A stretch of DNA of 64,000 nucleotides from Lactarius indigo (lineage: Eukaryota > Basidiomycota > Agaricomycetes > Russulales > Russulaceae), in NCBI GenBank assembly GCA_025766275.1, contig JAFKAC010000108.1:62001-126000 (forward strand), read 5' to 3'. A program made the position numbers and the translations under genes. Under the pieces are notes generated by a model that was not told where the DNA came from, did no database searches, and saw only the letters and a program-made list of their open reading frames with translations. Positions 1 to 64,000 of the stretch are shown here, piece by piece. Within the stretch, counting starts at the first letter, position 1. Each line of letters opens with the position of its first letter.

Positions 1-102
1 ATAGGCACACCCAAGTACGTGTGTCGGTAGGTCGTCTTGCCAGCGGCGGAATACTTCGGTCCACTGGTCGTCGGGTAAGAGGTCAAGTTCGATGCTAGCC
101 AC
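1..102 (-). CDS. Partial N-terminal coding segment of a minus-strand LTR element, runs off the left edge
   Basis: An open minus-strand frame of 34 codons reads from about base 102 to the window edge. Its translation (SIELDLLPDDQW, then EVFRRWQDDLPTHVLG) is acidic and Trp-rich with the look of a gag amino terminus. No ATG is visible: the frame enters at GTG after an in-frame TAA at 109-111, so the start codon may be mutated or lie elsewhere. It sits just inside a putative LTR (173-574), the position expected for gag. The stretch is too short for family assignment, so a chance ORF cannot be excluded. Confidence 0.3.
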   Translation of the reverse strand, partial: MASIELDLLPDDQWTEVFRRWQDDLPTHVLGCAY

Positions 103-172
103 TGTGGCTTAGTTCTGAGGTCTGTAGCTTTGACTTATGTCACACCACTGCCGGGGCGTGCGTCGGGTCAGT

Positions 173-574
173 CTGTAACAGGTCCTGCCTTAGGCAAAGG
201 ATACTGAGTCGGTCCGCTGCTGAGCAGAACGGCACCTAAGTCTGTGGATGTTCCTTGATATAGCTCAAGGCAACAAGGCTTCAGAGAAGAGAACTGTGGT
301 AGAGAAGAGAGGACTGCGCTGAGGGACAAGACAGTAGATTGACGAAGTCAAAGCTAAGGAAATACAGGGTATATTATGGGGTTTATATAGCTAGTGTCCA
401 GGGGTGCCAGCGAGGCAGTACAAATGCCAGCAAGGCAAATGCCAGCAAAGCGGGTGCCAGCAAAGCAGATGCCAGCAAAGCAGATGCCAGCAAAGCAGAT
501 GCCAGCAGAGCAGATGATTGAAGGGAGAATGGAAAAGAAGAGAAGGAGAGGAAAAATATAGGGCGTTCGTGACA
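173..574 (-). repeat. Putative 5' LTR of a minus-strand retroelement, inserted in the ORF1-like gene
   Basis: The segment starts TGTAACAGG and ends TTCGTGACA, giving TG...CA termini. It holds a TATA-like stretch (TTTATATAG) near 390. Immediately right of base 574 an open coding frame begins without a start codon and continues into the ORF1-like gene, as expected if this LTR landed in that gene. The internal element lies to the left. No partner LTR is visible, so the call rests on termini, junction and context. Confidence 0.5.
421..515 (+). repeat. 15 bp tandem repeat (minisatellite) inside the LTR
   Basis: About six copies of a 15 base unit close to ATGCCAGCAAAGCAG, with single-base variants. 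The period is a multiple of three, so repetitive Ala/Ser/Lys peptides are open here; I do not regard them as genes. Confidence 0.85.
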
Positions 575-575
575 C

Positions 576-3542
576 AACTGGTCTATCGACTCCTTTGTCG
601 TTAGCCCTGACATCCCCAAACCGCTCTCTGAAGGAGGCGCTATTCGGTCTATGGCCCTACAACTAGCGGGCTACTACGACTCCAAACGGTCTAACCCTCT
701 TCACACGTCCCCAGAAGAGTTTTTCGCTTCCCTCGTCGAGAAACAGACTCACACCCTACAGCGCATTGCCAACCGCACCACTCGACTTGATCAGAAAGTT
801 CACGATGAAATTACACACAATGAACAAGAGATGGGCCAAATCCGGGATAAAGTCAAGGAGTCCATCTTCCAATCCCTCAACGCGGAAGCACTCAACGACC
901 TCGACACTTGGCAGGATATATACCGCGAAGAGTTCAAAGAGGTCATGCAGAAATGGATCGCCTCCAACAACTTCTCTTCACCAGATGCATGCTTCATGAA
1001 ACCAGATGTCAAACAGAAGACGCGAGCCAAATCCGTCACCCCCGAGCAAGAACTCAACATCTCTCAAATCGAAACACTAGTCCGCACGGATTGTCAAGTA
1101 CAAATCGATGTCATGAGACGAGACCTCCTCAATGACATGAAAATCACAATGGAGAAAGAGATCGCCGACCTCCGCTCTAACGAGTTCACACGTCTGCATG
1201 CGGAAGTGCTTACTAACATTCAGGAAGAAGCTGCAACCTTCAAAACTGCAGAGTTCAAACGCCTCAAAGCTATCGCTACTCAACAAATTGATGCTGACAT
1301 ATACTCTCAAAGCTCAATACACTGCGGAACATGAAGCATACGTCAGAAACAAACGCGATAACATCCGCAAAGACCTCAAAGCGTGGAAGGTACACCATGC
1401 CAACTCCAGGAATCTCGCCCTACTCCGGGCAGAAGCCAAGAAACTAGGCTACGACCTAGTTGCTAACTCCCCAGATGCTTTCAAACCCAACTCTGACCCA
1501 AACCTCGCGGAGGAAGACTGGCTGCCGTCATCGCGCGCCACTTCACGTGCTTCCTCCAGGGCCCACTCTGTCGAACGGCAGGCGCCCACCACCCCGCCTC
1601 TTGTCCCTCTTCGTACGGATCCCAATGTCACGCCCACCCCTGTTCGCATCAAACACGTCCGAACAGACGACCTCCAAGAACCAATGTCAGATGTCACTAT
1701 CGAACTCCCACCCCTCCCCGACACTCCCATCGTCCCCAACATCCTCTTCCCATCTTACACTGTTACCGAACCTGACCCTCTTCCTCCGGCGGAGCGCATC
1801 TCCCTCGCTACTGCCGACCATATGGTTCAGGACCACCCAATTGACGTCCTCCACGAACGACTCGAAGACAATGGAGGGGTCAAGGCGTCCATGCACGCGG
1901 TCACCCGCGATACAGACAACTTCCCCCCCCCACAAGGTGACCCGACTCCTTCTACGCCGTTTGAAGCTCCTTCTCTCCCCGCTGCTCCGCCTGCGGAAGA
2001 AAGTGAGCTCATGGCTATGATGAAGTTAGTTATGGGCACAATCACCCACCTAGAGTCCCAAGTCTCTGCGCAAGATCAGCGCATCTCGGATCTCATCATA
2101 GGCAAAACCCCCAAAGCAGGACCGAAAACAGCTAAACGTTCGGAGACGGTGACAGCCCCTCCCAACGCCAACACTGCTAGTACGTCGGCCGGTGCAATGG
2201 ATGAGGCTCTGAGTCGCCAGACCCGAGCTGATGACCCTGCGCCCGCCATGCCCACTGCAAGTGAATCCAACCCACCTCCCGTCAACCGCTCCACCAGACC
2301 TGGCCCCACGGCCCTTGTCCCTCCTTCATGGTTGGCCATAGTTACCAAGAAGGCTGTTGCCCAACAATCCAACAACACTACCCTATCCCGACAAATCACA
2401 TCGTCAACTGGACGCAACAGCGCTGGGAAGAGCGGCAGTGACGCGACAGCCAGACGGGCCAAGTCTAACACAACCGAGGTCACGGTCATCCGCAGACAAG
2501 GCCTATCAGATCCACAACTCGAAACCACCATCCGTAACACCCCCCCCTCGGTCATAGTCAATACAGCGTGATCTGAGATTGAACGCCTTACCTCCACACC
2601 CATTGTCCTTCTTGATGGGCGCTGGTCCCTCCATCAAACCTCCAACAACTTCGTTTATCGGATTGCGGGCTCCATCCCCTTCCAAACCATCCTTAAATTT
2701 TCCACCGCCCTTGTCAACCCTCTGAAGTCGGGCAGACTCATCCCGAATGATGGATGGACCTATGCCCAAATAAGGAAAACCCCCACTGCTGACGCAGATG
2801 GCTCCATCCACGACTCTGACCAGCTCACTGACGAACTACGCCGCAACCCGGCATTTAAAGATGCCTGCTTCTGTATCCCTCCCCACTGGCAAGCGAGTCC
2901 CCACAACCTTCCCAGTTACACGCACTCAACGGTGAAGGTCGCCTACGTCGACGAAGATGGGGCCATTGCCAAACAGGTCAAACAGGATGGCCTTTTCATG
3001 TTCAGTGAACCCGTCCAACTCATCATCACGGGAGACAACCCAACCCTAGTCATGTGTGGCCGTTGCCACAAGATCAGTCACGCGACTGACACCACAGCCT
3101 GTCAAGTCCCCCGCAACTCTATCATTTGCCATATCTGCGGAGGCTCCCATCATGCCAACCAACACTCTTTCCACTGTCCCCGCTCTAACAAGCATAAGGA
3201 AGCTGGCAAATGTTTCTGCCGGTTCCCTTGCCTCAACTGCAAAGCGCCAAATCACAATGCGCGCTCTATGCAATGCCCTGCCAAACGCTCCTTCTCTCCC
3301 CCAGCACTTGCGACTATTTCTGACACCCCTGCTGCCCCCTCTGGTCCCTCTGTCAAGGGTAAAGAGAAGGCTACAGTACCCCCGGCTGCGGGCCCTTCAG
3401 GCACGTCAGCGCCTGCAGGTACTGAGCCCCAGGCTAGGGTAGACGACTTAGACCAAGACTCCTTTACCCCAGTCACTAAGAAGAAGAACCGCAGACAGTG
3501 TGGTGCAGTGGCAACACATAACACAAACGTCCCGGGCTCGTC
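576..3542 (+). pseudogene. ORF1/gag-like protein with three CCHC-type zinc knuckles (probable non-LTR retrotransposon ORF1), truncated at both ends
   Basis: The frame is open from the LTR junction at 575 through ATG 651 to about 1300, where a frameshift moves it to the frame that runs to 3542. In that second frame a TGA at 2569-2571 interrupts, and reading resumes unchanged after it. The N-terminal part is charged and probably coiled (Lys/Glu-rich), the middle is Pro/Thr/Ser-rich, and the C-terminal part carries three clustered Cys/His knuckles around 3050-3280: CGRC...H...C, CHICGGSHH...C and CLNCKAPNH...C. This pattern is typical of ORF1 (gag-like) proteins of fungal Tad-type LINEs, which bind RNA. 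No reverse transcriptase is present here because the gene is cut at 3543 by the gypsy-I LTR. It could instead be the gag of another retroelement. Confidence 0.55.
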
Positions 3543-4115
3543 TGTAACGCCACTACAGAGGCGTTGTGTACGACCTGTACTAAGTCAGTCGAGTAACGGT
3601 AGCGCAAGCTCCGAGGCTTGGCTTCAGCGAGATGATGCACAAGGATCACAAGGACGGTAGTCACTCGGATCGTAGAGGGAGGCCAAGGCTCGAAGGTCTG
3701 GCAAAGACAGAGGGTTCGCGAGACAGTGAAAGCGCAAAGGCGTTCGAGTGTAGTATTACACAAGAAGTCTAGTCTACCGTACAAGCTAGGTAGAACTAGG
3801 TTTAAATAGACAGTAACTAGTGTGGCGACTACAAACAGATGACGCCATCGCTGGTTCTGGGGACAAAGGGTAGGACATAACGAGAATAAAGGGGACACTG
3901 CTCTAGGAATAATGGTAAATCACGTGGGGTCGCGCGTGATTAGGAACACAACAGAAACTAGCACATGTCGAACTTTATCGGAAGGGAGCATCGATAAGTA
4001 GGGTGCGCGATAGGAACCGGGTAATCGTAAAGTCCACGTAATCATACAGGGCTCGTATAGTGTAGGGAAAGGAATAGGGACATGCGAAAGAACAAGTCCA
4101 AGGAAAATCATAACA
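3543..4115 (-). repeat. 3' LTR of the Ty3 element gypsy-I
   Basis: The repeat starts TGTAACGCC and ends TCATAACA (TG...CA). It is followed by TTACCCCCCGTC, the complement of a polypurine tract on the minus strand, and then by the element's last ORF. The layout matches the gypsy-II LTR at 58216-58679 (also TGTAACGCC...TGTAACA followed by a pyrimidine run). It interrupts the ORF1-like gene. The matching 5' LTR is not in the window. Confidence 0.75.
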
Positions 4116-4149
4116 TTACCCCCCGTCTTGGCCTGAAGACGCCTCGACT

Positions 4150-5613
4150 TCAGGACTCTGGGTCGACGAGGTCGTAGATGTCGGCGTCGAGGTCATTCTC
4201 CGGCCACGGAGAAATGTCGAGTCGACAGTAGTGGGTTTTAAGGAAGAACAGGGGGCCGCGCTTTCCACACTTGCGGCACATCTCGTACTGTGGGCATCGG
4301 ATCTCGTCGTGATTTGCGTTAGTGCGGAAACATCGTCCGCACCACCTCCCTTGAGTTTCGATGGCGATTGTTGGGGGTTCTGGAACCGTAAAGGAAGTGG
4401 ATGCTTCCGTGTTTATTGCCTGCCGAATGCGCTCATCGGCTTGAGAGGTGGTAATGACCTCCTCAACCATTCCTGCGCGACGAAAGATGCACCGATAAGA
4501 CTGGTGCTCTTGACTTTGGCAATGTCGGCAGGCTGGTCGCGGCCTAGTGGGACAGTCACGCACAAGATGATGGGAACTGCCGCAATGATAGCAGCGTCGT
4601 CGGTGGGGTTTGTCGGCGAGGCGGGGGAATTCCAGTGGTCCTCCTCGTCGTGGGGAGAAGGGGATAGCGTAGCGTGAGTGCCTGAGTGGAGCTGGGAGGG
4701 CGGTCATTCGCGCGTACTCGTTACCAATGGTGGCAAGGGCTCCCACATACTGAAGCCGTCTCCTGGTGCTGGCCAACATGAGGTCCACCATGAGTCATTC
4801 CGACCGTAGTTTGCGAGCATCTTCTTCCAGTTTTTCGCACTTCTCATCAATTTCTTTGAGCGCGAGAAGCCCGGTACGCAGCCTAGTGACTTCAGCTGTG
4901 AGTCATGGGGAGTTGAGCTCGATAAGGGTTTCGTCGAGGGCACAGGCACGAATGTCGTGGGGATCAAAGAACTGGAGTTGTTCAGCTGTGAAGGGGGGCG
5001 CCGAGACGTTAGGCCTAAGTGACGAGAGATAGACCGTTTCCCCGTAATGTGGTTGACCAGCGCCCATTGTCCCCACTACCTCGGTGAATCCTTTGCGATA
5101 GTAGATGTACTTCGCGGTATTGGATCCACCGTCGGGTAGTGGGATCTGCAGGGGGTAGAACTTCAGGGTGCCTAGGGTGTTTGGGAAGAAAGGGGCGCTG
5201 GGGTCATCAGAGTTATCAGGAGGGGAGTCAGGTCAGTTGTAGTCTATGGGTGTGTGGACACGGACTGGGGTGAAGGGTTCGAGCGGTGGTGGTGGTGTGG
5301 AAGGTGAGGACGATGGTGGCGAGGGTGCGGGTGGTTCAGGTGGGGGAGTAGATGACTGTTGTGGAGGAGGTGTGGGGGAGTACTGTCCTTCTTCTGGCGT
5401 TGACGGGGTAAGTTCTCCAGGTTCTCGTTCCGGAGTTCGGGGTGTTATGGGGACAGGGTTGATGGTCATAGTGACCTGTGGGGACGGTGGTGGTGATAGT
5501 CGGGGGACACGTGAAAGGTCGATGGTAACGATCCCTCGTTCGAGGGCAGCTTCGAGTTGCGGGTTACTGAGGACTTGAACTAGGGTGGTGTCGGAGACTG
5601 GTGTATTGGACAT
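4150..5613 (-). pseudogene. gypsy-I third ORF: proline-rich protein with coiled coil and zinc knuckles, three in-frame TGA codons
   Basis: One minus-strand frame runs from ATG at 5613 to 4150 but is stopped by TGA at 5233-5235, 4903-4905 and 4795-4797. The N-terminal 110 residues are Pro/Ser/Thr-rich. A middle segment contains the stretch YYRKGFTEVVGTMGAGQPHY. A charged, probably coiled-coil stretch follows, then four Cys/His modules at about 4170-4620: CYHCGSSHHLVRDC, CRHCQSQEHQSYRC, CGRCFRTNANHDEIRC and CRKCG...HYC. The first two are canonical C-x2-C-x4-H-x4-C knuckles. It lies 3' of pol, where gypsy-II has a long extension after its chromodomain. Function is unknown; nucleic-acid binding is an inference from the knuckles. 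Confidence 0.6.
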
Positions 5614-5652
5614 TGCGGGGCTCAGGAATTCTTTAGGGTGATTGAATTCCTT

Positions 5653-7699
5653 TTATGCTGTTCGTCCAGCCCCTTTGGCGGATGGGTGTTGTCTATAGTA
5701 ATCCTTGATAGCGTCTGTGGCATTGGTCATGTTGGTTGCGGGTTCCCACGTATTGTCACTCGGTGGGAATCCTTTCCACTTTACTAGGTAGTGGAGTTTG
5801 CGCCCTTGCCCACGTACTTGGGCGTCTTCAATGCACTCCACTTCATACTCCTCTTCTCCATTGATAAGGTCAGGTGGAGGCCGGGTAAAGTTTGCGCCGT
5901 GCATTTCCGTCTCCTTATATGGTGTGAGAAGGTTCGCATGGAATACCGGGTGGATCTTCCATGTGGCAGGGAGTTCGAGTTTGTAAGAAACGTCTGATAG
6001 AACCTTTGTTATCTTGAATGGTCCGTGTCTCTTTGGAGCTAGTTTACTTGTGGGGTAGAAGGTACGGAGGTTTGTCCCTTCTAGCCATACTTGGTCTCCT
6101 TGCTGATAGGGTGTGAACCCCGTTTTGCCTCGTTGCATCATGAGGCATTGCGCGTGTTTAATACTGTCCTGGGCATGTTGCCTGAGTATTAGCAGCTCTT
6201 CCAATCGCTGGTCTACGGTTGGGCAGTTCGACGGTTTGGGATTCCAGGTGGTCCGCGGTTCCCATCCCATAAGGAGTGAGAATGGGGAGTGCTTGGTTGT
6301 GGCATTCGCCCAAGAGTTGTGTGCAAATTGTGCCATCGGTAGGACTTCTGCCCAATTGTCTTGCCTTACATTGCACCAATGTCGTAAGTATTGTTCCAGC
6401 CATTGGTTGGTGCGTTCCGACTGGCCATCGGTCTGGGGGTGATATGCCGATGATATGTTTTGTTGTATTCCCAGAGTGTGGCACAGTTGTCTCATGAAAG
6501 TGGACGCAAATCTGGGGTCTCGATCGGATATGATTTTTCTGGGTAGGCTGTAGTGAGGATATACGTGTCGGAGATAGAGTTTGGCCACCCCTTCTGACGT
6601 GATGGTTTCATTACAGGGGATGAATATTGATGCTTTTGAGCAATCGTGATCGGTGATGGTGAGAATTGAATCGAATCCATTTGATATGGGGAGTTTGACT
6701 ATGAAATCCATTGCTACCACTTCAAAGGGTTCGGCCGTTGGGTCTGTGGTGATGGGGAATAGGTGGGGTTTTTGTCGGTGAGGGTTAATCTTGTTGCTTT
6801 GACAGGTGGCACATCCCTTGACGTACGCTTCTATGTCTTTTCGCATGTTCGGCCACCAGAAGTCGCGTCGTACTAGTTCTAGGGTGTTGGCGATTCCTGG
6901 ATGTCCGGCGCTCGGAGTGTCGTGGAAAAAGGTGATCACCCCCCGCTTAAGGTCGTTGTTTCCCACAACAACGAGCGCGTCTCCTTTCCACCATAGCCCG
7001 TCATGCTTTTTTAGGTTATGGGGTTCGACCCATGGAAGTACTGCCGATTCTTCCATGTTCTGAGTAATTTGAGTCCATATGTCCATATCGTGCATAGACG
7101 TCTGGGTGACCTTCAGGAACATTTCTTCTGGTAATACCGTGACATGGTCGTTATCTGTTGTTCCATCGTCATAATCAGGGTGTCTTGATAGGGAGTCTGC
7201 TTGGGTATTCTTGGTGCCAGGGATGTGTTTAAGTACGAAATTGTACTCCGAGAGTTCCTGGAATTCTCGTGCCATGCGCCTACTGATTTTTCTTGGTTCC
7301 TTCCAGTATTGAAGGTTGGCATGGTCGGTGTGGATGGTTATCAGGTGGGGGGAACCAATGAGATAGGTGCGCCATGTTCGTAGGGCTTTGACAATGGCTA
7401 GTAGTTCTCTGTCGTAAATGTCGTAGTTACGCTCCGCTTCCGTTAGTGATTCCGAATAGAACGCCACTGGGTGCAACTTTTGATCTTCCCCTTTTTGATT
7501 CAGCACCGCTCCTAGGGCGTAGCTTGAGGCATCAACTTCTCTCTCGAAGGGTTGATCCAATCTTGGGAACAGGAGTACGGGTTCGGAGCTGATTCGTTCC
7601 TTGATGGTGTCGAATGCTTCTTGTCTGAGCTTCGTCCATTCCCATGGTGTGTCCTTTTTGGTGAGGTCGTGGAGTGGTCTCGCCATCGTGGAGAATCCC
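5653..7699 (-). pseudogene. gypsy-I pol, 3' portion: RNaseH, integrase, chromodomain
   Basis: About 680 codons are open from the KDZ-1 insertion point to 5653. RNaseH is seen first ([14 protein letters not shown], then [13 protein letters not shown], then [10 protein letters not shown]). Next comes the integrase zinc region ([18 protein letters not shown]...CATC), then the catalytic core with Asp in [10 protein letters not shown], Asp in ISDRDPRF and Glu in the [14 protein letters not shown] segment. A C-terminal chromodomain ([10 protein letters not shown]...NTWEP) follows. Chromodomains of this class direct integration to particular chromatin. The RT half of the same ORF lies at 23938-25400 beyond KDZ-1, so the gene is broken by insertion although this part has no internal stop. 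Confidence 0.9.
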
Positions 7700-7706
7700 C
7701 TTATGA
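7700..7706 (+). repeat. Left target-site duplication of KDZ-1 (CTTATGA)
   Basis: CTTATGA occurs here and again at 23931-23937, exactly flanking KDZ-1. One copy is needed to restore the gypsy-I reading [15 protein letters not shown] across the insertion. Confidence 0.85.
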
Positions 7707-7849
7707 CAGCCAATGATCCGGCATGACTTCCATAACTGATGGGCCAACCGACGGTGAGAATCTTTCATATGTCATGGGCCAGCCGACATCGGCCAACGGC
7801 AAAGAATCTCCCAAGACTCATGGGTCAACCGACGTCGGCTCGGACGGAC
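7707..7849 (+). repeat. KDZ-1 left terminal inverted repeat
   Basis: This pairs with 23789-23930. Inside it are three copies of a motif close to CATGGGCCAACCGAC, the last two with the palindromic core CCGACRTCGG. The same triple motif is in the KDZ-2 TIRs, so it is a likely transposase recognition site. Confidence 0.85.
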
Positions 7850-7959
7850 AAAATGTATAAATACCTCCGAATGAGATGACCGAACGCAAACCAAGGGTGT
7901 ATTGTCAGGAGAATCACATTAGACACTTTCAAAGATATGGGATATATGGCATCAAGGAC

Positions 7960-9390
7960 CATCATTCTCAGACAGATGATCGTGATTATTGTCCGAGAGT
8001 ATATCTCAGACGGACAGCTAAGAAGTACGTCCGAGAACATATCTCGGACGGATGGCTAATATCATTGTCTGAGAACATATCTCGGACGGACGGCTAAGAT
8101 CTACATCCGAGAACGTATCTCGGATGGACGGTTAAGATCTACGTCCGAGATACTATCTCGGACGGATGGCTAAGATCTACGTCCGAGATACTATCTCGGA
8201 CGGATGGCTAAGATCTACGTCCGAGATACTATCTCGGACGGATGGCTAATATCTACGTCCGATATACTATCTCGGACGGATGCTTAAGATCTACGTCCGA
8301 GATAGTATCTCGGACGGACGGTTAAGATCTATGTCCGAGATACTATCTCGGACGGATGCTTAAGATCTACGTCCGAGATAGTATCTCGGACGGACGGTTA
8401 AGATCTACATCCGAGATACTATCTCGGACGGATGCTTAAGATCTACGTCCGAGATAGTATCTCGGACGGATGGCTAAGATCTACGTCCGAGATAGTATCT
8501 CGGACGGATGCTTAAGATCTACGTCCGAGATAGTATCTCAGACGGACGGTTAAGATCTACGTCCGAGATACTATCTCGGACGGATGCTTAAGATCTACGT
8601 CCGAGATAGTATCTCGGACGGACGGTTAAGATCTACATCCGAGATACTATCTCGGACGGATGCTTAAGATCTACGTCCGAGATAGTATCTCGGACGGATG
8701 GCTAAGATCTACGTCCGAGATAGTATCTCGGACGGATGCTTAAGATCTACGTCCGAGATAGTATCTCAGACGGACGGTTAAGATCTACGTCCGAGATACT
8801 ATCTCGGACGGATGCTTAAGATCTACGTCCGAGATAGTATCTCGGACGGACGGTTAAGATCTACATCCGAGATACTATCTCGGACGGATGCTTAAGATCT
8901 ACGTCCGAGATAGTATCTCGGACGGATGGCTAAGATCTACGTCCGAGATAGTATCTCGGACGGATGCTTAAGATCTACGTCCGAGATAGTATCTCAGACG
9001 GACGGTTAAGATCTACGTCCGAGAACGTATCTTGGACGGATGGCTAAGATCTACGTCCGAGAATGTATCTTGGACGGATGCTTAAGATCTACGTCCGAGA
9101 ACATATCTCGGATGGTTGGTGAAGAACCACGTCCAACAATATATCTCAGACAGATGATTGAGAACTTCGTCCGAGGTATACTCTTGGACAGATAATCAAG
9201 GATATTGTCCAAGATATATTCTTGGACAGATGATCAAGAGCATTGTCTGAGATGTATTCTTGGACAGATGATCATGAACATTGTCCAAGAATATATCTCG
9301 GACAGATGCTTAGGCACATTGTCCGAGAATGTATCTTGGACAGATGATCAAGAACATTGTCCGAGAATATATCTCGGACACATTATTGTG
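7960..9390 (+). repeat. KDZ-1 left subterminal array of 38 bp palindromic units
   Basis: More than 30 tandem units of 38 bases hold an inverted pair GTCCGAGAT...ATCTCGGAC. In the centre the array has a higher-order period: the variant AGATCTACATCC recurs at 8401, 8629 and 8857, that is every 228 bases (six units). Units decay towards both edges. No gene is present. Confidence 0.95.
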
Positions 9391-9726
9391 TATACAGATC
9401 AATGATAGGTCTTGATCATGCCCACCGACAATATATCTCAGGCAGATAACTGCGAACACCCTTCATGATGTGATCTCAAACAGATTACTGTGTGTTCTTT
9501 GACAGTATATGTCAGACAGGTGATAATTACCACCTTCAAAAAGTATATCTTCGAGAGCTCATATCAGTAGCCACCAATTACCAGGAAGCCCCTTGTAAGA
9601 ATACATCTTATACTGATAACCCAAATTACTTCTGGACACCATCTCTTGGAAATGTTACACAAATGATATATTCTTCGATGCTGTTCAATGTCATCTGCCC
9701 AAGATATGGGCCCACAGTAATCTGAT
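9391..9726. other. No gene seen; 3' flank of the KDZ-1 transposase
   Basis: This AT-rich DNA lies between the decayed edge of the 38 bp array and the transposase stop. A few degenerate GTCCGAG-like words persist at the left. I see no coding region. Confidence 0.6.
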
Positions 9727-12700
9727 TTATTGATCCTCCAATCTATTATGAGCAGATGTTATCGGAGTGAGTGCCTTGACTGAACTCCTACACATCTCCT
9801 CCCATCTGTGCACCTGGTATGATGCATATGCACTGTGCCCATCCAACCTCCCCTTTGTTGCCACATCCATCCATGTCTTCCAACACTCTGCCTTTGCATG
9901 GAAGTAAGCTGGAACCCACAATGCTTCATTTCTGATGCTCTTATCTTCCTCCTTCCATCGTTCAAGCTGTGACTTTGCTCGCAGCCAATGCACACGGTTA
10001 ACTATTCATTCAATCAGCATGGGTCATGGGCATGCATAAAAGTAGTCACTCACATTCATCAAACCATGCACCACCTCTCTTTTCAGAAGTACCAAAGCTC
10101 CAGAGCCATGGAAGCTGTGTGTTCCGCTGCCCCACTACTCCAGCACCAAGGATGGCTGTATGAACACGGAGATCTGTTGCCTGGAGTAATGGTAGTTCTT
10201 GTAAATCTTTCGATATTTGCTGCACCTTGATGTATGCATCTCTTGCCATGCTATATGTCCGAGCATGCTCATGGACTGTGTTATCAACGCTCTGGACTGC
10301 AGTCCAGGCACGAGTCTTCGTTTTCTGTGTTCGTGCACCTCGGACCTGGGTCCGGAACAGTGCCGATTTGAAGCCCAATGCCAGGCGAATCCTGTGGATT
10401 GAATCATTTGCCTGGGCATAGCGCAACTTAGCCTCCTTAAGTGCAAGAGATTTGACACCATGAGTGATACACCATTCTGCTCCAAGTGTTGATGGGAGTA
10501 AAATCGGAATGTCCTCTGCATTGGTACCCTCCGATCCAGAGATGTCCAATATCTGAGTCTTGGATCTTGGAACTGTGGAATCCTCCATATCATCCACATG
10601 GTCATACTCTCCATAGTCACCCAGTGATGGGATGGGTGCATCCAGTGGTTGATGGTGGAGCAGAAAGGCATCTGCCTGGTGTGAAAACATGTCAATCAGC
10701 TTCTGCAGGTGGATCCGCTTGTTCTCAATTGTCTGAAACTCTTCAATTGTGTGTGAGCCATGGGTCCGGAGCTGATATCTGATGGCCAATCTAAGCAAGC
10801 CATCAGGTGTACAATTCTGGTGATGTTAACACTGATGGCCAACTGACTGCATTTCCTGAATCTTGAGGCCACATGAAATCCATGATGTCCCACCACAAAT
10901 GGAATGGTTCCCATCCTCATCTGCCATCAGTTGCTGTTGAATCATGGCACGAGAAGGTGCTTAAATCCAGCATTAGTTCGGAGGAGGCTATCCATGATTG
11001 GTGTCCGAACCTTTCTGCTTCACTGTGTCATATATGTCCATGCTAGAAGGGTCCACACCTCTCCGTGTCTGTGCGGCCATGTCCTCCTCTAGCCATTGCT
11101 TGGTCTTGTCCTTAAAATGTTCACTAAGAGATTCAAATGCCTTGCTGCTTGCATCTAGGCCATGCTCCAAGCGCTTCCACCGCTTGAGAAGTGATGGAAC
11201 TGTCATATTCAAGTGATGTTAACTCTGTATGCCATTATGTATAATCCGGCCATACCGATCTGGACCAGCTTCTTCCAGTTGGAGTGGTTCATGTGGGCAT
11301 CTAGGACCTCTTGCCTATGAGCCAGGGACATCCCTCGTGTGCTCCGTGATATGTTATTCAGTGGGGCCCATAAGGTCTCTATGATCTCTCCATCAACCTG
11401 CTTTGCACCAGGAATGTAGCTCGGAGAGAATCGTGGTAAGCAAGAATCTTGGTGGCCATGTATGTGGAACAGTCCGATACCCATCCGGATGTCCAAGGCC
11501 TCGGAGCTGGGTAGTGACAATCCTGGACTGTTCCTTACTCACTCCTGGAAGTGCACTCTGTATTGGCACATGATGTCATACATCACCAGTGCAACTGGCA
11601 TGTCTTCCATGTTGTAAGAAAGAGCTTTGCAGATGCTGTAGTCCATATTTATTTGCCTGGTGATCATTGTAAATCAGTTGCAGACTGAGACTTTTAGTGA
11701 ATGGGGCATGCCTCTCTCCCTTCTGGAAGTCTACCACAGAAGTTGGAACAAAGAATCCATGGCAGCAAGCTGTTGCACCAATCCCTGTGACATCAAGATG
11801 TGCCCTACTTGAATTTGCCTGTTCAATGGCTTTGTATGTGTTACATGTGCTTGGCTATTGGGCCATCAGCCAAACCAAACCTGGTAGGGAGGCACAACAT
11901 ACCTGGACAATTTCATGGCCACTTTTAAGATGAGCCTTGTACAGTTCTGGATTCGCCATGAAGGCCATTCCAGCAGACAGTGCAACATCCTTCTCTCCAG
12001 ACCTGTGCCTCATGTGCTCTGCAGAGAAATTTCCATCCATAATGAATGTTCGGATCAATTCATTCCTATAGGGGGTCAATGACATGAAAACAGTGTCCGA
12101 AGATTCCACATACGGTTCATATCTGGCCTTCCAATCTCTTGGGAGGTTGACTCCTGGCTGTGGACATGCTGGGCAGAAAACTGCCATGGAGCCATCCGGA
12201 GACATTTCCTCCGACTGGTGTCCGAGTCCCTGCTCCATTCTGGACCTGAGGTCTCGCCATTGGCGTGATGTCCTCAATAGTTGTCTATACAAATTCTGCA
12301 ACAATTCATTATTGACTGTGGGTGATGTGGAAGAAGAGGAACGGACCGGAACAAGTCCTGGGAACATTCTACTGGTCTGGCTTTGCAACTTGGAATAGTA
12401 CTGTTGGGCTGTGGTCTTGCACTCCAAGTTGTCATTCAGAAAGTCATCAAGAACTGAGAATGTGAACAGAGTCCTGACTTGCTTGAAGGTAGCAGGAAAT
12501 AGACCACTCTGGAGCAGCTGTTCATCTTGGTTATCCGATTCGGAGCAGACACAGAACACTGTCTCCATTTCAAAGATACCACTCCTGTCCACAATTGTTA
12601 GAATCTGATTTCCTGAAAGCTCTCTGGGTGCCTGATCCATGGACATGTGCTTGTCACTTGAATCCGGAAAGATGTCCGAATTGTCAAATAGTGCATCTGA

Positions 12701-13597
12701 AATGATTGGAGTAGTTGATACACCACAAGGCTTCGGGGTATCCTGGGGTGTGGCTGAGTGGTCTGAAAGTTGGAGAGATTCTAGTTCCTCTTGAATGGAG
12801 TGCAGCGAAGATGACAACCCAGGTCCGGTGTGTTTATTTCTCTTGCCATGGGGTCCCTGTGCTGCTCTGATTCCCTAGATGAGCATGAGCACAGGTACAC
12901 ATGAGACAATGCAATGGTATTATACTTCAACAGTCAATGGACATGGTGCACCAGCATGCCCAATGAACAGCACAAATCCCAGTGAGTGCAGTGAAACCGG
13001 AGTATAGTGTGTTGCAGTCCATAGAAGTGGCCGATGAAATGGTGAATGCCTGTGAGACTTGACACAGCAGGATTGACAAAACAGTGGTGCTCCGACACAG
13101 TCAGGGCACTTGACCTCTCCATGGCCATGGCATATAGAGCATGTGGAGGAAGAAGGCCGACTCTCCATGGCCAAAAGTATATGGAGATATCTGCTCCGGA
13201 GTTGAAGCCATTGCTCCATGACAGTCTACATCAAATTAGCATCCTTCACCCCATGTAGTGGATATCTGGTACATACAGGTGCCTGTGGTTGAGACTGCTT
13301 GGTCTCATCATTTGGAAGCTCATCCATTTGCTCATCTATCCATTGCTCGGCTTGTGTATCTTTGAAGGAGGCTGAGGCCATTTGAGATCCCTCTGCTGTG
13401 GCTGGATCTAATGCTTTGTCCTTCTTTCCCTTCTTTGAGTTGGAAGACTCTCCAGCCTTTGCCTTGGTTGGGAGGAGAATGGGGACAGACTTCTGCGTGG
13501 TCCGAATGCCCCTCTTGGTCCGTCTGTGATGAATGATAACTTCTTCAATACCGTCCTCAGCTGGTAGAAGAGATTCAGCTGCACGTCTCCGAGGCAT
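9727..13597 (-). CDS. KDZ-1 transposase (CxC2 cysteine cluster plus KDZ catalytic domain), multi-exon
   Basis: This is the predicted DDE-type transposase of the element. It starts with ATG at 13597 (MPRRRAAES), and the same start and N-terminal sequence type (GIEEVII...KRG.IRTT) occur in KDZ-2. Exon 2 (about 13219-12920) carries the CxC2 cluster CSICHGHGEVKCPDC...CQSCC..SH....H. The catalytic domain follows: Asp in FIMDGNFSAEHMRHR (about 12040), Asp in MYDIMCQY (about 11565), and Glu in VDGEIIETLWAPLNN (about 11380). The C-terminal exons (10798-10046, then 9993-9727) contain the conserved AKLRYAQANDSIHRIRLALG stretch. Exons are separated by roughly 50-70 base introns with GT/AG ends. I saw no internal stop in the exons. 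Exact splice sites are inferred. Confidence 0.9.
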
Positions 13598-13784
13598 CTC
13601 TGGTGATCAGAAAGTATAAACAGGAGGGGTGTATCTGTGGTGGATGATGCTATTTCGGTATGTATCAATGTTCCTTTTATATCTGCTGCTCCATGCACAT
13701 CTCATATATGTCCATTATTGATCTCAGAGATACCTGATAGTTTGTGGCAGGTGTCTCGGACACTGAATCTATATGGGTATGTCA

Positions 13785-14092
13785 GTCCGAGATTGCCAGT
13801 ACAAGATTGTCAGTCTGAGAGTGTCAGTCCGAGATTGTCAGTCCGAGATTGTCAGTCCGAGATTGTCAGTCCGAGATTGTCAGTCCGAGATTGTCAGTCC
13901 GAGATTGTCAGTCCGAGATTGTCAGTCCGAGATTGTCAGTCCGAGATTGTCAGTCCGAGATTGTCAGTCCGAGATTGTCAGTCCGAGATTGTCAGTCCGA
14001 GATTGTCAGTCCGAGATTGTCAGTCTGAGACTGTCAGACTGAGACTATCAGTCCATGATTCTCAGTCTGTGATTCTCAGTCCGAGATTGTCC
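13785..14092 (+). repeat. 14 bp tandem array (GTCAGTCCGAGATT) upstream of the KDZ-1 transposase
   Basis: About 20 near-perfect copies of a 14 base unit with the core GTCCGAG begin about 190 bases upstream of the transposase ATG. The array decays at the right edge. Its core word is the one used in the 38 bp arrays, so it may be a binding platform for transposase or the element's Zn2Cys6 protein. Long frames across it are repeat artefacts. Confidence 0.95.
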
Positions 14093-14348
14093 ACTGATTC
14101 CATTTCATGGAGTTTGACAATCTAATATTTCATATTCATCTCTCAGAGTTGTGTTACCCCACATACATCTCAGAAGCAGTAACAGAATGTATGGTATGCC
14201 AACATTCATGATATAGACCATGTAGATCTAGTTCATTGATTGGGTACTCAGTCCGAACACAGGTACATGCAATAGCTACCTGCAGACCTATATACTACAA
14301 TAGTACCACCCACCCATGACAGCACCTCTGGTGCAAGCTTTGGATGGA

Positions 14349-14778
14349 TCATCCACTCATCTCAACATACTCCGAAGGCAGCGCAATCCCCTGTGCATCA
14401 CAAAGTGCCTTAGCCATGATGCACATATTCTGGAGGTCAATGTGGAGCCTGTCGATCTCCACAATGATCTGATTATACTATGCCCCACATAAGGATACCG
14501 TAAAATATGCTCCAGAGTGATGCACATACCAGGTTTCCCAAGGCAACTAGTGACTCTAAGTCCGAGTTGGAACCATCCAAACCAGAGACATCCGAATTTG
14601 AGCTGCTTGCATCAGAACTAGTGCTGATGCCTTCATCATTGTAGTGGGCCGGATACATATCTTCTTCATCAAATGATTCAAAACCTGATGAGATGCAGGT
14701 CTCTGGCTCGGAGAGATTGGAAGGTGTATCATGGTCATGTGTAAACAAGGATCCATGTGTTTCTGTCATTGGCAACAT
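14349..14778 (-). CDS. KDZ-1 gene D: small acidic Ser/Asp/Glu-rich protein, two exons
   Basis: Exon 1 starts at ATG 14778 and encodes about 84 residues with an acidic core (SSGFESFDEEDMY, then Ser/Asp runs). An intron with GTATGTGC donor and CATAG acceptor leads to exon 2, which encodes YNQIIVEIDRLHIDLQNMCI and ends MSG at TGA 14349-14351. KDZ-2 gene D (41781-42305) matches in position, strand relative to the transposase, the motif SSGLESFDEDDMY and the C-terminal helix with LCVDLENIYI. There is no recognisable domain. An acidic partner of the transposase or a transcriptional activator is speculation. Confidence 0.65.
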
Positions 14779-15834
14779 CTTCCTGATGGATTCGGAGTGA
14801 GGTTCGGAATTGACTATGGTTGTGTATACAGTGGTTGTATAGTACAGTGTTTCGTGAGCATTTATAAGCTATCTGAGTATCCAATATCTCATGGATAATG
14901 GCATAATCTGTAACACAGTACCCCACCCCACTCCGATCACCTATTGTCAAGTATAGCACTTCACTGGGTTTGAATTGAAACATGTGTGATGTATGTGGAG
15001 TGAGTGAATACTCTGCAAGATCTCTTGGGTTGCATTGGATATGTAGAGATGTCACCACAGCATAGGCAACACACACAAGGATTACTAGTCTGCTAGTCAT
15101 ACGATCATAATGAATGCACTATGTGCCTAGCAATTCGTACTTGATTGCTTAGCATTAGTATCAGCATCCTTGCCTAGACACCCAATTTGGACGGATATTA
15201 GTCACTGACACACACCAAAGTCCGATGTCTGCGCAAATGAATGTCCGAGATTCACGGAAATAAATGTCCGAGATTCACAGAAATGAATGTCCGATGTCAA
15301 CAGGATGCATGTTTTGGCTATTAGTGGACAGTCTTTGATGCCATCAGTTCTCTTAATTGATACAGGTACACCAAGTCATGCTAACACATGTACCGAAGAT
15401 ACACTATGTAATGATATACGAACATAACAGACACATGTGCTCCCCTGTCTGTTTGGCACAGAGATGGGAGCAGAGTGCTCAATATGCATCACTGTGATTC
15501 CATGACAAGGACAGTACATATCCACTAAGTATGATGAAACTGGACTGAGAATAAGGCATCTGATGTGGACCTGAGATTACTGGAGTCGCTTAGGATGTTC
15601 TCTGAATAGCATTATATATAGTGTCCCAAGATGCGCATGACGTTGAGACCTTAAGGAGTATTATGAGGAATTAGTCAGATGATCTCCCTAAATCAATTGA
15701 ACATATTTAATAGAATAAGTGCATCAAACATGGGGTGAAATAGGATGGATACAGTATATAGTATCAGAGACAGAGTGAGCTGGGCAGCTGTGAGTGCAAA
15801 ATAGAGTGACTCTAACACTAAGTGCATCTGAGAT
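14779..15834. other. KDZ-1 intergenic region, no convincing gene
   Basis: This AT-rich stretch separates gene D from the 16 bp array. Scattered GTCCGAG/GTCCGATG words occur at about 15220-15300, three of them with a shared ACAGAAATGAATGTCCGA-like context. A 121-codon minus-strand frame at 14735-15100 overlaps gene D and has no counterpart in KDZ-2. Confidence 0.5.
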
Positions 15835-16865
15835 GGTATGTGTCCGAGATGGTGTGTGTCCAAGGTGTTGTCCAAGATGGTGTGTGTCCAAGATGGTGTT
15901 CATCTGAGGATGTGTGCATGCGAGATGGTGTGTGTGCGAGTCAATGTGCGTGCGAGATGGTGTGCGTCCGAGAATATGTGTGTGCGAGCATGTGTGCATG
16001 CAAGTTGGTGTGCGTGCAAGTAGGTGTGCATCCGAGATGGTGTGTGTGCGAGTAGGTGTGCGTGCGAGCATATGTGCGTCTGAGTCGGTGTGCATATGCG
16101 AATATGTGCGTTCGAGTCGGTGTGCGTCCAAGAATATGTGCGTGCGAGTTGGTGTGCAGTGCGAGTATGTGTGCGTCCGAGAATATGTGTGCTCCTGTTG
16201 GTGTGTGTCCGAGAATATGTGCGTCCGAGTTGGTGTGCGTCCGAGTTGTGCGTCCGAGCATGTGTGCATCTGAGTTGGTGTGCGTCCGAGTTGGTGTGCG
16301 TCCGAGCATGTGTGCGTCCGAGTATGTGTGCGTCCGAGTCGGTGTGCGTCCGGGCAAGTGTGCGTCCGAGATGGTGTGTGTCCGAGTCGGTGTGTGTCCG
16401 AGCATATGTGCGTCTGAGTATGTGTGCGTCCAAGTTGGTGTGTGTCCGAGTTGTGTGTCCGAACATGTGTGCATCCAAGTTGGTGTGCGTCCGAGTTGGT
16501 GTGCGTCCGAGTTGGTGTGCGTCTGAGTATGTGTGCGTCCGAGTATGTGTGCATCCGAGTCGGTGTGCGTCCGGGCAAGTGTGTGTCTGAGTTGGTGTGT
16601 GTCCGAGTTGGTGTATGTCCGAGCATATGTGTGTCCGAGTATGTGTGCGTCTGAGTTGGTGTGCGTCTGAGCATATGTGCATCCGAGCATGTGTGCGTTC
16701 GAGTATGTATGCATCCGAGTCGGTGTGCGTCCGGGAAAGTGTGCGTCCGAGTTGGTGTATGTCCGAGCATATGTGCGTCCGAGTATGTGTGCGTCCGAGT
16801 CGGTGTGCATCCGAGGATGTGTGCGTGCGTCCGAGTTGGTGCGTCCGAGTTGGTGTGCATCCAAG
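15835..16865 (+). repeat. 16 bp tandem array (about 64 copies) with core GTCCGAG
   Basis: Units are close to GTCCGAGTTGGTGTGC, with variants ATG, CAT or CGG in the spacer; array edges are more diverged. The strand is G/T-rich. Because stops are rare in the unit, several frames are open on both strands and give repetitive peptides (THTNSDAH or VCVRVGVRPS types). These are not supported as genes. Confidence 0.95.
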
Positions 16866-17170
16866 ACAGTGCCTATCCGACACCCAATTTGCCCAAGTCT
16901 GTGTGAGTCATAGAATGTGCATAAGCTCAGTCCAAACTCAAGGTCAACCTGACCACATATGGTAAGCAAGCAAGCAATCCAACTTTCATTTCTAGACATT
17001 CTCTGGTACTACATATGAACGACACATTCTATTACTTGGTTTCAATGATAACTGTGACCATTATGGCCGACTGCGCGAGGATGCCCTTGACCCAGGAGCA
17101 CTAGGGGCCCTAGAGACACTTGGGGCCCTAGAAGCCGGCTTGATGGTCGCTCCACTGCGCCCAATAGACA

Positions 17171-18777
17171 CTAACAGGGGTCAGACATAAAGCAAGTGAG
17201 TCCGAAATAGAGTCCGATTTCGGACGACGCACCATTAGCTGGCACATTCCCAGCACCGCTTCCGGACGATCCTGTGGCTGGACTGGCTGAGATGGACAGC
17301 CTGGAGACGTCAACGCCAGTGGAGGATGTCGAGGCAGCTGTGGAAGCTGTGGTACTGAGTGTGGAAGCTATAGATGGCGAGACGGCAGATGCTGAGTTGA
17401 ACAGAGGGACTGGTGGGGTATGGAGATTGAGGGTCGATGGAATGACGTCGTGGCGCATGCACAGCGCACGGAGGAGTAGTTTCAGATTGTTCTGGCCAAT
17501 CTGGAGAGCTGCAAGGCGCTCTTCAAGCCTTTCTTGTCCGTGCTTGAGAGAGTCAAGTGTCGGCGTCATATCGTCGAAGACAGCTGTAAGGGAACGTTAA
17601 ATGAGTTCGGACGGACTGCGGTCAATTGCACACATGCGGCCGAACGCCTCCGGGGCGGCTGCTGTTTCCTCTCCTCCTTCGCAAGCTTCGAGCGCTCGAT
17701 GGATTCGATGATCGGGAGTGCCCAAGCTGGTGGAGGCTGGCATTGCACCTTGTGACTCCAGCAGAGCGCACATGCTATGGCCTTTGGAGCGTTGACCTGG
17801 GGGACACACTCCTTCGCATTGGACATCTGGCATGGCCCACAGAATCCCTGGATGCCAGATTATCGCACCACCACTCGGAGAGCAAAACAGACGTACAGGG
17901 TCTGGAAGGGATTCCTTTCCCTTTCCCTTTGCCTTAGCAGATGTGCTGGCCTTGCGTTGACGGCGCTTTGCAGGGATGTCCGAGGATGGTGATACCACAA
18001 CAGCCTGGGGGCGCTTGGTCGCCCTTGGCTTGCGCGGTGTCGCCTCCACATCCGGATTGTCCAACATGATGATGTCGTCACCAGTCAAGTCTTCATCAGT
18101 ATGGCTGGATACCTTCACCTTTGAGTTGCGTCTGGAGCGGCGCGGACCACTACTCGCTCCGGTACTAGCTGATTCGACTATTGTGTGCGATTAGATTAGC
18201 TATGTGTCTTCAGCATATGAGCAGCGAACTCACCTTCTGCAACTTCATTGTCGTCGTCGCCTTCACCTCCGGCAGCCTCAGCAGCTGCGTCTTCAGCAGC
18301 CTCCTCATCCTCAAATGTGGGCTCTCCAGGGAGCCACCACTCGACCATGTCCGGTACCTCACTAGCAAGGCGCCGGACGTCAGCCAAGGAGAGCACTGGG
18401 TTGAACCCAGGGTTCGCACTTGAGAACGCCTTGCAGGCCTCACGGATCGCATCGATGCTGAACCTGTCCAGCTCCATGTCACCATTACCAACGCGCACAC
18501 TCTCCTCCCCAACCATGCGCAGCAGTGGATGCATGCGAGGGACACAGGCATCCTCCTTCTCAAAGACCTCATTGACCTCGTCCTATGACACTCAGTGAGT
18601 GAGCCGTGATACGCATTCGGACGGACCACGCACCAACTCATTTTCCAATGCCTGGTTGTACCAGGAATCGTCCACAGCTTCCTTATGTTCATCCCTATAC
18701 CGGAGAGCAGTGTCTATCCTACAGGCGATCCCCAACAGCTGAGCCTCAGCAGGAGTAATAGAGTCGGATGCTGCCAT
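17171..18777 (-). CDS. KDZ-1 gene C: Zn(II)2Cys6-type DNA-binding protein, multi-exon
   Basis: It starts at ATG 18777 (MAASDSITPAEAQLL). The N-terminal motif CRIDTALRYR...AVDDSWY matches FDLALRYR...SVDDDWY of KDZ-2 gene C. An acidic Glu/Ala region and a basic Lys/Arg/Ser region (KRPQAVVV, AKRRQRKAS) follow. A six-cysteine cluster lies at about 17830-17740: CGPC-x7-C-x11-CALC-x6-C. This is the fungal binuclear zinc cluster pattern with one extra residue in the first loop (usual x6). A leucine-rich probable coiled coil (LKHGQERLEERLAALQIGQ) comes next, as in many Zn2Cys6 dimers, then a Ser/Thr-rich tail. Gene B diverges from the same upstream region. It is likely a sequence-specific DNA-binding protein of the element; the targets are unknown. 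Confidence 0.75.
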
Positions 18778-19298
18778 CGTTGTAATGTGGAGGGTGAATG
18801 TTGAACGATCAGATACTGTCTGTCGCATACTCGGACACCTGACTCCGAATATTCGACGTCCGAGTTTGATGTGATTGAACCGATAAGGCATGCCCCATAC
18901 AGACGCCCCACATGGACGCCGCGTCCGATCTGTCCGGACATCTAATAAAAGCATATGCCCCACATGGACACCGAGTCTATTGTGTCCAAACATCTCATAA
19001 GAGTATATGATGTCATAGATCTAGTCGCCCAGTACACAACTCCGGACATGTGGCATGCATCTATGCATACATCATAGTCTTGGGCCCATACTTCGGACAG
19101 TCGCCAATTCCAATACTTAGTCCGTGCACAGTAATATAGTCATCACCGATCCAGCGAACTATCAGCCACACCCACACAACATGTCATTCCCAGATGAGAC
19201 TTCGGAGTCTGAGTCCAGTGTGTCCCCATATAGTAAGCATTACCCACAGTACTTACCTGAGTCATATGGCCATAGGGCATTGGGCATACGTCGGAAAG
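18778..19298. promoter_or_regulatory. Divergent promoter region between KDZ-1 genes C and B
   Basis: The 521 base gap separates two divergent starts. It contains two copies of an approximately 53 base direct repeat (GCCCCACATGGAC..., at about 18904 and 18957) and several TCCGA or TCGGA words. Just before the gene B ATG is GGCATACGTCGGAAAG, conserved with one change before gene B of KDZ-2. Confidence 0.6.
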
Positions 19299-20045
19299 AT
19301 GCCCCCACATGCGCGAAAGCTTACTGCGAAAAGTGCGCCTAGCAAGGCCACTCCCACTGCCACACCTACTCCAACTGCTACCACCCCACCTGCTCCAGCT
19401 GTGGCTGCCACTGCAGCAGCACCATCTCTGGCTTCTGCTCTTGCTCCGGCCTTTCAAGCAAAGGTGGTGCCTCCAGTGAAATCAAAGGTCAAGCGCTCTT
19501 TCCTCTACAAAGATGCTGGTACACCTACCCCTCCTCCTGCTGTGCAAACTGCGGTGCCTGCTGCTGCTTCCACTCCGAAGGTACGTCCGAGTTCAACTCA
19601 CAGTATGGCATTATCACAATCTCTGAATAGGATCTGACTGATGCGATGGTGGTGGACGACGATCATCCACCTCCGCATCGTTCACAACCTACTACATTCT
19701 TGCTCAAGTCAACAGCCTCCATCTCGGAGCCAGCACCGGACGGAAGTGATCTGGAGAGTGAGGAACACACAGTACGTACTATCGGACACTTATCACAGTG
19801 TTCCCTCCATTACCAACCACTCATATGACATGCCCCAGCTGGCTTCGACCTCCAAGAACACCAAGGAACTCGCCCCCTCACCGGACACTGCTCCATCCAT
19901 GGTTGAGGTAACCAAGGTCCGGGAGATGGTGTCTTATCTTCGTGCACACCTCATAGAGCGTCAAATAGCCCTTCACGACGGTCTGGAAGCTGAGAAAGCA
20001 TTTACAGATAAGCTGGATGAGTTCATGGCCAGTCTTCCAGAGTAG
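19299..20045 (+). CDS. KDZ-1 gene B: low-complexity Ala/Pro/Thr protein with helical C-terminus, three exons
   Basis: The ATG at 19299 (MPPHARKLTAKSAPSK) is chosen because the same upstream sequence and MPP start occur in KDZ-2. Exon 1 is Ala/Pro/Thr-rich and ends near KRSFLYKDAGTPTPPP. GTACGT donors lead to an acidic exon (AMVVDDDHPPPHR) and then a final exon with a charged amphipathic stretch (KVREMVSYLRAHLIERQ, then EKAFTDKLDEFMASLPE) ending at 20045. No known domain is recognised. Homology to KDZ-2 gene B rests on position, start context, the FLxK motif and composition. Splice sites are inferred. Confidence 0.55.
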
Positions 20046-20154
20046 TAAAGTTCATAGCTGTAGTCTACCTTGTGAATCTACTGTTCCTCCTCAGGTTTTG
20101 GTCACTTCTGTTGGGGTGATTGCAGCATACGATGTGACCATATTCAATCAGATG

Positions 20155-20665
20155 ATATTTACATGCCATATAGAGCGTCTAGAGATCATTCACCGATTGG
20201 CCACAGCACGCATATTCGGACATGACTCGGAGTCATGTGTCGGAAGGGCGTTTCAGCTGGAGTCATGAAGGCAGACTGCACCTCTCTGAAATGAAGTGTG
20301 TTTTGTTTCATAACCACAACGCAATCTACTATGAAGAATATAGGTGTCTAGAGACCGTTCTCAGATTGACAATGGAATGCATCTTCGGACATCGTTCGGA
20401 CGTGTTGGTCCGGTGTGCATTCCGTCCGAAGTCGTGAAAACAGACCGCATCTCTCCAAACTAAATTGTATTGTGTTTCAAAGCCATGACACCAGCCTGTT
20501 AAAGTAAGTATAACATGTCTGGACACCCTTCTCAGATTGACAATTGAATGGATCTTCGGACATACTTCGGACATATTGGTCCGGTGTGCGTTCCGTCCGA
20601 AGTCGTGAAAACAGACCGCACCTCTCCAAACTAAATTGTATTATGTTTCAGAGCCATGAAACAAT
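20155..20665 (+). repeat. Triplicated 171 bp direct repeat in KDZ-1
   Basis: Three diverged copies lie between genes B and A. Landmarks CACCTCTCTGAAATGAAG, CATCTCTCCAAACTAAAT and CACCTCTCCAAACTAAAT recur at 171 base spacing. Each copy holds clustered TCGGAC and TCCGAAGTC words. Confidence 0.85.
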
Positions 20666-20934
20666 ACACTGTGAGTATGTCACTGGTCTTTCTAAGTATA
20701 TCACTCCAATACACTTTGTGTTGAAACCTATCATGTTACGTGTGTCATGTCAACACACGGATTTCGGAGTCCTCATTTTCTGATCGTTCAATCCACCTAC
20801 CCTGTATTAAGGTGATATCTCTGGGTCATCCTCTTGGGGACTTATGAGAGCACTATATATATGCTCAACCATGATCAGTTTGATTTCCCAAATACATTCG
20901 ACTTCCATACCCTTCAACAACTTTGTCTACACCC

Positions 20935-22982
20935 ATGTCTGAACACTCTGATTCATCTGCTACTCACTCTGGCCAAGACTCCAGACCAATGCCTCCCACT
21001 AAGGAGGGGTTTGTAATCACACCACAGGATGCAACCATTCTTAGAGGCTATATGAATGACTTTGAGCAGGCTGATACACAGATGAGAAAGAATATTCTGG
21101 AGAAGGCTATGGGGGAACTGTATCGGAGGCAGCCTGCCAACTCTGTGTTTGATAAGAAAGATGCTAGACAGGTATTGATATTCCATGCATGCTTATAAGT
21201 CTACTGATAGATATGCTTTACAGAAAATCAGAAAGTGGTTCTACAACCACTACTCCCCTCCTCATCGTCAGGTTATCAAGTTCACTCGGAGGTGGTCTGC
21301 AAGGAATGTCTTCTACCATGAGGATAAGGCACACATCACTGTGCTTGCGGAGGAAATGTCCGGAGCTGTGCCTGGAACACAGGAATTCTTAGGTGCACTC
21401 CAGGAGGCAACCACTGAGTTATGGAAGAAGTTACCAATTGAGGAGCAGGAGCGCTTTGCGGAGACTGCTAAAGAATGGTCGGACAATGGCCCTCCGAAGG
21501 GCATTCAGGCCAAGTAAGTGAAGTCTCACCACTCCATGCATCACACTGACTCACCTTCCAGAATGGCTTTGGCTGCTATCCGTGGCCGGATAGTGAGAGA
21601 CTTTCAAACCCAACTTTACAGAACATGTGGAGCTCGGTCTATAGTTCTCCTTGCATACCAGAAGGAGGATGGAACTCCACAGGTTTCAATGTATGTTGTT
21701 TATGTTACATTGCTGGCCGGACACTAACTGTTCTATTCACAGGGATGAGTGGAATGCTGGTGTAGATGAAGGACTTGATTTCGGAGACTTCTGTCCTAAC
21801 TGGAGGACCTCTGTGCTCTGGGATAAATGGAAGAAATATGGCAGGCAGTGCTTTGGGCCAGGTTTGGAATGCATTCATCAACATATATGATTATCTCATA
21901 AGTGATACAGACGATGATCAGGGTGCTGAGAAGAACCATGCAAGGACACTCAAGGCCCCTGTCCAAATCACCACTGATGTGACAGGGGAACCAGAAATTC
22001 CATCCATTGTCAAGGGTGGTGGACATCAAGCCAAGGTGGTTCAAACAGCGCTTAGGGACTATTGTACTGCCCATATTAGTGAGTGGTCTCCACAATATAC
22101 ATTGTATTCAGTCACCTATGTGGATATGTGCATTAGGGTTCATCTCTGGCAAGCGTAATCTGACCATCCCTTGGGCAAAGCTATCCACAGCTCCTACTGC
22201 CTGGATAGAGGAAGAGTGTTATCCACCTGGATTTCAATGGGCAGACCCATCAAAAATACGATTGGATGATGTCCATGACCTTTTGATCTACTGGAGGCAG
22301 CGGAAGGAAGATGGACTGACTCCCCTCATCTGGAACCCATCATGTGAGCTGCTTGCTGAAGCGGAGAAGACCTCCGAACATCTACCAACTCGGAGACGGT
22401 GCCAGACTCCTTCCACCTCTAATCCAGATGAAGAAGAAGAGGACTTTGCTAGAGACTTGAACAAGATCTCTGATCATCCTAGTCCGGAGTCATCACCGCT
22501 ACAAATACTGCCTTCTCTGCATGCAGTGCAGAAGGGTCCTTCCAAATCCAATACTGAACATCCAGCCAGAGTAGGAGTAGAGTCTACTGAATGTCCAGAG
22601 CCTCCATCTGTCCCACAACACTCCTGTGGGTTTGGCCATTGCTTCCATGTGCAGACTTCCACTCATCTGCTTATATAGCATACCTCCATGGTGCACATGG
22701 CAGTAATGCTCCACCCTCTGAGACAGCACCCACTGAATTGACACAAGACCCAGGTAAGTACTTTCACAAATGCTTTTGATAGTTAGCCATTCTATTCACA
22801 CTGGAAGTAATCTAGCCAGAGGACTGTCAACCCATCAAGATACACCAGGCCAGAGGATGGCACTCCTCCAAGTTCACCATGGGAGCACTTTAGCCTCTAC
22901 ATCTGGACATATGTCAGAGGACCAACCACATTCTCACAGTCTGGGCAAGCGGCAGATCAAGAAGTCAGATAAAGCCAAGTAA
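20935..22982 (+). CDS. KDZ-1 gene A: conserved accessory protein of unknown function, multi-exon
   Basis: It starts at ATG 20935 (MSEHSDSSATHSGQ). Exon 1 (20935-21171) has the conserved ITPQDATILRGYMNDFEQAD and the VFDKKDARQ end. Exon 2 (from 21224) has KIRKWFYNHYSPPHR...FTRRWSARNVFYH and FLGALQEATTELW. Exon 3 (from 21562) begins MALAAIRGRIVRDFQTQLYR. Exon 4 (from 21743) has DEWNAGVDEGLDFGDFCPNW. Later exons have EPEIPSIV...AKVVQTALRDYC and GFISGKRNLTIPWAK. The tail is acidic and ends with a basic motif KRQIKKSDKAK. Splice sites fit GT/AG with 40-70 base introns. KDZ-2 and the 49.7 kb fragment carry homologues. I do not recognise the family; the Trp/Arg-rich exon 2 could bind nucleic acid, but that is only a guess. 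Confidence 0.7.
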
Positions 22983-23234
22983 GACTATCTTTCTACATCT
23001 CACACAGCATTCTGACAGTTGTGAAGGAATATGGACACTGGCAGGGGTTCACAGAGGATTGGTCCGGGCTACCTTGAGAGACAGAATTAAACTGTACACT
23101 CTATAGCTACATATATTGGCTATCTATATCTGAACTGTGGACTGGCTACATAATATCATTTCTAATTTTCTGTCAGACTGTGATTCATATCACTCTTCCA
23201 AGTTGTCCTGCTGATAGATATGGTTGGAGCACAC

Positions 23235-23655
23235 TACTCACACATCCGAGATTAAGTCTCGGATGGTGATCAATGGAACACGTCCGTGATTCTACCTTGG
23301 ACAGTAATTAATAGAATACGTCCGAGATTCTACTTCAGACAGTGATCAATGAAACACGTCTGAGATTCTACCTCGGACAGTAATAAATGGAACACATCCG
23401 AGATTCTACTTCGGACAGTGATCAATGGAACACGTCCGAGATTCTACTTCGGACATTGATCAATGGAACACGTCCGAGATCGTACCTCGGACAGTGATAA
23501 ATGGAACACGTCCGAGATTCTACCTTGGACGGTGATCAATGGATTACGTCCGAGATCGTACCTCGGACAGTGATCAATGGAATACGTCCGAGATTCTACC
23601 TCGGACAGTGATCAATGGAATGTGTCCGAGATTCTACCTCAGACCATGTTTGATA
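23235..23655 (+). repeat. KDZ-1 right subterminal array, 38 bp palindromic units
   Basis: About 11 units of 38 bases carry the inverted pair GTCCGAGAT...CTCGGAC with spacer AGTGATCAATGGAACA. The spacer differs from the left array but the period and core are the same. Confidence 0.9.
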
Positions 23656-23788
23656 ACATCTCTGTGTTTACCTCTCAGATGTCAAGCACACATTCTATTT
23701 GGTACAGTGTCCGATCATATCTCTCAGATGTGGAAGCCATAAAAAGTCACCATTGCATGATTACTACGGAGCTGTTTGTAAATCTCAT

Positions 23789-23930
23789 CCGTCCGAACCG
23801 ATGTCGGCTGGCCCATGAATCTTGGAAGGAATCTTGGGTGTCGGCCGACATCGGCTAGCCCATGACATATCTAAGACTCTCACCGTCGGTTGGCCCATGA
23901 ATGATGGAAGTCACCATCAATCATTATGTG
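23789..23930 (-). repeat. KDZ-1 right terminal inverted repeat
   Basis: The complement starts CACATAATGATTGATGG and aligns along its length with 7707-7849, including the three CATGGGCCAACCGAC-like motifs. Confidence 0.85.
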
Positions 23931-23937
23931 CTTATGA
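23931..23937 (+). repeat. Right target-site duplication of KDZ-1 (CTTATGA)
   Basis: This is the second copy of the 7 bp at 7700-7706. On the minus strand it follows the RT-end codons for FLGFCNFYRRFI. Confidence 0.85.
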
Positions 23938-25410
23938 ATCGTCGATAGAAGTTGCAGAAGCCTAGGAAGGCTCGTACTTCCTTTAGGGATTTTGGTGCCT
24001 TCCAATTTCGTACACCCTGTACTTTTACCGGGTCCATTCGCAACTTGCCGTGTCTGATGATTAAACCCAGGTATTCCACTTCATAGACCTCAAATACGCA
24101 TTTTTCTGGTTTGATATATAGGTTGTGTTCATCGCATAGGTCCAGGACACGATGTAAAATTCATCGATGATGGGCACGATTGTCTGCTGTTGCGATTAAG
24201 ATGTCGTCCATGTAGACGATAACTTCTCCGGTCAATACCAGTTCCCGGAATATGGTGTCCATCATGGTTTGGAAGGTACTAGGGGAGTTGGTAAGGCCAA
24301 AGAACATGACTTGCGGTTCGAATAATCCCTGATTGGTTTTGAACGCCGCTTTCCACTCATCACCCGGTTTGATTCGAACGTTATTGTATCCCCATCGGAT
24401 ATCGAGCTTGGAGTAGAGTCGTGCTTCTCGGATCCGATCGATAAGTTCAGGGATTAAGGGGAGTGGGTAATGGTTCTTTACGGTTAGTTCGTTGAGGTGA
24501 CGGTAGTCCTGTACCGGCCGCAGTTTCCCATCCTTCTTTTTGATAAAGAAAAAGGGGGAAGCGTAGGGGGATTTTGAAGGTTGGATGTACTTTTTGTTCA
24601 GGTGTTCGGTTACGAATTCGGACAGTTTTTCGGTTTCAGGAATCGTAAGTGGGTACACCTTGCAGTCCATGGTTTCAGGGGCCGTTGGGATTAGATCGAT
24701 GGCGTGATCCCACGTTCGTGAAGGGGGAAAACGTTGGGAAGCTTCTTCGCTAAAGACCTTATGGTGCCTGCGATATTCTTCGGGTACGAGTTCTTCAAAG
24801 GTCTTTTGCGGCTTCTTGGCTGCCTCCTGTTGCGCAAGTTCCGATGCTGTTGTTGTTTTTCGCAATCGAATAAGTGGCACTCCTTTTTCCAGTTGCTCCC
24901 AGGCCAATTCGTCAAGTTGATACGTCTCCAATGCCTTAATGGTGGCTTCCATGGGCATGGCTTTGTCTGACAAATTCAGGCTGGTGATTACTACCAGTTG
25001 GAACTCTTCATCGAGGGTGGCATCTCGCCAGTGGAACTTGGGTTCAAAGGCTGTGAACCAAGGGTATCCGAGTATGACTTCATCATTTCCTAGGTCGGTG
25101 ATGAGAAACCTGAGATGTTGGGTCTTTCCCCCCGTTTTGACTGTTAGGTCGGTGAAGGAGGTGATTTCCCCTCCTTGGTTGTGGGTTCCATCCACATTCC
25201 ATATCTTAATGGGTCGTTCGGTAGATAGCCAGGCTATCTTTAGTCGTTTCAGGAGGTTTGTGCTTATAAAATTATCGGTTGCGCCGGAATCGATGAGGAC
25301 ATTTCATTCGGCCGTCACGTGAGCAGATTTGAAAAGAACTGGAATTCGCATGGATCGGAATCTGCTATTGTACACGCTAAGTTTTAATGCTCTAGCCCAG
25401 GCCGCGGGGT
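23938..25410 (-). pseudogene. gypsy-I pol, 5' portion: aspartic protease and reverse transcriptase
   Basis: Read from about 25400, the frame passes a TGA at 25304-25306 just before the protease motif VLIDSGATDNFIS, then FLITDLGNDEVILGYPWF. RT follows with KKDGKLRPVQDYRHLNELT, SKLDIRWGYNNVRIK, MFFGLTNSPSTFQTMM and the catalytic VYMDDILIA. A further TGA at 24161-24163 interrupts just after this; then the frame continues ILHRVLDLC...FLGFCNFYRRFI to the KDZ-1 boundary. The other half of pol is at 5653-7699. Both stops fit a single C to T change in CGA. Confidence 0.85.
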
Positions 25411-26084
25411 TCAAGCGTTCAGAAAATCCTTCTTCTGGCCAAATAATTTGTCCACCATCAATTCTCGTACTTCTGGGGTTTGAGCGAATAGTGCTGCTAC
25501 CTGGGCATCCGCTTGTTCCTCGTTAGAGAGGGGGCGTGATGCGGTCATGGAGATGGTGGCGGTTGTAGGGGTACTGGTTGCGGGAGTCGTGGTTTCAGTT
25601 GTTTTAATGGTGGTAGACTTCTGAGGGCAGTTGCGGGAAATATGCCCTTGGCCTCGACAACGGAAACATCTTCCTTCTTTCTGCAGTTGCAGTTTTTCGG
25701 TGTCTGTTAAAGCGGCTCTAGCTCTTGTGCAGCTAACATCCATTGCGTTAGGATCTCGGTTTTTGTTCAATGCCAACAACCACTGGTCACGGGATGCTCC
25801 CCCTCGTTTGTTGTTTCCTCCTTTCGTGAGTTTGTCCTTTAGAAGGAGGTATTCGGCTTGTTGCAGTGTCACGGCTGCTTTCCAGTCATCCCATGTGATT
25901 GGATGATGGAATTTGATTGCGTTTATGACAAGGGCGTTGGGGAGTCCCTTCTGGAAGATTTCTAATGTGGTGGCTTCGTCTTTATTATATCCTGCTTTGT
26001 TGGCGAGGTTCGAGAACTTTGCGATGTACGTATCGATATCTTCTTTCTCCATTCTAAGGGTTTGGATGGAGTGCCGGGCCTTCT
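25411..26084 (-). pseudogene. gypsy-I gag, C-terminal part with CCHC zinc knuckle
   Basis: An open frame reads ARHSIQTLRMEKEDIDTYIA then IFQKGLPNALVINAI and a knuckle CFRCRGQGHISRNC at about 25640-25680, the gag nucleocapsid signature. It ends at TGA near 25411 and overlaps the pol frame (ERLNPAAWARALKL), which suggests ribosomal frameshifting or a decayed junction. The N-terminal half is missing: everything right of 26084 is KDZ-2 terminal repeat, so an ATG at 26118 belongs to the transposon, not to gag. Confidence 0.85.
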
Positions 26085-26373
26085 CAGCCAATGATCTGCC
26101 ATGACTTTCATAACTCATGGGCCATCCGACGGGAAGAACCCCTCATAACTCATGGGCCAACCGACGTCGGCCGACGCACAAAATTCTTCCGGAATTCATG
26201 GGCCACCCGACGTCGGTTCCGAAGTAGGAATTGCTAAAGGAAGTAGCAATATTTCCTTCCATAATGGAAGAATCAGATTTCCGGGTCATTTCCCGAAACA
26301 GATGAATAAACACCCATTCATTTCCTGAAATGGAGGGATCATGACCCATGTTACTTCCTGAAATGGGGGTACC
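26085..26373 (+). repeat. KDZ-2 left terminal inverted repeat
   Basis: This pairs with 47096-47384 at high identity. The outer 130 bases carry three CATGGGCCAnCCGAC motifs shared with KDZ-1; the inner part (TTCCGGAATT, CATTTCCTGAAATGG) is KDZ-2 specific. Confidence 0.9.
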
Positions 26374-26439
26374 TATACAGATGCCCAGAATCCAGTCAGG
26401 AGAGATCTCACAGAAGGTGGGCCTCATGGAAGCTTACTT

Positions 26440-27073
26440 TCCCATCATGGGAAACTCAACAGAAGCTCTTATTCCCAGGATGGAAGCTATGACGGAAAGT
26501 AAGTTTCCCATGATGGTAGACTTCATGGAAACTCAGTTTCCCGTGATGGGATACTCAGTTTCTGTGAAGTGCTCCGTAATGGGACAATCATGAGAATGAT
26601 CACAGAAACAGTTTCCCGTGACAGGAAAAGTCACAGAAGGACAGTGTCCCGCAATGGGAAACTACATGGAACCACATTTTCCCGTAACAGAAAGATTCAT
26701 GGAAACACGGTGTCATGTCACAGGAACAGTAACGGAAACTCGCTTTCTCGTGACGGGAATATTTATGGAAACTTCATTGCCCGTCACGGGTTAAGTCACG
26801 GAAACCAAGGTTCCCGTTACGGAAATACTCACGGAAACATATCTTCCCGTGACGGAAAGACTCACGGAAACCTATCTTCCCGTCACGGGAAGGTTCACGG
26901 AAACTCAGTCTCCCGTCACGGGTTAAGTCACGGAATCTAAGGTTCCCGTGATGGAAAGGCTCACGGAAACATATATTCCCGTCACGGGAAGATTCATGGA
27001 AACATATCTTCCTGTGACGGAAAGTCTCACGGAAACATATCTTCCCGTCACGGGAAGGTTCACAGAAACTCAG
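26440..27073 (+). repeat. KDZ-2 subterminal array, 33 bp palindromic units (left part, interrupted by MULE)
   Basis: Tandem 33 base units are of the form CACGGAAACATATCTTCCCG plus TGACGGAAAGNCT, so each holds a palindromic TTCCCGTSACGGRAA core. The array continues beyond the MULE at 32911-33890. Confidence 0.9.
27065..27073 (+). repeat. Left target-site duplication of the MULE (GAAACTCAG)
   Basis: Identical 9 bp are found at 32911-32919, directly flanking the MULE. Nine bp is the usual duplication length for Mutator-like elements. Confidence 0.9.
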
Positions 27074-28624
27074 AGGCGCCGTTTTTCCGCAGAGAATTGC
27101 TTCCTCAAAAAGGAAGGTGCCAAGAAGTCACGTGTTTTTCTGTCTTCACGAAACGGACATCCCCGAACAAAGTTCAAGCTCAGTTAAAAAGCCAACTTCC
27201 TTATTCGTATACATGGACCTCATATGTTTTTTTGAGAAAGTCCCGCAGCTTAACAAAAAGATAAAATATATTTTTTATTATCTAATTTAATCTACATCTT
27301 TTTTTTTCTAAGTCGTACTGTAGTGCGCGAAAATGGGCGGGCGCGGTAAACGCACCCGCAAGGAGATCGCGGGCCCTGCCTGCTGCACGACGCGCGGGGA
27401 CAGTTCCCCCACGTGTGCCCCTTTCCACGCCGCCCCGTAGGATGGAGGCGGCTTTGCCTTCATGCGCCCCCTTTCCGCGCAAACGGGGCGCCGTGGCAAT
27501 GGGAGAGGGGGCGGTGTGCCCTCATCTGCCCCTTCTGCGCAAGCGGGGCGCCGCGGCCACGGGGAAGGGGAGTGGCGGCGGGTCCTCGTGCGCCCCGCTT
27601 CCGCGCAAACGGGCTGGCGCGGCCATGGGGGGAGGGGAGGTGGAGGGCGACGGAGAGAGGGGGGGACGACAGCCCCCTTTGCGTGATCGGGGTGGCGGCG
27701 CGGCTACGGGGAAAGAGGAGGCGGGCGGCGTGCCATCGCGCCTCCCTTTCCCCCGCAAAGGGGCCGACGTCCCCTCGTGTGCCCCCTTTCCGCGCGAATG
27801 GTGCGGCGCGGATGGGGTGGCGTGGGCTGGAGGCGAAAGGGAGGGGGGTGGGATCAGGTGCAACGGGGGAGAGGGGGAGAGGGGGGGGGGTGTGCGTACC
27901 TTCGTGTGCCCCCTTCCGCGCGAACGGCGCGGCATGCCCTTGCGCGCACCCCATTCCATGCAAATGGGGTGGCGCAGGCTGGAGGCGAAAGGGAGGGGGG
28001 GGGGGGGGTGCATACCTTCGTGCGCCCCCCTTCCGCGCGAACGGCACGGCGTGCCCTTGCGCGCACCCCTTTCCACGGGAACGGTGCGGCGCGGGCTGGA
28101 GGCGAAGGGAGGAAGGGGGGGGCGTACCTTGTGGCCCCTCCCCCCCCCCCCTTTCCGCGCAAATGGAGCGACGCGGACTGGGGGCGAAGGGAGGGGGCCG
28201 GGTGCAACGGGGAGAGGAGAGGGGAGGGGAGGCACGGGGGGGGGAGGCGCATGCCCTCGTGCGCCCTCTTTCCGCAGACGGGGGGGCGCGGACGGTGGAG
28301 GGAGGGGAAAGGGAGGGGGGCAACGTACCCTTGTGCCCCCCTGCGCCCCCTTTCTCTGTGCAAAGGGGAGGCGGTCAGCGCGGGGATAGGGGGAAGGGGA
28401 GGGTGAGCGACTCACCTTCGTGCGCCCTCTCTGCACGCGAATGGGGCGGCGCGCAATGTAGGGGAAGAGGAGGGAGGAGGGAGGAGAGGGTGGAGGAGGA
28501 GGAGGGAGGGAGGGCGCCCTGCGCTCTTTGCACACCCAATTCCATACGAATTGGGTGGCACGCAACAGGACGGGGGAGGATAAGGGCGGGGCAATGGGGG
28601 GAAAGTCGTTGGGGGGTGAAAGAA
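27074..28624 (+). repeat. MULE left terminal inverted repeat, very GC-rich
   Basis: The outer 240 bases are AT-rich (TTTTTT, ATATATTTTTTATTATC) and the remainder very GC-rich. A module close to GCGCCCCCTTTCCGCGCAAA recurs roughly every 60-140 bases about ten or more times. Long open frames on both strands arise from composition and are not genes. It pairs with 31354-32910 at very high identity. Confidence 0.9.
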
Positions 28625-28914
28625 GGGGAGTCTCCGTGGTGGAAGCAAAACCGGTGGCGCGGCCAACGCGGATACAAAATAATTAAAGTAGTTATTCTCC
28701 TTGGTAATATTTAATATAACTCACAAATAAGGAAACTGCCGGTGCACTAAAGTCGCTACATTCCAGTCCAGCTGCACAGGCATCAGCCTGGATGCCTCTA
28801 TATTCCACTAAACCCAAGTGTGCACCCAATATAAACCATTTATTATATATTTTGTGGTCAGTAATGAGTAGGGAGCAGTGGAGTCTGCCTTCCTAATTTT
28901 GCAAACTTATCTTC

Positions 28915-31042
28915 ATGACAACCCTTCCTCCCTTTCGCTTATCTATTACCTCAGCGGCACCTGCCATGCCAGCCACTCAGCCCATGATACTGGACAACAA
29001 CGGGAATGGTAATTCCCATGCCCGAGGAAGCTTCTGGTATGACCAACAGCCCGGCCGCTATGATCTATCTTGGGACTCTCTGGCTAGTTTTGACACATGG
29101 CGACAGGAAGTGGAGCAGGCAGATTCAGTTGAAATTCGCCTTGCCAAGACAGAACCTAAAGGTTTAAATTACTCCTGGAAGCGCACTTACCAGTGCACGC
29201 GTCAAGGGACCGGCGGGATCAAACCTTATGAAAAGAAGAACCCAAATCAGATCCGCAAGATCGGCTCTAAGCGGACTGGATGCACTTGCAGAGTAGATCT
29301 CAAGGCTTACCCTGGGACAAATGTCCTTTTGGGGCGTTATCAGAAGGATCATGATCACCCAATCAATATTGAAAATCTAATTTACACTCGAGTTTCCAAA
29401 GCAGCCAGAGAACAAGTAAAGGAGTCATTGAAGCAGGGGACCAAACGCTCGGAAGTCGTATGTAATCACCGCTTTATTGATGACATTGGCTAATTTATTC
29501 CTTAGCTCCAGTCTATTCGCGATTCCTGCTTCTGATCATGATCGCGATCATTACATACACATGGACGACATAAACCGGATTGCTAAGGAGGTTGAACAAG
29601 ATGAGACCCAATTGCATGCTAAAGATGAAATCTCTATCAAACTTTGGCTGGATGTCCTTAGAGAGGAGGGAGCCAATACCTTCTGCAAAGACAAGCTAGA
29701 TCTGGCTCCTCCAGGATCGGATTTGGCTGGGGATCTGTTCATCCTGGCCCTCCAAACTAGGTTTCAGTCTGACGCTTTCCGGCGGCTCGGCAATGGCATT
29801 CTTGGCATTGATGCCACCCACAACACGACATATTATTCAGGGGTGATGCTAACTACAGTTATGGCAAGGGACCAGTGGGGGCATGGTAAGCGAATGATCG
29901 CATTTTCGCTAATTTGACTGATTTCCGATCTGACAGGAGTTCCAGTTGCCTGGATGCTGTCATCCAATACACAGGCAGCAACAATAACTTATTTCCTGAA
30001 ATTAATTCAGTCATGGAACCCTGAAGTCCGGCCCAATTACTTCATGACCTGATTGTGATCAGGCCCAGATCTCGGCTCTACAAACAGTATTCCCTCAAAC
30101 TCAGGTCCTTCTGTGCCGGTGGCATGTACTCCATGCAGTCCAATCACATTTCCGGACCAATCAATTTCCAAAGTTATGGGACCTGATTAAGAAATTGGTC
30201 CGGACTTCTGATCTGGTCGAGTTTGGGACGATCTGGGAGGAGATCTTAAGCGATCCAGACAACCCCCAATCATTTACTGATTATTTTCAGCTGCAATGGA
30301 TCCCTATGGTCCATATGTGGTCTGCATTCACCAGAAAGTCCCGAGTTATATTTGAGGAAGGGGACACAAATATGCTTCTTGAATCGTAAGTCGACTTTAC
30401 TATCTGCTGAATAAGCGAAACTTAATTCATATTTAGGTATCATCACATATTAAAGTCCCACTGGCTTGAGGGAAAGCGCAATCGGCGGATTGATCATTTG
30501 ATCTTTACACTTACCCAAAGAATGCTGCCACATTACTATGAGCACCGACATAAGCTGCCAACAAATTGGCTTTGAGGGCCTAGATCTCGCTAAGAAGCAT
30601 GAAGCCGCAATTTTAGCGAAATCTAAAACCATTTCCAGGAAGTTCAATAACATCACTCGGCAATGGCAAGTTTCATGTGGCATCCCAGTCATTTCCGGGC
30701 TGTCAATATGTCATTGACATCGGCACGGCAACATGTAATTGCCTAGGACTTCCCGAGGATCCGGCACTGCAAGCACCTTGCTGCTGTGCAGGGCCAGAAC
30801 TCCCCCACTGCACAGGCGCAAAATACACCCATCCGAATAGTTACACCCACCAAAAGATCATCTCAAGTCCCTTCATCTGGCCCTGGGGAGGAGTTGCCAC
30901 CTACTGGATCACAATCTGAAGCCCTTCCAAAAAGGGACCGGCTGTCACCCAACAGGAACCACTGGAAGGAAACGACCCAAAAGATGGGTAGCCGGGTATC
31001 ACCTAAGCAGTCGCCAACAGCTGGTGGCACCGATCTCGCCTA
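28915..31042 (+). pseudogene. MULE transposase, multi-exon with apparent frameshifts
   Basis: It starts at ATG 28915 (MTTLPPFRLS). Exon 1 has a FAR1/GCM-like zinc-binding N-terminus (YQCTRQG...CTCRVDLKAYPG...HDHPI). A GTATGT intron ends at about 29504. Exon 2 has LGNGILGIDATHNTTYYSG, the first catalytic Asp of MULE transposases. After an intron at 29886-29936, VPVAWMLSSNTQAATITYF leads to FMT, then an apparent frameshift near 30050 precedes DCDQAQISALQTVFPQ (second Asp) and LLCRWHVLHAV (C-x2-H motif). A C-terminal SWIM-like remnant (TCNC, then in another frame HCKHLAAV) is split by a shift near 30745. The gene therefore looks inactive unless some shifts are introns. Confidence 0.75.
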
Positions 31043-31353
31043 ATTCAACAACCCTGACACATCGGATCCAGTGAGAAAAGAAAATTGGTAATATTCACTG
31101 ATCCCTATGGTGGAGGGGAACGATCTGGTAAACGAGCAAAGCCAGATGCAGCCTCTGCAGAGGCAAATACCCTTGCACAGCTCCCAACTTCCTTCATAGG
31201 GCCAGATCTCTCAATAAAACAGTATCTCTAATTTCATACAAGTACATTAGTCGTCAGCTAGTTTGGGCAGTAGTACATTTCCAAATGTCAAAAAAATTTC
31301 GTGTTCCTGACTAAAAATACCTGTGCTTGTTTCCCGTCTCCCCCGTCTCCATG

Positions 31354-32910
31354 TTCTTTCATCCCCCCAGCGACTTTCCCCCCATTGCCCCGCCCCATCC
31401 TCCCCCTGTCCTGTTGCGTGCCACCCAATTCGTACGAAATTGGGTGTGCAAAGAGCGCAGGGCGCCCTCCCTCCCTCCTCCTCCTCCACCCTCTCCTCCC
31501 TCCTCCCTCCTCTTCCCCTACATTGCGCGCCGCCCCATTCGCGTGCAGAGAGGGCGCACGAAGGTGAGTCGCTCACCCTCCCCTTCCCCCTATCCCCGCT
31601 GCTGACCGCCTCCCCTTTGCACAGAGAAAGGGGGCGCAGGGGGGCACAAGGGTACGTTGCCCCCCTCCCTTTCCCCTCCCTCCACCGTCCGCGCCCCCCC
31701 GTCTGCAGGAAAGAGGGCGCACGAGGGCATGCGCCTCCCCCCCCCTGTGCCTCCCCTCCCCTCTCCTCTCCCCGTTGCACCCGGCCCCCTCCCTTCGCCC
31801 CCAGTCCGCGTCGCTCCATTTGCGCGGAAAGGGGGGGGGGGGAGGGGCCACAAGGTACGCCCCCCCCTTCCTCCCTTCGCCTCCAGCCCGCGCCGCACCG
31901 TTCCCGTGGAAAGGGGTGCGCGCAAGGGCACACCGTGCCGTTCGCGCGGAAGGGGGGCGCACGAAGGTACGCACCCCCCCCCCCCCCTCCCTTTCGCCTC
32001 CAGCCTGCGCCACCCCATTCGCGTGGAATGGGGTGCGCGCAAGGGCATGCCGCGCCGTTCGCGCGGAAGGGGGCGCACGAAGGTACGCACACCCCCCCCC
32101 CTCTCCCCCTCTCCCCCGTTGCACCTGATCCCACCCCCCTCCCTTTCGCCTCCAGCCCGCGCCACCCCATCCGCGCCGCACCATTCGCGCGGAAAGGGGG
32201 CACACGAGGGGACGTCGGCCCCTTTGCGGGGGAAAGGGAGGCGCGATGGCACGCCGCCCGCCTCCTCTTTCCCCGTAGCCGCGCCGCCACCCCGATCACG
32301 CAAAGGGGGCTGTCGTCCCCCCCTCTCTCCGTCGCCCTCCACCTCCCCTCCCCCCATGGCCGCGCCAGCCCGTTTGCGCGGAAGCGGGGCGCACGAGGAC
32401 CCGCCGCCACTCCCCTTCCCCGTGGCCGCGGCGCCCCGCTTGCGCAGAAGGGGCAGATGAGGGCACACCTGCCCCCTCTCCCATTGCCACGGCGCCCCGT
32501 TCGCGCAGAAAGGGGGCGCGTGAAGGCAAAGCCGCCTCCATCCTACGGGGCGGCGTGGAAAGGGGCGCACGTGGGGGAACTGTCCCCTGCGCGTCGTGCA
32601 GCAGGCAGGGCCCGCGATCTCCTTGCGGGTGCGTTTACCGCGCCCGCCCATTTTCGCGCACTACAGTACGACTTAGAAAAAAAAAGATGTAGATTAAATT
32701 AGATAATAAAAAATATATTTTATCTTTTTGTTAAGCTGCGGGACTTTCTCAAAAAAACATATGAGGTCCATGTATACGAATAAGGAAGTTGGCTTTTTAA
32801 CTGAGCTTGAACTTTGTTCGGGGATGTCCGTTTCGTGAAGACAGAAAAACACGTGACTTCTTGGCACCTTCCTTTTTGAGGAAGCAATTCTCTGCGGAAA
32901 AACGGCGCCT
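31354..32910 (-). repeat. MULE right terminal inverted repeat
   Basis: This is the complement of 27074-28624 with few differences, which suggests either a recent insertion or homogenisation between arms. No gene is supported inside. Confidence 0.9.
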
Positions 32911-33890
32911 GAAACTCAGTCTCCCGTCACGGGTTAAGTCACGGAAACTAAGGTTCCCGTGACGGAAAGGCTCATGGAAACATATATTCCCGTCACGGGA
33001 AGATTCACGGAAACATATCTTCCTGTGACGGAAAGTCTCACGGAAATATATCTTCCCGTCACGGGAAGGTTCACGGAAATTCAATCTCCCGTCACAGGCT
33101 AAGTCACGGAAACTGAGGTTCCCGTGACGGAAAGTCTCACGGGAACATATCTTCCCGTCACGGGAAGGTTCACGGAAATTCAATCTCCCGTCACAGGTTA
33201 AGTCACGGAAACTGAGGTTCCCGTGACAGAAAGTCTCACGGGAACATATCTTCCCGTCACGGGAAGGCTCACGGAAATTCAATCTCCCGTCACAGGTTAA
33301 GTCACGGAAACTGAGGTTCCCGTGACGGAAAGTCTCACGGGAACATATCTTCCTGTCACGGGAAGGTTCACGGAAATTCAGTCTCCCGTCACGGGTTAAG
33401 TCACGGAAACTGAGGTTCCCGTGACGGAAAGACTCACGGAAACATCTCTTCCTATAACGGGAAGATTCAAGGCAATTCAATTTCCTGCCACGGGAAAAGT
33501 CACGGAAACTGAGTTGTCCTCGACGGAAATATTTACAGAAACATATCATCCAGTGATGGGAATATACACGGAAACTAAGTTACCCATCATAGGAAACATG
33601 ACTGAACCTGAGCTTCCTGTCACAGGAAATATCACAACAACTGAGCTTTCCGTGATGTCAAACTTCACAGCAAATGATATTACAGTGATGGAAAACCTCG
33701 CGGAAACTGAGTGTCCCACCACAGAAATATTCACAGAAACTCACTTCCTATTACTGGAATATTCACGGAAACTGGGTCTCTCATAATGGGACAATTCACG
33801 GAAAGTGAGGTTGCCATCATAAGATATTTCACAGAGAGTGAATTTCCTGTCACGCAAAATTCACTGAAGCTGAGGTTCCCTGTGCAGGCG
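32911..33890 (+). repeat. KDZ-2 subterminal array continued (33 bp units) with MULE right target duplication at 32911-32919
   Basis: The first nine bases GAAACTCAG duplicate 27065-27073. About 30 further 33 base units follow, near-perfect up to 33430 (CACGGGAAGGTTCACGGAAA) and increasingly decayed towards 33890. Confidence 0.9.
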
Positions 33891-34226
33891 CCTCACTGAA
33901 ACTCAAGTTCCCATTATCGGAGACATCATGGAAGGTACTCCCTTTACTGTAAGACAGTCTACAGCTCTCCATTTTCATATAGACTCCCATACATTGGAAG
34001 ATGATGTACATGAATCAGTCTTTCTCAAATGGACAAGCAAATATTCATATGGTTTCCAGAATGGATAATTCAACAACCACAGGTTATTAAATTTCTACAA
34101 AGGTATCACTGTATCACTAATTGCCTCTCTGAAGGTATGTTGGATCCAGTCCACCGGAACCCCTGCCAATATCTACATTCCTTTATAATGATCAGATCAC
34201 ACAGTATATGTCTTTACTGTGCTTAC

Positions 34227-36159
34227 TTACCTGGCTTTATCTGTCATCTTGACCACTCGCTTGACTCGTCCTTGCTGGGGCTTGGGCACACCAGGGTTGT
34301 TATATGGCACAGATCCCACTGGAGGTCCTGTCTCAGTCCTTGGATGTTTCCGAAATGTTTCCACCCTTGATATGCTCAATGGAGGAGGATGCAATGATTT
34401 GCTAGTGGCTATAAAATAGTATGCATGAGTTTGTATGGCCATAAGAGAAATGGTAAGCTGCTCACTAGGAGCAGATGTCTGTTCAGCCTCCCTATTTCTA
34501 CTGAGGGCAGATGAAGATGGCGATGGTGGAAGAGGTGGGGTCACAGTTGGAGATTGTAAACCATTGATTTCATTTGAGAAGTCTTCCTCTTCACTGCTAG
34601 TGTCTGACTCAGACTCATTGGAATCTGAGCATCTCTGTGTCTGCTGTGGATTCTGTATCCGCTGTGGATTCTGTATCTGCTTCGGATTCTGGATCCGCTG
34701 TACAGCCTGATCTCTATCAGTAAGTAGCTCACAGGATGAGTTCCAGATCAATGGAATTAATCCTTCTTTCTCGCGTTGCCTCCAGTGGTCTAGCAGCCTG
34801 AACACCTGAACTATACGGAGCTTTGATGGATCCACCCATGGAAATCCAGTTGGGAAGCATTCCTCCTCAATTCATGCAGCTGGATCACTGCAAACTTTGC
34901 TCCAAGGGATAGTTGCTTTCTTCCTACCAGAGATGAATCCTAACTCATATGTGTTATCATAGAACTGTAAAGGGAATATCCTTAACTCACTGATATGAGC
35001 ATTACAATAATCCCTAAGAGCTGACTGAACGACCTTTGCTGAATAGCCATCATCTAGGGTAATGGAAGGAATTTCAGGTTCCCCATCTGAATCCACAACA
35101 ATCTTCACTTTGTTCTTGAGTGTCTTTGAATGTTCCGCAGGGATAACTTGGTCATGCTCTATACTATGAATATGAGATAATGTTGATGGATGTGTGGAAA
35201 TGTGACAAACTGGGTCCAAAGCACTTCCGGCTGTATTTCATCCACTCCTGCCAGACCATGGCATTTCTCCAGTCTGGGCAGAAGTCCGAAAAGGACATTC
35301 CATCATCCAGAACCCTGTTCCAGTCATCCCTACAAATATGTGGCAATGTAAAGGTAGTGCTGCAGCTGGATACATCTTAGGAAGACTTACATTGAAGCTC
35401 TTGGGTTTCCATCCTTGTCTGCATAAGCCACCAGAACAATTGAGCGCATTCCACATGTCTTGAATAGCTGTGTTTGGAAGTCCCTAACTATCCGGCCACG
35501 GAAAGCTGCTTGAGCCATTCTAACAAGGTGTATTATGTGTGTGGATCATGAATACATGGGTGGAAACTCACTTGGCTTGGATATCCCTTGGGGGTCTGTC
35601 CTCTGACCACTCCTTTGCAAGTTCGACATATGGTTCTTGTTCCTCTGTAGTTAGCTGTTTCCAAAGCATTGTTGTTGCATCCTGGAGAGCTCCTAAGAAT
35701 GCCTGAGATCCAGGAACACCACCGGAAATCCTCTGTGCAAGTTCCATAATCTCTTCCTTGTTCTCATGGTAGAATGCATTCCGGGCTGACCACTTCCGAG
35801 TAAACTTGATAAGTTGACGATGAGGATGGGAATAGTGATTGTAAAACCAGGTTCTGATTTTCTGGAGCCATATGTATCAGTGAGCCTTTACATGGATTAA
35901 CTCTCAATGCACATACCCTTTTAGCCTCCTTTTTATCAAAGCCAGTATTTGGAGGCCTAAGGGCATACAGGTCTCCCATAGCCCTCTCAAGGATAGTCTT
36001 TCGTGTCTCTGTATCAGCCTTTTGGAACTCTTCCACATACCCCTTCAAGATGGTGGCATCCTGACGGGTTAGGGAAAAACCTTTGTCTGAGGCATGGATA
36101 GATGGAGAAGAGATCTCAGACTCCCCAGCTGAGCTCCCGGATAGATGGTCGGATTGCAT
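34227..36159 (-). CDS. KDZ-2 gene A: conserved accessory protein of unknown function
   Basis: It starts at ATG 36159 (MQSDHLSGSSAGES) and is homologous exon by exon with KDZ-1 gene A: LTRQDATILKGYVEEFQKAD, TGFDKKEAKRV, then the exon with WFYNHY...FTRKWSARNAFYH (about 35850-35580), WNRVLDDGMSFSDFCPDW, GEPEIPSITLDDGYSAKVVQ, LGFISGRKKATIPWSK, and the C-terminal KRVVKMTDKAR ending at 34227. The tail has a short QNPQRIQNPQ-like repeat and acidic Ser/Glu stretches. A TGA-like break may lie near 34870 in CFPTGFPWVDPSK; I did not resolve every splice site. Confidence 0.65.
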
Positions 36160-36539
36160 AGCTATGATATTAGGACGTAAGAATGTGTGGGAGATGTATA
36201 TGGTGTTTGTCGAATTGTACCACATATGGTGAGCCTTAAATAGACTGGCTAGTGTCTTTGAGTTCCAGTTCCGTGAATGCTGGATTTGCAGATGATTTAG
36301 GAAACATGTCTGGGGGTATCACATTGAAACAATATGTCTGTTGTGTGAGATATATGTGAAACCACTTATTTTGATATGTGCTTCATGTTTAGTTTCAATG
36401 CAGGTAGATGACAGCAGACGGATGTATCTACAGATGTAGCAAGGGGGTAACATTTCCTGGGATGGAAGCGATATATCCATGGACAGAGATGATGTCTGTG
36501 AACGGAAGTGATCTTTCCGTGGACGGAAATGATCCTTCT

Positions 36540-36700
36540 ATTGGTGGATGCGATCCATCCGTAGACGGACGAAATCCATCCGTAGACGGATGCAATCCAT
36601 CCGTAGACGGACGAAATCCATCCGTAGACGGATGCGAGCCATCCATAGACGGATGCGAGCCATACGTAGACGGATACAATCCATCCGTAGACGGATGTAA
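36540..36700 (+). repeat. 21 bp minisatellite with palindromic core ATCCGTAGACGGAT
   Basis: Seven to eight copies of a 21 base unit lie between gene A and gene B of KDZ-2, where KDZ-1 has the 171 bp triplication. The period is a multiple of three, which explains the open NPSVDGC-type peptide. Confidence 0.9.
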
Positions 36701-37038
36701 TCCTTCCTTAGATGAGACGGAAGTGAACTTACTGTGGAAGGAAGTGATATGTTACGGATTAGAACTGATACTTGAATGGAAGTGATATGCCCTCAGATGG
36801 AAGTGATGTTTCACTGGATGGAAGTGATACTTCCTGAGACGGAAGTGATGCTTCCTTGTACAATAGAATGTGCTTCCTCTGATGGCGGAAACATTTGCCA
36901 TGGGATCCATTCGTAACCTTAGTTCTGTATGGCTCACCCGTCCACACATATGTATGAGGTATTTACTGGTACATAGAAAGTGTGCGAGCTCGTTTTGAAT
37001 ACATGTGTGTTTCTCAGTACAGACTCCTTGTAACTACG

Positions 37039-38374
37039 TCACTTGTCCCGGCCGCTGGTCTTGTAAATTCCATCCCTAATATATGAGATATCAGAATAGA
37101 GGTCCATTACGACACCCATGAGTATCGTGCATCTCTCCATGAGATCCCCAGAGTGATCGGATGGGTCAAGCGAAAGCAGCCCTCTGTAGGCAGCAGGGAA
37201 ATGGCGCCTGGATGCGACATGCGGATATGGTGCCCTGGCCACCTATGGGAGAGTGTAAATGTCAGGAAACCGCAATCCACAAGACACCACTCACATATGC
37301 AACAGGTATAAGATTACTCTCAGGAATACTTATGATTTCCTCTTCCGGCGGACTGGAATCGGTATCCATCTTCTCCCCACTGTGAGAACCTTCCACCGAC
37401 CGTGGGCTTTCAGGAACGCGTGCTGTAGGAGGGGCTGTAACATCCTGTATGTCGATGGGAATGGGCATAGCGCTCCGTTCCTGTATTGGACTATCTGGTA
37501 GCTCAAGGGCTTCGTGGACCTGCGATCTGTCAAGAACGGTCACTGCCTCAGGTCTATCAGTTACATCGTCCTTGTGGAGTACGGGTTCCGTGTGTACGAC
37601 TTCCTGCAAGATGTCGCCAGCGCCCTCTTCCGCCGGACCTGTAGAACCATGAGATTCTTGCATAGTTGGAGCCGTTCCGGGACTGCGCGCGGTTTCCTGT
37701 GACCCGTCGGAAATGGCTGCAACGCCAAGGGTGGATGTTGTCTGGGTGAATGTGACTCAAAATAACTCGCCATGAACGTGTGCCATCTTGGGACTTACAA
37801 TGCTCTGAGCTATGTCAAGGACATCAGCTATCTCTGGATCCGCGGCTTCCTGTAGCTCACAGGAAGGTCCTGCAGCGTGTGGAACTGGAGTAACCCGCAA
37901 CGGGTCAGTGGTGGGTTCCGTCTCAGATGCAGGTGCATCCGGGGTGGTATCCTGCCTCAGTGTTGCCTTTCGCCTATGGAGGAAGGCGGTATGGCGGGCA
38001 TGGTGAGTTGGTGGAGACGGATCGGACTCAGTGGGCTCCACTAGTATTGTCGCTGACACATCCGTTGTGTTCTGCGGTAAATGAGAGTCGTTTGTGATGG
38101 AGGGGAAGATGGGGCATACCACTGGCGAAGGCAAGGAAGGTGCTACGGAAGTTTCGATTGTAGCAGGAGGCACAGCAGTAGCTGGACTGCGCTTCTTGAG
38201 GAAGCGGTAGCGTGTGGAAGGCCGTGCCTCTACTGTGGAAGATGGTGTGGCCTGTCCGGGTTCTGAAGGATGGCCAGATGATATGGTAGAGAGTGGGGGT
38301 CCATGCCCGGATGGATCGCCCTCAGTGGAATGCTGTCCGGATTGCACACGGGAAGGGGGAGGGCGTGGAGGCAT
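37039..38374 (-). CDS. KDZ-2 gene B: low-complexity Pro/Ser/Thr-rich protein
   Basis: It starts at ATG 38374 (MPPRPPPSRVQSGQ), preceded by GGCATACGTTGGAAAG as in KDZ-1. The first exon encodes a Pro/Ser/Thr-rich region with RYRFLKKRSPATAVPP and ends near 37770. A middle segment (37663-37310) is acidic with Glu/Pro/Ser content, and a final exon gives LMERCTILMGVVMDLYSDIS and ends GRDK at 37039. No known domain is recognised. Its divergence from gene C and its place next to gene A match KDZ-1. Confidence 0.5.
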
Positions 38375-38929
38375 CTTTCCAACGTATGCCCATTGACCTG
38401 GAAGCCCCTGTTTCAGTATAAATAATTTACCAACTAGGGTCGGACCTGTATGCGACATTCTCTACTGATCTATGGGCTGTAGGTGATTCTACAGTGGTGG
38501 GTTTCGAAATACGCGTCGACCATGTCATCAAAAATGTCTTCTGATACATTTCTAGCAGACCTATACAATATGACGCTAGTTTACTAGGGCCTCGACTCTG
38601 CACTCCAGGCCTTGGATTGCCAATAGGCTTCTGAATGATGCAAGACATCAATAGTTGACACACGAGGCGAGGCCATGTGATCAGTAATGTCCGAAATTCG
38701 GATAAGTTGTCTGAAACTGTCGGATGCCATTGGGTTCCATTGGGTTCCATTGGGTTCCATTGGGTTCCATTGGGTTCCATTGGGTTCCATTGGGTTCCAT
38801 TGGGTCCTATCTAGCTCCATTCGGAAACTGGTCGTCGGGCATGGGAGGCTTCCCACGAGCAACGGAAAATACTGCGTGTCCGTCCCCCCCTCCCTGTAGT
38901 CCGTTTCCGCACATTCCCTCGCTTCCACT
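38375..38929. promoter_or_regulatory. Divergent promoter between KDZ-2 genes B and C, with a 10 bp tandem repeat
   Basis: The region contains seven perfect and one degenerate copy of TGGGTTCCAT (38727-38810), starting about 200 bases upstream of the gene C ATG. The rest has no coding signal. Confidence 0.6.
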
Positions 38930-40794
38930 ATGCCCCCACAGCGCAGGATATATGTGGACAAACTTACTGCAGATGAAAAAGCACTGATGGGCACTGCTAT
39001 CCGCTTCGACCTTGCGCTCAGGTATAGGGAGAAGAATATCGAATCTGTGGACGACGATTGGTACAGGACGTGCATTGCTTCGGAATTGGTAAGTGCTAGT
39101 ATCCCTTAATATATTGAACTGCACGCTAATTTGATGTTTTCACTATATAGGACGATGTAAATGAGATATTTGGGAAGTACTCAGACGGAACGACGGAGCC
39201 GCGTATGCACCCAATAATCACATATGTTGCTGAAGAATGGGATAGCGCTGCGGACAGTTCCAGGGTGCTGGATATCGCTGCACTCAAGCTCGAAGACGTC
39301 TCCAAGCTATGCGACGACGGTGCAGTGAATAATCCGTTGTGGAATAGCCAGCTTAATATGAAGACGCATAATACACTCATTGGGCTTCTGAATCCCTCGG
39401 ATCGGTGGTGGCTTCCGGCTCTGCGTTCGGATGTGGATGATATTCCAGGTATGTTACACATCTTCCTCTCACTCCTGAAACAGCTATTCCCATTTTCCAG
39501 ACGCTCCCCACGTAACGCCACCTAAGGCGGGGTCCAAAGCATCTGGAAAGCGTCCCGCGCCACCCCCTCCTGATACGGGTTCTGACAGTGGTGCAGAGCC
39601 CTCCGGCCCAGTTCCTGCATCTGTTCAGGATGCTACCACGGTCAATGAGGATGTTGAGATGCAAGAGGATGATGGGGGAGAAACGCCGTGCAAGCCGAAG
39701 AAGGCCACAAAGCGTGTCGCAGTCCAGTCCCCCACAGCAGCCCATCGTACTACCCGCCGCCGGCGCACAACTACTGGCACAGGCGACGTCCCTTCTTCTC
39801 CAGAGCCCGAGCCCACGGAACTCGTTCCCGTGCGCCCAGTCCCCATGGAACCAGTGTCCGGTGTCCCTCCGCACGCTGCTGTTCCCACGCGCACAAAACC
39901 CGTTAATGTGACCATTGTGAGTTCTGATGAGGCTGAGGATCTGCAGGGATCTCGTCGATCTCGTCGACGACGTCTAAGTATCATTGACGATTCCGCCTCG
40001 GAACTGGAAACTGGGCCGCCGGATCCGGTAAGTCCCTCATGGCTCTATTCCTGTTTCCATACTCACAGTGTGCTACAGCGCGCATGTGGCCCTTGCAAGG
40101 CTGCAAACCACAAATGCAAGCCACAACCCGCCGGGAGGAAGGGAACAGCATGCAGGTGGTGTACGAAGCGGAGGCACAAGTGTGTCCCCCGCCCTCAGTG
40201 GGTGGCGACAGGGAAGGAGGACGGGAAAGGGAAGAAAAAACAATCACTCGGTGCGTTCCCATTTGTCTGATATCATTGTATTATGCTAACGGACCCACAG
40301 ACAAAGTCGTGCAGAGGTTGGACGACATGTCCAACACTCAAGAGGCCCATATTGCGGCCATGCGCGACTTCGTGCACAATACGGACGTCATCCTACATGC
40401 CCTGTGTACCCAAGGACCAGGTAATGTTAATATGTCGACCCTACGCCTCCGGACGCCTGCTGTTCCGCTTTTCACGGAACCTGGACCGTCCACACCCAGC
40501 GCGTCCTCTGTTGCCAGTGGCGCCAGTGGCGCCCCCTCAACAGTTTCCAGCATGGGGCTTGGTCGTATGATGATCAGCGATGCAGGTGTCGCTGGCCCTT
40601 CCAAAGTCCCACCCGACCGCCCACAGGCCCCAGGTACGTCGTAACTTGCATCCACATTTCCCGGATGCGTATTCATATTTTCCGCCTTCCTAGCATCTCG
40701 CCAGAGTCTCCGGAATCGCTCAAGCCGTGCGGGAACCTCTAGTGGAGCACAGTCGAGGGTCGGGTCGCGCCAATCGTCTCACGGACGTACCTAG
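38930..40794 (+). CDS. KDZ-2 gene C: Zn(II)2Cys6 DNA-binding protein, six exons
   Basis: Proposed exons: 38930-39088, 39151-39448, 39501-40027, 40079-40250, 40301-40633 and 40694-40794, each bounded by GT/AG. The N-terminus has GTAIRFDLALRYR...SVDDDWY, homologous to KDZ-1 gene C. Exon 3 is basic and Pro-rich (TTRRRRTTTGTG, RRSRRRRLSIIDD). Exon 4 encodes the zinc cluster C-x2-C-x6-C-x11-C-x2-C-x6-C (from CGPCKAANHKC to CRWCTKRRHKC), the canonical fungal binuclear cluster, followed by a basic linker. Exon 5 has a predicted coiled coil (VVQRLDDMSNTQEAHIAAM) and a TPAVPLF motif shared with KDZ-1 (TPPVPLF). It should bind DNA as a dimer in the nucleus, plausibly at element-borne repeats. Confidence 0.8.
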
Positions 40795-40859
40795 ATGCTG
40801 GAATATCATATAACGCTTGTCTTACCTACTTTTGTCTTGTATTACCCCATCTATAGTAT

Positions 40860-41300
40860 GTTATATATCTTCAAGGCTCTGATGCTCACATCCGTATGCA
40901 TATTATATTGCTTATACGTGTCGCAGGTTATGTCCGGGACGTTTCCAAAGCGTTCCAAGCATGGGACGTATGCAATATATATATGAGGATCACGAGCACG
41001 TCACGGGATACCGGCGCATGTATCCGGGAGTCACGGGCGCGTCACAGGATGTTTCCAGCATGGTTTCCGTCAAAGGTTTCCGGTACGCTCACAACAGTAT
41101 CGTCCCGGAATTCGTATGCATAATATATCACTTCTGTGTGTCGCGGGTGACATATGGGACGTTTCCGAAGCTTTCCAAGCATTGCACATATGGATTACGC
41201 ATGTGGGGATCACGAGCACATCATGGAATACTGTCGCATGTCACAGGATGTTTCTGGCAAGGTTTCCAGGATCAATATGGGACAGTCCTGAAACAATCTG
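40860..41300 (+). repeat. Two imperfect direct repeats of about 220 bp
   Basis: The block CGCAGGTTATGTCCGGGACG...GATCACGAGCACGTCACGGG at about 40920 recurs at about 41140 with diverged sequence. Short GTCACGGG words, the KDZ-2 core, are frequent. The position is between genes C and D, where KDZ-1 has its 16 bp array. 41300-41780 shows no gene. Confidence 0.6.
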
Positions 41301-41780
41301 CCCATGCCCCATATTGGGTACATACACAGGAGTCACAGGTGCACTGTAAGAGGTTCCTATAGCCTTCCTAACATGCTCTATACACGCTCCATACAATGGA
41401 TGCATACACAGATCATTGGCATATGCAGGTTATGGGCACATCACAAGCAAGATCATGGAACGTCTTGAAACATTCCGGAAACGCAGAACTTCTCTGTGTG
41501 GGGGTTCGGACTATTCAAGCAGTGACACACATTCCGTATCTGTTGCATGCAGGAAACATGTGAGTAGGCCGTGGTCACATGTTTTGGAATATGGACTGGC
41601 ATGTGTAGTATGATTGGAATGACAGACAGTGTCCTGGCTGGAGGGGTATGAGCTGCGTTGTGACATCTCTAATCATTATCTACCTAGACAGTAGGTTGTA
41701 GCATGGATTTGCTTAAGTACCACATGTATAGTATTATGTCCATCCACCCCCCTATTACCTCACCCCACATCTAACCTTGC

Positions 41781-42305
41781 ATGTCTGACATCCAGAAGGC
41801 ATCAAAAGAGAAGGATATTGATATGTCCATAAAGGATGTCCATCTTACCTTTACCAGGACCTATACTGGGGTTTCCGATCCAGAAGATGATGCTTCATCT
41901 GGTCTGGAATCCTTTGATGAAGATGATATGTATGGATCGGACAATGGAGATGACATCATTTGCAATATTCCCGACACAGATGAAGAATCACAGGAACTTG
42001 AACATTCCTTGGATAGGGTATGTCCTCCACCCCACTCCCGACTTTCGGAGATCTCATGTGTTATCCAGCTCAATGAGCTCATTAATGCTTCCCAGAGTCT
42101 GTGTGTCGACCTTGAGAACATCTATATTCTGGCAGTGGAATTGTACAATATTTGGAACAGGGGAGATGTGTCTGAGCATGATTCCCAGCAGAGTTCAGAT
42201 CCCTTGTCTGTCCTGCATAGGTCAGATATACTAGAGGTGGAGGCACATGGTATGGATATCGAAGCGGAAGTAGAAGGAGCCTCCACTGGCGGATTTAGTA
42301 AATAA
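41781..42305 (+). CDS. KDZ-2 gene D: acidic Asp/Glu/Ser-rich protein
   Basis: A 174-codon open frame starts at ATG 41781 (MSDIQKASKEKDID). The core SSGLESFDEDDMYGSDNGDD is strongly acidic, followed by a helix LNELINASQSLCVDLENIYI and an acidic tail. KDZ-1 gene D has the same two blocks but splits them with an intron. It lies about 260 bases upstream of the transposase and is co-oriented with it. Function is unknown. Confidence 0.65.
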   Translation: MSDIQKASKEKDIDMSIKDVHLTFTRTYTGVSDPEDDASSGLESFDEDDMYGSDNGDDIICNIPDTDEESQELEHSLDRVCPPPHSRLSEISCVIQLNELINASQSLCVDLENIYILAVELYNIWNRGDVSEHDSQQSSDPLSVLHRSDILEVEAHGMDIEAEVEGASTGGFSK

Positions 42306-42566
42306 TGATATGCAGGATGCAATGGCCCACATCTGATAATCCAGTATGCATTGTTCGGATATTGTAGAACTCCGGATGGCCTAGAATACTATGGAACCGC
42401 TGATTTGTATGATCCCTGATGTACACTCTACAAGGGCACATCTGTAGAATATTCCGCAACTCATTTCTGCAGTATGCACAGGGTATTTAAGACATCATCC
42501 AAATCATACAAAGACACCCAGCTTCATCATCTCTATACATATTCCCTATCCACTGCTATACAGGAA

Positions 42567-45500
42567 ATGCCTCGCACTCGTGATGTTATCATTCCTGAAA
42601 CTGTTGAAGGCATCGAGGAGGTCGTCATCAAGCACACCAAATCGAAGCGTGGTACAATCCGGACAACGGAAAAGGTTGTTCCCATTGTCCGTCCACAGAA
42701 GGAGCGATCCGGACAGCCTTCACGGGCACGCCAGAAGGATGCACACCCGCAGATTCCATCAGCTAGTGTCAAAGGTTCTGGGAGGCCTCTCCACATCCCT
42801 GGAGACCCGCAGATGGACCCATACATGGAAGAGCAACAGTATGACTTCCACAATACAGAAGAGGATGGTCAGCTACAACCCGACTCAACAGCCACCCAAC
42901 AGGCCACTGTATGTCTCACATTTATTCATATCATGTAGCTATCCTGATCAGATGTAGACTCCAATGAAACAGTGGGTGGAGCTCAGGGATAGATATCTCC
43001 ATGTTCTCCTGGAGATGGAAGGTCGGGGAAGATCTGACAAGTGTTCCATGTGCAGCAAGAAACCTGAAATAAAGTGTCTGGATTGCTTTGGACCACTGTT
43101 GTTTTGCAAGGACTGCTGTCTTGAAGCTCACAGGAACTCCCCATTTCACAGACCACTACTATGGAATGCAACCCACTACACTCCAGTAACTCTGCACTCC
43201 CTCGGATTTGTATTGTGCATCGGGCATGGTGGTATGCCATGTCCACGAACAGTTGAGGTAGTTATGGACACACATATCTTGCAATGTCTTGTAGTGCTCA
43301 TATTACCTTAGGGAATCAGAGCTGCACAAGCAGTCTCCACTAGTAGAAAGAGGAGTTCCGGGAAGAGACGTGCCCACTCAGCATCTCTTGCATCTGTTTC
43401 CGAGGGTCCTGATTCTCCGGATAATTCTGGCCAACTTCCTACACCTTGCGAGACTCCACAGCCAGAAGGCCCATCCACTAATCCGGATATCTCTGACAGA
43501 CTCTTTGACTCCCTGGATATGTCTCCGGATTCTAATGACAGTGATTCCAGCAGAGTGCGGACAGCGGACTCTGGTAATCCACTGTTCACTGTTGTTGACA
43601 GAAGTGGAATCTTCGACATGGAGGTAGTATTCTGCATTTGCCCAGGAATGGACAATATTGGCAAGCAGCTTCTCCAATCCGGGCTATTTCCATCCACATT
43701 CCGGCAAATAGAAACATTATTCACATTCACAGTATTGGAGGACTTCATTCTGGATAACCTGGAATGCAAGACCACAGCCCAGCAGTATTATTCAAAGCTG
43801 CAAAGCATGACAAGCAAGATGTTTCCCAACAATGTGCAAGTATGTCTTCATCCATACATACACACACTCCCATCCACCCACATCCAGATCTAATAAATGT
43901 TTACAGAACCGTTACAAGCAACTTCTGAGAGCATCTCACCAGTGGCGTGACCTCAAGGGCAGGATGGAAAGTGGGCTTGGACATCAGTCAGAAGGAGAGA
44001 GCTGTCCAGATGGAGCCATGGCAATATTCTGCCCTGCATGCCCACAGCCTGGAATCAATCTTCCTAAGGATTGGAAGACACTATATCCTCCGTATGTCAT
44101 TTATGAACTGGCATCTCCACATACTCATACTCCCCATTGAAGTGACCAGCTTATCCGGACATTTATCATGGACGGAAACTTTTCCGCAGAACACATGCGC
44201 CATAGATCCGGGGACAAGGATGTTGCATTATCAGCAGGAATGGCATTCATGGCCAACCCTGATTCCTACAAGGCTCATCTCCAGTGTGGAAAAGAAATAG
44301 CCCAAGTATGTGATGTCTTCCTTACCCGGATCCTTTTATCTAATGGCCTTATAGCCCAGCACATGTAATACCTACAGAGCCATTGAACAGGCAAATTCTA
44401 GTAGGACACACCTTGATGTCACAGGGATTGGTGCAACTGCCTGCTGCCATGGGTTCTTTGTTCCAACATCTGTGGTGGATTTCCAGAAAGGAGAGAGGTA
44501 TGCATGTTCTCTTGGAATCCCTATATCCGGAAGTGATGTACCATTTCCGATAGGCAAATCAATATGGACTACAGCATATGCAAAGCACTCTCATACAATA
44601 TGGAGGACATCCCTGTGGCTCTTGTCATGTATGACATCATGTGCCAATATAGAGTCCACTTCCAGGAGAGGGTCAAATGCAGTCCGGAACTCTCACTACC
44701 AAGCTCACTGACACTCCGGATGGGAATTGGACTGTTCCATATCCATGGGCACCAGGATTCTTGCTTGCCAAGGTTTTCTCCCAGCTACATTCCAGGAGCA
44801 AAGCAGGTTGATGGAGAAATAATCGAGACCTTGTGGGCACCCCTGAATAATATCTCTCGCAGCATCCGAGGGATGTCCTTGGACCATAGGCAGGAGGTAT
44901 TGGATTCCCACATCAATTACTCCAACTGGAAGAAGCTGGTTAGGATTGGTATGTATTATCCATCCGGACTATCCCATATGTTAATACAACACTAATGACA
45001 CTTGTATGTGAAAGTCCCATCACTACTAAAGCGGTGGAAGCGACTGGACTCTGGCTTGGATGCCAGTGCAAAGGCATATAAGGCACTCAATCAACACTTC
45101 AAGCATAAATCTGAACAATGGCTGAAGGATGATGAGGGTGCTCAACAGGAGAGACAAAAAACCCCATCTTCCATGGATATCTATGACACTGTGAAGGAAA
45201 AGGGTGTGTGGTCTGAATCTGAAATCTTCCACCCATAATTGATGAATGTCTCCAGCCCCATCTCGGGCTGCTATCCAGCAACAGCTTACTGAGGAAGAGA
45301 GCAGGGACCATTCCATCCAGGGTGAGACATCTTGGATTTCATGTGGGCTTAAGATACAGGAATTACAGTATGTCCACAAGGATCCTTCCTAACTCATTGA
45401 ATAATGACCTACCCAGACTTGCAATCCGCTATCAGCTCCAGAGTCAGGGATCAAGGCTCACTATAGAAGATTCACAAGTCCTTGAGAATAAGCGCAATCG

Positions 45501-46506
45501 CATACAGAAGCTTATTGATATGTTTGAGCACCAGGCAGACACCTTCCTACACCATCATCAGGATACAGATGATGTTCCTGTATGGTCTATGGGGGACTAT
45601 GCTGAATATGACAATGTGGATGACATAGATGGCTCCGGAAATCCTGGCCTTGGACCTTCTGGCCATTACCATGGCGCCCCAACTTCTGATGGCTCAGGAA
45701 TGGAAAGTTCCAATGTTGAGGACATTCCCCTCCTTCTTCCGTCATCCCTCGGATGGGAGTGGTGTTCAAGCCGCGGTATCAAGTCTCTTGCAATGAAGGA
45801 AGCTAAGCTACGCTATGCTCAGGCAAATGATTCCATCCACAGGATCCGCCTTGCTTTAGGATTCAAGTCTGCACTCTTCCGAACACAAGTGCGGGATGCC
45901 CGTACACAAAAGACAAAGACCCGTGCATGGACTGCAGTTCATGGTGTTGATAGCACAGTCCATGAGCATGCCTGGAACTATTGCATGGCACGGGATGCAT
46001 ACCTCAGGGTCCAGGAAGAATCCGGAGACTTTCCGGAATTACCACCCCTCCACCCCACAGATCTTCGCATCAGCACAACCATCCTTGGAGCAGCACAGGT
46101 GGGACAACGCAATAAACAGCTCCCATGGATATGGAGCTTTGGGGTCTCTGAAAGGCATGATGGAACTTGGATGGATGAGTGTAGGCCAACATCCATTGCC
46201 ATATGATGAATGCTTACAGATATTTCAGTTAACCGAGTTCATTGGCTTCGTGCAAAAGCTCAGTTTGAGAGGTGGAAGGAAGAACAACACAGTATTCATA
46301 ATGAAGCCATATGGATTCCGGCTTACTTTCATTCCAAGGTGGAGCATTGGAAGACCAGGATGGATATGGCAGCACAGGTGCTGCTTCCTGGCCATGAAGC
46401 ATATGCATCTTGCCAAGCACATGCATGGGAGGAACTATCTAGGAGTTCTGTAAAGGCACTAATCCCAATCACCTCTTCTCCATTAAAACATTTAGAGACT
46501 ATGTAA
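42567..46506 (+). CDS. KDZ-2 transposase (CxC2 cluster plus KDZ catalytic domain), multi-exon
   Basis: It starts at ATG 42567 (MPRTRDVIIPETVEG). Exon 2 (from about 42957) carries CSMCSKKPEIKCLDC...CKDCC..AH....H, the CxC2-type KDZ-associated cysteine cluster. Next come FTVVDRSGIFDMEVVFCICP and CKTTAQQYYSKLQ. The catalytic domain has Asp in MDGNFSAEHMRHR (44168), the GIGATACCHGFFVP motif (about 44428), Asp in MYDIMCQY (about 44627) and Glu in VDGEIIETLWAPLNN (about 44808). The C-terminal region has LRYAQANDSIHRIRLALGFK, WIWSFGVSER and RVHWLRAKAQFERWKEEQ. It ends at TAA after LETM. No stop interrupts the exons, so it could be functional. Introns of 45-65 bases are inferred. Confidence 0.9.
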
Positions 46507-46739
46507 AGGTGTATCCTAGTTCTGATCTATTCCCATAAACTGTAAATCAATGATATCACTCCACTTATTTCATGTATCACAATGGAAGGCAATCTCTACA
46601 TTACAGGAATTACAAGGGAAGTGATGCTTCCATCATAGATAACTCATGGAAGTTGGTTATTATGTTATTTCTTGGATTCCAGAAAGCTACTGAAGGTGAT
46701 TTTGGTAAGTTAAACGGAAAGCTAAGACTTCCACTCCTG

Positions 46740-47095
46740 GAAGTGACACAAGTTTTGATTCCTCCATTTCTGGAAATAATATGTGTTAGGATTTCTGTTC
46801 AGGAAACACATGTATTGATTTCTGCATTTCGGGAAAATGACACAGGTGTTAAGGTTTCCGTTCGGGAAATGATAGGGTTTTGATTCCCCATTTCTGGAAA
46901 TGATTTGGGTTTTGATTTCCTGTTTCCGGAAATGATACGGGTTTTTATTTCCCCATTTCTGGAAATGATACGGGTTTTGATTTCCCCGTTTCCGGAAATA
47001 ATTTGGGTTTTGATTCTCCCGAAATGGGAGAATGACATGGGTCCATCTCAGGAAATAACACAGGTGTTAAATCTTATGTTCTGAGAATGGGTTTT
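46740..47095 (+). repeat. KDZ-2 right subterminal array, 33 bp units
   Basis: Units of 33 bases of the form GGAAATGATACGGGTTTTGA plus TTTCCCCATTTCT form an inverted GGAAAT...ATTTCC pair. The period equals that of the left KDZ-2 arrays though the sequence differs. Confidence 0.85.
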
Positions 47096-47384
47096 GGTAC
47101 TCCCATTTCAGGAAATAACATGGGTCATGATTCCTCCATTTCAGGAAATAAATGAGTGTTTATTCATCTGTTTCGGGAAATGACCCAGAAATCTGATTCT
47201 TCCATTATAGAAGGAAACATTGCTACTTCCTTTAGCAATTCCTACATCGGAACCGACGTCGGGTGGCCCATGAATTCCGGAAGAATTTTGTGCGTCGGCC
47301 GACGTTGGTTGGCCCATGAGTTATGAGGGGTTCTTCCCGTCGGATGGCCCATGAGTTATGAAAGTTATGGCAGATCATTATGTG
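47096..47384 (-). repeat. KDZ-2 right terminal inverted repeat
   Basis: The complement of 26085-26373 with about a dozen differences. It ends ...CATTATGTG; the base after is not part of a recognisable duplication of the left flank. Confidence 0.9.
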
Positions 47385-47448
47385 CAACCACACCCTGCTA
47401 GAACCTGCTCCCCATCCCAACTCAGCTGGCACAAATGATGACACATGA

Positions 47449-47990
47449 ATGATGGACACAATGGCAAGCACCCCTGACCAAGCTTCAGAAGGTGCACTGT
47501 CAACTGCCACCAATGGCATCCCTGCAAAGCCTGGCCCCCAATGCAAGTCCACCAACACAACTGACAATGTGCCAATGACACTGATGGACACAGTGAGAAT
47601 TGCTCCAATGCCTGGAGCAGTGTTGACTGGTGATGCCTCGGAGGCAACCAGCAAGACTGATAAGAGCACCTCAAAGACCAAGATAAAGAAAGCAGGCATC
47701 ATGTGCCCTGGAAAGAGCACAACTGCAAGGTAGGTATTAGGATCATTTCAATCACTTGTCCTAACACAGCCCCATAGGAACCTCTACGCAATCAACTTCC
47801 TCAAGGACCATCAAGTGACATGCAACGAATTTGTAAAGATATGAAACAAGTTGGACAAAGATACCTGCATAGTATGTCATCCATTTCTCACCTGACACAA
47901 TCTAACCCAATTATATCTACAGACATATACCTGGTGCAAACTCAAGGTGATGAAGAAGAAAACTGCTGGCTCAATGCCAGCTTGAAGACC
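47449..47990 (+). pseudogene. Unclassified decayed gene fragment
   Basis: A first open segment (47449-47729) encodes a Thr/Ala/Lys-rich peptide ending KAGIMCPGKSTTAR at a GTAGGT donor. After a CATAG acceptor near 47777 the frame reads NLYAINFLKDHQVTCNEFVK then hits TGA, and NKLDKDT continues after it. The composition suggests a once-coding sequence. I do not recognise the family. 48000-48420 beyond it is AT-rich with repeated ATTCAA words and no gene. Confidence 0.35.
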
Positions 47991-48419
47991 TCACTGGAGC
48001 CTCAGTTGAATTGGTAGTTTCTTGGTAGTGTAGAATGATTTCTTTTGTTGTGTACTGCAGTAGAATGGACTCAGCTTAACTGAACTCAATGTAATTCAAT
48101 TCTCCACATTTGTGCATGGTTCAACAACATTCAGTAAGATTCAATGGATATCAATAAGATTCAACAGGTGAAATCAATTGTTGTGCAATTGCATGCAACA
48201 AATATCAATTATTTACAACACATGAATGAATCTGATTGGATATAGTCTGGAAAGTTGAATTTGATTGAATCAATTCAATTAAATTCAATCCTATCCTGTT
48301 TTGTTCATCAGGGTTTTGACTGGGTTTCAAGGGGGATATCAAGGGAGAACATCAGGGAAGGAGCTGCTGACTAAGCATAATTGTAGAAACAGAAATGGAA
48401 ACAGAAATAAATATATGGA

Positions 48420-48558
48420 CTATGTATAATGAGAGTTGATATATGTGGTCAATATGGGTACCAAAAAGGTGCCATGTATATCATTTCTCATTATATGCAG
48501 TTGATACAGGCACTGAAAAGGTGCCATGTATAATGAGATATGATATACATGGTCAATA
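48420..48558 (+). repeat. Degenerate copies of the hairpin unit
   Basis: Two diverged segments with AAAAGGTGCCATGTATA next to CTCATTATATGCAG or AATGAGATATGATATACAT match the palindromic subunit found in the adjacent large hairpin. Confidence 0.7.
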
Positions 48559-49043
48559 TATAAACATGGGTGTCGAAAGTTCATCTGCATCAGCAGATAG
48601 GTCGTGTTTGTACTTGAAATATATGTTTTATTGTATTCCGAGTAGAATGGTATATTCTGGGAGCCCAAACCGGCCGCGTATAATGAGATACGATATACGC
48701 GGCACCTTTTGGGTTCTGATATTTCCCAAACTGGCCGTGTATAATGAGATGCAATATACGTGGCACCTTTTGGGTGTCCATATCGACCGTGTATAATGAG
48801 ATCAATTATACACAGTCGATATGGACACCCAAAAGGTGCCACGTATATTGCATCTCATTATACGCGGCCAGTTTGGGAAATATCAGAACCCAAAAGGTGC
48901 CGCGTATATCGTATCTCATTATACGCGGCCGGTTTGGGCTCCCAGAATATACCATTCTACTCGGAATACAATAAAACATATATTTCAAGTACAAACACGA
49001 CCTATCTGCTGATGCAGATGAACTTTCGACACCCATGTTTATA
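48559..49043. repeat. 485 base near-perfect inverted repeat (hairpin/snap-back element)
   Basis: The arms meet at about 48801 with almost no spacer. The left end TATAAACATGGGTGTCG matches the complement of the right end. Within each arm two smaller palindromes (GCCGCGTATA...TATACGCGGC) recur, so the structure is palindromic at two scales. It could be a MITE-like foldback element or a head-to-head duplication. No gene. Confidence 0.9.
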
Positions 49044-49741
49044 CATCCTATATATGAGGGACTATATTGGATCTCAAATGGAGAGATTAAACCCATAAAC
49101 CCACCATTAACCCTTTACCGAATTAGCTTTTACCTCCCTACAATTGTGTAGCCCATGTACCATGTCATATGTAGCTGTCGATCAAATGGAATACATAGTG
49201 GATATAGTTGGTCGGACTTCCACTTCTCCCAATGCCTGTACCATGTTATATGTAAATGTTGATTGAATGGGCTGTATGGCAGATATACATAGCCAGACGT
49301 CCGCTTCGCCCGATACATGTACTATGACCATTATATCATCACATATGTCCACTCTGATATCAAATCCTCAAGTGCTCCTTTCTGCCCCATCTGTTGTCTC
49401 CACATGTCCATACATGTTTCACATATGTCTCATCTTCAGGTGCAGAGGTCCACTATTAGAACATTGTAATACCAAGTCATGACATGGCTATTACACATTG
49501 GGACATCCTTTTGCACAATATGATACCCCACAACGCTCAAACAGTTTCATTGTATTGGTGCTTGTTGTCAGACCATTCCCGACCATCATCCAATTCTCTA
49601 TTGTATCACAGGAACATATTTAATGACTGGCCATCACAATGAGATGTTCATATCCATCCACTTAAGTGTCACACCTAGTACATTTGTCCATCCTCTCAAT
49701 TACCATACCTTGTCCATCTATCCATCCTCATCTCATCCATT

Positions 49742-50384
49742 ATGCAGAATGAATACCTCAATGATTCTGATGGTAGCAGAGATCCCTCAAGCTTACAGAG
49801 CTATGGGGAGCAATCTGTGAACACAGGATTCTCTATTACCCCTCAAGATGGAGACATTCTACTAGAATATCTCGATGAGTTCCAAGAGGCTGATACTCAT
49901 GATCGCACTAGGATTGTTGAGAAGGCTATGGGAGAGCTGTATCATCTCCGCCCCACTAATACACCCTTTGACAAGAAGGATGCAAGCAAGGCATGTTTCA
50001 CTATGACTATAGGACCATCCTTCTCATTTCCCATCCCAGAAAATCCACAAGTGGTTTTATAACCACTATGTCCGCCCCAAGCGTCAATACATCAAGTTTA
50101 CTCGTAAATGGTCCGCTAGGAATGCATTCTATCACCTGAACTGCGATGAGGTCTTAAGGCTTGCAAAGGAGACCTCTGGGACAGAACCAGGAAGTCCTGC
50201 ATTCTTAGGGGCTCTTCAGGATGCAACCACTGCTCTATGGAATGAACTGTCTATTGAGGATCAAGAGGAGTATCAAGAGTCTGCTAGGGAGTGGTCAGAA
50301 AAGACACCACCAAAGAACATTCAATCAAGGTATGCACATATCCAAATCACCTGTTGATTGATTCCTCATATACCTCCTATGTAG
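49742..50384 (+). pseudogene. Truncated third copy of KDZ accessory gene A
   Basis: ATG 49742 (MQNEYLNDSDGSRD) begins a frame with FSITPQDGDILLEYLDEFQE and TPFDKKDASK, then after an intron KWFYNHYVRPKRQYIKFTRK, ARNAFYH and FLGALQDATTALWNELSIED, ending PPKNIQSR at a GTATGC donor. The next exon starts GATGGCCATG, where homology stops and copia sequence begins. It is clearly homologous to gene A of both KDZ elements and is cut after about half its length. Upstream (49044-49741) lies an approximately 95 base imperfect direct repeat (CCATGTACCATGTCATATG / CTGTACCATGTTATATG) and no gene. Confidence 0.75.
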
Positions 50385-53300
50385 GATGGCCATGTATTCC
50401 GCTTCCGTTGTGTTTTGGGCAACAGTCTTTTGCTTGCGCGAAGACCAGCTTATTGCACCGTTAGCTAGTAGGAACACATAACCAGAGGTGGAGTGGCGGT
50501 CGTCAGTCTGACCAGCCAGACTGGAATCAGTGTATCTGTGAAGGCCATCACCATTTGCGCCATCATAAACAATACGCATATCCATAGTTCCTACTAGGTA
50601 GGACAGGACATACTGTGCAAGTCGCAGATGTTGTGGTGAAGGGTTCGCTGCATACTGCGCCAATCGTGACACAGCGAAAGAGATATCTGGCCTAGTGCCA
50701 ATCTGCACATAAAGCAGACTCCCAATCAAGGACTGGTAGTGGGAAATATCTGAGGCAGTTGCCTGCGACGTATATTTAACCAGGTGCTCGTCAGCACCAG
50801 CAGGCAAGGGTGTGTTGTGTGGTGTGGCATCAGACATGCCAAAGTGTTCAAGGACATCCTTGATGTAGCCAGACTGATCTATTTCGATGCTGATGAACAG
50901 CACACATAGATAGCTTACTCACAGAGGGATAAAGTGTTCTGTGGTGAGACAAGCTGGGTGGCTGGAAGCAGCAACAGGGAAGTCTAGCAAGGTAAAGCAA
51001 AGTGTCTGGCACACAACAGAGTGAGAACTGATAATAGTATTACAGGAGAGGGACTTTACCTGGCACACAACAGAGTGAGAACTGATGTGGTCCAGGGCGT
51101 ACAGAGTACTCTACTTATACTATACAGGGGTGTGACACTAGTACAAGGACAGTAACATAGAGTCACAGAATACAAGGAGCGTTGTTCTACATACAGGACA
51201 AAAGGAATGTACCAAAGGAGAACAAGGCGACCAGAACAAAGAAAGTCCAGACAAGTATGATATCATAGTGACATCACAATAAAGATAACGCCGCAAAGAG
51301 AACAAAGGAAGGAGTACAATGAAATGTCCAGAGTGTTCTACATGATGTCATTGTACATGATGTCATAGATAAGCTAACAAGTCCGAGATTGTACAGATCA
51401 TATAATCTAATCTACAGGTCCAATATATCTTATCTAAAGCAGTCCATATCTGCAAGTCCTTTAGAGCTGCTAAGTGCGCGCGGGCCACTTATCAACAGAT
51501 GCGTCTGAGGGAGTGGTCACGCACAATGTGCATACCAAGATAGGACTCTATCTCCCCGAGATCTGTCATCTCATAGCGTTCAGACAAATCTGACTTCAAA
51601 CGCTTGATACCACTCAGTGAGGGACCCAGTATAGTGATGTCGTCAATGTAGACAATAAGGAAGAGTGGATCATACCCCTCCCGTTGAGGCATCACATATA
51701 TGCCAGCATCAGCAAACGTCTGCTTAAAGCCGAGTGCAGTGAGCACTCCATGGAATTGCAAGTTCCATGCGTGGGAGGCCTGTTTGAGACCATAGATCGC
51801 CTTAACCAGGCGACACACCTTGTCTCAGAGCCAGTGACAGTGAAACCTTGTGGCTGCTCCATGTATATCTCCTCGTCGAGCATGCCATTGAGAAAAGCAG
51901 ACTTAACATCCATCTGATGGATGTGCCAGTCCTCCAGCGTGGCCAACGCCAGAAGTAAACGTAGCGACTCAAATCGCACGACGGGAGAGAAGGTTTCATC
52001 AAAATCTATGCCAGGGATCTGCGTGAATCCCTTAGCCACCAAGCGAGCTCTGTAGCGGCCATCCGCTTTGAGCTTAAAGACCCATTTGGATTTTACTGCC
52101 TTACGGTTAGGCAGGAGATCCACTAACTCCCAAGTCCCATTTTTAGCTAGGGCGTCCATTTCATACTGACACGCCTTAGTCCACTCATCTGCAGCTGCAG
52201 ACCGCATGGCCTCTGCATAAGTTGCAGGGTCTCAGCCCACAAAGGCAGCAGCCAATAACTCCGCATACCCCAGACGCCTGCCACGCCATGCCGCATTGTC
52301 CGCATTGAAGTAACGCGGATTAGGCACAGGGACACGAGCAGTGCGCCTTGGTGCATTGTCCATCTCGCGCAACAGCTGACTATGCTGTGCACGATCCTCA
52401 AATCCCCCAGGCATTTCTGGTGAGGGAGGAGGGACATGGCACATAATGCGTGTTGCACTAGGACACGGCGGGGGTGAAGTGGGAGTGGCTTGCTCACGCT
52501 TTGGTGTGGTGGGCGGAGCCAGCAGAGCAGGTGGTGGAGTGGTGGGGCGTGGTTGGACTTGTGGGGGGTCTAGGAGCTTTTCAACATCCTCCTCCTCACT
52601 ACTACTGGAGTGTGCAGGGGAGGGGGCTCGCAATGGTGGTAACGCCAGTGGGTGAGGCACGGCAGTCACTGTTGTGCTAGGTACGACTGGTGGTGAAGGT
52701 GTGGGGTGTGTCTCGACACCCTGAAGGGACGGGAAGCTACTCTCGTCGAATGTCACATCCCTGGACACTCGAACGGAGCGGGTTGAGCGGTCCCAGAGCT
52801 TATAGCCCTTAGATTCGGGCTCAAACCCAATAAGCATGACCTCAATGGCCTTCGCATCCAATTTGCGACACTTATCAGCGGGTACGTGCATGTACCCCTT
52901 GCATCCGAAGACGTGGAGATGTGAGACATCGGGCACTTTGCCAGAGTGCCAGAGCTCATAAGGAGTGCGCCACTTAAGCCCACGGACTGGAGAGCGGTTA
53001 TAGATGTGCACAGCTGCGCACACCGCATGCTCCCAGAAGCCTTTAGACATGCCAGCTGTGTGAAGCATGGACATTGCCTTATCCATAATGGTGCGGTTAA
53101 ACCGCTCGGCTTTCCCGTTGGACTGTGGTGAACCTGGCATCGTGAGGTGATGCTCTATCCCCTTCTGCTTAAGAATGTCCTGCGTGACACTCGACATGTA
53201 TTCACCACCGCGGTCAGAGTGCAGAGCGCGCAGCTTATGGCCAGACTGGGTTTCACCCCAGGCCAAATACATTTGCAGTGACTTAGCAAACTGATCCTTC

Positions 53301-54391
53301 AACTTAAGGAAGTGGACCACAGTGAACTTAGTGTGGTCGTCTATGAAGGTGGCTGTATACGTCGAGCCTTGCAGTGACTGAGTCTGCATAGGACCAGCGA
53401 GGTCACTGTGCACGATCTCAAATTGACAAGTTGTCCTCTTATTGGAGGACGCAGAAAAGGGTTGGCGAGTGGATTTACCCATCTTGCACCCACGGCAGAC
53501 TGTGTGGGCCGTGGTGGAGCTATCTATGTCCATGCCAGTAGTGGCAGAGGGACCATGCACCTTCAGCGCCGCAGAGGAGATGTGTCCCATACATTGATGC
53601 CAGATATCAAGTGTGGCAGCACTTGATTTTGTGTGGGCGTTGAGGCCAACGCTGGCTGCGTCCAACCAGTAAAGGTTGTCCTCAAGGTAGCCTTTGGCCA
53701 CACACTTTTGGTTAACAGATATTTTAAATGAGCCACTGTCAAAGGCAATCTCAGCACCCTTTTGTGCTAGGGCGCGCATCGACAGGAAGCGCGTCTTCAC
53801 CTGTGGTAGGTGTAGCACATTACTGAGGGTGATAGAAATGCCCTGGCTCGTAGTAAAGACAACAGACCTGACACCCACTTGGTCTATAGTAGACTTATCA
53901 CCCAGGCGTACAGTGCCTTTAGTTGGGGTGTAGTCCTTGAAGTCAGACCAATGTGGGGTGATGTGGTGTGTAGCACCACTGTCCATCATCCAATGCACAC
54001 GTGAGGCAGCATACAAGGCAACACCAATTGATTCAGAGGCCCAATCTATCTTGGGCTCTACGATCTCCGTAATGGAGGCGGTGGTAGGTACTAGGACATG
54101 ACTATTGGTGGCCTTGTTGCCTGTTTTCTCCTTCTCTTTTGTGTCAGCCTCATCCTTCTTCCTCTTCCTGCAATCAGGCTTGATATGGCCCTTTTTGTTG
54201 CAATAGTGGCAAGTTAGACTGGAGTGGTCCTTCTTGCCCTTTTTGCCTGTTGACTTGATGGGGGCCACCTTGTTGAGGGAGGAGCCAGAGGGCCCAGCGC
54301 AGCGAGCTTCTTCTGACACTATGCGTGCTATGATCTCAGCGTGCTTAAGTCCAGAAGGGGCCCCACTGGCAAGGATGGTAGAGGCCAACAC
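50385..54391 (-). pseudogene. copia pol: zinc knuckle, protease, integrase, RT, RNaseH, with breaks
   Basis: From right to left: a zinc knuckle CHYCNKKGHIKPDC, protease MMDSGATHHITPHW, integrase zinc region (H...H...CRGCKMGKSTRQPF), catalytic Asp in VHSDLAGPM, Asp in LHSDRGGEY and Glu in SPQSNGKAERFNRTI. A Pro-rich linker leads to RT: MDVKSAFLNGMLDEEIYMEQ and VYIDDITILG. RNaseH ends in DRHSTSGYVFLL and TEAEYMAI. Defects: TGA at 52232-52234, a frameshift near 51815 (ETRCVAW versus CRLVKAIYGLKQA), and the solo LTR at 50891-51497 inside the IVRDHSLRRI / EIDQSGYIKDV junction. Confidence 0.85.
50891..51497 (-). repeat. Solo LTR, family A copy 1, in copia pol; target duplication GATGC
   Basis: TGATGAACAGCACACA...CACTTATCAACA with TG...CA ends. 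GATGC flanks it at 50886-50890 and 51498-51502. Removing it with one duplication copy restores the pol reading. Copies 2 and 3 are at 55538 and 56394. Confidence 0.9.
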
Positions 54392-54996
54392 CTCATAAGG
54401 GGCGGCAGTGCGTGGAGGAGAATGAGACAGAATTGAGTGTCAGTGACACCCATCTGTGCGTTGGAGAGGGCAACCTGCAGCTCATTGAGCTTGGCCAACT
54501 GAGTGGCCATGGGTGCGGAGTCGTCAAGGTGGGCTTGTGTTAGTTGGATCCACAAGTTGAAGATGGTGGTGCTGCCTGAAGCACCAGCATATATGTCTCT
54601 GAGCTTGTCCCACTTGGCTTTGAAGGTGGGATAGGCGGCATTGTCGGCAACGAGGGAGTAGACGTCAGGTTTGAGGTAAAGGCAGAGATACACCTTCACC
54701 CGACGTTGTACTGAGTCCCATTCGTCTTGAGAGACATCAACTGGTCCATGGTGGAGGGTGAACACATCCTCTGCTTCGTGCAGCGTAAGGATGGCTTCAA
54801 TCGTCCCAGACCACTCATTCCAGTGAGTGCCGTCGAACTGTTCAAGGTGAATGCCAGAGGGCATGCCGAACGTTGCGCCATAGGCAGCAGAGATACGTGT
54901 AGAGGGTGTGGACCCAGTGGGGGGAAGCGTGGAGCCCCCTGCAGTAGCAGTAGCACCGGCTGCAGTGCCAGTGGGAGATGGTGCGTGTGAAGACAT
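54328..54996 (-). pseudogene. copia gag (UBN2/Retrotran_gag type), frameshifted from pol
   Basis: ATG 54996 (MSSHAPSPTGTAAG) begins a Thr/Ala-rich leader, then the gag core HLEQFDGTHWNEWSGTIEAI, YLKPDVYSLVADNAAYPTFK and LWIQLTQAHLDDS. It ends in LILLHALPPLM; the pol frame reads EVLASTILASG from the same place. A one-base loss in the C run near 54400 would explain the shift. Confidence 0.8.
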
Positions 54997-55066
54997 TGGG
55001 ATGATTTATCTATCACCGAGGAGCAGTCAGCGATAGTGCTTCATAGTTGCAAGACATAGAGATAGG

Positions 55067-55077
55067 GATACCACTCC
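55067..55077 (-). other. copia primer-binding site
   Basis: On the minus strand GGAGTGGTATCCC immediately follows the putative 5' LTR end (...AATCACAGACA). TGGTATC matches the usual copia primer site complementary to initiator Met tRNA. Confidence 0.6.
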
Positions 55078-56393
55078 TGTCTGTGATTCTGTAAGGCCAG
55101 AACGCTAGCGCGTCCTGCCTCCTGATAGTATGCCAGTGATACAAGGGCTAGGCCCAGGTTGGAAGAGTCCCTTTGCCATACCATGAGTTAGCTGCCAGCC
55201 AGGATGTGTCTAAGACACAGCTCAAATGGTTTGCGTTAGGGGGAAGGTGAAGGGAATGCTTTCAGAGCCCAAGGCTGTCTACCTCAGCCTCCTCGGCCTG
55301 TTGGTTGCCTCATCGCCACAAGTGGCTTTACTGAATCCTTTCCCATTGCCGCTACAAGGCAGGTATCTGGTTGCAGAACACCATAATGGTGAACACCCCC
55401 CAGAGCCTGAACCAGGTTTTACACTCCCATGGTGAGGAGATCCTGTGCCCAGTGTGGAGCACCAGAGACAGCTGGCGCTAAGCTCCACAATACACAGCCC
55501 AGTGGGCCATGCACGCCTGGATATTTTGAAGTTAAGGTGATGAACAGCACACAAGAAGGACATACTCACAGTGACAAGGAGACTGTGGTGAGATATGTCA
55601 AGGTGGCTGGAAAGCAGCAACAGGAGTCTAGCAGAGTAAAGCAAGAGTGTCTGGCACACAGCAGTTGAGAGAACTGATAATAGTATTACAGAGGGGAGGA
55701 CATACCTGGCACACAGCAGTTGAGAGAACTGATGTGGACCAGGGCGTACAAGCAGTCTACTTATACTGTACAGAGGTGTGACAGCAGTACAAGGGGAGTA
55801 ACTACAGGTCACAGAATACAAGGAGCGCATTGTTCTATAACAGGACAAAGGAGTGTGCATATGGAGAACAAGGCGTATAGAACAAGAAGAGTCCAGACCA
55901 AGATGATATCATAATGACATCACAATAAAGATATATCTAAAGGAGGAACAAAGACGTAGTACAATGACAAGTCCAGAGGAGTCCGCATGATGTCATAGTA
56001 CATGATGTCATAGGTGACGCAATGATAAGTAATAGATTGTACAGATCAAAACAGTATCTAATCTACAAGTCCTATATCTAATCTAAAGCAGTCCATGCTG
56101 CAAGTCCGGTCCGTATGAGCCGCTAAGTGCGCAAGGGTCACTTATCAACATAAGGGGCTACCAGACCCAGTCTCCTTGCACATAGCGCAGGGGCTAGGAA
56201 AACAGTAGGGGTGAAAGTAGGACTGCTGGGCAGTACATGTACAGGAGGTTCCTCAGCAGAGACAAGTGGCGCCCCACTGCTCTCTGCCTTGGGCAAGGCT
56301 GGTAAGGCCCCAGACAGACCTTAGCCTGGTGTGTCCTCCTAGGAAGACAGTGACCAGCCAAGTGGAGTGGCTAGGGCACCAGGGCCCATAACC
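55078..56393 (-). repeat. copia 5' LTR remnant, interrupted by solo LTR A copy 2 and cut by copy 3
   Basis: It begins TGTCTGTGATTCTG next to the primer site. LTR sequence is 55078-55537 and 56156-56393 once copy 2 and its duplication are removed. No coding region is seen. The outer end is lost at the copy 3 junction, so the original length is unknown. Confidence 0.5.
55538..56150 (-). repeat. Solo LTR, family A copy 2; target duplication TAAGG
   Basis: Same family as 50891-51497 (TGATGAACAGCACACA...TCACTTATCAACA). TAAGG flanks it at 55533-55537 and 56151-56155. Confidence 0.9.
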
Positions 56394-56956
56394 TGATGAA
56401 CAGCACACAAAGGTAGCATACTCACAGTGGACAAGGGAGACTGTGGTGAGATAAGCTGGGTGGCTGGAAGCAGCAAACAGGAAGTCAAGCAGTGGAAGCA
56501 AGAAGTGTCTGGCACACAGCAGTGAGAGAACTGATGTGGACCAGGAGCGTACAAGCACTACTACTTATACTGTACAGAGGTGTGACACTAGTACAAGAGT
56601 GGTAATGTAGAGTCACAGAATACAAGGAGCGTTGTTCTGCATACAGGACAAAAGGAGTGTATGAAAAGAGAACAAGGTAACCAGAACAAAGAGAGTCCAG
56701 ACAAAGATGATATCATAATGACATCACAATAGAGATAAGAACTTGAAGGAGAACAAAGGACTGAGTACAATGAAGTGTCCGGAGTGTTCTACATGATGTC
56801 ATAGTACATGATGTCATACATGACGCAATGGTTAGCGCTAGATTGTACAGATCAAATGTAAGTAATCTACAAGTCCAATTAATCTAATCTAAAGCAGTCC
56901 ATGCTGCAAGTCCGGTTCATACGAGCCGCTAAGTGCGCAAGGGTCACTTATCAACA
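56394..56956 (-). repeat. Solo LTR, family A copy 3, without target duplication
   Basis: Full-length TG...CA copy. The left flank TAACC and right flank GTGTG do not match. It joins copia LTR sequence to a Ty3 fragment, so it is probably the product of recombination between LTRs at two sites. Confidence 0.85.
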
Positions 56957-58215
56957 GTGTGGGGAATAGAAGAGGCATTTTTCAAGTTTGTAATAGAGGT
57001 CGTGTTCCACGGATACATGGAGTACGTCCTTAACTGCTTTGATGTGGTCTTGTAGAGGGTGGTTGAGCCCGGTGGCAATGCCAATGTTGTCCATGTATAC
57101 CTGAATGACGGTGCTGCGTGCTTTGTGTTTAGCCATGATGTCCCTGAATATGAAGTTCATCATGGTCTGGAATGTTGCTGGAGAGTTGGTTAGGCCAAAA
57201 AACATCACCGTTGGTTTGAATAATCCGTATTGTGTTTTGAACGCCGCTTTCTCTTCATCGCCCTCCTTAATCTGCACATTGTTGTACCCCCAGCCAACGT
57301 CCAGCTTCATATAGATATGGGTGTTGCTGAGGTCGGTGATGAGATCAGTAATGAAAGGGAGGGGATATTGATTGCATATGGTAACGGCATTGATTTTTTG
57401 GTAGTCTTGCATGGGCCATAACTTTCTGTCTTTCTTCTTTATGAAGAAGAAAGACGAAGCATACGGGACTTCAATGGTTGTATGTATCCTTTCTTCAGCT
57501 GTTCATCTATCCATTCACATAGCTTCTTATCTTCTTCTTGCATCATTGGATATATTTTACAGTCAATGGTGTCTGTGGTACCAGGTTTGAATCTGATTGC
57601 ATGATCCCATGGCCTGCTGGGAGGGAACCTGTCCGAAGCTTCTTCACTGAAGGGGTGTGTGAATTCTTGATACTCTATGGGTAACTCAGCTTTAGTGGTA
57701 TATTGTTGGGCAGCAATAGTGAGATCAGTTGCGGTTGCTCTGATCCAACACCTGTCTTCGAATTGCAATTGCTGCTCGTCAGTGATAACGCATGAATGCA
57801 CTATTTTGTATTCATCTTTTTGAACAGTGGCTGCCGCTACCACAGGTGTTGATTTGAGGTAGGGGTTTGTTGATCGGATAATGATGGGGAGCATATCTTT
57901 GTGTATGGCAGCTTGTGACCATTTGATATGTGGGTCGTATATGGCAAGCCAGGGATATCCTAGTACAATATCTTCGTTGCTGATGTCTGTGATAAGGAAA
58001 CGTATTTCCTTGTGAATTCCTTTAGTTTGAACATCAACATTGGTATAGTGAGTGATACGCCCCAATTTGTTTTTTGTGTTGTCAATATTCCATATTTTCT
58101 TTGGGATGTCAAGTGGTTTGGTCTCAAGTCCCATCCTTTTTACAAAGGACAGTCTCATGAAGCAATGGGTTGCTCCTGAGTCAACTAATGCTCGTATGTT
58201 GGCCATTGCGTAACT
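56957..58215 (-). pseudogene. gypsy-III fragment: protease and reverse transcriptase of a Ty3 element
   Basis: From 58206: protease ALVDSGATHCFMRLSF and FLITDISNEDIVLGYPWL, then RT entry ERFPPSRPWDHAI-type block (DRFPPSRPWDHAIRF). A frameshift near 57445 separates this from MQDYQKINAVTICNQYPLPF, MKLDVGWGYNNVQIK, MFFGLTNSPATFQTMM and VYMDNIGIATG. It is cut on the left after KCLFYSP by the solo LTR at 56394-56956 and on the right by the gypsy-II LTR. The RT motif is YMDN instead of YxDD. Confidence 0.85.
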
Positions 58216-58679
58216 TGTAACGCCGTCACGACGTTAGCTTGACTTGAGCTCAACAAGGCGACCTTGTGACTTAGCTAATCACACCTGAAGGCGTATGGCT
58301 CGAAGGCAGGTTCTAGATGTACGCAGACACTAGGGATCTTGGCGGCACTCCCTCCGAATAGGGATGCAACAGAAAAGGGGCAGGACTTAGAGGAGACAAG
58401 AAGTGACGATTGAAGAAGACCAAGATGGCGTATCTTGGTCTTCTGCAGCTATCTTAAATACAAGAAGAGCAGGCTTTCAAGTGCTGCTGTGAGTCATCGT
58501 ATCGTAGCATCCAACGTATCGCGTAAGTACCGCAATCCTAATACTACTACTATCTGTACTAGGATCGAGTCATCCCTCATCGCCTAACTCCTATCGTAAA
58601 TGCCGAGTCCGTGACTAATCTACCTTACTGCTGTAGTCACAACTGGTACAGTAAGGGTCCGATGCGTGCGACTGTAACA
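58216..58679 (-). repeat. 3' LTR of gypsy-II
   Basis: TGTAACGCCG...CGACTGTAACA with TG...CA ends, followed by TCACCCCCTTTT, the complement of a polypurine tract. It is inserted in gypsy-III just upstream of the protease. The right-hand partner LTR is outside the window. Confidence 0.85.
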
Positions 58680-58709
58680 TCACCCCCTTTTCAGCGTGAG
58701 ACCCCAGAC

Positions 58710-61700
58710 TCACCGAAAGTCCCGTGCTGTCCAAGTCGACTGCTCATCGCTGATTCTCTCGAATACGTTAGCCCTCTCCAATCGGTAGATGCAGTCCCGC
58801 TTGTCATCCCTCGCCGCCAACCGCATGGCCTGAAGCTGGCGGATACAGGCGGCAAGCCTCTCTTCTTCGTATGCGGCCGCCCGGTAACGCGTCACCTCCG
58901 CAGTGAGGGACTCATCCCCGATGCGGTTGAGTGCACGGTCGGTGATTTTGTCGGAGGCGAGGATGACCAGGTCCTCGTGAGTGATGAAGGCGCGTCCCGC
59001 AGCCGATAGCATCAGATGGGCATAGAGGGGTTTGCCATAAAGGTGAGGGGACCCAGGAATGAGTCCCAGTACAAAGGGGTTCGCACCTCCGACGATCTGC
59101 ACATGACTGGCATTCCTCTCTATGCCGTGGGGTCCGGTGATTGGGAAGTGAACGTAATGGGGCTGTCGATTCGCCCTGAACCCCTCAGGCGCAAGGACCT
59201 GCGCCGGGTCGTCGTCGTGCGTGATGGGGGTGTGAAATGCGACGCCGGGCAGTCGCACACGTCCTCGAGACATGGCGGTTCCGTCGGTGTGGACGAGCCA
59301 TGGGGTGACTCGGGGATTAGTAGGGTGGCTGTGCGTTCGAAGGAGGGGGTGTCTGACCGGGTAGTAATCCTCGTCGTCAGCGTGAGCCTTGTCGTTAGGG
59401 AGCGCTGCCTGCGCTGCCGCAACTCGCTCAACCTCCTCTGCGCTAAGCGCAACTGTTCGTCGGCCCACTCCTTCGCCACTCTCCGCCAATCCTCCGCTGC
59501 TTCTAACTCCTGTTGGGTCTTCGAGGGGACGGTCGGCAGGGAGAATTCCCCTTGTGCCGATGAGGTCGTCACCTGGGGGGATGACGGCAATGGGTTCTCG
59601 ATTGCCATCGTCATCTTGGAAGATGTGAGGGACGGCATGCTGCTGCTCGTCGTCGGGCTGGTGAGTCAGGTCGGGGAATCTCTGTAGGACATCAGCCCAT
59701 TCTTGAGCGGTGATATGCCCCGTTCGCATGTTTGCAGGTGTGTACGGAGTGAGCTGGACCTGTTGAACCACGGTTTCTTGGTCGTCTTCGATGAGGTTGG
59801 CGGCGTCTTGTGCGACTTGGTCGAGGAGGATCGCCGTGGTGACATGTCTGAGGGGAGAAGTGGGCATAGAGGTTTGAGAGGATCGAATGTAGGGATGATA
59901 CTCTCCCCATTCGCCCTCGGGTTGGCTTTTAAGCTGTCGTACGGCTGTTCGGCCCGCTTGATACTCCTTTATCACCTCTAGGGCGAATACGTCGTCCTTA
60001 TCGACCCACTGATTCTCCGAGTCCAGGTAACCCTTCCATTTGACGAGATACTGCAGCTTCTTCTTCCTGCCGAAGTGCCGGGAGTCCACAATGGCCTCGA
60101 CTTCATATTCCTCCTCGCCTTCCACAAGATCCGGTGGTGGGCGCGAGAAGTTTTCGCCATGGATGGTTGTGCTTTTGTATGGCGTGAGAAGATCGATGTG
60201 AAATACTGGGTGGATACTCCACTGCGTGGGAAGTTCGAGACGATAGTTGTAAGGGGACATCACCTGAATCACTTTAAATGGTCCATGGCGTCGCGCTGCT
60301 AATTTTGCCGTGGGTTGATTGGTCCGCAAGTGTTTTCCTTCCAGCCACACTTGATTGCCAACTTGATAATGCAGGGTATCTTTGTGCCGAACCCAGCTAT
60401 CTTGTGCCTTTTTGATAAGGTCCTGGGCGAGTTGGCGTGCTTCCTTTAGCTGTGTTAGCCTGGTGATCGCATTTGGAATTGGGGATGGCTTATCAGTCCA
60501 ATCAGCTGTCGGGTTGTATCCCATCAAAAGCATGAATGGTGATTGCTTCGTATGTTCGTGGGGCCAATTGTTGTGCGCGAATTCTGCTATGGGAAGATAC
60601 TCCGCCCAGTTATCTTGACACTCGTTGGCCCAGAATCGCAGATATTGTTCGAGCCACTGATTGGTCCGTTCAGACTGCCCGTCCGTGCGTGGGTGATAGG
60701 CCGTGGAAATGTTCTGCTGGATGCCCAATATACGGCATACTTCTCGTGTGAATTTAGAGGTAAATCGGGGGTCGCAGTTGCTGATGATTTTACACGGTAG
60801 TCCGAACCGTCTGAACACATGATTGACGTACAGGATGGTGGTCCCTTCAGCCGTGATCTCCTCATTGCATGGGATAAATATGGATGCCTTGCTGCAGTCG
60901 TGGTCAGTGACAGTCAAAATGCTGTCGTACAACTGGGAGGTTGGTAGTTTGGTGATAAAATCTAAGGCGATGGTGTGGAAAGGAGGGGCGTCCGTGATGG
61001 CGGTAATCGGATGTAATGGGGCGCGGGTTGGTCTGGTGTTGACCTTGTTCCGCTGACAGTCGGCGCATCCCGTGACGTACTCATATACATCTCGGCAAAT
61101 ACTTGGCCACCAGTAGTGCCGTTCCACGATTCGCTGCGTCCTGCTTATGCCAGGGTGTCCATGTACCGGTGGATCGTGATGGTCTTGTATGATCGCCCGA
61201 TACGTCGTCATAGGTCCTGTGATTACCAACCGCCCGTCCTTGTACCATTCTCCTTCTATCTTTTTGAGGTGGTGGGCATCGACCCAAGCTTTGATCATGA
61301 CGGGGTCTTGTCGCCGTCTCGGTTGTTGCATCATGGGGTGTATTTCCAGTGTGCGTGCAACATTAGTGGCTCGTATGAATACTTCCGGGGGTAGGACGAC
61401 CACACCTTGGTTATCCTCCTCTCCCTGATCGTAATCTGGTCGTCTTGATAGCGCATCCGCTCTGCCGTTGTTCTTTCCTTTGATATGATGGATCTCGAAG
61501 TCGTATTCCATCAGTTCTAGCACTTCCCAGGCGACCCTACGACTGATCTTCTGCGGTGTTTTCCAGTACTGCAGGTTTAAGTGATCCGAGAATATTTTGA
61601 TCTTGTGTGGGGATCCCGCAAGTAGGGGGCACCAATGCCGGAGAGCTTTTACAATGGCAAGGAGTTCCAGGTCATAAATATCGTAGTTGCGTTCTGCTTC

Positions 61701-63461
61701 GCTCAGCGTCGCAGAATAGTATCCTATTGGGTGCTTGCGCCCGTCATGTTTCTTTTGTAGAAGAACTGCACCCACCGCGAATCCGGAGGTGTCGACTTCT
61801 AACTCGAATTGCTCTTGTAAGTTGGGGTGCGCCAGCACTGGTTCCTCGGTGACGAGGCGTTTGAGTGTCTTGAACGCGCGATCTTCTTCCTCCATCCATC
61901 ACCATTCAGTGTCTTTTCTTGTGAGTCAGTTTAGTGGTCGGGCGTGCGTGGCGAAACCTCGGATGAATAAGCAGTAAAAGTTGCAGAAGCCCAAAAAAGA
62001 GCGTATGTCCCTGACTTTCGTTGGTGTTGGCCAGTCCTTGATGCCTTGAACTTTTACCGGATCCATGCAAGTTACCCCCTTTTCAAGGATTACCCCCAGG
62101 TAATCCATCCGAGGTTGGTGAAAGAGGCATTTCTCAAGTTTGAAATACAGATCATGTTCTTGGGCTACACGAAGGACGTCCGTGACTGCGGCGATATGGT
62201 CTTCAGAGTTGTGGCCATCGCGTGTTGCAATTCCGATGTTGTCCATATAGACCCGGATAACGGTACCGCAGAGTTCATGTTTGGCGATCGTGTCCCGATA
62301 GATGTGGTTCATCATCGTTTGGAAGGTTGCAGGTGAGTTTGTAAGGCCGAAGAACATGACCGTTGGTTCAAAGAGGCCAAATTTGGTCTTAAAGGCCGCC
62401 TTTTCCTGGTCCCTGTCCCTGATGCGAATATTGTTGTACCCCCAACGGATGTCGAGCTTGGTATAGATGTGTGCATTGCTGAGGTCGTAAATGAGGTCCT
62501 GGATAAGGGGGAGAGGGTATTGGTTGCGTATGGTATGGGAATTGATTACCCGATAATCCTGTACTGGGCGTAGTTTTCCATCCTTCTTTTTAACGAAGAA
62601 GAAAGATGATGCATACGGGGAAATGGAGGGACGTAGGTATCCCTGTTTGAGTTTTTCGTCTAAAAACTCTTTGAGTTTGCCTTCCTCTTCCTGTGTCAAT
62701 GGGTATATTTTGCAGTCGATTGCCGATGGGGTGTTTGGTTTGAAGTCGATGGCGTGGTCCCATGGTCTGGCGGGTGGAAAGCGTTGAGACGCTTCTTCAC
62801 TGAAGAGCTTTCGGAACTCTTGGTATGCCGCTGGCAGTTCCACGGGTGGTTCTTCTCTCTTTGCTTGTATTGCCAATTCGGTGGACGTTGTGGCGCGTAG
62901 ATACGCGTCTTCTTCGTCTAGGGTTGCGACTATTTCGTTCTTTTGCTCATTAGTAAGGGCTGCGGCAATAATGGTGGTCTGGGGGTGACTATCCTGTGTG
63001 CTGATTACTATCGGCATAACCTCTTCATGTACCACCGCGTCGCGCCAATTGATGGTGGGCTCGTAAGTTGCTAACCACAGGTAACCTAATACGATTTCTT
63101 CCGTTCCGAGATCCGTTACGAGGAATCGCATTGTCCTGTGATATCCTTTGGCGTATACATCGAGATCGGTGAAATGAGTGATAGACCCAGCTTTGTTTTC
63201 TGTTTGGTCGATATTCCAAATCTTTCTCGGTTTGGTTAATGGTTGCGTGCCAATACCCATTTTCTTTATAAAATTCGGATGTATGAAGTTGTCGGTGGCT
63301 CCGGAGTCCACCAGTGCTTTTATGTCGGCCATTCGGTAATTCGTGCGTATCGAGACTGGAATTCGAAGCGAACGAAAGCGCGTCATGATTACAGAATTAC
63401 AATTTAAAGCCCTCACCCAGGCCGATGGGTTCAGGCGTTCCGAAAACCCTCTTTTCCCCAC
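58710..63461 (-). pseudogene. gypsy-II pol: protease, RT, RNaseH, integrase, chromodomain and a roughly 400-residue C-terminal extension
   Basis: One frame covers the whole span with TGA stops at 61926-61928 and 61899-61901. Protease: ALVDSGATDNFIHP. RT: SKLDIRWG-type block (TKLDIRWGYNNIRIR) and VYMDNIGIATR, with Asn in place of the second catalytic Asp. RNaseH: ELEVDTSGFAVGAVLL. Integrase: HGHPGISRTQ...CADC, ALDFITKLP and [14 protein letters not shown], but the central catalytic motif reads ISNCDPRF where gypsy-I has ISDRDPRF, so the Asp is lost. Chromodomain: LQYLVKWKGYLDSENQWV. The extension is Pro/Glu/Thr-rich with YVHFPITGPHG, PHLYGKPLYAHLMLS and a terminal coiled coil, resembling gypsy-I ORF3 in layout. 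The copy is predicted inactive. Confidence 0.85.
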
Positions 63462-63464
63462 AAG

Positions 63465-64000
63465 TCCTGCAATATCAGGTCTTTTACTTCATCAGGTGCG
63501 TTTGCAACTCCCGTAAGCCATTCTTTGGCCCGTTCTTCGGCAGTTTTGATAGTCGAGGCGGCTTGTATTTGAGCCGGTGGTGCCTCTCGCGTGTAATAGT
63601 CCGTTTCCGTTGTTCGGACAGCAGAAGGTCCGGCGCTCTGTGGCTGCCATTGTCATGGTTGTCTAGGATGGGGGCAGTTTCGTGAAAGATGGCCGGGAGC
63701 ATTGCAGTTGTAACACAATACTGTCCTTAGATCTCGTCGCGATCCCCCTCTTCCTCGTCCCCTTGCTCCGGGCCCTCCCCTTGGCGGAAAGGGGGGCAAG
63801 CCTGTATAGGGCGGCTTACCGTAGTCGATTTCTTCTGAGCCTGCCAATCTTGCTTTTGTACGATCCGCGGAGGTATCCATTGCCCAAGGGTTCGTGAGAT
63901 TCTGGGGGACGGTCCATCCGGCATTTCCTGTCTTCTTTGGTTTGGTGTCTTTATACTCGTCTACTCGGGCTCGGATGTGGATGTAGTTTCGTTGTCGGCG
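63465..64000 (-). pseudogene. gypsy-II gag, partial, with CCHC knuckle
   Basis: From the right edge the frame reads YIHIRARVDEYKDTKPKKTG, NLTNPWAMDTSADRTKARLA, a Gly/Arg-rich stretch and the knuckle CYNCNAPGHLSRNCPHPRQP, then TGA at 63653-63655. Coding character (TETDYYTREAPPAQIQAAST) continues after the stop, and a frameshift must lie before VGKRGFSERLNPSAW where pol is entered. The N-terminus is outside the window. Confidence 0.8.

Follow-up and report, generated by a model that had tools for sequence, protein, structure and literature searches.

KDZ transposons form a superfamily that reportedly includes the Kyakuja group, as Iyer and colleagues are said to have described in 2014. CACTA (En/Spm) elements have CACTA ends and a 3-bp TSD, and their accessory protein TnpA binds many short subterminal repeats; VANDAL elements belong to the MULE superfamily. 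Zn2Cys6-type proteins are mostly transcription factors, and those of the Gal4 type have CGG dyads of fixed spacing as targets.

Statements on cited work, here and below, refer to the accessible part of each source. Kyakuja elements have a 7-bp TSD and CA..TG termini, and no TIRs are reported for Laccaria Kyakuja-1/2 (Kojima 2025, PMC12730594). Accessory genes are said to be frequent in fungal KDZ elements (PMC12477816), and Cryptococcus KDZ1-KDZ3, elements of 9-11 kb with TIRs, have been shown to move (PMC12810828). In Arabidopsis, VANC of VANDAL is described as a transposon-encoded anti-silencing protein (PMC5735166, PMC10398659), and for Kat1 subterminal repeats are reported to matter for endonuclease activity (PMC4763223).

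The two elements described here, KDZ-1 and KDZ-2, lie in a 64,000-nucleotide stretch of Lactarius indigo DNA (the window) and belong to the KDZ superfamily, being Kyakuja-like only. What they have in common with Kyakuja is a KDZ transposase that includes a cysteine cluster, CA..TG termini, a 7-bp TSD (in the window, around KDZ-1) and, as fungal elements, possible extra genes (PMC12730594). They differ in their clear TIRs, in cassette products without a TET/JBP match in a Pfam scan (exons or models of transposase, A, C and D, and part of B), and in an A-B-C-D gene set, a Zn-cluster-like protein and matching sites, none of which the accessible text mentions for Kyakuja (PMC12730594). Because clear TIRs stand against none reported for Laccaria Kyakuja-1/2, we filed the elements as KDZ and merely Kyakuja-like. 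Cryptococcus KDZ1-KDZ3 likewise have TIRs, but their transposase is of the KDZ + CxC1 type, their TSD is 8 bp (4-8 bp for KDZ2/3), and neither cassette nor arrays are mentioned for them in the accessible text (PMC12810828). As with TnpA of CACTA/En-Spm, an accessory element protein (here a putative binder) accompanies many short repeats, whereas the ends here are CAGCC.. and CACAT.. (CA..TG), the TSD is 7 bp and the sites run through the element. The literature searched (the titles and abstract openings listed, mostly without subscription papers) contained no described five-gene cassette or zinc-cluster protein in KDZ elements.

Two mirror-image elements and their genes

The outer coordinates given in a preliminary description of this DNA proved exact to the base for both elements:

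7707..23930, minus strand: KDZ-1 element (family F2), 16,224 bp, CA..TG ends
26085..47384, plus strand: KDZ-2 element (family F1), 21,300 bp including a nested MULE, CA..TG ends
27074..32910, unstranded: nested MULE-like element with a FAR1-like ORF and long TIRs; interrupts a KDZ-2 repeat array and lies outside the cassette

KDZ-1 is inserted within a Gypsy pol gene and flanked by the 7-bp TSD CTTATGA (7700-7706 and 23931-23937); 33 of the 45 outermost bp of its TIRs are identical. The TIRs of KDZ-2 are inverted arms (301 bp at 94%), and no TSD was found for the window copy, whose flanks GCCTTCT and CAACCAC differ. The nested element has a 9-bp TSD, GAAACTCAG. KDZ-1 and KDZ-2 stand in opposite orientation, as had been described, with inverted DNA matches between their transposases (69% identity over 3.4 kb) and their A genes (68% over 1.4 kb). 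CpG observed/expected was 0.51-0.66 within the elements versus 0.68-0.80 in two other parts of the window, a depletion that fits their being methylation targets.

The cassette genes are as follows:

9750..13620 (approximate span), minus strand: KDZ-1 transposase, CxC2 + KDZ domain
14349..14778, minus strand: KDZ-1 gene D, acidic, GFESFDEEDMY core
17171..18777, minus strand: KDZ-1 gene C, six-cysteine Zn-cluster-like protein, model with five exons
19140..20043 (approximate span), plus strand: KDZ-1 gene B, WAYVGKMPP motif, fast-evolving
20935..22678, plus strand: KDZ-1 gene A, putative HMG-box-like protein
34227..36225, minus strand: KDZ-2 gene A
37262..38461, minus strand: KDZ-2 gene B
38930..40644, plus strand: KDZ-2 gene C, CGPC..ACRWC six-cysteine cluster
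41781..42305, plus strand: KDZ-2 gene D, GLESFDEDDMY core
42567..46480 (approximate span), plus strand: KDZ-2 transposase, CxC2 + KDZ domain

Both elements have the order A(-) B(-) C(+) D(+) transposase(+), in agreement with the gene order and relative strands described earlier, and the C, D and A motifs quoted there are present in the sequence. The KDZ transposase domain (PF18758) matched a KDZ-2 exon at E 1.3e-29, and CxC2 (PF18803) matched at E 1.4e-20 in KDZ-2 and 1.3e-21 in KDZ-1. In-frame TGA codons interrupt the KDZ-1 transposase (11539-11541) and KDZ-2 A (34872-34874), so that at least one gene is broken in either element as found in the window; the earlier description had missed both. 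The standing of B as a cassette member was upheld in part: its place and strand are the same, and a short motif, WAY[VA]GKMPP, is present in F1, F2 and F3 (F4 and F5 have open frames at the same position), but long-range conservation is lacking, only 11 residues being alignable between KDZ-1 and KDZ-2. A strongly conserved B is thereby ruled out at the sequence level, and we retain B as a positional gene.

Linkage, mobility and selection of the cassette

Of 133 A-exon matches, 112 lay no more than 25 kb from a KDZ transposase (at least 134 KDZ loci, the surroundings of which make up at most 6.8% of the genome), and 106 share one fixed geometry relative to the transposase; 21 of the 133 have no KDZ neighbour among the KDZ loci listed. 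Both A and KDZ were found within 25 kb of 43/46 C loci and 23/27 D loci, and at least one of the two in every case (46/46 and 27/27). Genes A, C and D are thus mostly KDZ-linked across the genome rather than stand-alone host genes. The transposases of KDZ-1 and KDZ-2 are both among at least 175 genome matches. The full order A-B-C-D-transposase was seen in F1, F2 and F3, and A, C and D with the transposase in F4 and F5; transposases of families sharing the cassette are 68-82% identical to that of KDZ-2. Among the species-named matches listed for A and C (shared five-residue words required; at most 8000 candidates scored), none came from outside Lactarius.

Perfect 7-bp TSDs with CA..TG enclose the whole cassette in 8 of the 15 elements examined, KDZ-1 included, and the ends of these eight are identical at 33-41 of the first 45 bp. 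Four further copies of the KDZ-2 type were checked, and in all four the cassette is flanked by a perfect 7-bp TSD. Complete copies with perfect TSDs show that the cassette genes move together.

Between KDZ-1 and KDZ-2, synonymous sites are saturated (dS ~1.7-2.2), and dN/dS is 0.09 for the transposase, 0.14 for A, 0.28 for C and 0.30 for D; between families, where computable, it is 0.07-0.31 for the same four genes. We conclude that the main cassette genes are under purifying selection. Neutral decay of a recent duplicate is not borne out by the saturated dS and low ratios, and a recent segmental duplication of one element is ruled out by a dS of about 2 and by the differing arrays. Copies with TSDs, co-occurrence and dN/dS together support the conserved, co-moving multi-gene transposon family that had been proposed at the outset, in which genes A-D would be functional partners in transposition.

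Protein C and CGG/CCG sites specific to families or sister families

C has diverged more than three of the other cassette proteins, with 52.6% identity between F1 and F3 (over 325/490 aa), compared with 82.2% for the transposase, 79.9% for A and 74.0% for D; the transposase N-terminus is itself variable (58% between F1 and F3). Six cysteines are invariant in C of F1-F5, and the six-cysteine pattern occurs in all seven families, F6 and F7 included. The full pattern is present in 20 of 29 database relatives, half of it in three and none of it in six. The spacing, C-x2-C-x6/7-C-x7-12-C-x2-C-x6-C, resembles that of Gal4-type Zn2Cys6 factors, as do CGG dyads as presumed targets, a likeness seen in sequence; C differs in being transposon-encoded, below the Pfam cut-off and without a PDB sequence relative. 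PF00172 (Zn_clus) scored 16.2 bits in F6 and 18.0 bits in F7 against a cut-off of 21, gave no match in the other five families, and matched one of 20 relatives at E 0.99. The Zn2Cys6 identity assigned earlier to C is supported by six canonically spaced cysteines and not by PF00172. Sequence searches found no PDB relative at E <=10 (profile; F7 piece) or at E <=1 (whole KDZ-1 protein), and the AlphaFold model, with a mean pLDDT of 40.8, was too poor for a fold search. Pfam scans of C gave no match to DUF1985 (VANC homology). C has acidic and Ser/Thr-rich stretches. A spectrin match of an F3 C piece (E 0.41) was taken as chance.

An amplified site with CGG or CCG in it was present in each of the seven families examined. 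The sites fall into four to five types, and a motif matrix of 14 elements showed them to be specific to families or sister families: F4 and F5 share a site, as do F6 and F7, and F1 and F3 have the same spacing. In F1 (KDZ-2), F2 (KDZ-1) and F3 the sites form tandem intergenic arrays that vary in copy number between copies, and dyad counts in these families are inflated by tandem duplication. The arrays of the window, all unstranded, are:

7991..9380: KDZ-1 38-bp array, core CCGAGA-N5-TCTCGG
13780..14091: KDZ-1 14-bp array, TGTCAGTCCGAGAT, same core as the 38-bp array
15235..15294: KDZ-1 23-bp array, contains GTCCGAGA
15879..16862: KDZ-1 16-bp array, GGTGTGCGTCCGAGTA, GTCCGAG core
23240..23644: KDZ-1 38-bp array at the opposite end, CGTCCGAGATTCTACCTCGGAC
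26472..27069: KDZ-2 33-bp array left of the nested MULE, CCCGTCACGGG, ACGGAAA
32911..33880: KDZ-2 33-bp array continuing right of the nested MULE, same unit
36498..36856: KDZ-2 21-bp arrays, in the gap separating A from B
46861..47187: KDZ-2 33-bp array, opposite end of the element, TTTCCGGAAATGA

GTCCGAG is common to the five KDZ-1 arrays of differing unit. The matching site arrays are absent from the preliminary description and are the more surprising part of the locus.

F4, F5, F6 and F7 are represented by one long copy each, with seven further fragments for F7; their sites are non-tandem, and only the core is common between them. CGG-N5-CCG dyads are dispersed through F4a (28) and F5a (34), compared with shuffle means of 0.87 and 0.70 (200 shuffles; maxima 6 and 3), and the best of 64 dyad geometries over 60 shuffles reached 6 and 5, respectively. 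CGGRNNNYCCG occurs 26 times in F4a and 34 times in F5a, versus 10 times in a 275,461-bp comparison set that combines the window with loci from other families of KDZ. Mean steps between sites are 474 and 387 bp (range 46-1838). No dyads were found in F6 or F7, which have a dispersed single CTGCCGA only. In exons of F4-F7 the family's own site was enriched over synonymous shuffles, none of 2000 reaching the observed count in five of six tests and 6/2000 in the sixth, indicating that the exon sites exceed codon choice. Aligned F4/F5 sites showed no extra conservation (9/14 versus 22/40 for other dyads).

These features recall VANC, whose element likewise has short target motifs in its own noncoding DNA, often tandem and differing between related elements, and which is more variable than the transposase (PMC5735166). 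In the Lactarius elements, an own motif is multiplied in own noncoding DNA and differs between F1, F2 and F3; in F4-F7 it is dispersed and shared in the pairs F4/F5 and F6/F7. The two systems differ in superfamily and in protein (DUF1985/DUF287 for VANC); moreover, the Lactarius sites contain CGG and are dispersed in F4-F7 even into exons.

A candidate self-tagging role for C, and its alternatives

The mobile unit of these KDZ elements, which are autonomous in type and Kyakuja-like, is a conserved cassette rather than a lone transposase. We propose that C would be an element-encoded, sequence-specific DNA-binder of the Zn2Cys6 type and, by binding the CGG/CCG site multiplied over its own element, would allow the element to label its own DNA. 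Bound along the element, C would most likely protect that element's chromatin from silencing and hold it open, much as VANC acts in VANDAL elements, and would mark the correct ends for the transposase, with the putatively HMG-box-like A as a DNA-bending partner and the acidic D as a candidate co-activator. The identity of C as the binder, the anti-silencing effect and the parts played by A and D are our inference. Self-tagging by C, comparable with that by VANC in an unrelated superfamily, seems to us somewhat probable. We advance more tentatively, at close to an even chance, a spacing-coded self-identity in which each group would have its own Zn-cluster protein and a matching CGG code, protein and code would co-diverge, and each group would open or mobilise only itself, making a convergent fungal counterpart of VANC. 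The code classes would be inverted N5 (CGG-N5-CCG, F4/F5), inverted N12 (CGG-N12-CCG, F1/F3), everted N11 (CCG-N11-CGG, F2) and single CTGCCGA (F6/F7), written in F4-F7 also by synonymous choice in genes. Co-divergence of C and its site is suggested, and each group of families may use the pair to tag its DNA and to recognise it. We graded both readings more cautiously because 9/29 relatives of C lack the full cysteine pattern and two family pairs share a site.

If C reads these sites, mushroom KDZ elements independently evolved a VANDAL-like self-recognition by an amplified, changing motif, and the CGG spacing and polarity code predicted for each family group would permit a precise test of binder-target co-evolution. 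It would also imply selection for binding sites within transposon coding DNA, and would provide fungal genetics with new CGG-dyad binders. Unnamed hypothetical proteins in Lactarius genomes can be annotated as transposon genes.

The sites might instead bind transposase or C as subterminal repeats, in the manner of En/Spm with its TnpA or of the hAT transposase Kat1, and serve transpososome assembly and thus cut-and-paste only, with no silencing role. Kat1 provides a precedent for such repeats (PMC4763223), the transposase carries CxC2, in KDZ-1 and in KDZ-2 the longest array adjoins an end, and arrays occur at both ends of both elements (7991-9380 and 23240-23644; 26472-33880 and 46861-47187). 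However, sites are also found in mid-element intergenic gaps and, in F4-F7, along the whole length including exons, neither of which end recognition needs; we regard this explanation as a serious possibility that falls short of probable. An ordinary activator or autorepressor of cassette promoters, with the sites as regulatory clusters, would suit the acidic and Ser/Thr-rich stretches of C, the intergenic position of the KDZ-1 and KDZ-2 arrays, and the general rule that Zn2Cys6-type proteins are mostly transcription factors, but is unlikely given 28-34 scattered sites, some in transposase and A exons, which far exceed promoter needs.

The two remaining alternatives appear weaker. Neutral minisatellites, generated by replication slippage and unrelated to C, could account for the mostly tandem sites of F1-F3 with their copy-number change, and for aligned F4/F5 sites without extra conservation; we consider them improbable, since one core recurs in five KDZ-1 arrays of differing unit and the sites of F4-F7 are non-tandem, alike in the core only and enriched in coding sequence beyond codon use. 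That A-D are captured host genes with no role in transposition is very unlikely: accessory genes are often reported in fungal KDZ elements (PMC12477816), 21/133 A matches have no KDZ neighbour among the loci listed and the functions of A-D are putative, yet the same genes, order and strands recur across families with transposases 68-82% identical to that of KDZ-2, dN/dS between families is 0.07-0.31 where computable (transposase, A, D, C), and no C or D locus was found away from A and KDZ (46 C, 27 D).

Further observations weigh against self-tagging by C: sites are shared in F4/F5 and F6/F7 (and spacing in F1/F3) despite differing C proteins, and site classes also track transposase relationship. 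The transposase, with its cysteine-rich CxC2 and variable N-terminus, could be the site binder instead of C. A nested MULE also has an excess of CCG-N6-CGG (13 versus 1.5).

KDZ elements and their surroundings in the window

Two KDZ transposons, KDZ-1 (family F2) and KDZ-2 (family F1), lie in opposite orientation in the window, with these features in and around them:

5653-7764, 24161-25303 and 25411-26142, minus strand: Gypsy pol and gag pieces; pol split by KDZ-1, gag abutting KDZ-2
7707-23930: KDZ-1 element, ends CA..TG, perfect 7-bp target duplication CTTATGA
26085-47384: KDZ-2 element, inverted arms 94%
27074-32910: MULE-like element nested in the KDZ-2 33-bp repeat array, 9-bp TSD GAAACTCAG, very long GC-rich TIRs
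28897-29493: FAR1-like ORF of the nested MULE-like element

The host site of the KDZ-1 insertion is the Gypsy pol gene, split between '..FYRRFI' and 'FSTMARPL..'. The window copy of KDZ-2 has no target duplication (flanks GCCTTCT vs CAACCAC) and has therefore probably been rearranged; no Gypsy gag was seen directly right of KDZ-2, so the Gypsy/KDZ-2 locus has probably been rearranged too. Transposase exons match KDZ (PF18758) and CxC2 (PF18803) in a Pfam scan; the KDZ-1 transposase and the KDZ-2 A gene are each interrupted by one in-frame stop. At 49826-50336 (plus strand), exons 1 and 2 of an A gene of the F4 family are present (93-96% identical); since the transposase and C pieces used as queries had no match in 47385-64000, this looks like the relic of a third KDZ element. 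A near-perfect inverted repeat (242 bp, 99%, loop 7 bp) lies at 48556-49046.

The multi-gene cassette and its mobility

Families F1 (KDZ-2 type), F2 (KDZ-1 type) and F3-F7 were defined by similarity of transposase and gene A, and besides the window elements we compared four copies each of F1 and F2 and a single copy of each family from F3 to F7, leaving out F8-F10. CA..TG ends with perfect 7-bp target duplications surround the whole unit, 13.0-16.2 kb, in 8 of 15 elements (all four extra F1 copies, F2a, F2d, F4a and KDZ-1); no such end pair was found in the stretch examined for F2b, F2c, F3a, F5a, F6a, F7a and KDZ-2. The five-gene order that the preliminary description had reported for both window elements, A(-), B(-), C(+), D(+), transposase(+), recurs with the same strands in F1, F2 and F3. 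Its claim that B is a shared gene holds for the order in these three families, but F4 and F5, which have A, C, D and transposase, show open frames where B would be, and B changes fastest. In F6 and F7, whose A exons are 29% and 27% identical to F1, a Zn-cluster gene lies on the far side of A; as the ends of these elements were not located, its putative membership is judged from position and from the sites running through the gene. We conclude that the cassette is real and mobile.

In the genome (90.3 Mb, 291 contigs), 112 of 133 A-exon hits have one of the 134 KDZ loci listed at a distance of 25 kb or less, and 112 of these 134 loci likewise have A that near; such distances from a KDZ take in at most 6.8% of the genome. 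In 106 of the 112, A lies on the strand opposite to the transposase and 5′ of it, including families at 26-32% A identity. Another 21 A hits, some near contig ends, are without a neighbour among the KDZ loci listed. C was found at 46 loci (A and KDZ both near 43, at least one near all 46; geometry as expected at 45 relative to A and 42 to KDZ) and D at 27 (both near 23, at least one near all 27; 24 and 24). Since C and D were each searched with one protein, only the nearer families are within reach. The proximity of cassette genes to KDZ that the preliminary description proposed as a check was borne out in this genome for A, C and D, with 25 kb as the distance; the dN/dS comparison between copies that it also proposed is tabulated below (KDZ-2 vs KDZ-1, dS 1.7-2.2).

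Identity and dN/dS of cassette genes (exon cores, ungapped, Nei-Gojobori)
Gene; KDZ-2 vs KDZ-1; F1 vs F3
Transposase; 73.8% (871/1101 aa), 0.09; 82.2%, 0.16
A; 61.4% (347/404), 0.14; 79.9%, 0.17
D; 39.0% (41/77), 0.30; 74.0%, 0.16
C; 41.8% (141/490), 0.28; 52.6% over 325/490, 0.29
B; no entry; 33.3% over 129/358, 0.36

By exon, F1-F3 transposases are 76-98% identical except in the 114 N-terminal residues (58%) and a linker of 74 aa (67%), and six segments tested in C are 47-58% identical. Judged from these identities, C diverges faster than transposase, A and D, and B faster still, with variable stretches in the transposase also. Within F1, the C genes of two of four copies (F1b, F1d) stand at dS 0.16-0.19 from the window KDZ-2 copy, and their transposase and A at only 0.015-0.033; there are two C haplotypes, as though copies had swapped C as a module.

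Copy F2b (L027) has another Zn-cluster gene on the minus strand from ~2574, just outside its left end at 2581. This gene resembles the F6/F7 type of C (CDRC..CDRC), and F2b was apparently inserted at its edge, hinting at nested KDZ elements. In a Lactarius hatsudake database protein, P0075, part of gene A is fused to a Plavaka transposase (PF18759); this is probably a mis-annotated nested insertion.

In the portions of the literature available to us, TET-bearing Laccaria Kyakuja elements have a 7-bp TSD, CA..TG ends and no TIR, with no mention found of an A-B-C-D-type cassette (Kojima 2025, PMC12730594). Cryptococcus KDZ elements are described, in the accounts available, with transposase only (PMC12810828), CxC2 precedes intact Pleurotus KDZ (PMC7641404), TIR motifs are characterised for Marasmius oreades KDZ elements (PMC8290104), and an Ectocarpus paper refers to fungal KDZ accessory genes, citing Iyer 2014 (PMC12477816).

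Amplified sites in non-coding and coding DNA

Each element was examined for its own site, a short CGG/CCG-containing motif amplified over elements of its family. Densities per 10 kb were counted in 14 elements for motifs chosen by over-representation in these same elements. ACGGAAA reaches 20-33 in five F1 copies and 18 in F3 (elsewhere ≤2.5), TCCGAGA 31-57 in four F2 copies (≤1.5), ACACGGA 40 in F3 (≤2.6) and CTGCCGA 37 in F6 and 34 in F7 (≤0.7), against 0.7-3.1 in pooled flanks; eight F7 fragments, one from the F7a locus, hold 7-11 CTGCCGA in 3.4 kb. KDZ-1 has five arrays (units 38, 14, 23, 16 and 38 bp), all with GTCCGAG, and 91 of its 92 TCCGAGA matches fall outside gene spans, which make up 52% of the element. 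Most dyads in F1-F3 (CGG-N12-CCG; everted CCG-N11-CGG) come from repetition of tandem units, which makes their counts non-independent and raises several spacings at once.

For F4 and F5 the halves searched gave one 45-bp tandem array and none, and there was no strong 8-mer. They carry 28 and 34 CGG-N5-CCG dyads, respectively, against 1.3 and 0.8 expected from triplet counts and 0.87 and 0.70 in shuffles; 26 and 34 fit CGGRNNNYCCG, which occurs elsewhere (window and other KDZ families) 10 times in 275,461 bp. The stretches treated as flank, 3.1 and 2.4 kb, contain none; for F5a, whose left end was not located, the boundary is approximate. The top dyad geometry in control regions reaches 1-8, except in the nested MULE (CCG-N6-CGG, 13 vs 1.5), presumably owing to its GC-rich repeats. 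F4 sites aligned to F5 are kept no more often than other dyads: 14 of 28 are in alignable DNA and 9 of the 14 are sites in F5, so most F4 and F5 sites are at different places. F4 and F5 have one site in common and F6 and F7 another, so the sites do not amount to one code per family.

We compared own sites in transposase and A exons with synonymous-codon shuffles (n=2000). There were 6 in F4 exons (0.53 expected), 6 in F5 exons (0.45), 6 in F6 A (0.89), 6 in F7 A (0.43) and 5 in F7 transposase (0.77), each reached in 0/2000 shuffles, and 3 in F6 transposase (0.37; 6/2000). Own dyads in these exons of KDZ-1, KDZ-2 and F3 numbered 0 each, and foreign-site controls gave 0 or 1. The excess over synonymous shuffles points to DNA-level selection, or biased fixation, for a site found in coding DNA as well.

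Protein C as a candidate reader of the sites

C aligns along its length in F1-F5, with all six cysteines invariant, and C-x2-C-x6/7-C-x7-12-C-x2-C-x6-C is found in 7/7 families; the full six-cysteine pattern is present in 20 of 29 database relatives, half of it in 3 and none in 6. Counted by position, a four-heptad stretch behind the cluster has hydrophobic a/d residues at 7-8 of 8 in F2, F4 and F5 and 6 of 8 in F3; in F1 the best stretch falls within the Ser-rich tail, and for F6 and F7 the pieces of C are incomplete for this count. The predicted structure, a poor model, has one long low-confidence helix behind the cluster (385-423), and C does not reach the PF00172 profile cut-off. C is thus classed as Zn2Cys6-like on its cysteine pattern, and not on profile or fold.

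The simplest account joining the parts would be that C, encoded by the element, reads its own element's sites. CpG is depleted in the elements (0.51-0.66), which fits a history of methylation and proves nothing about C. We lean modestly towards C as a binder with a chromatin-level role, which by analogy might keep the element unsilenced: VANC, the anti-silencing protein of Arabidopsis VANDAL transposons, is, in the accounts available, a precedent for an element-encoded reader of its own sites (PMC5735166; PMC10398659). C may instead build the transpososome, as the large subterminal arrays would suggest, or may drive the cassette's own promoters; the sites spread over the whole element and sit in exons, which favours the unsilencing use.
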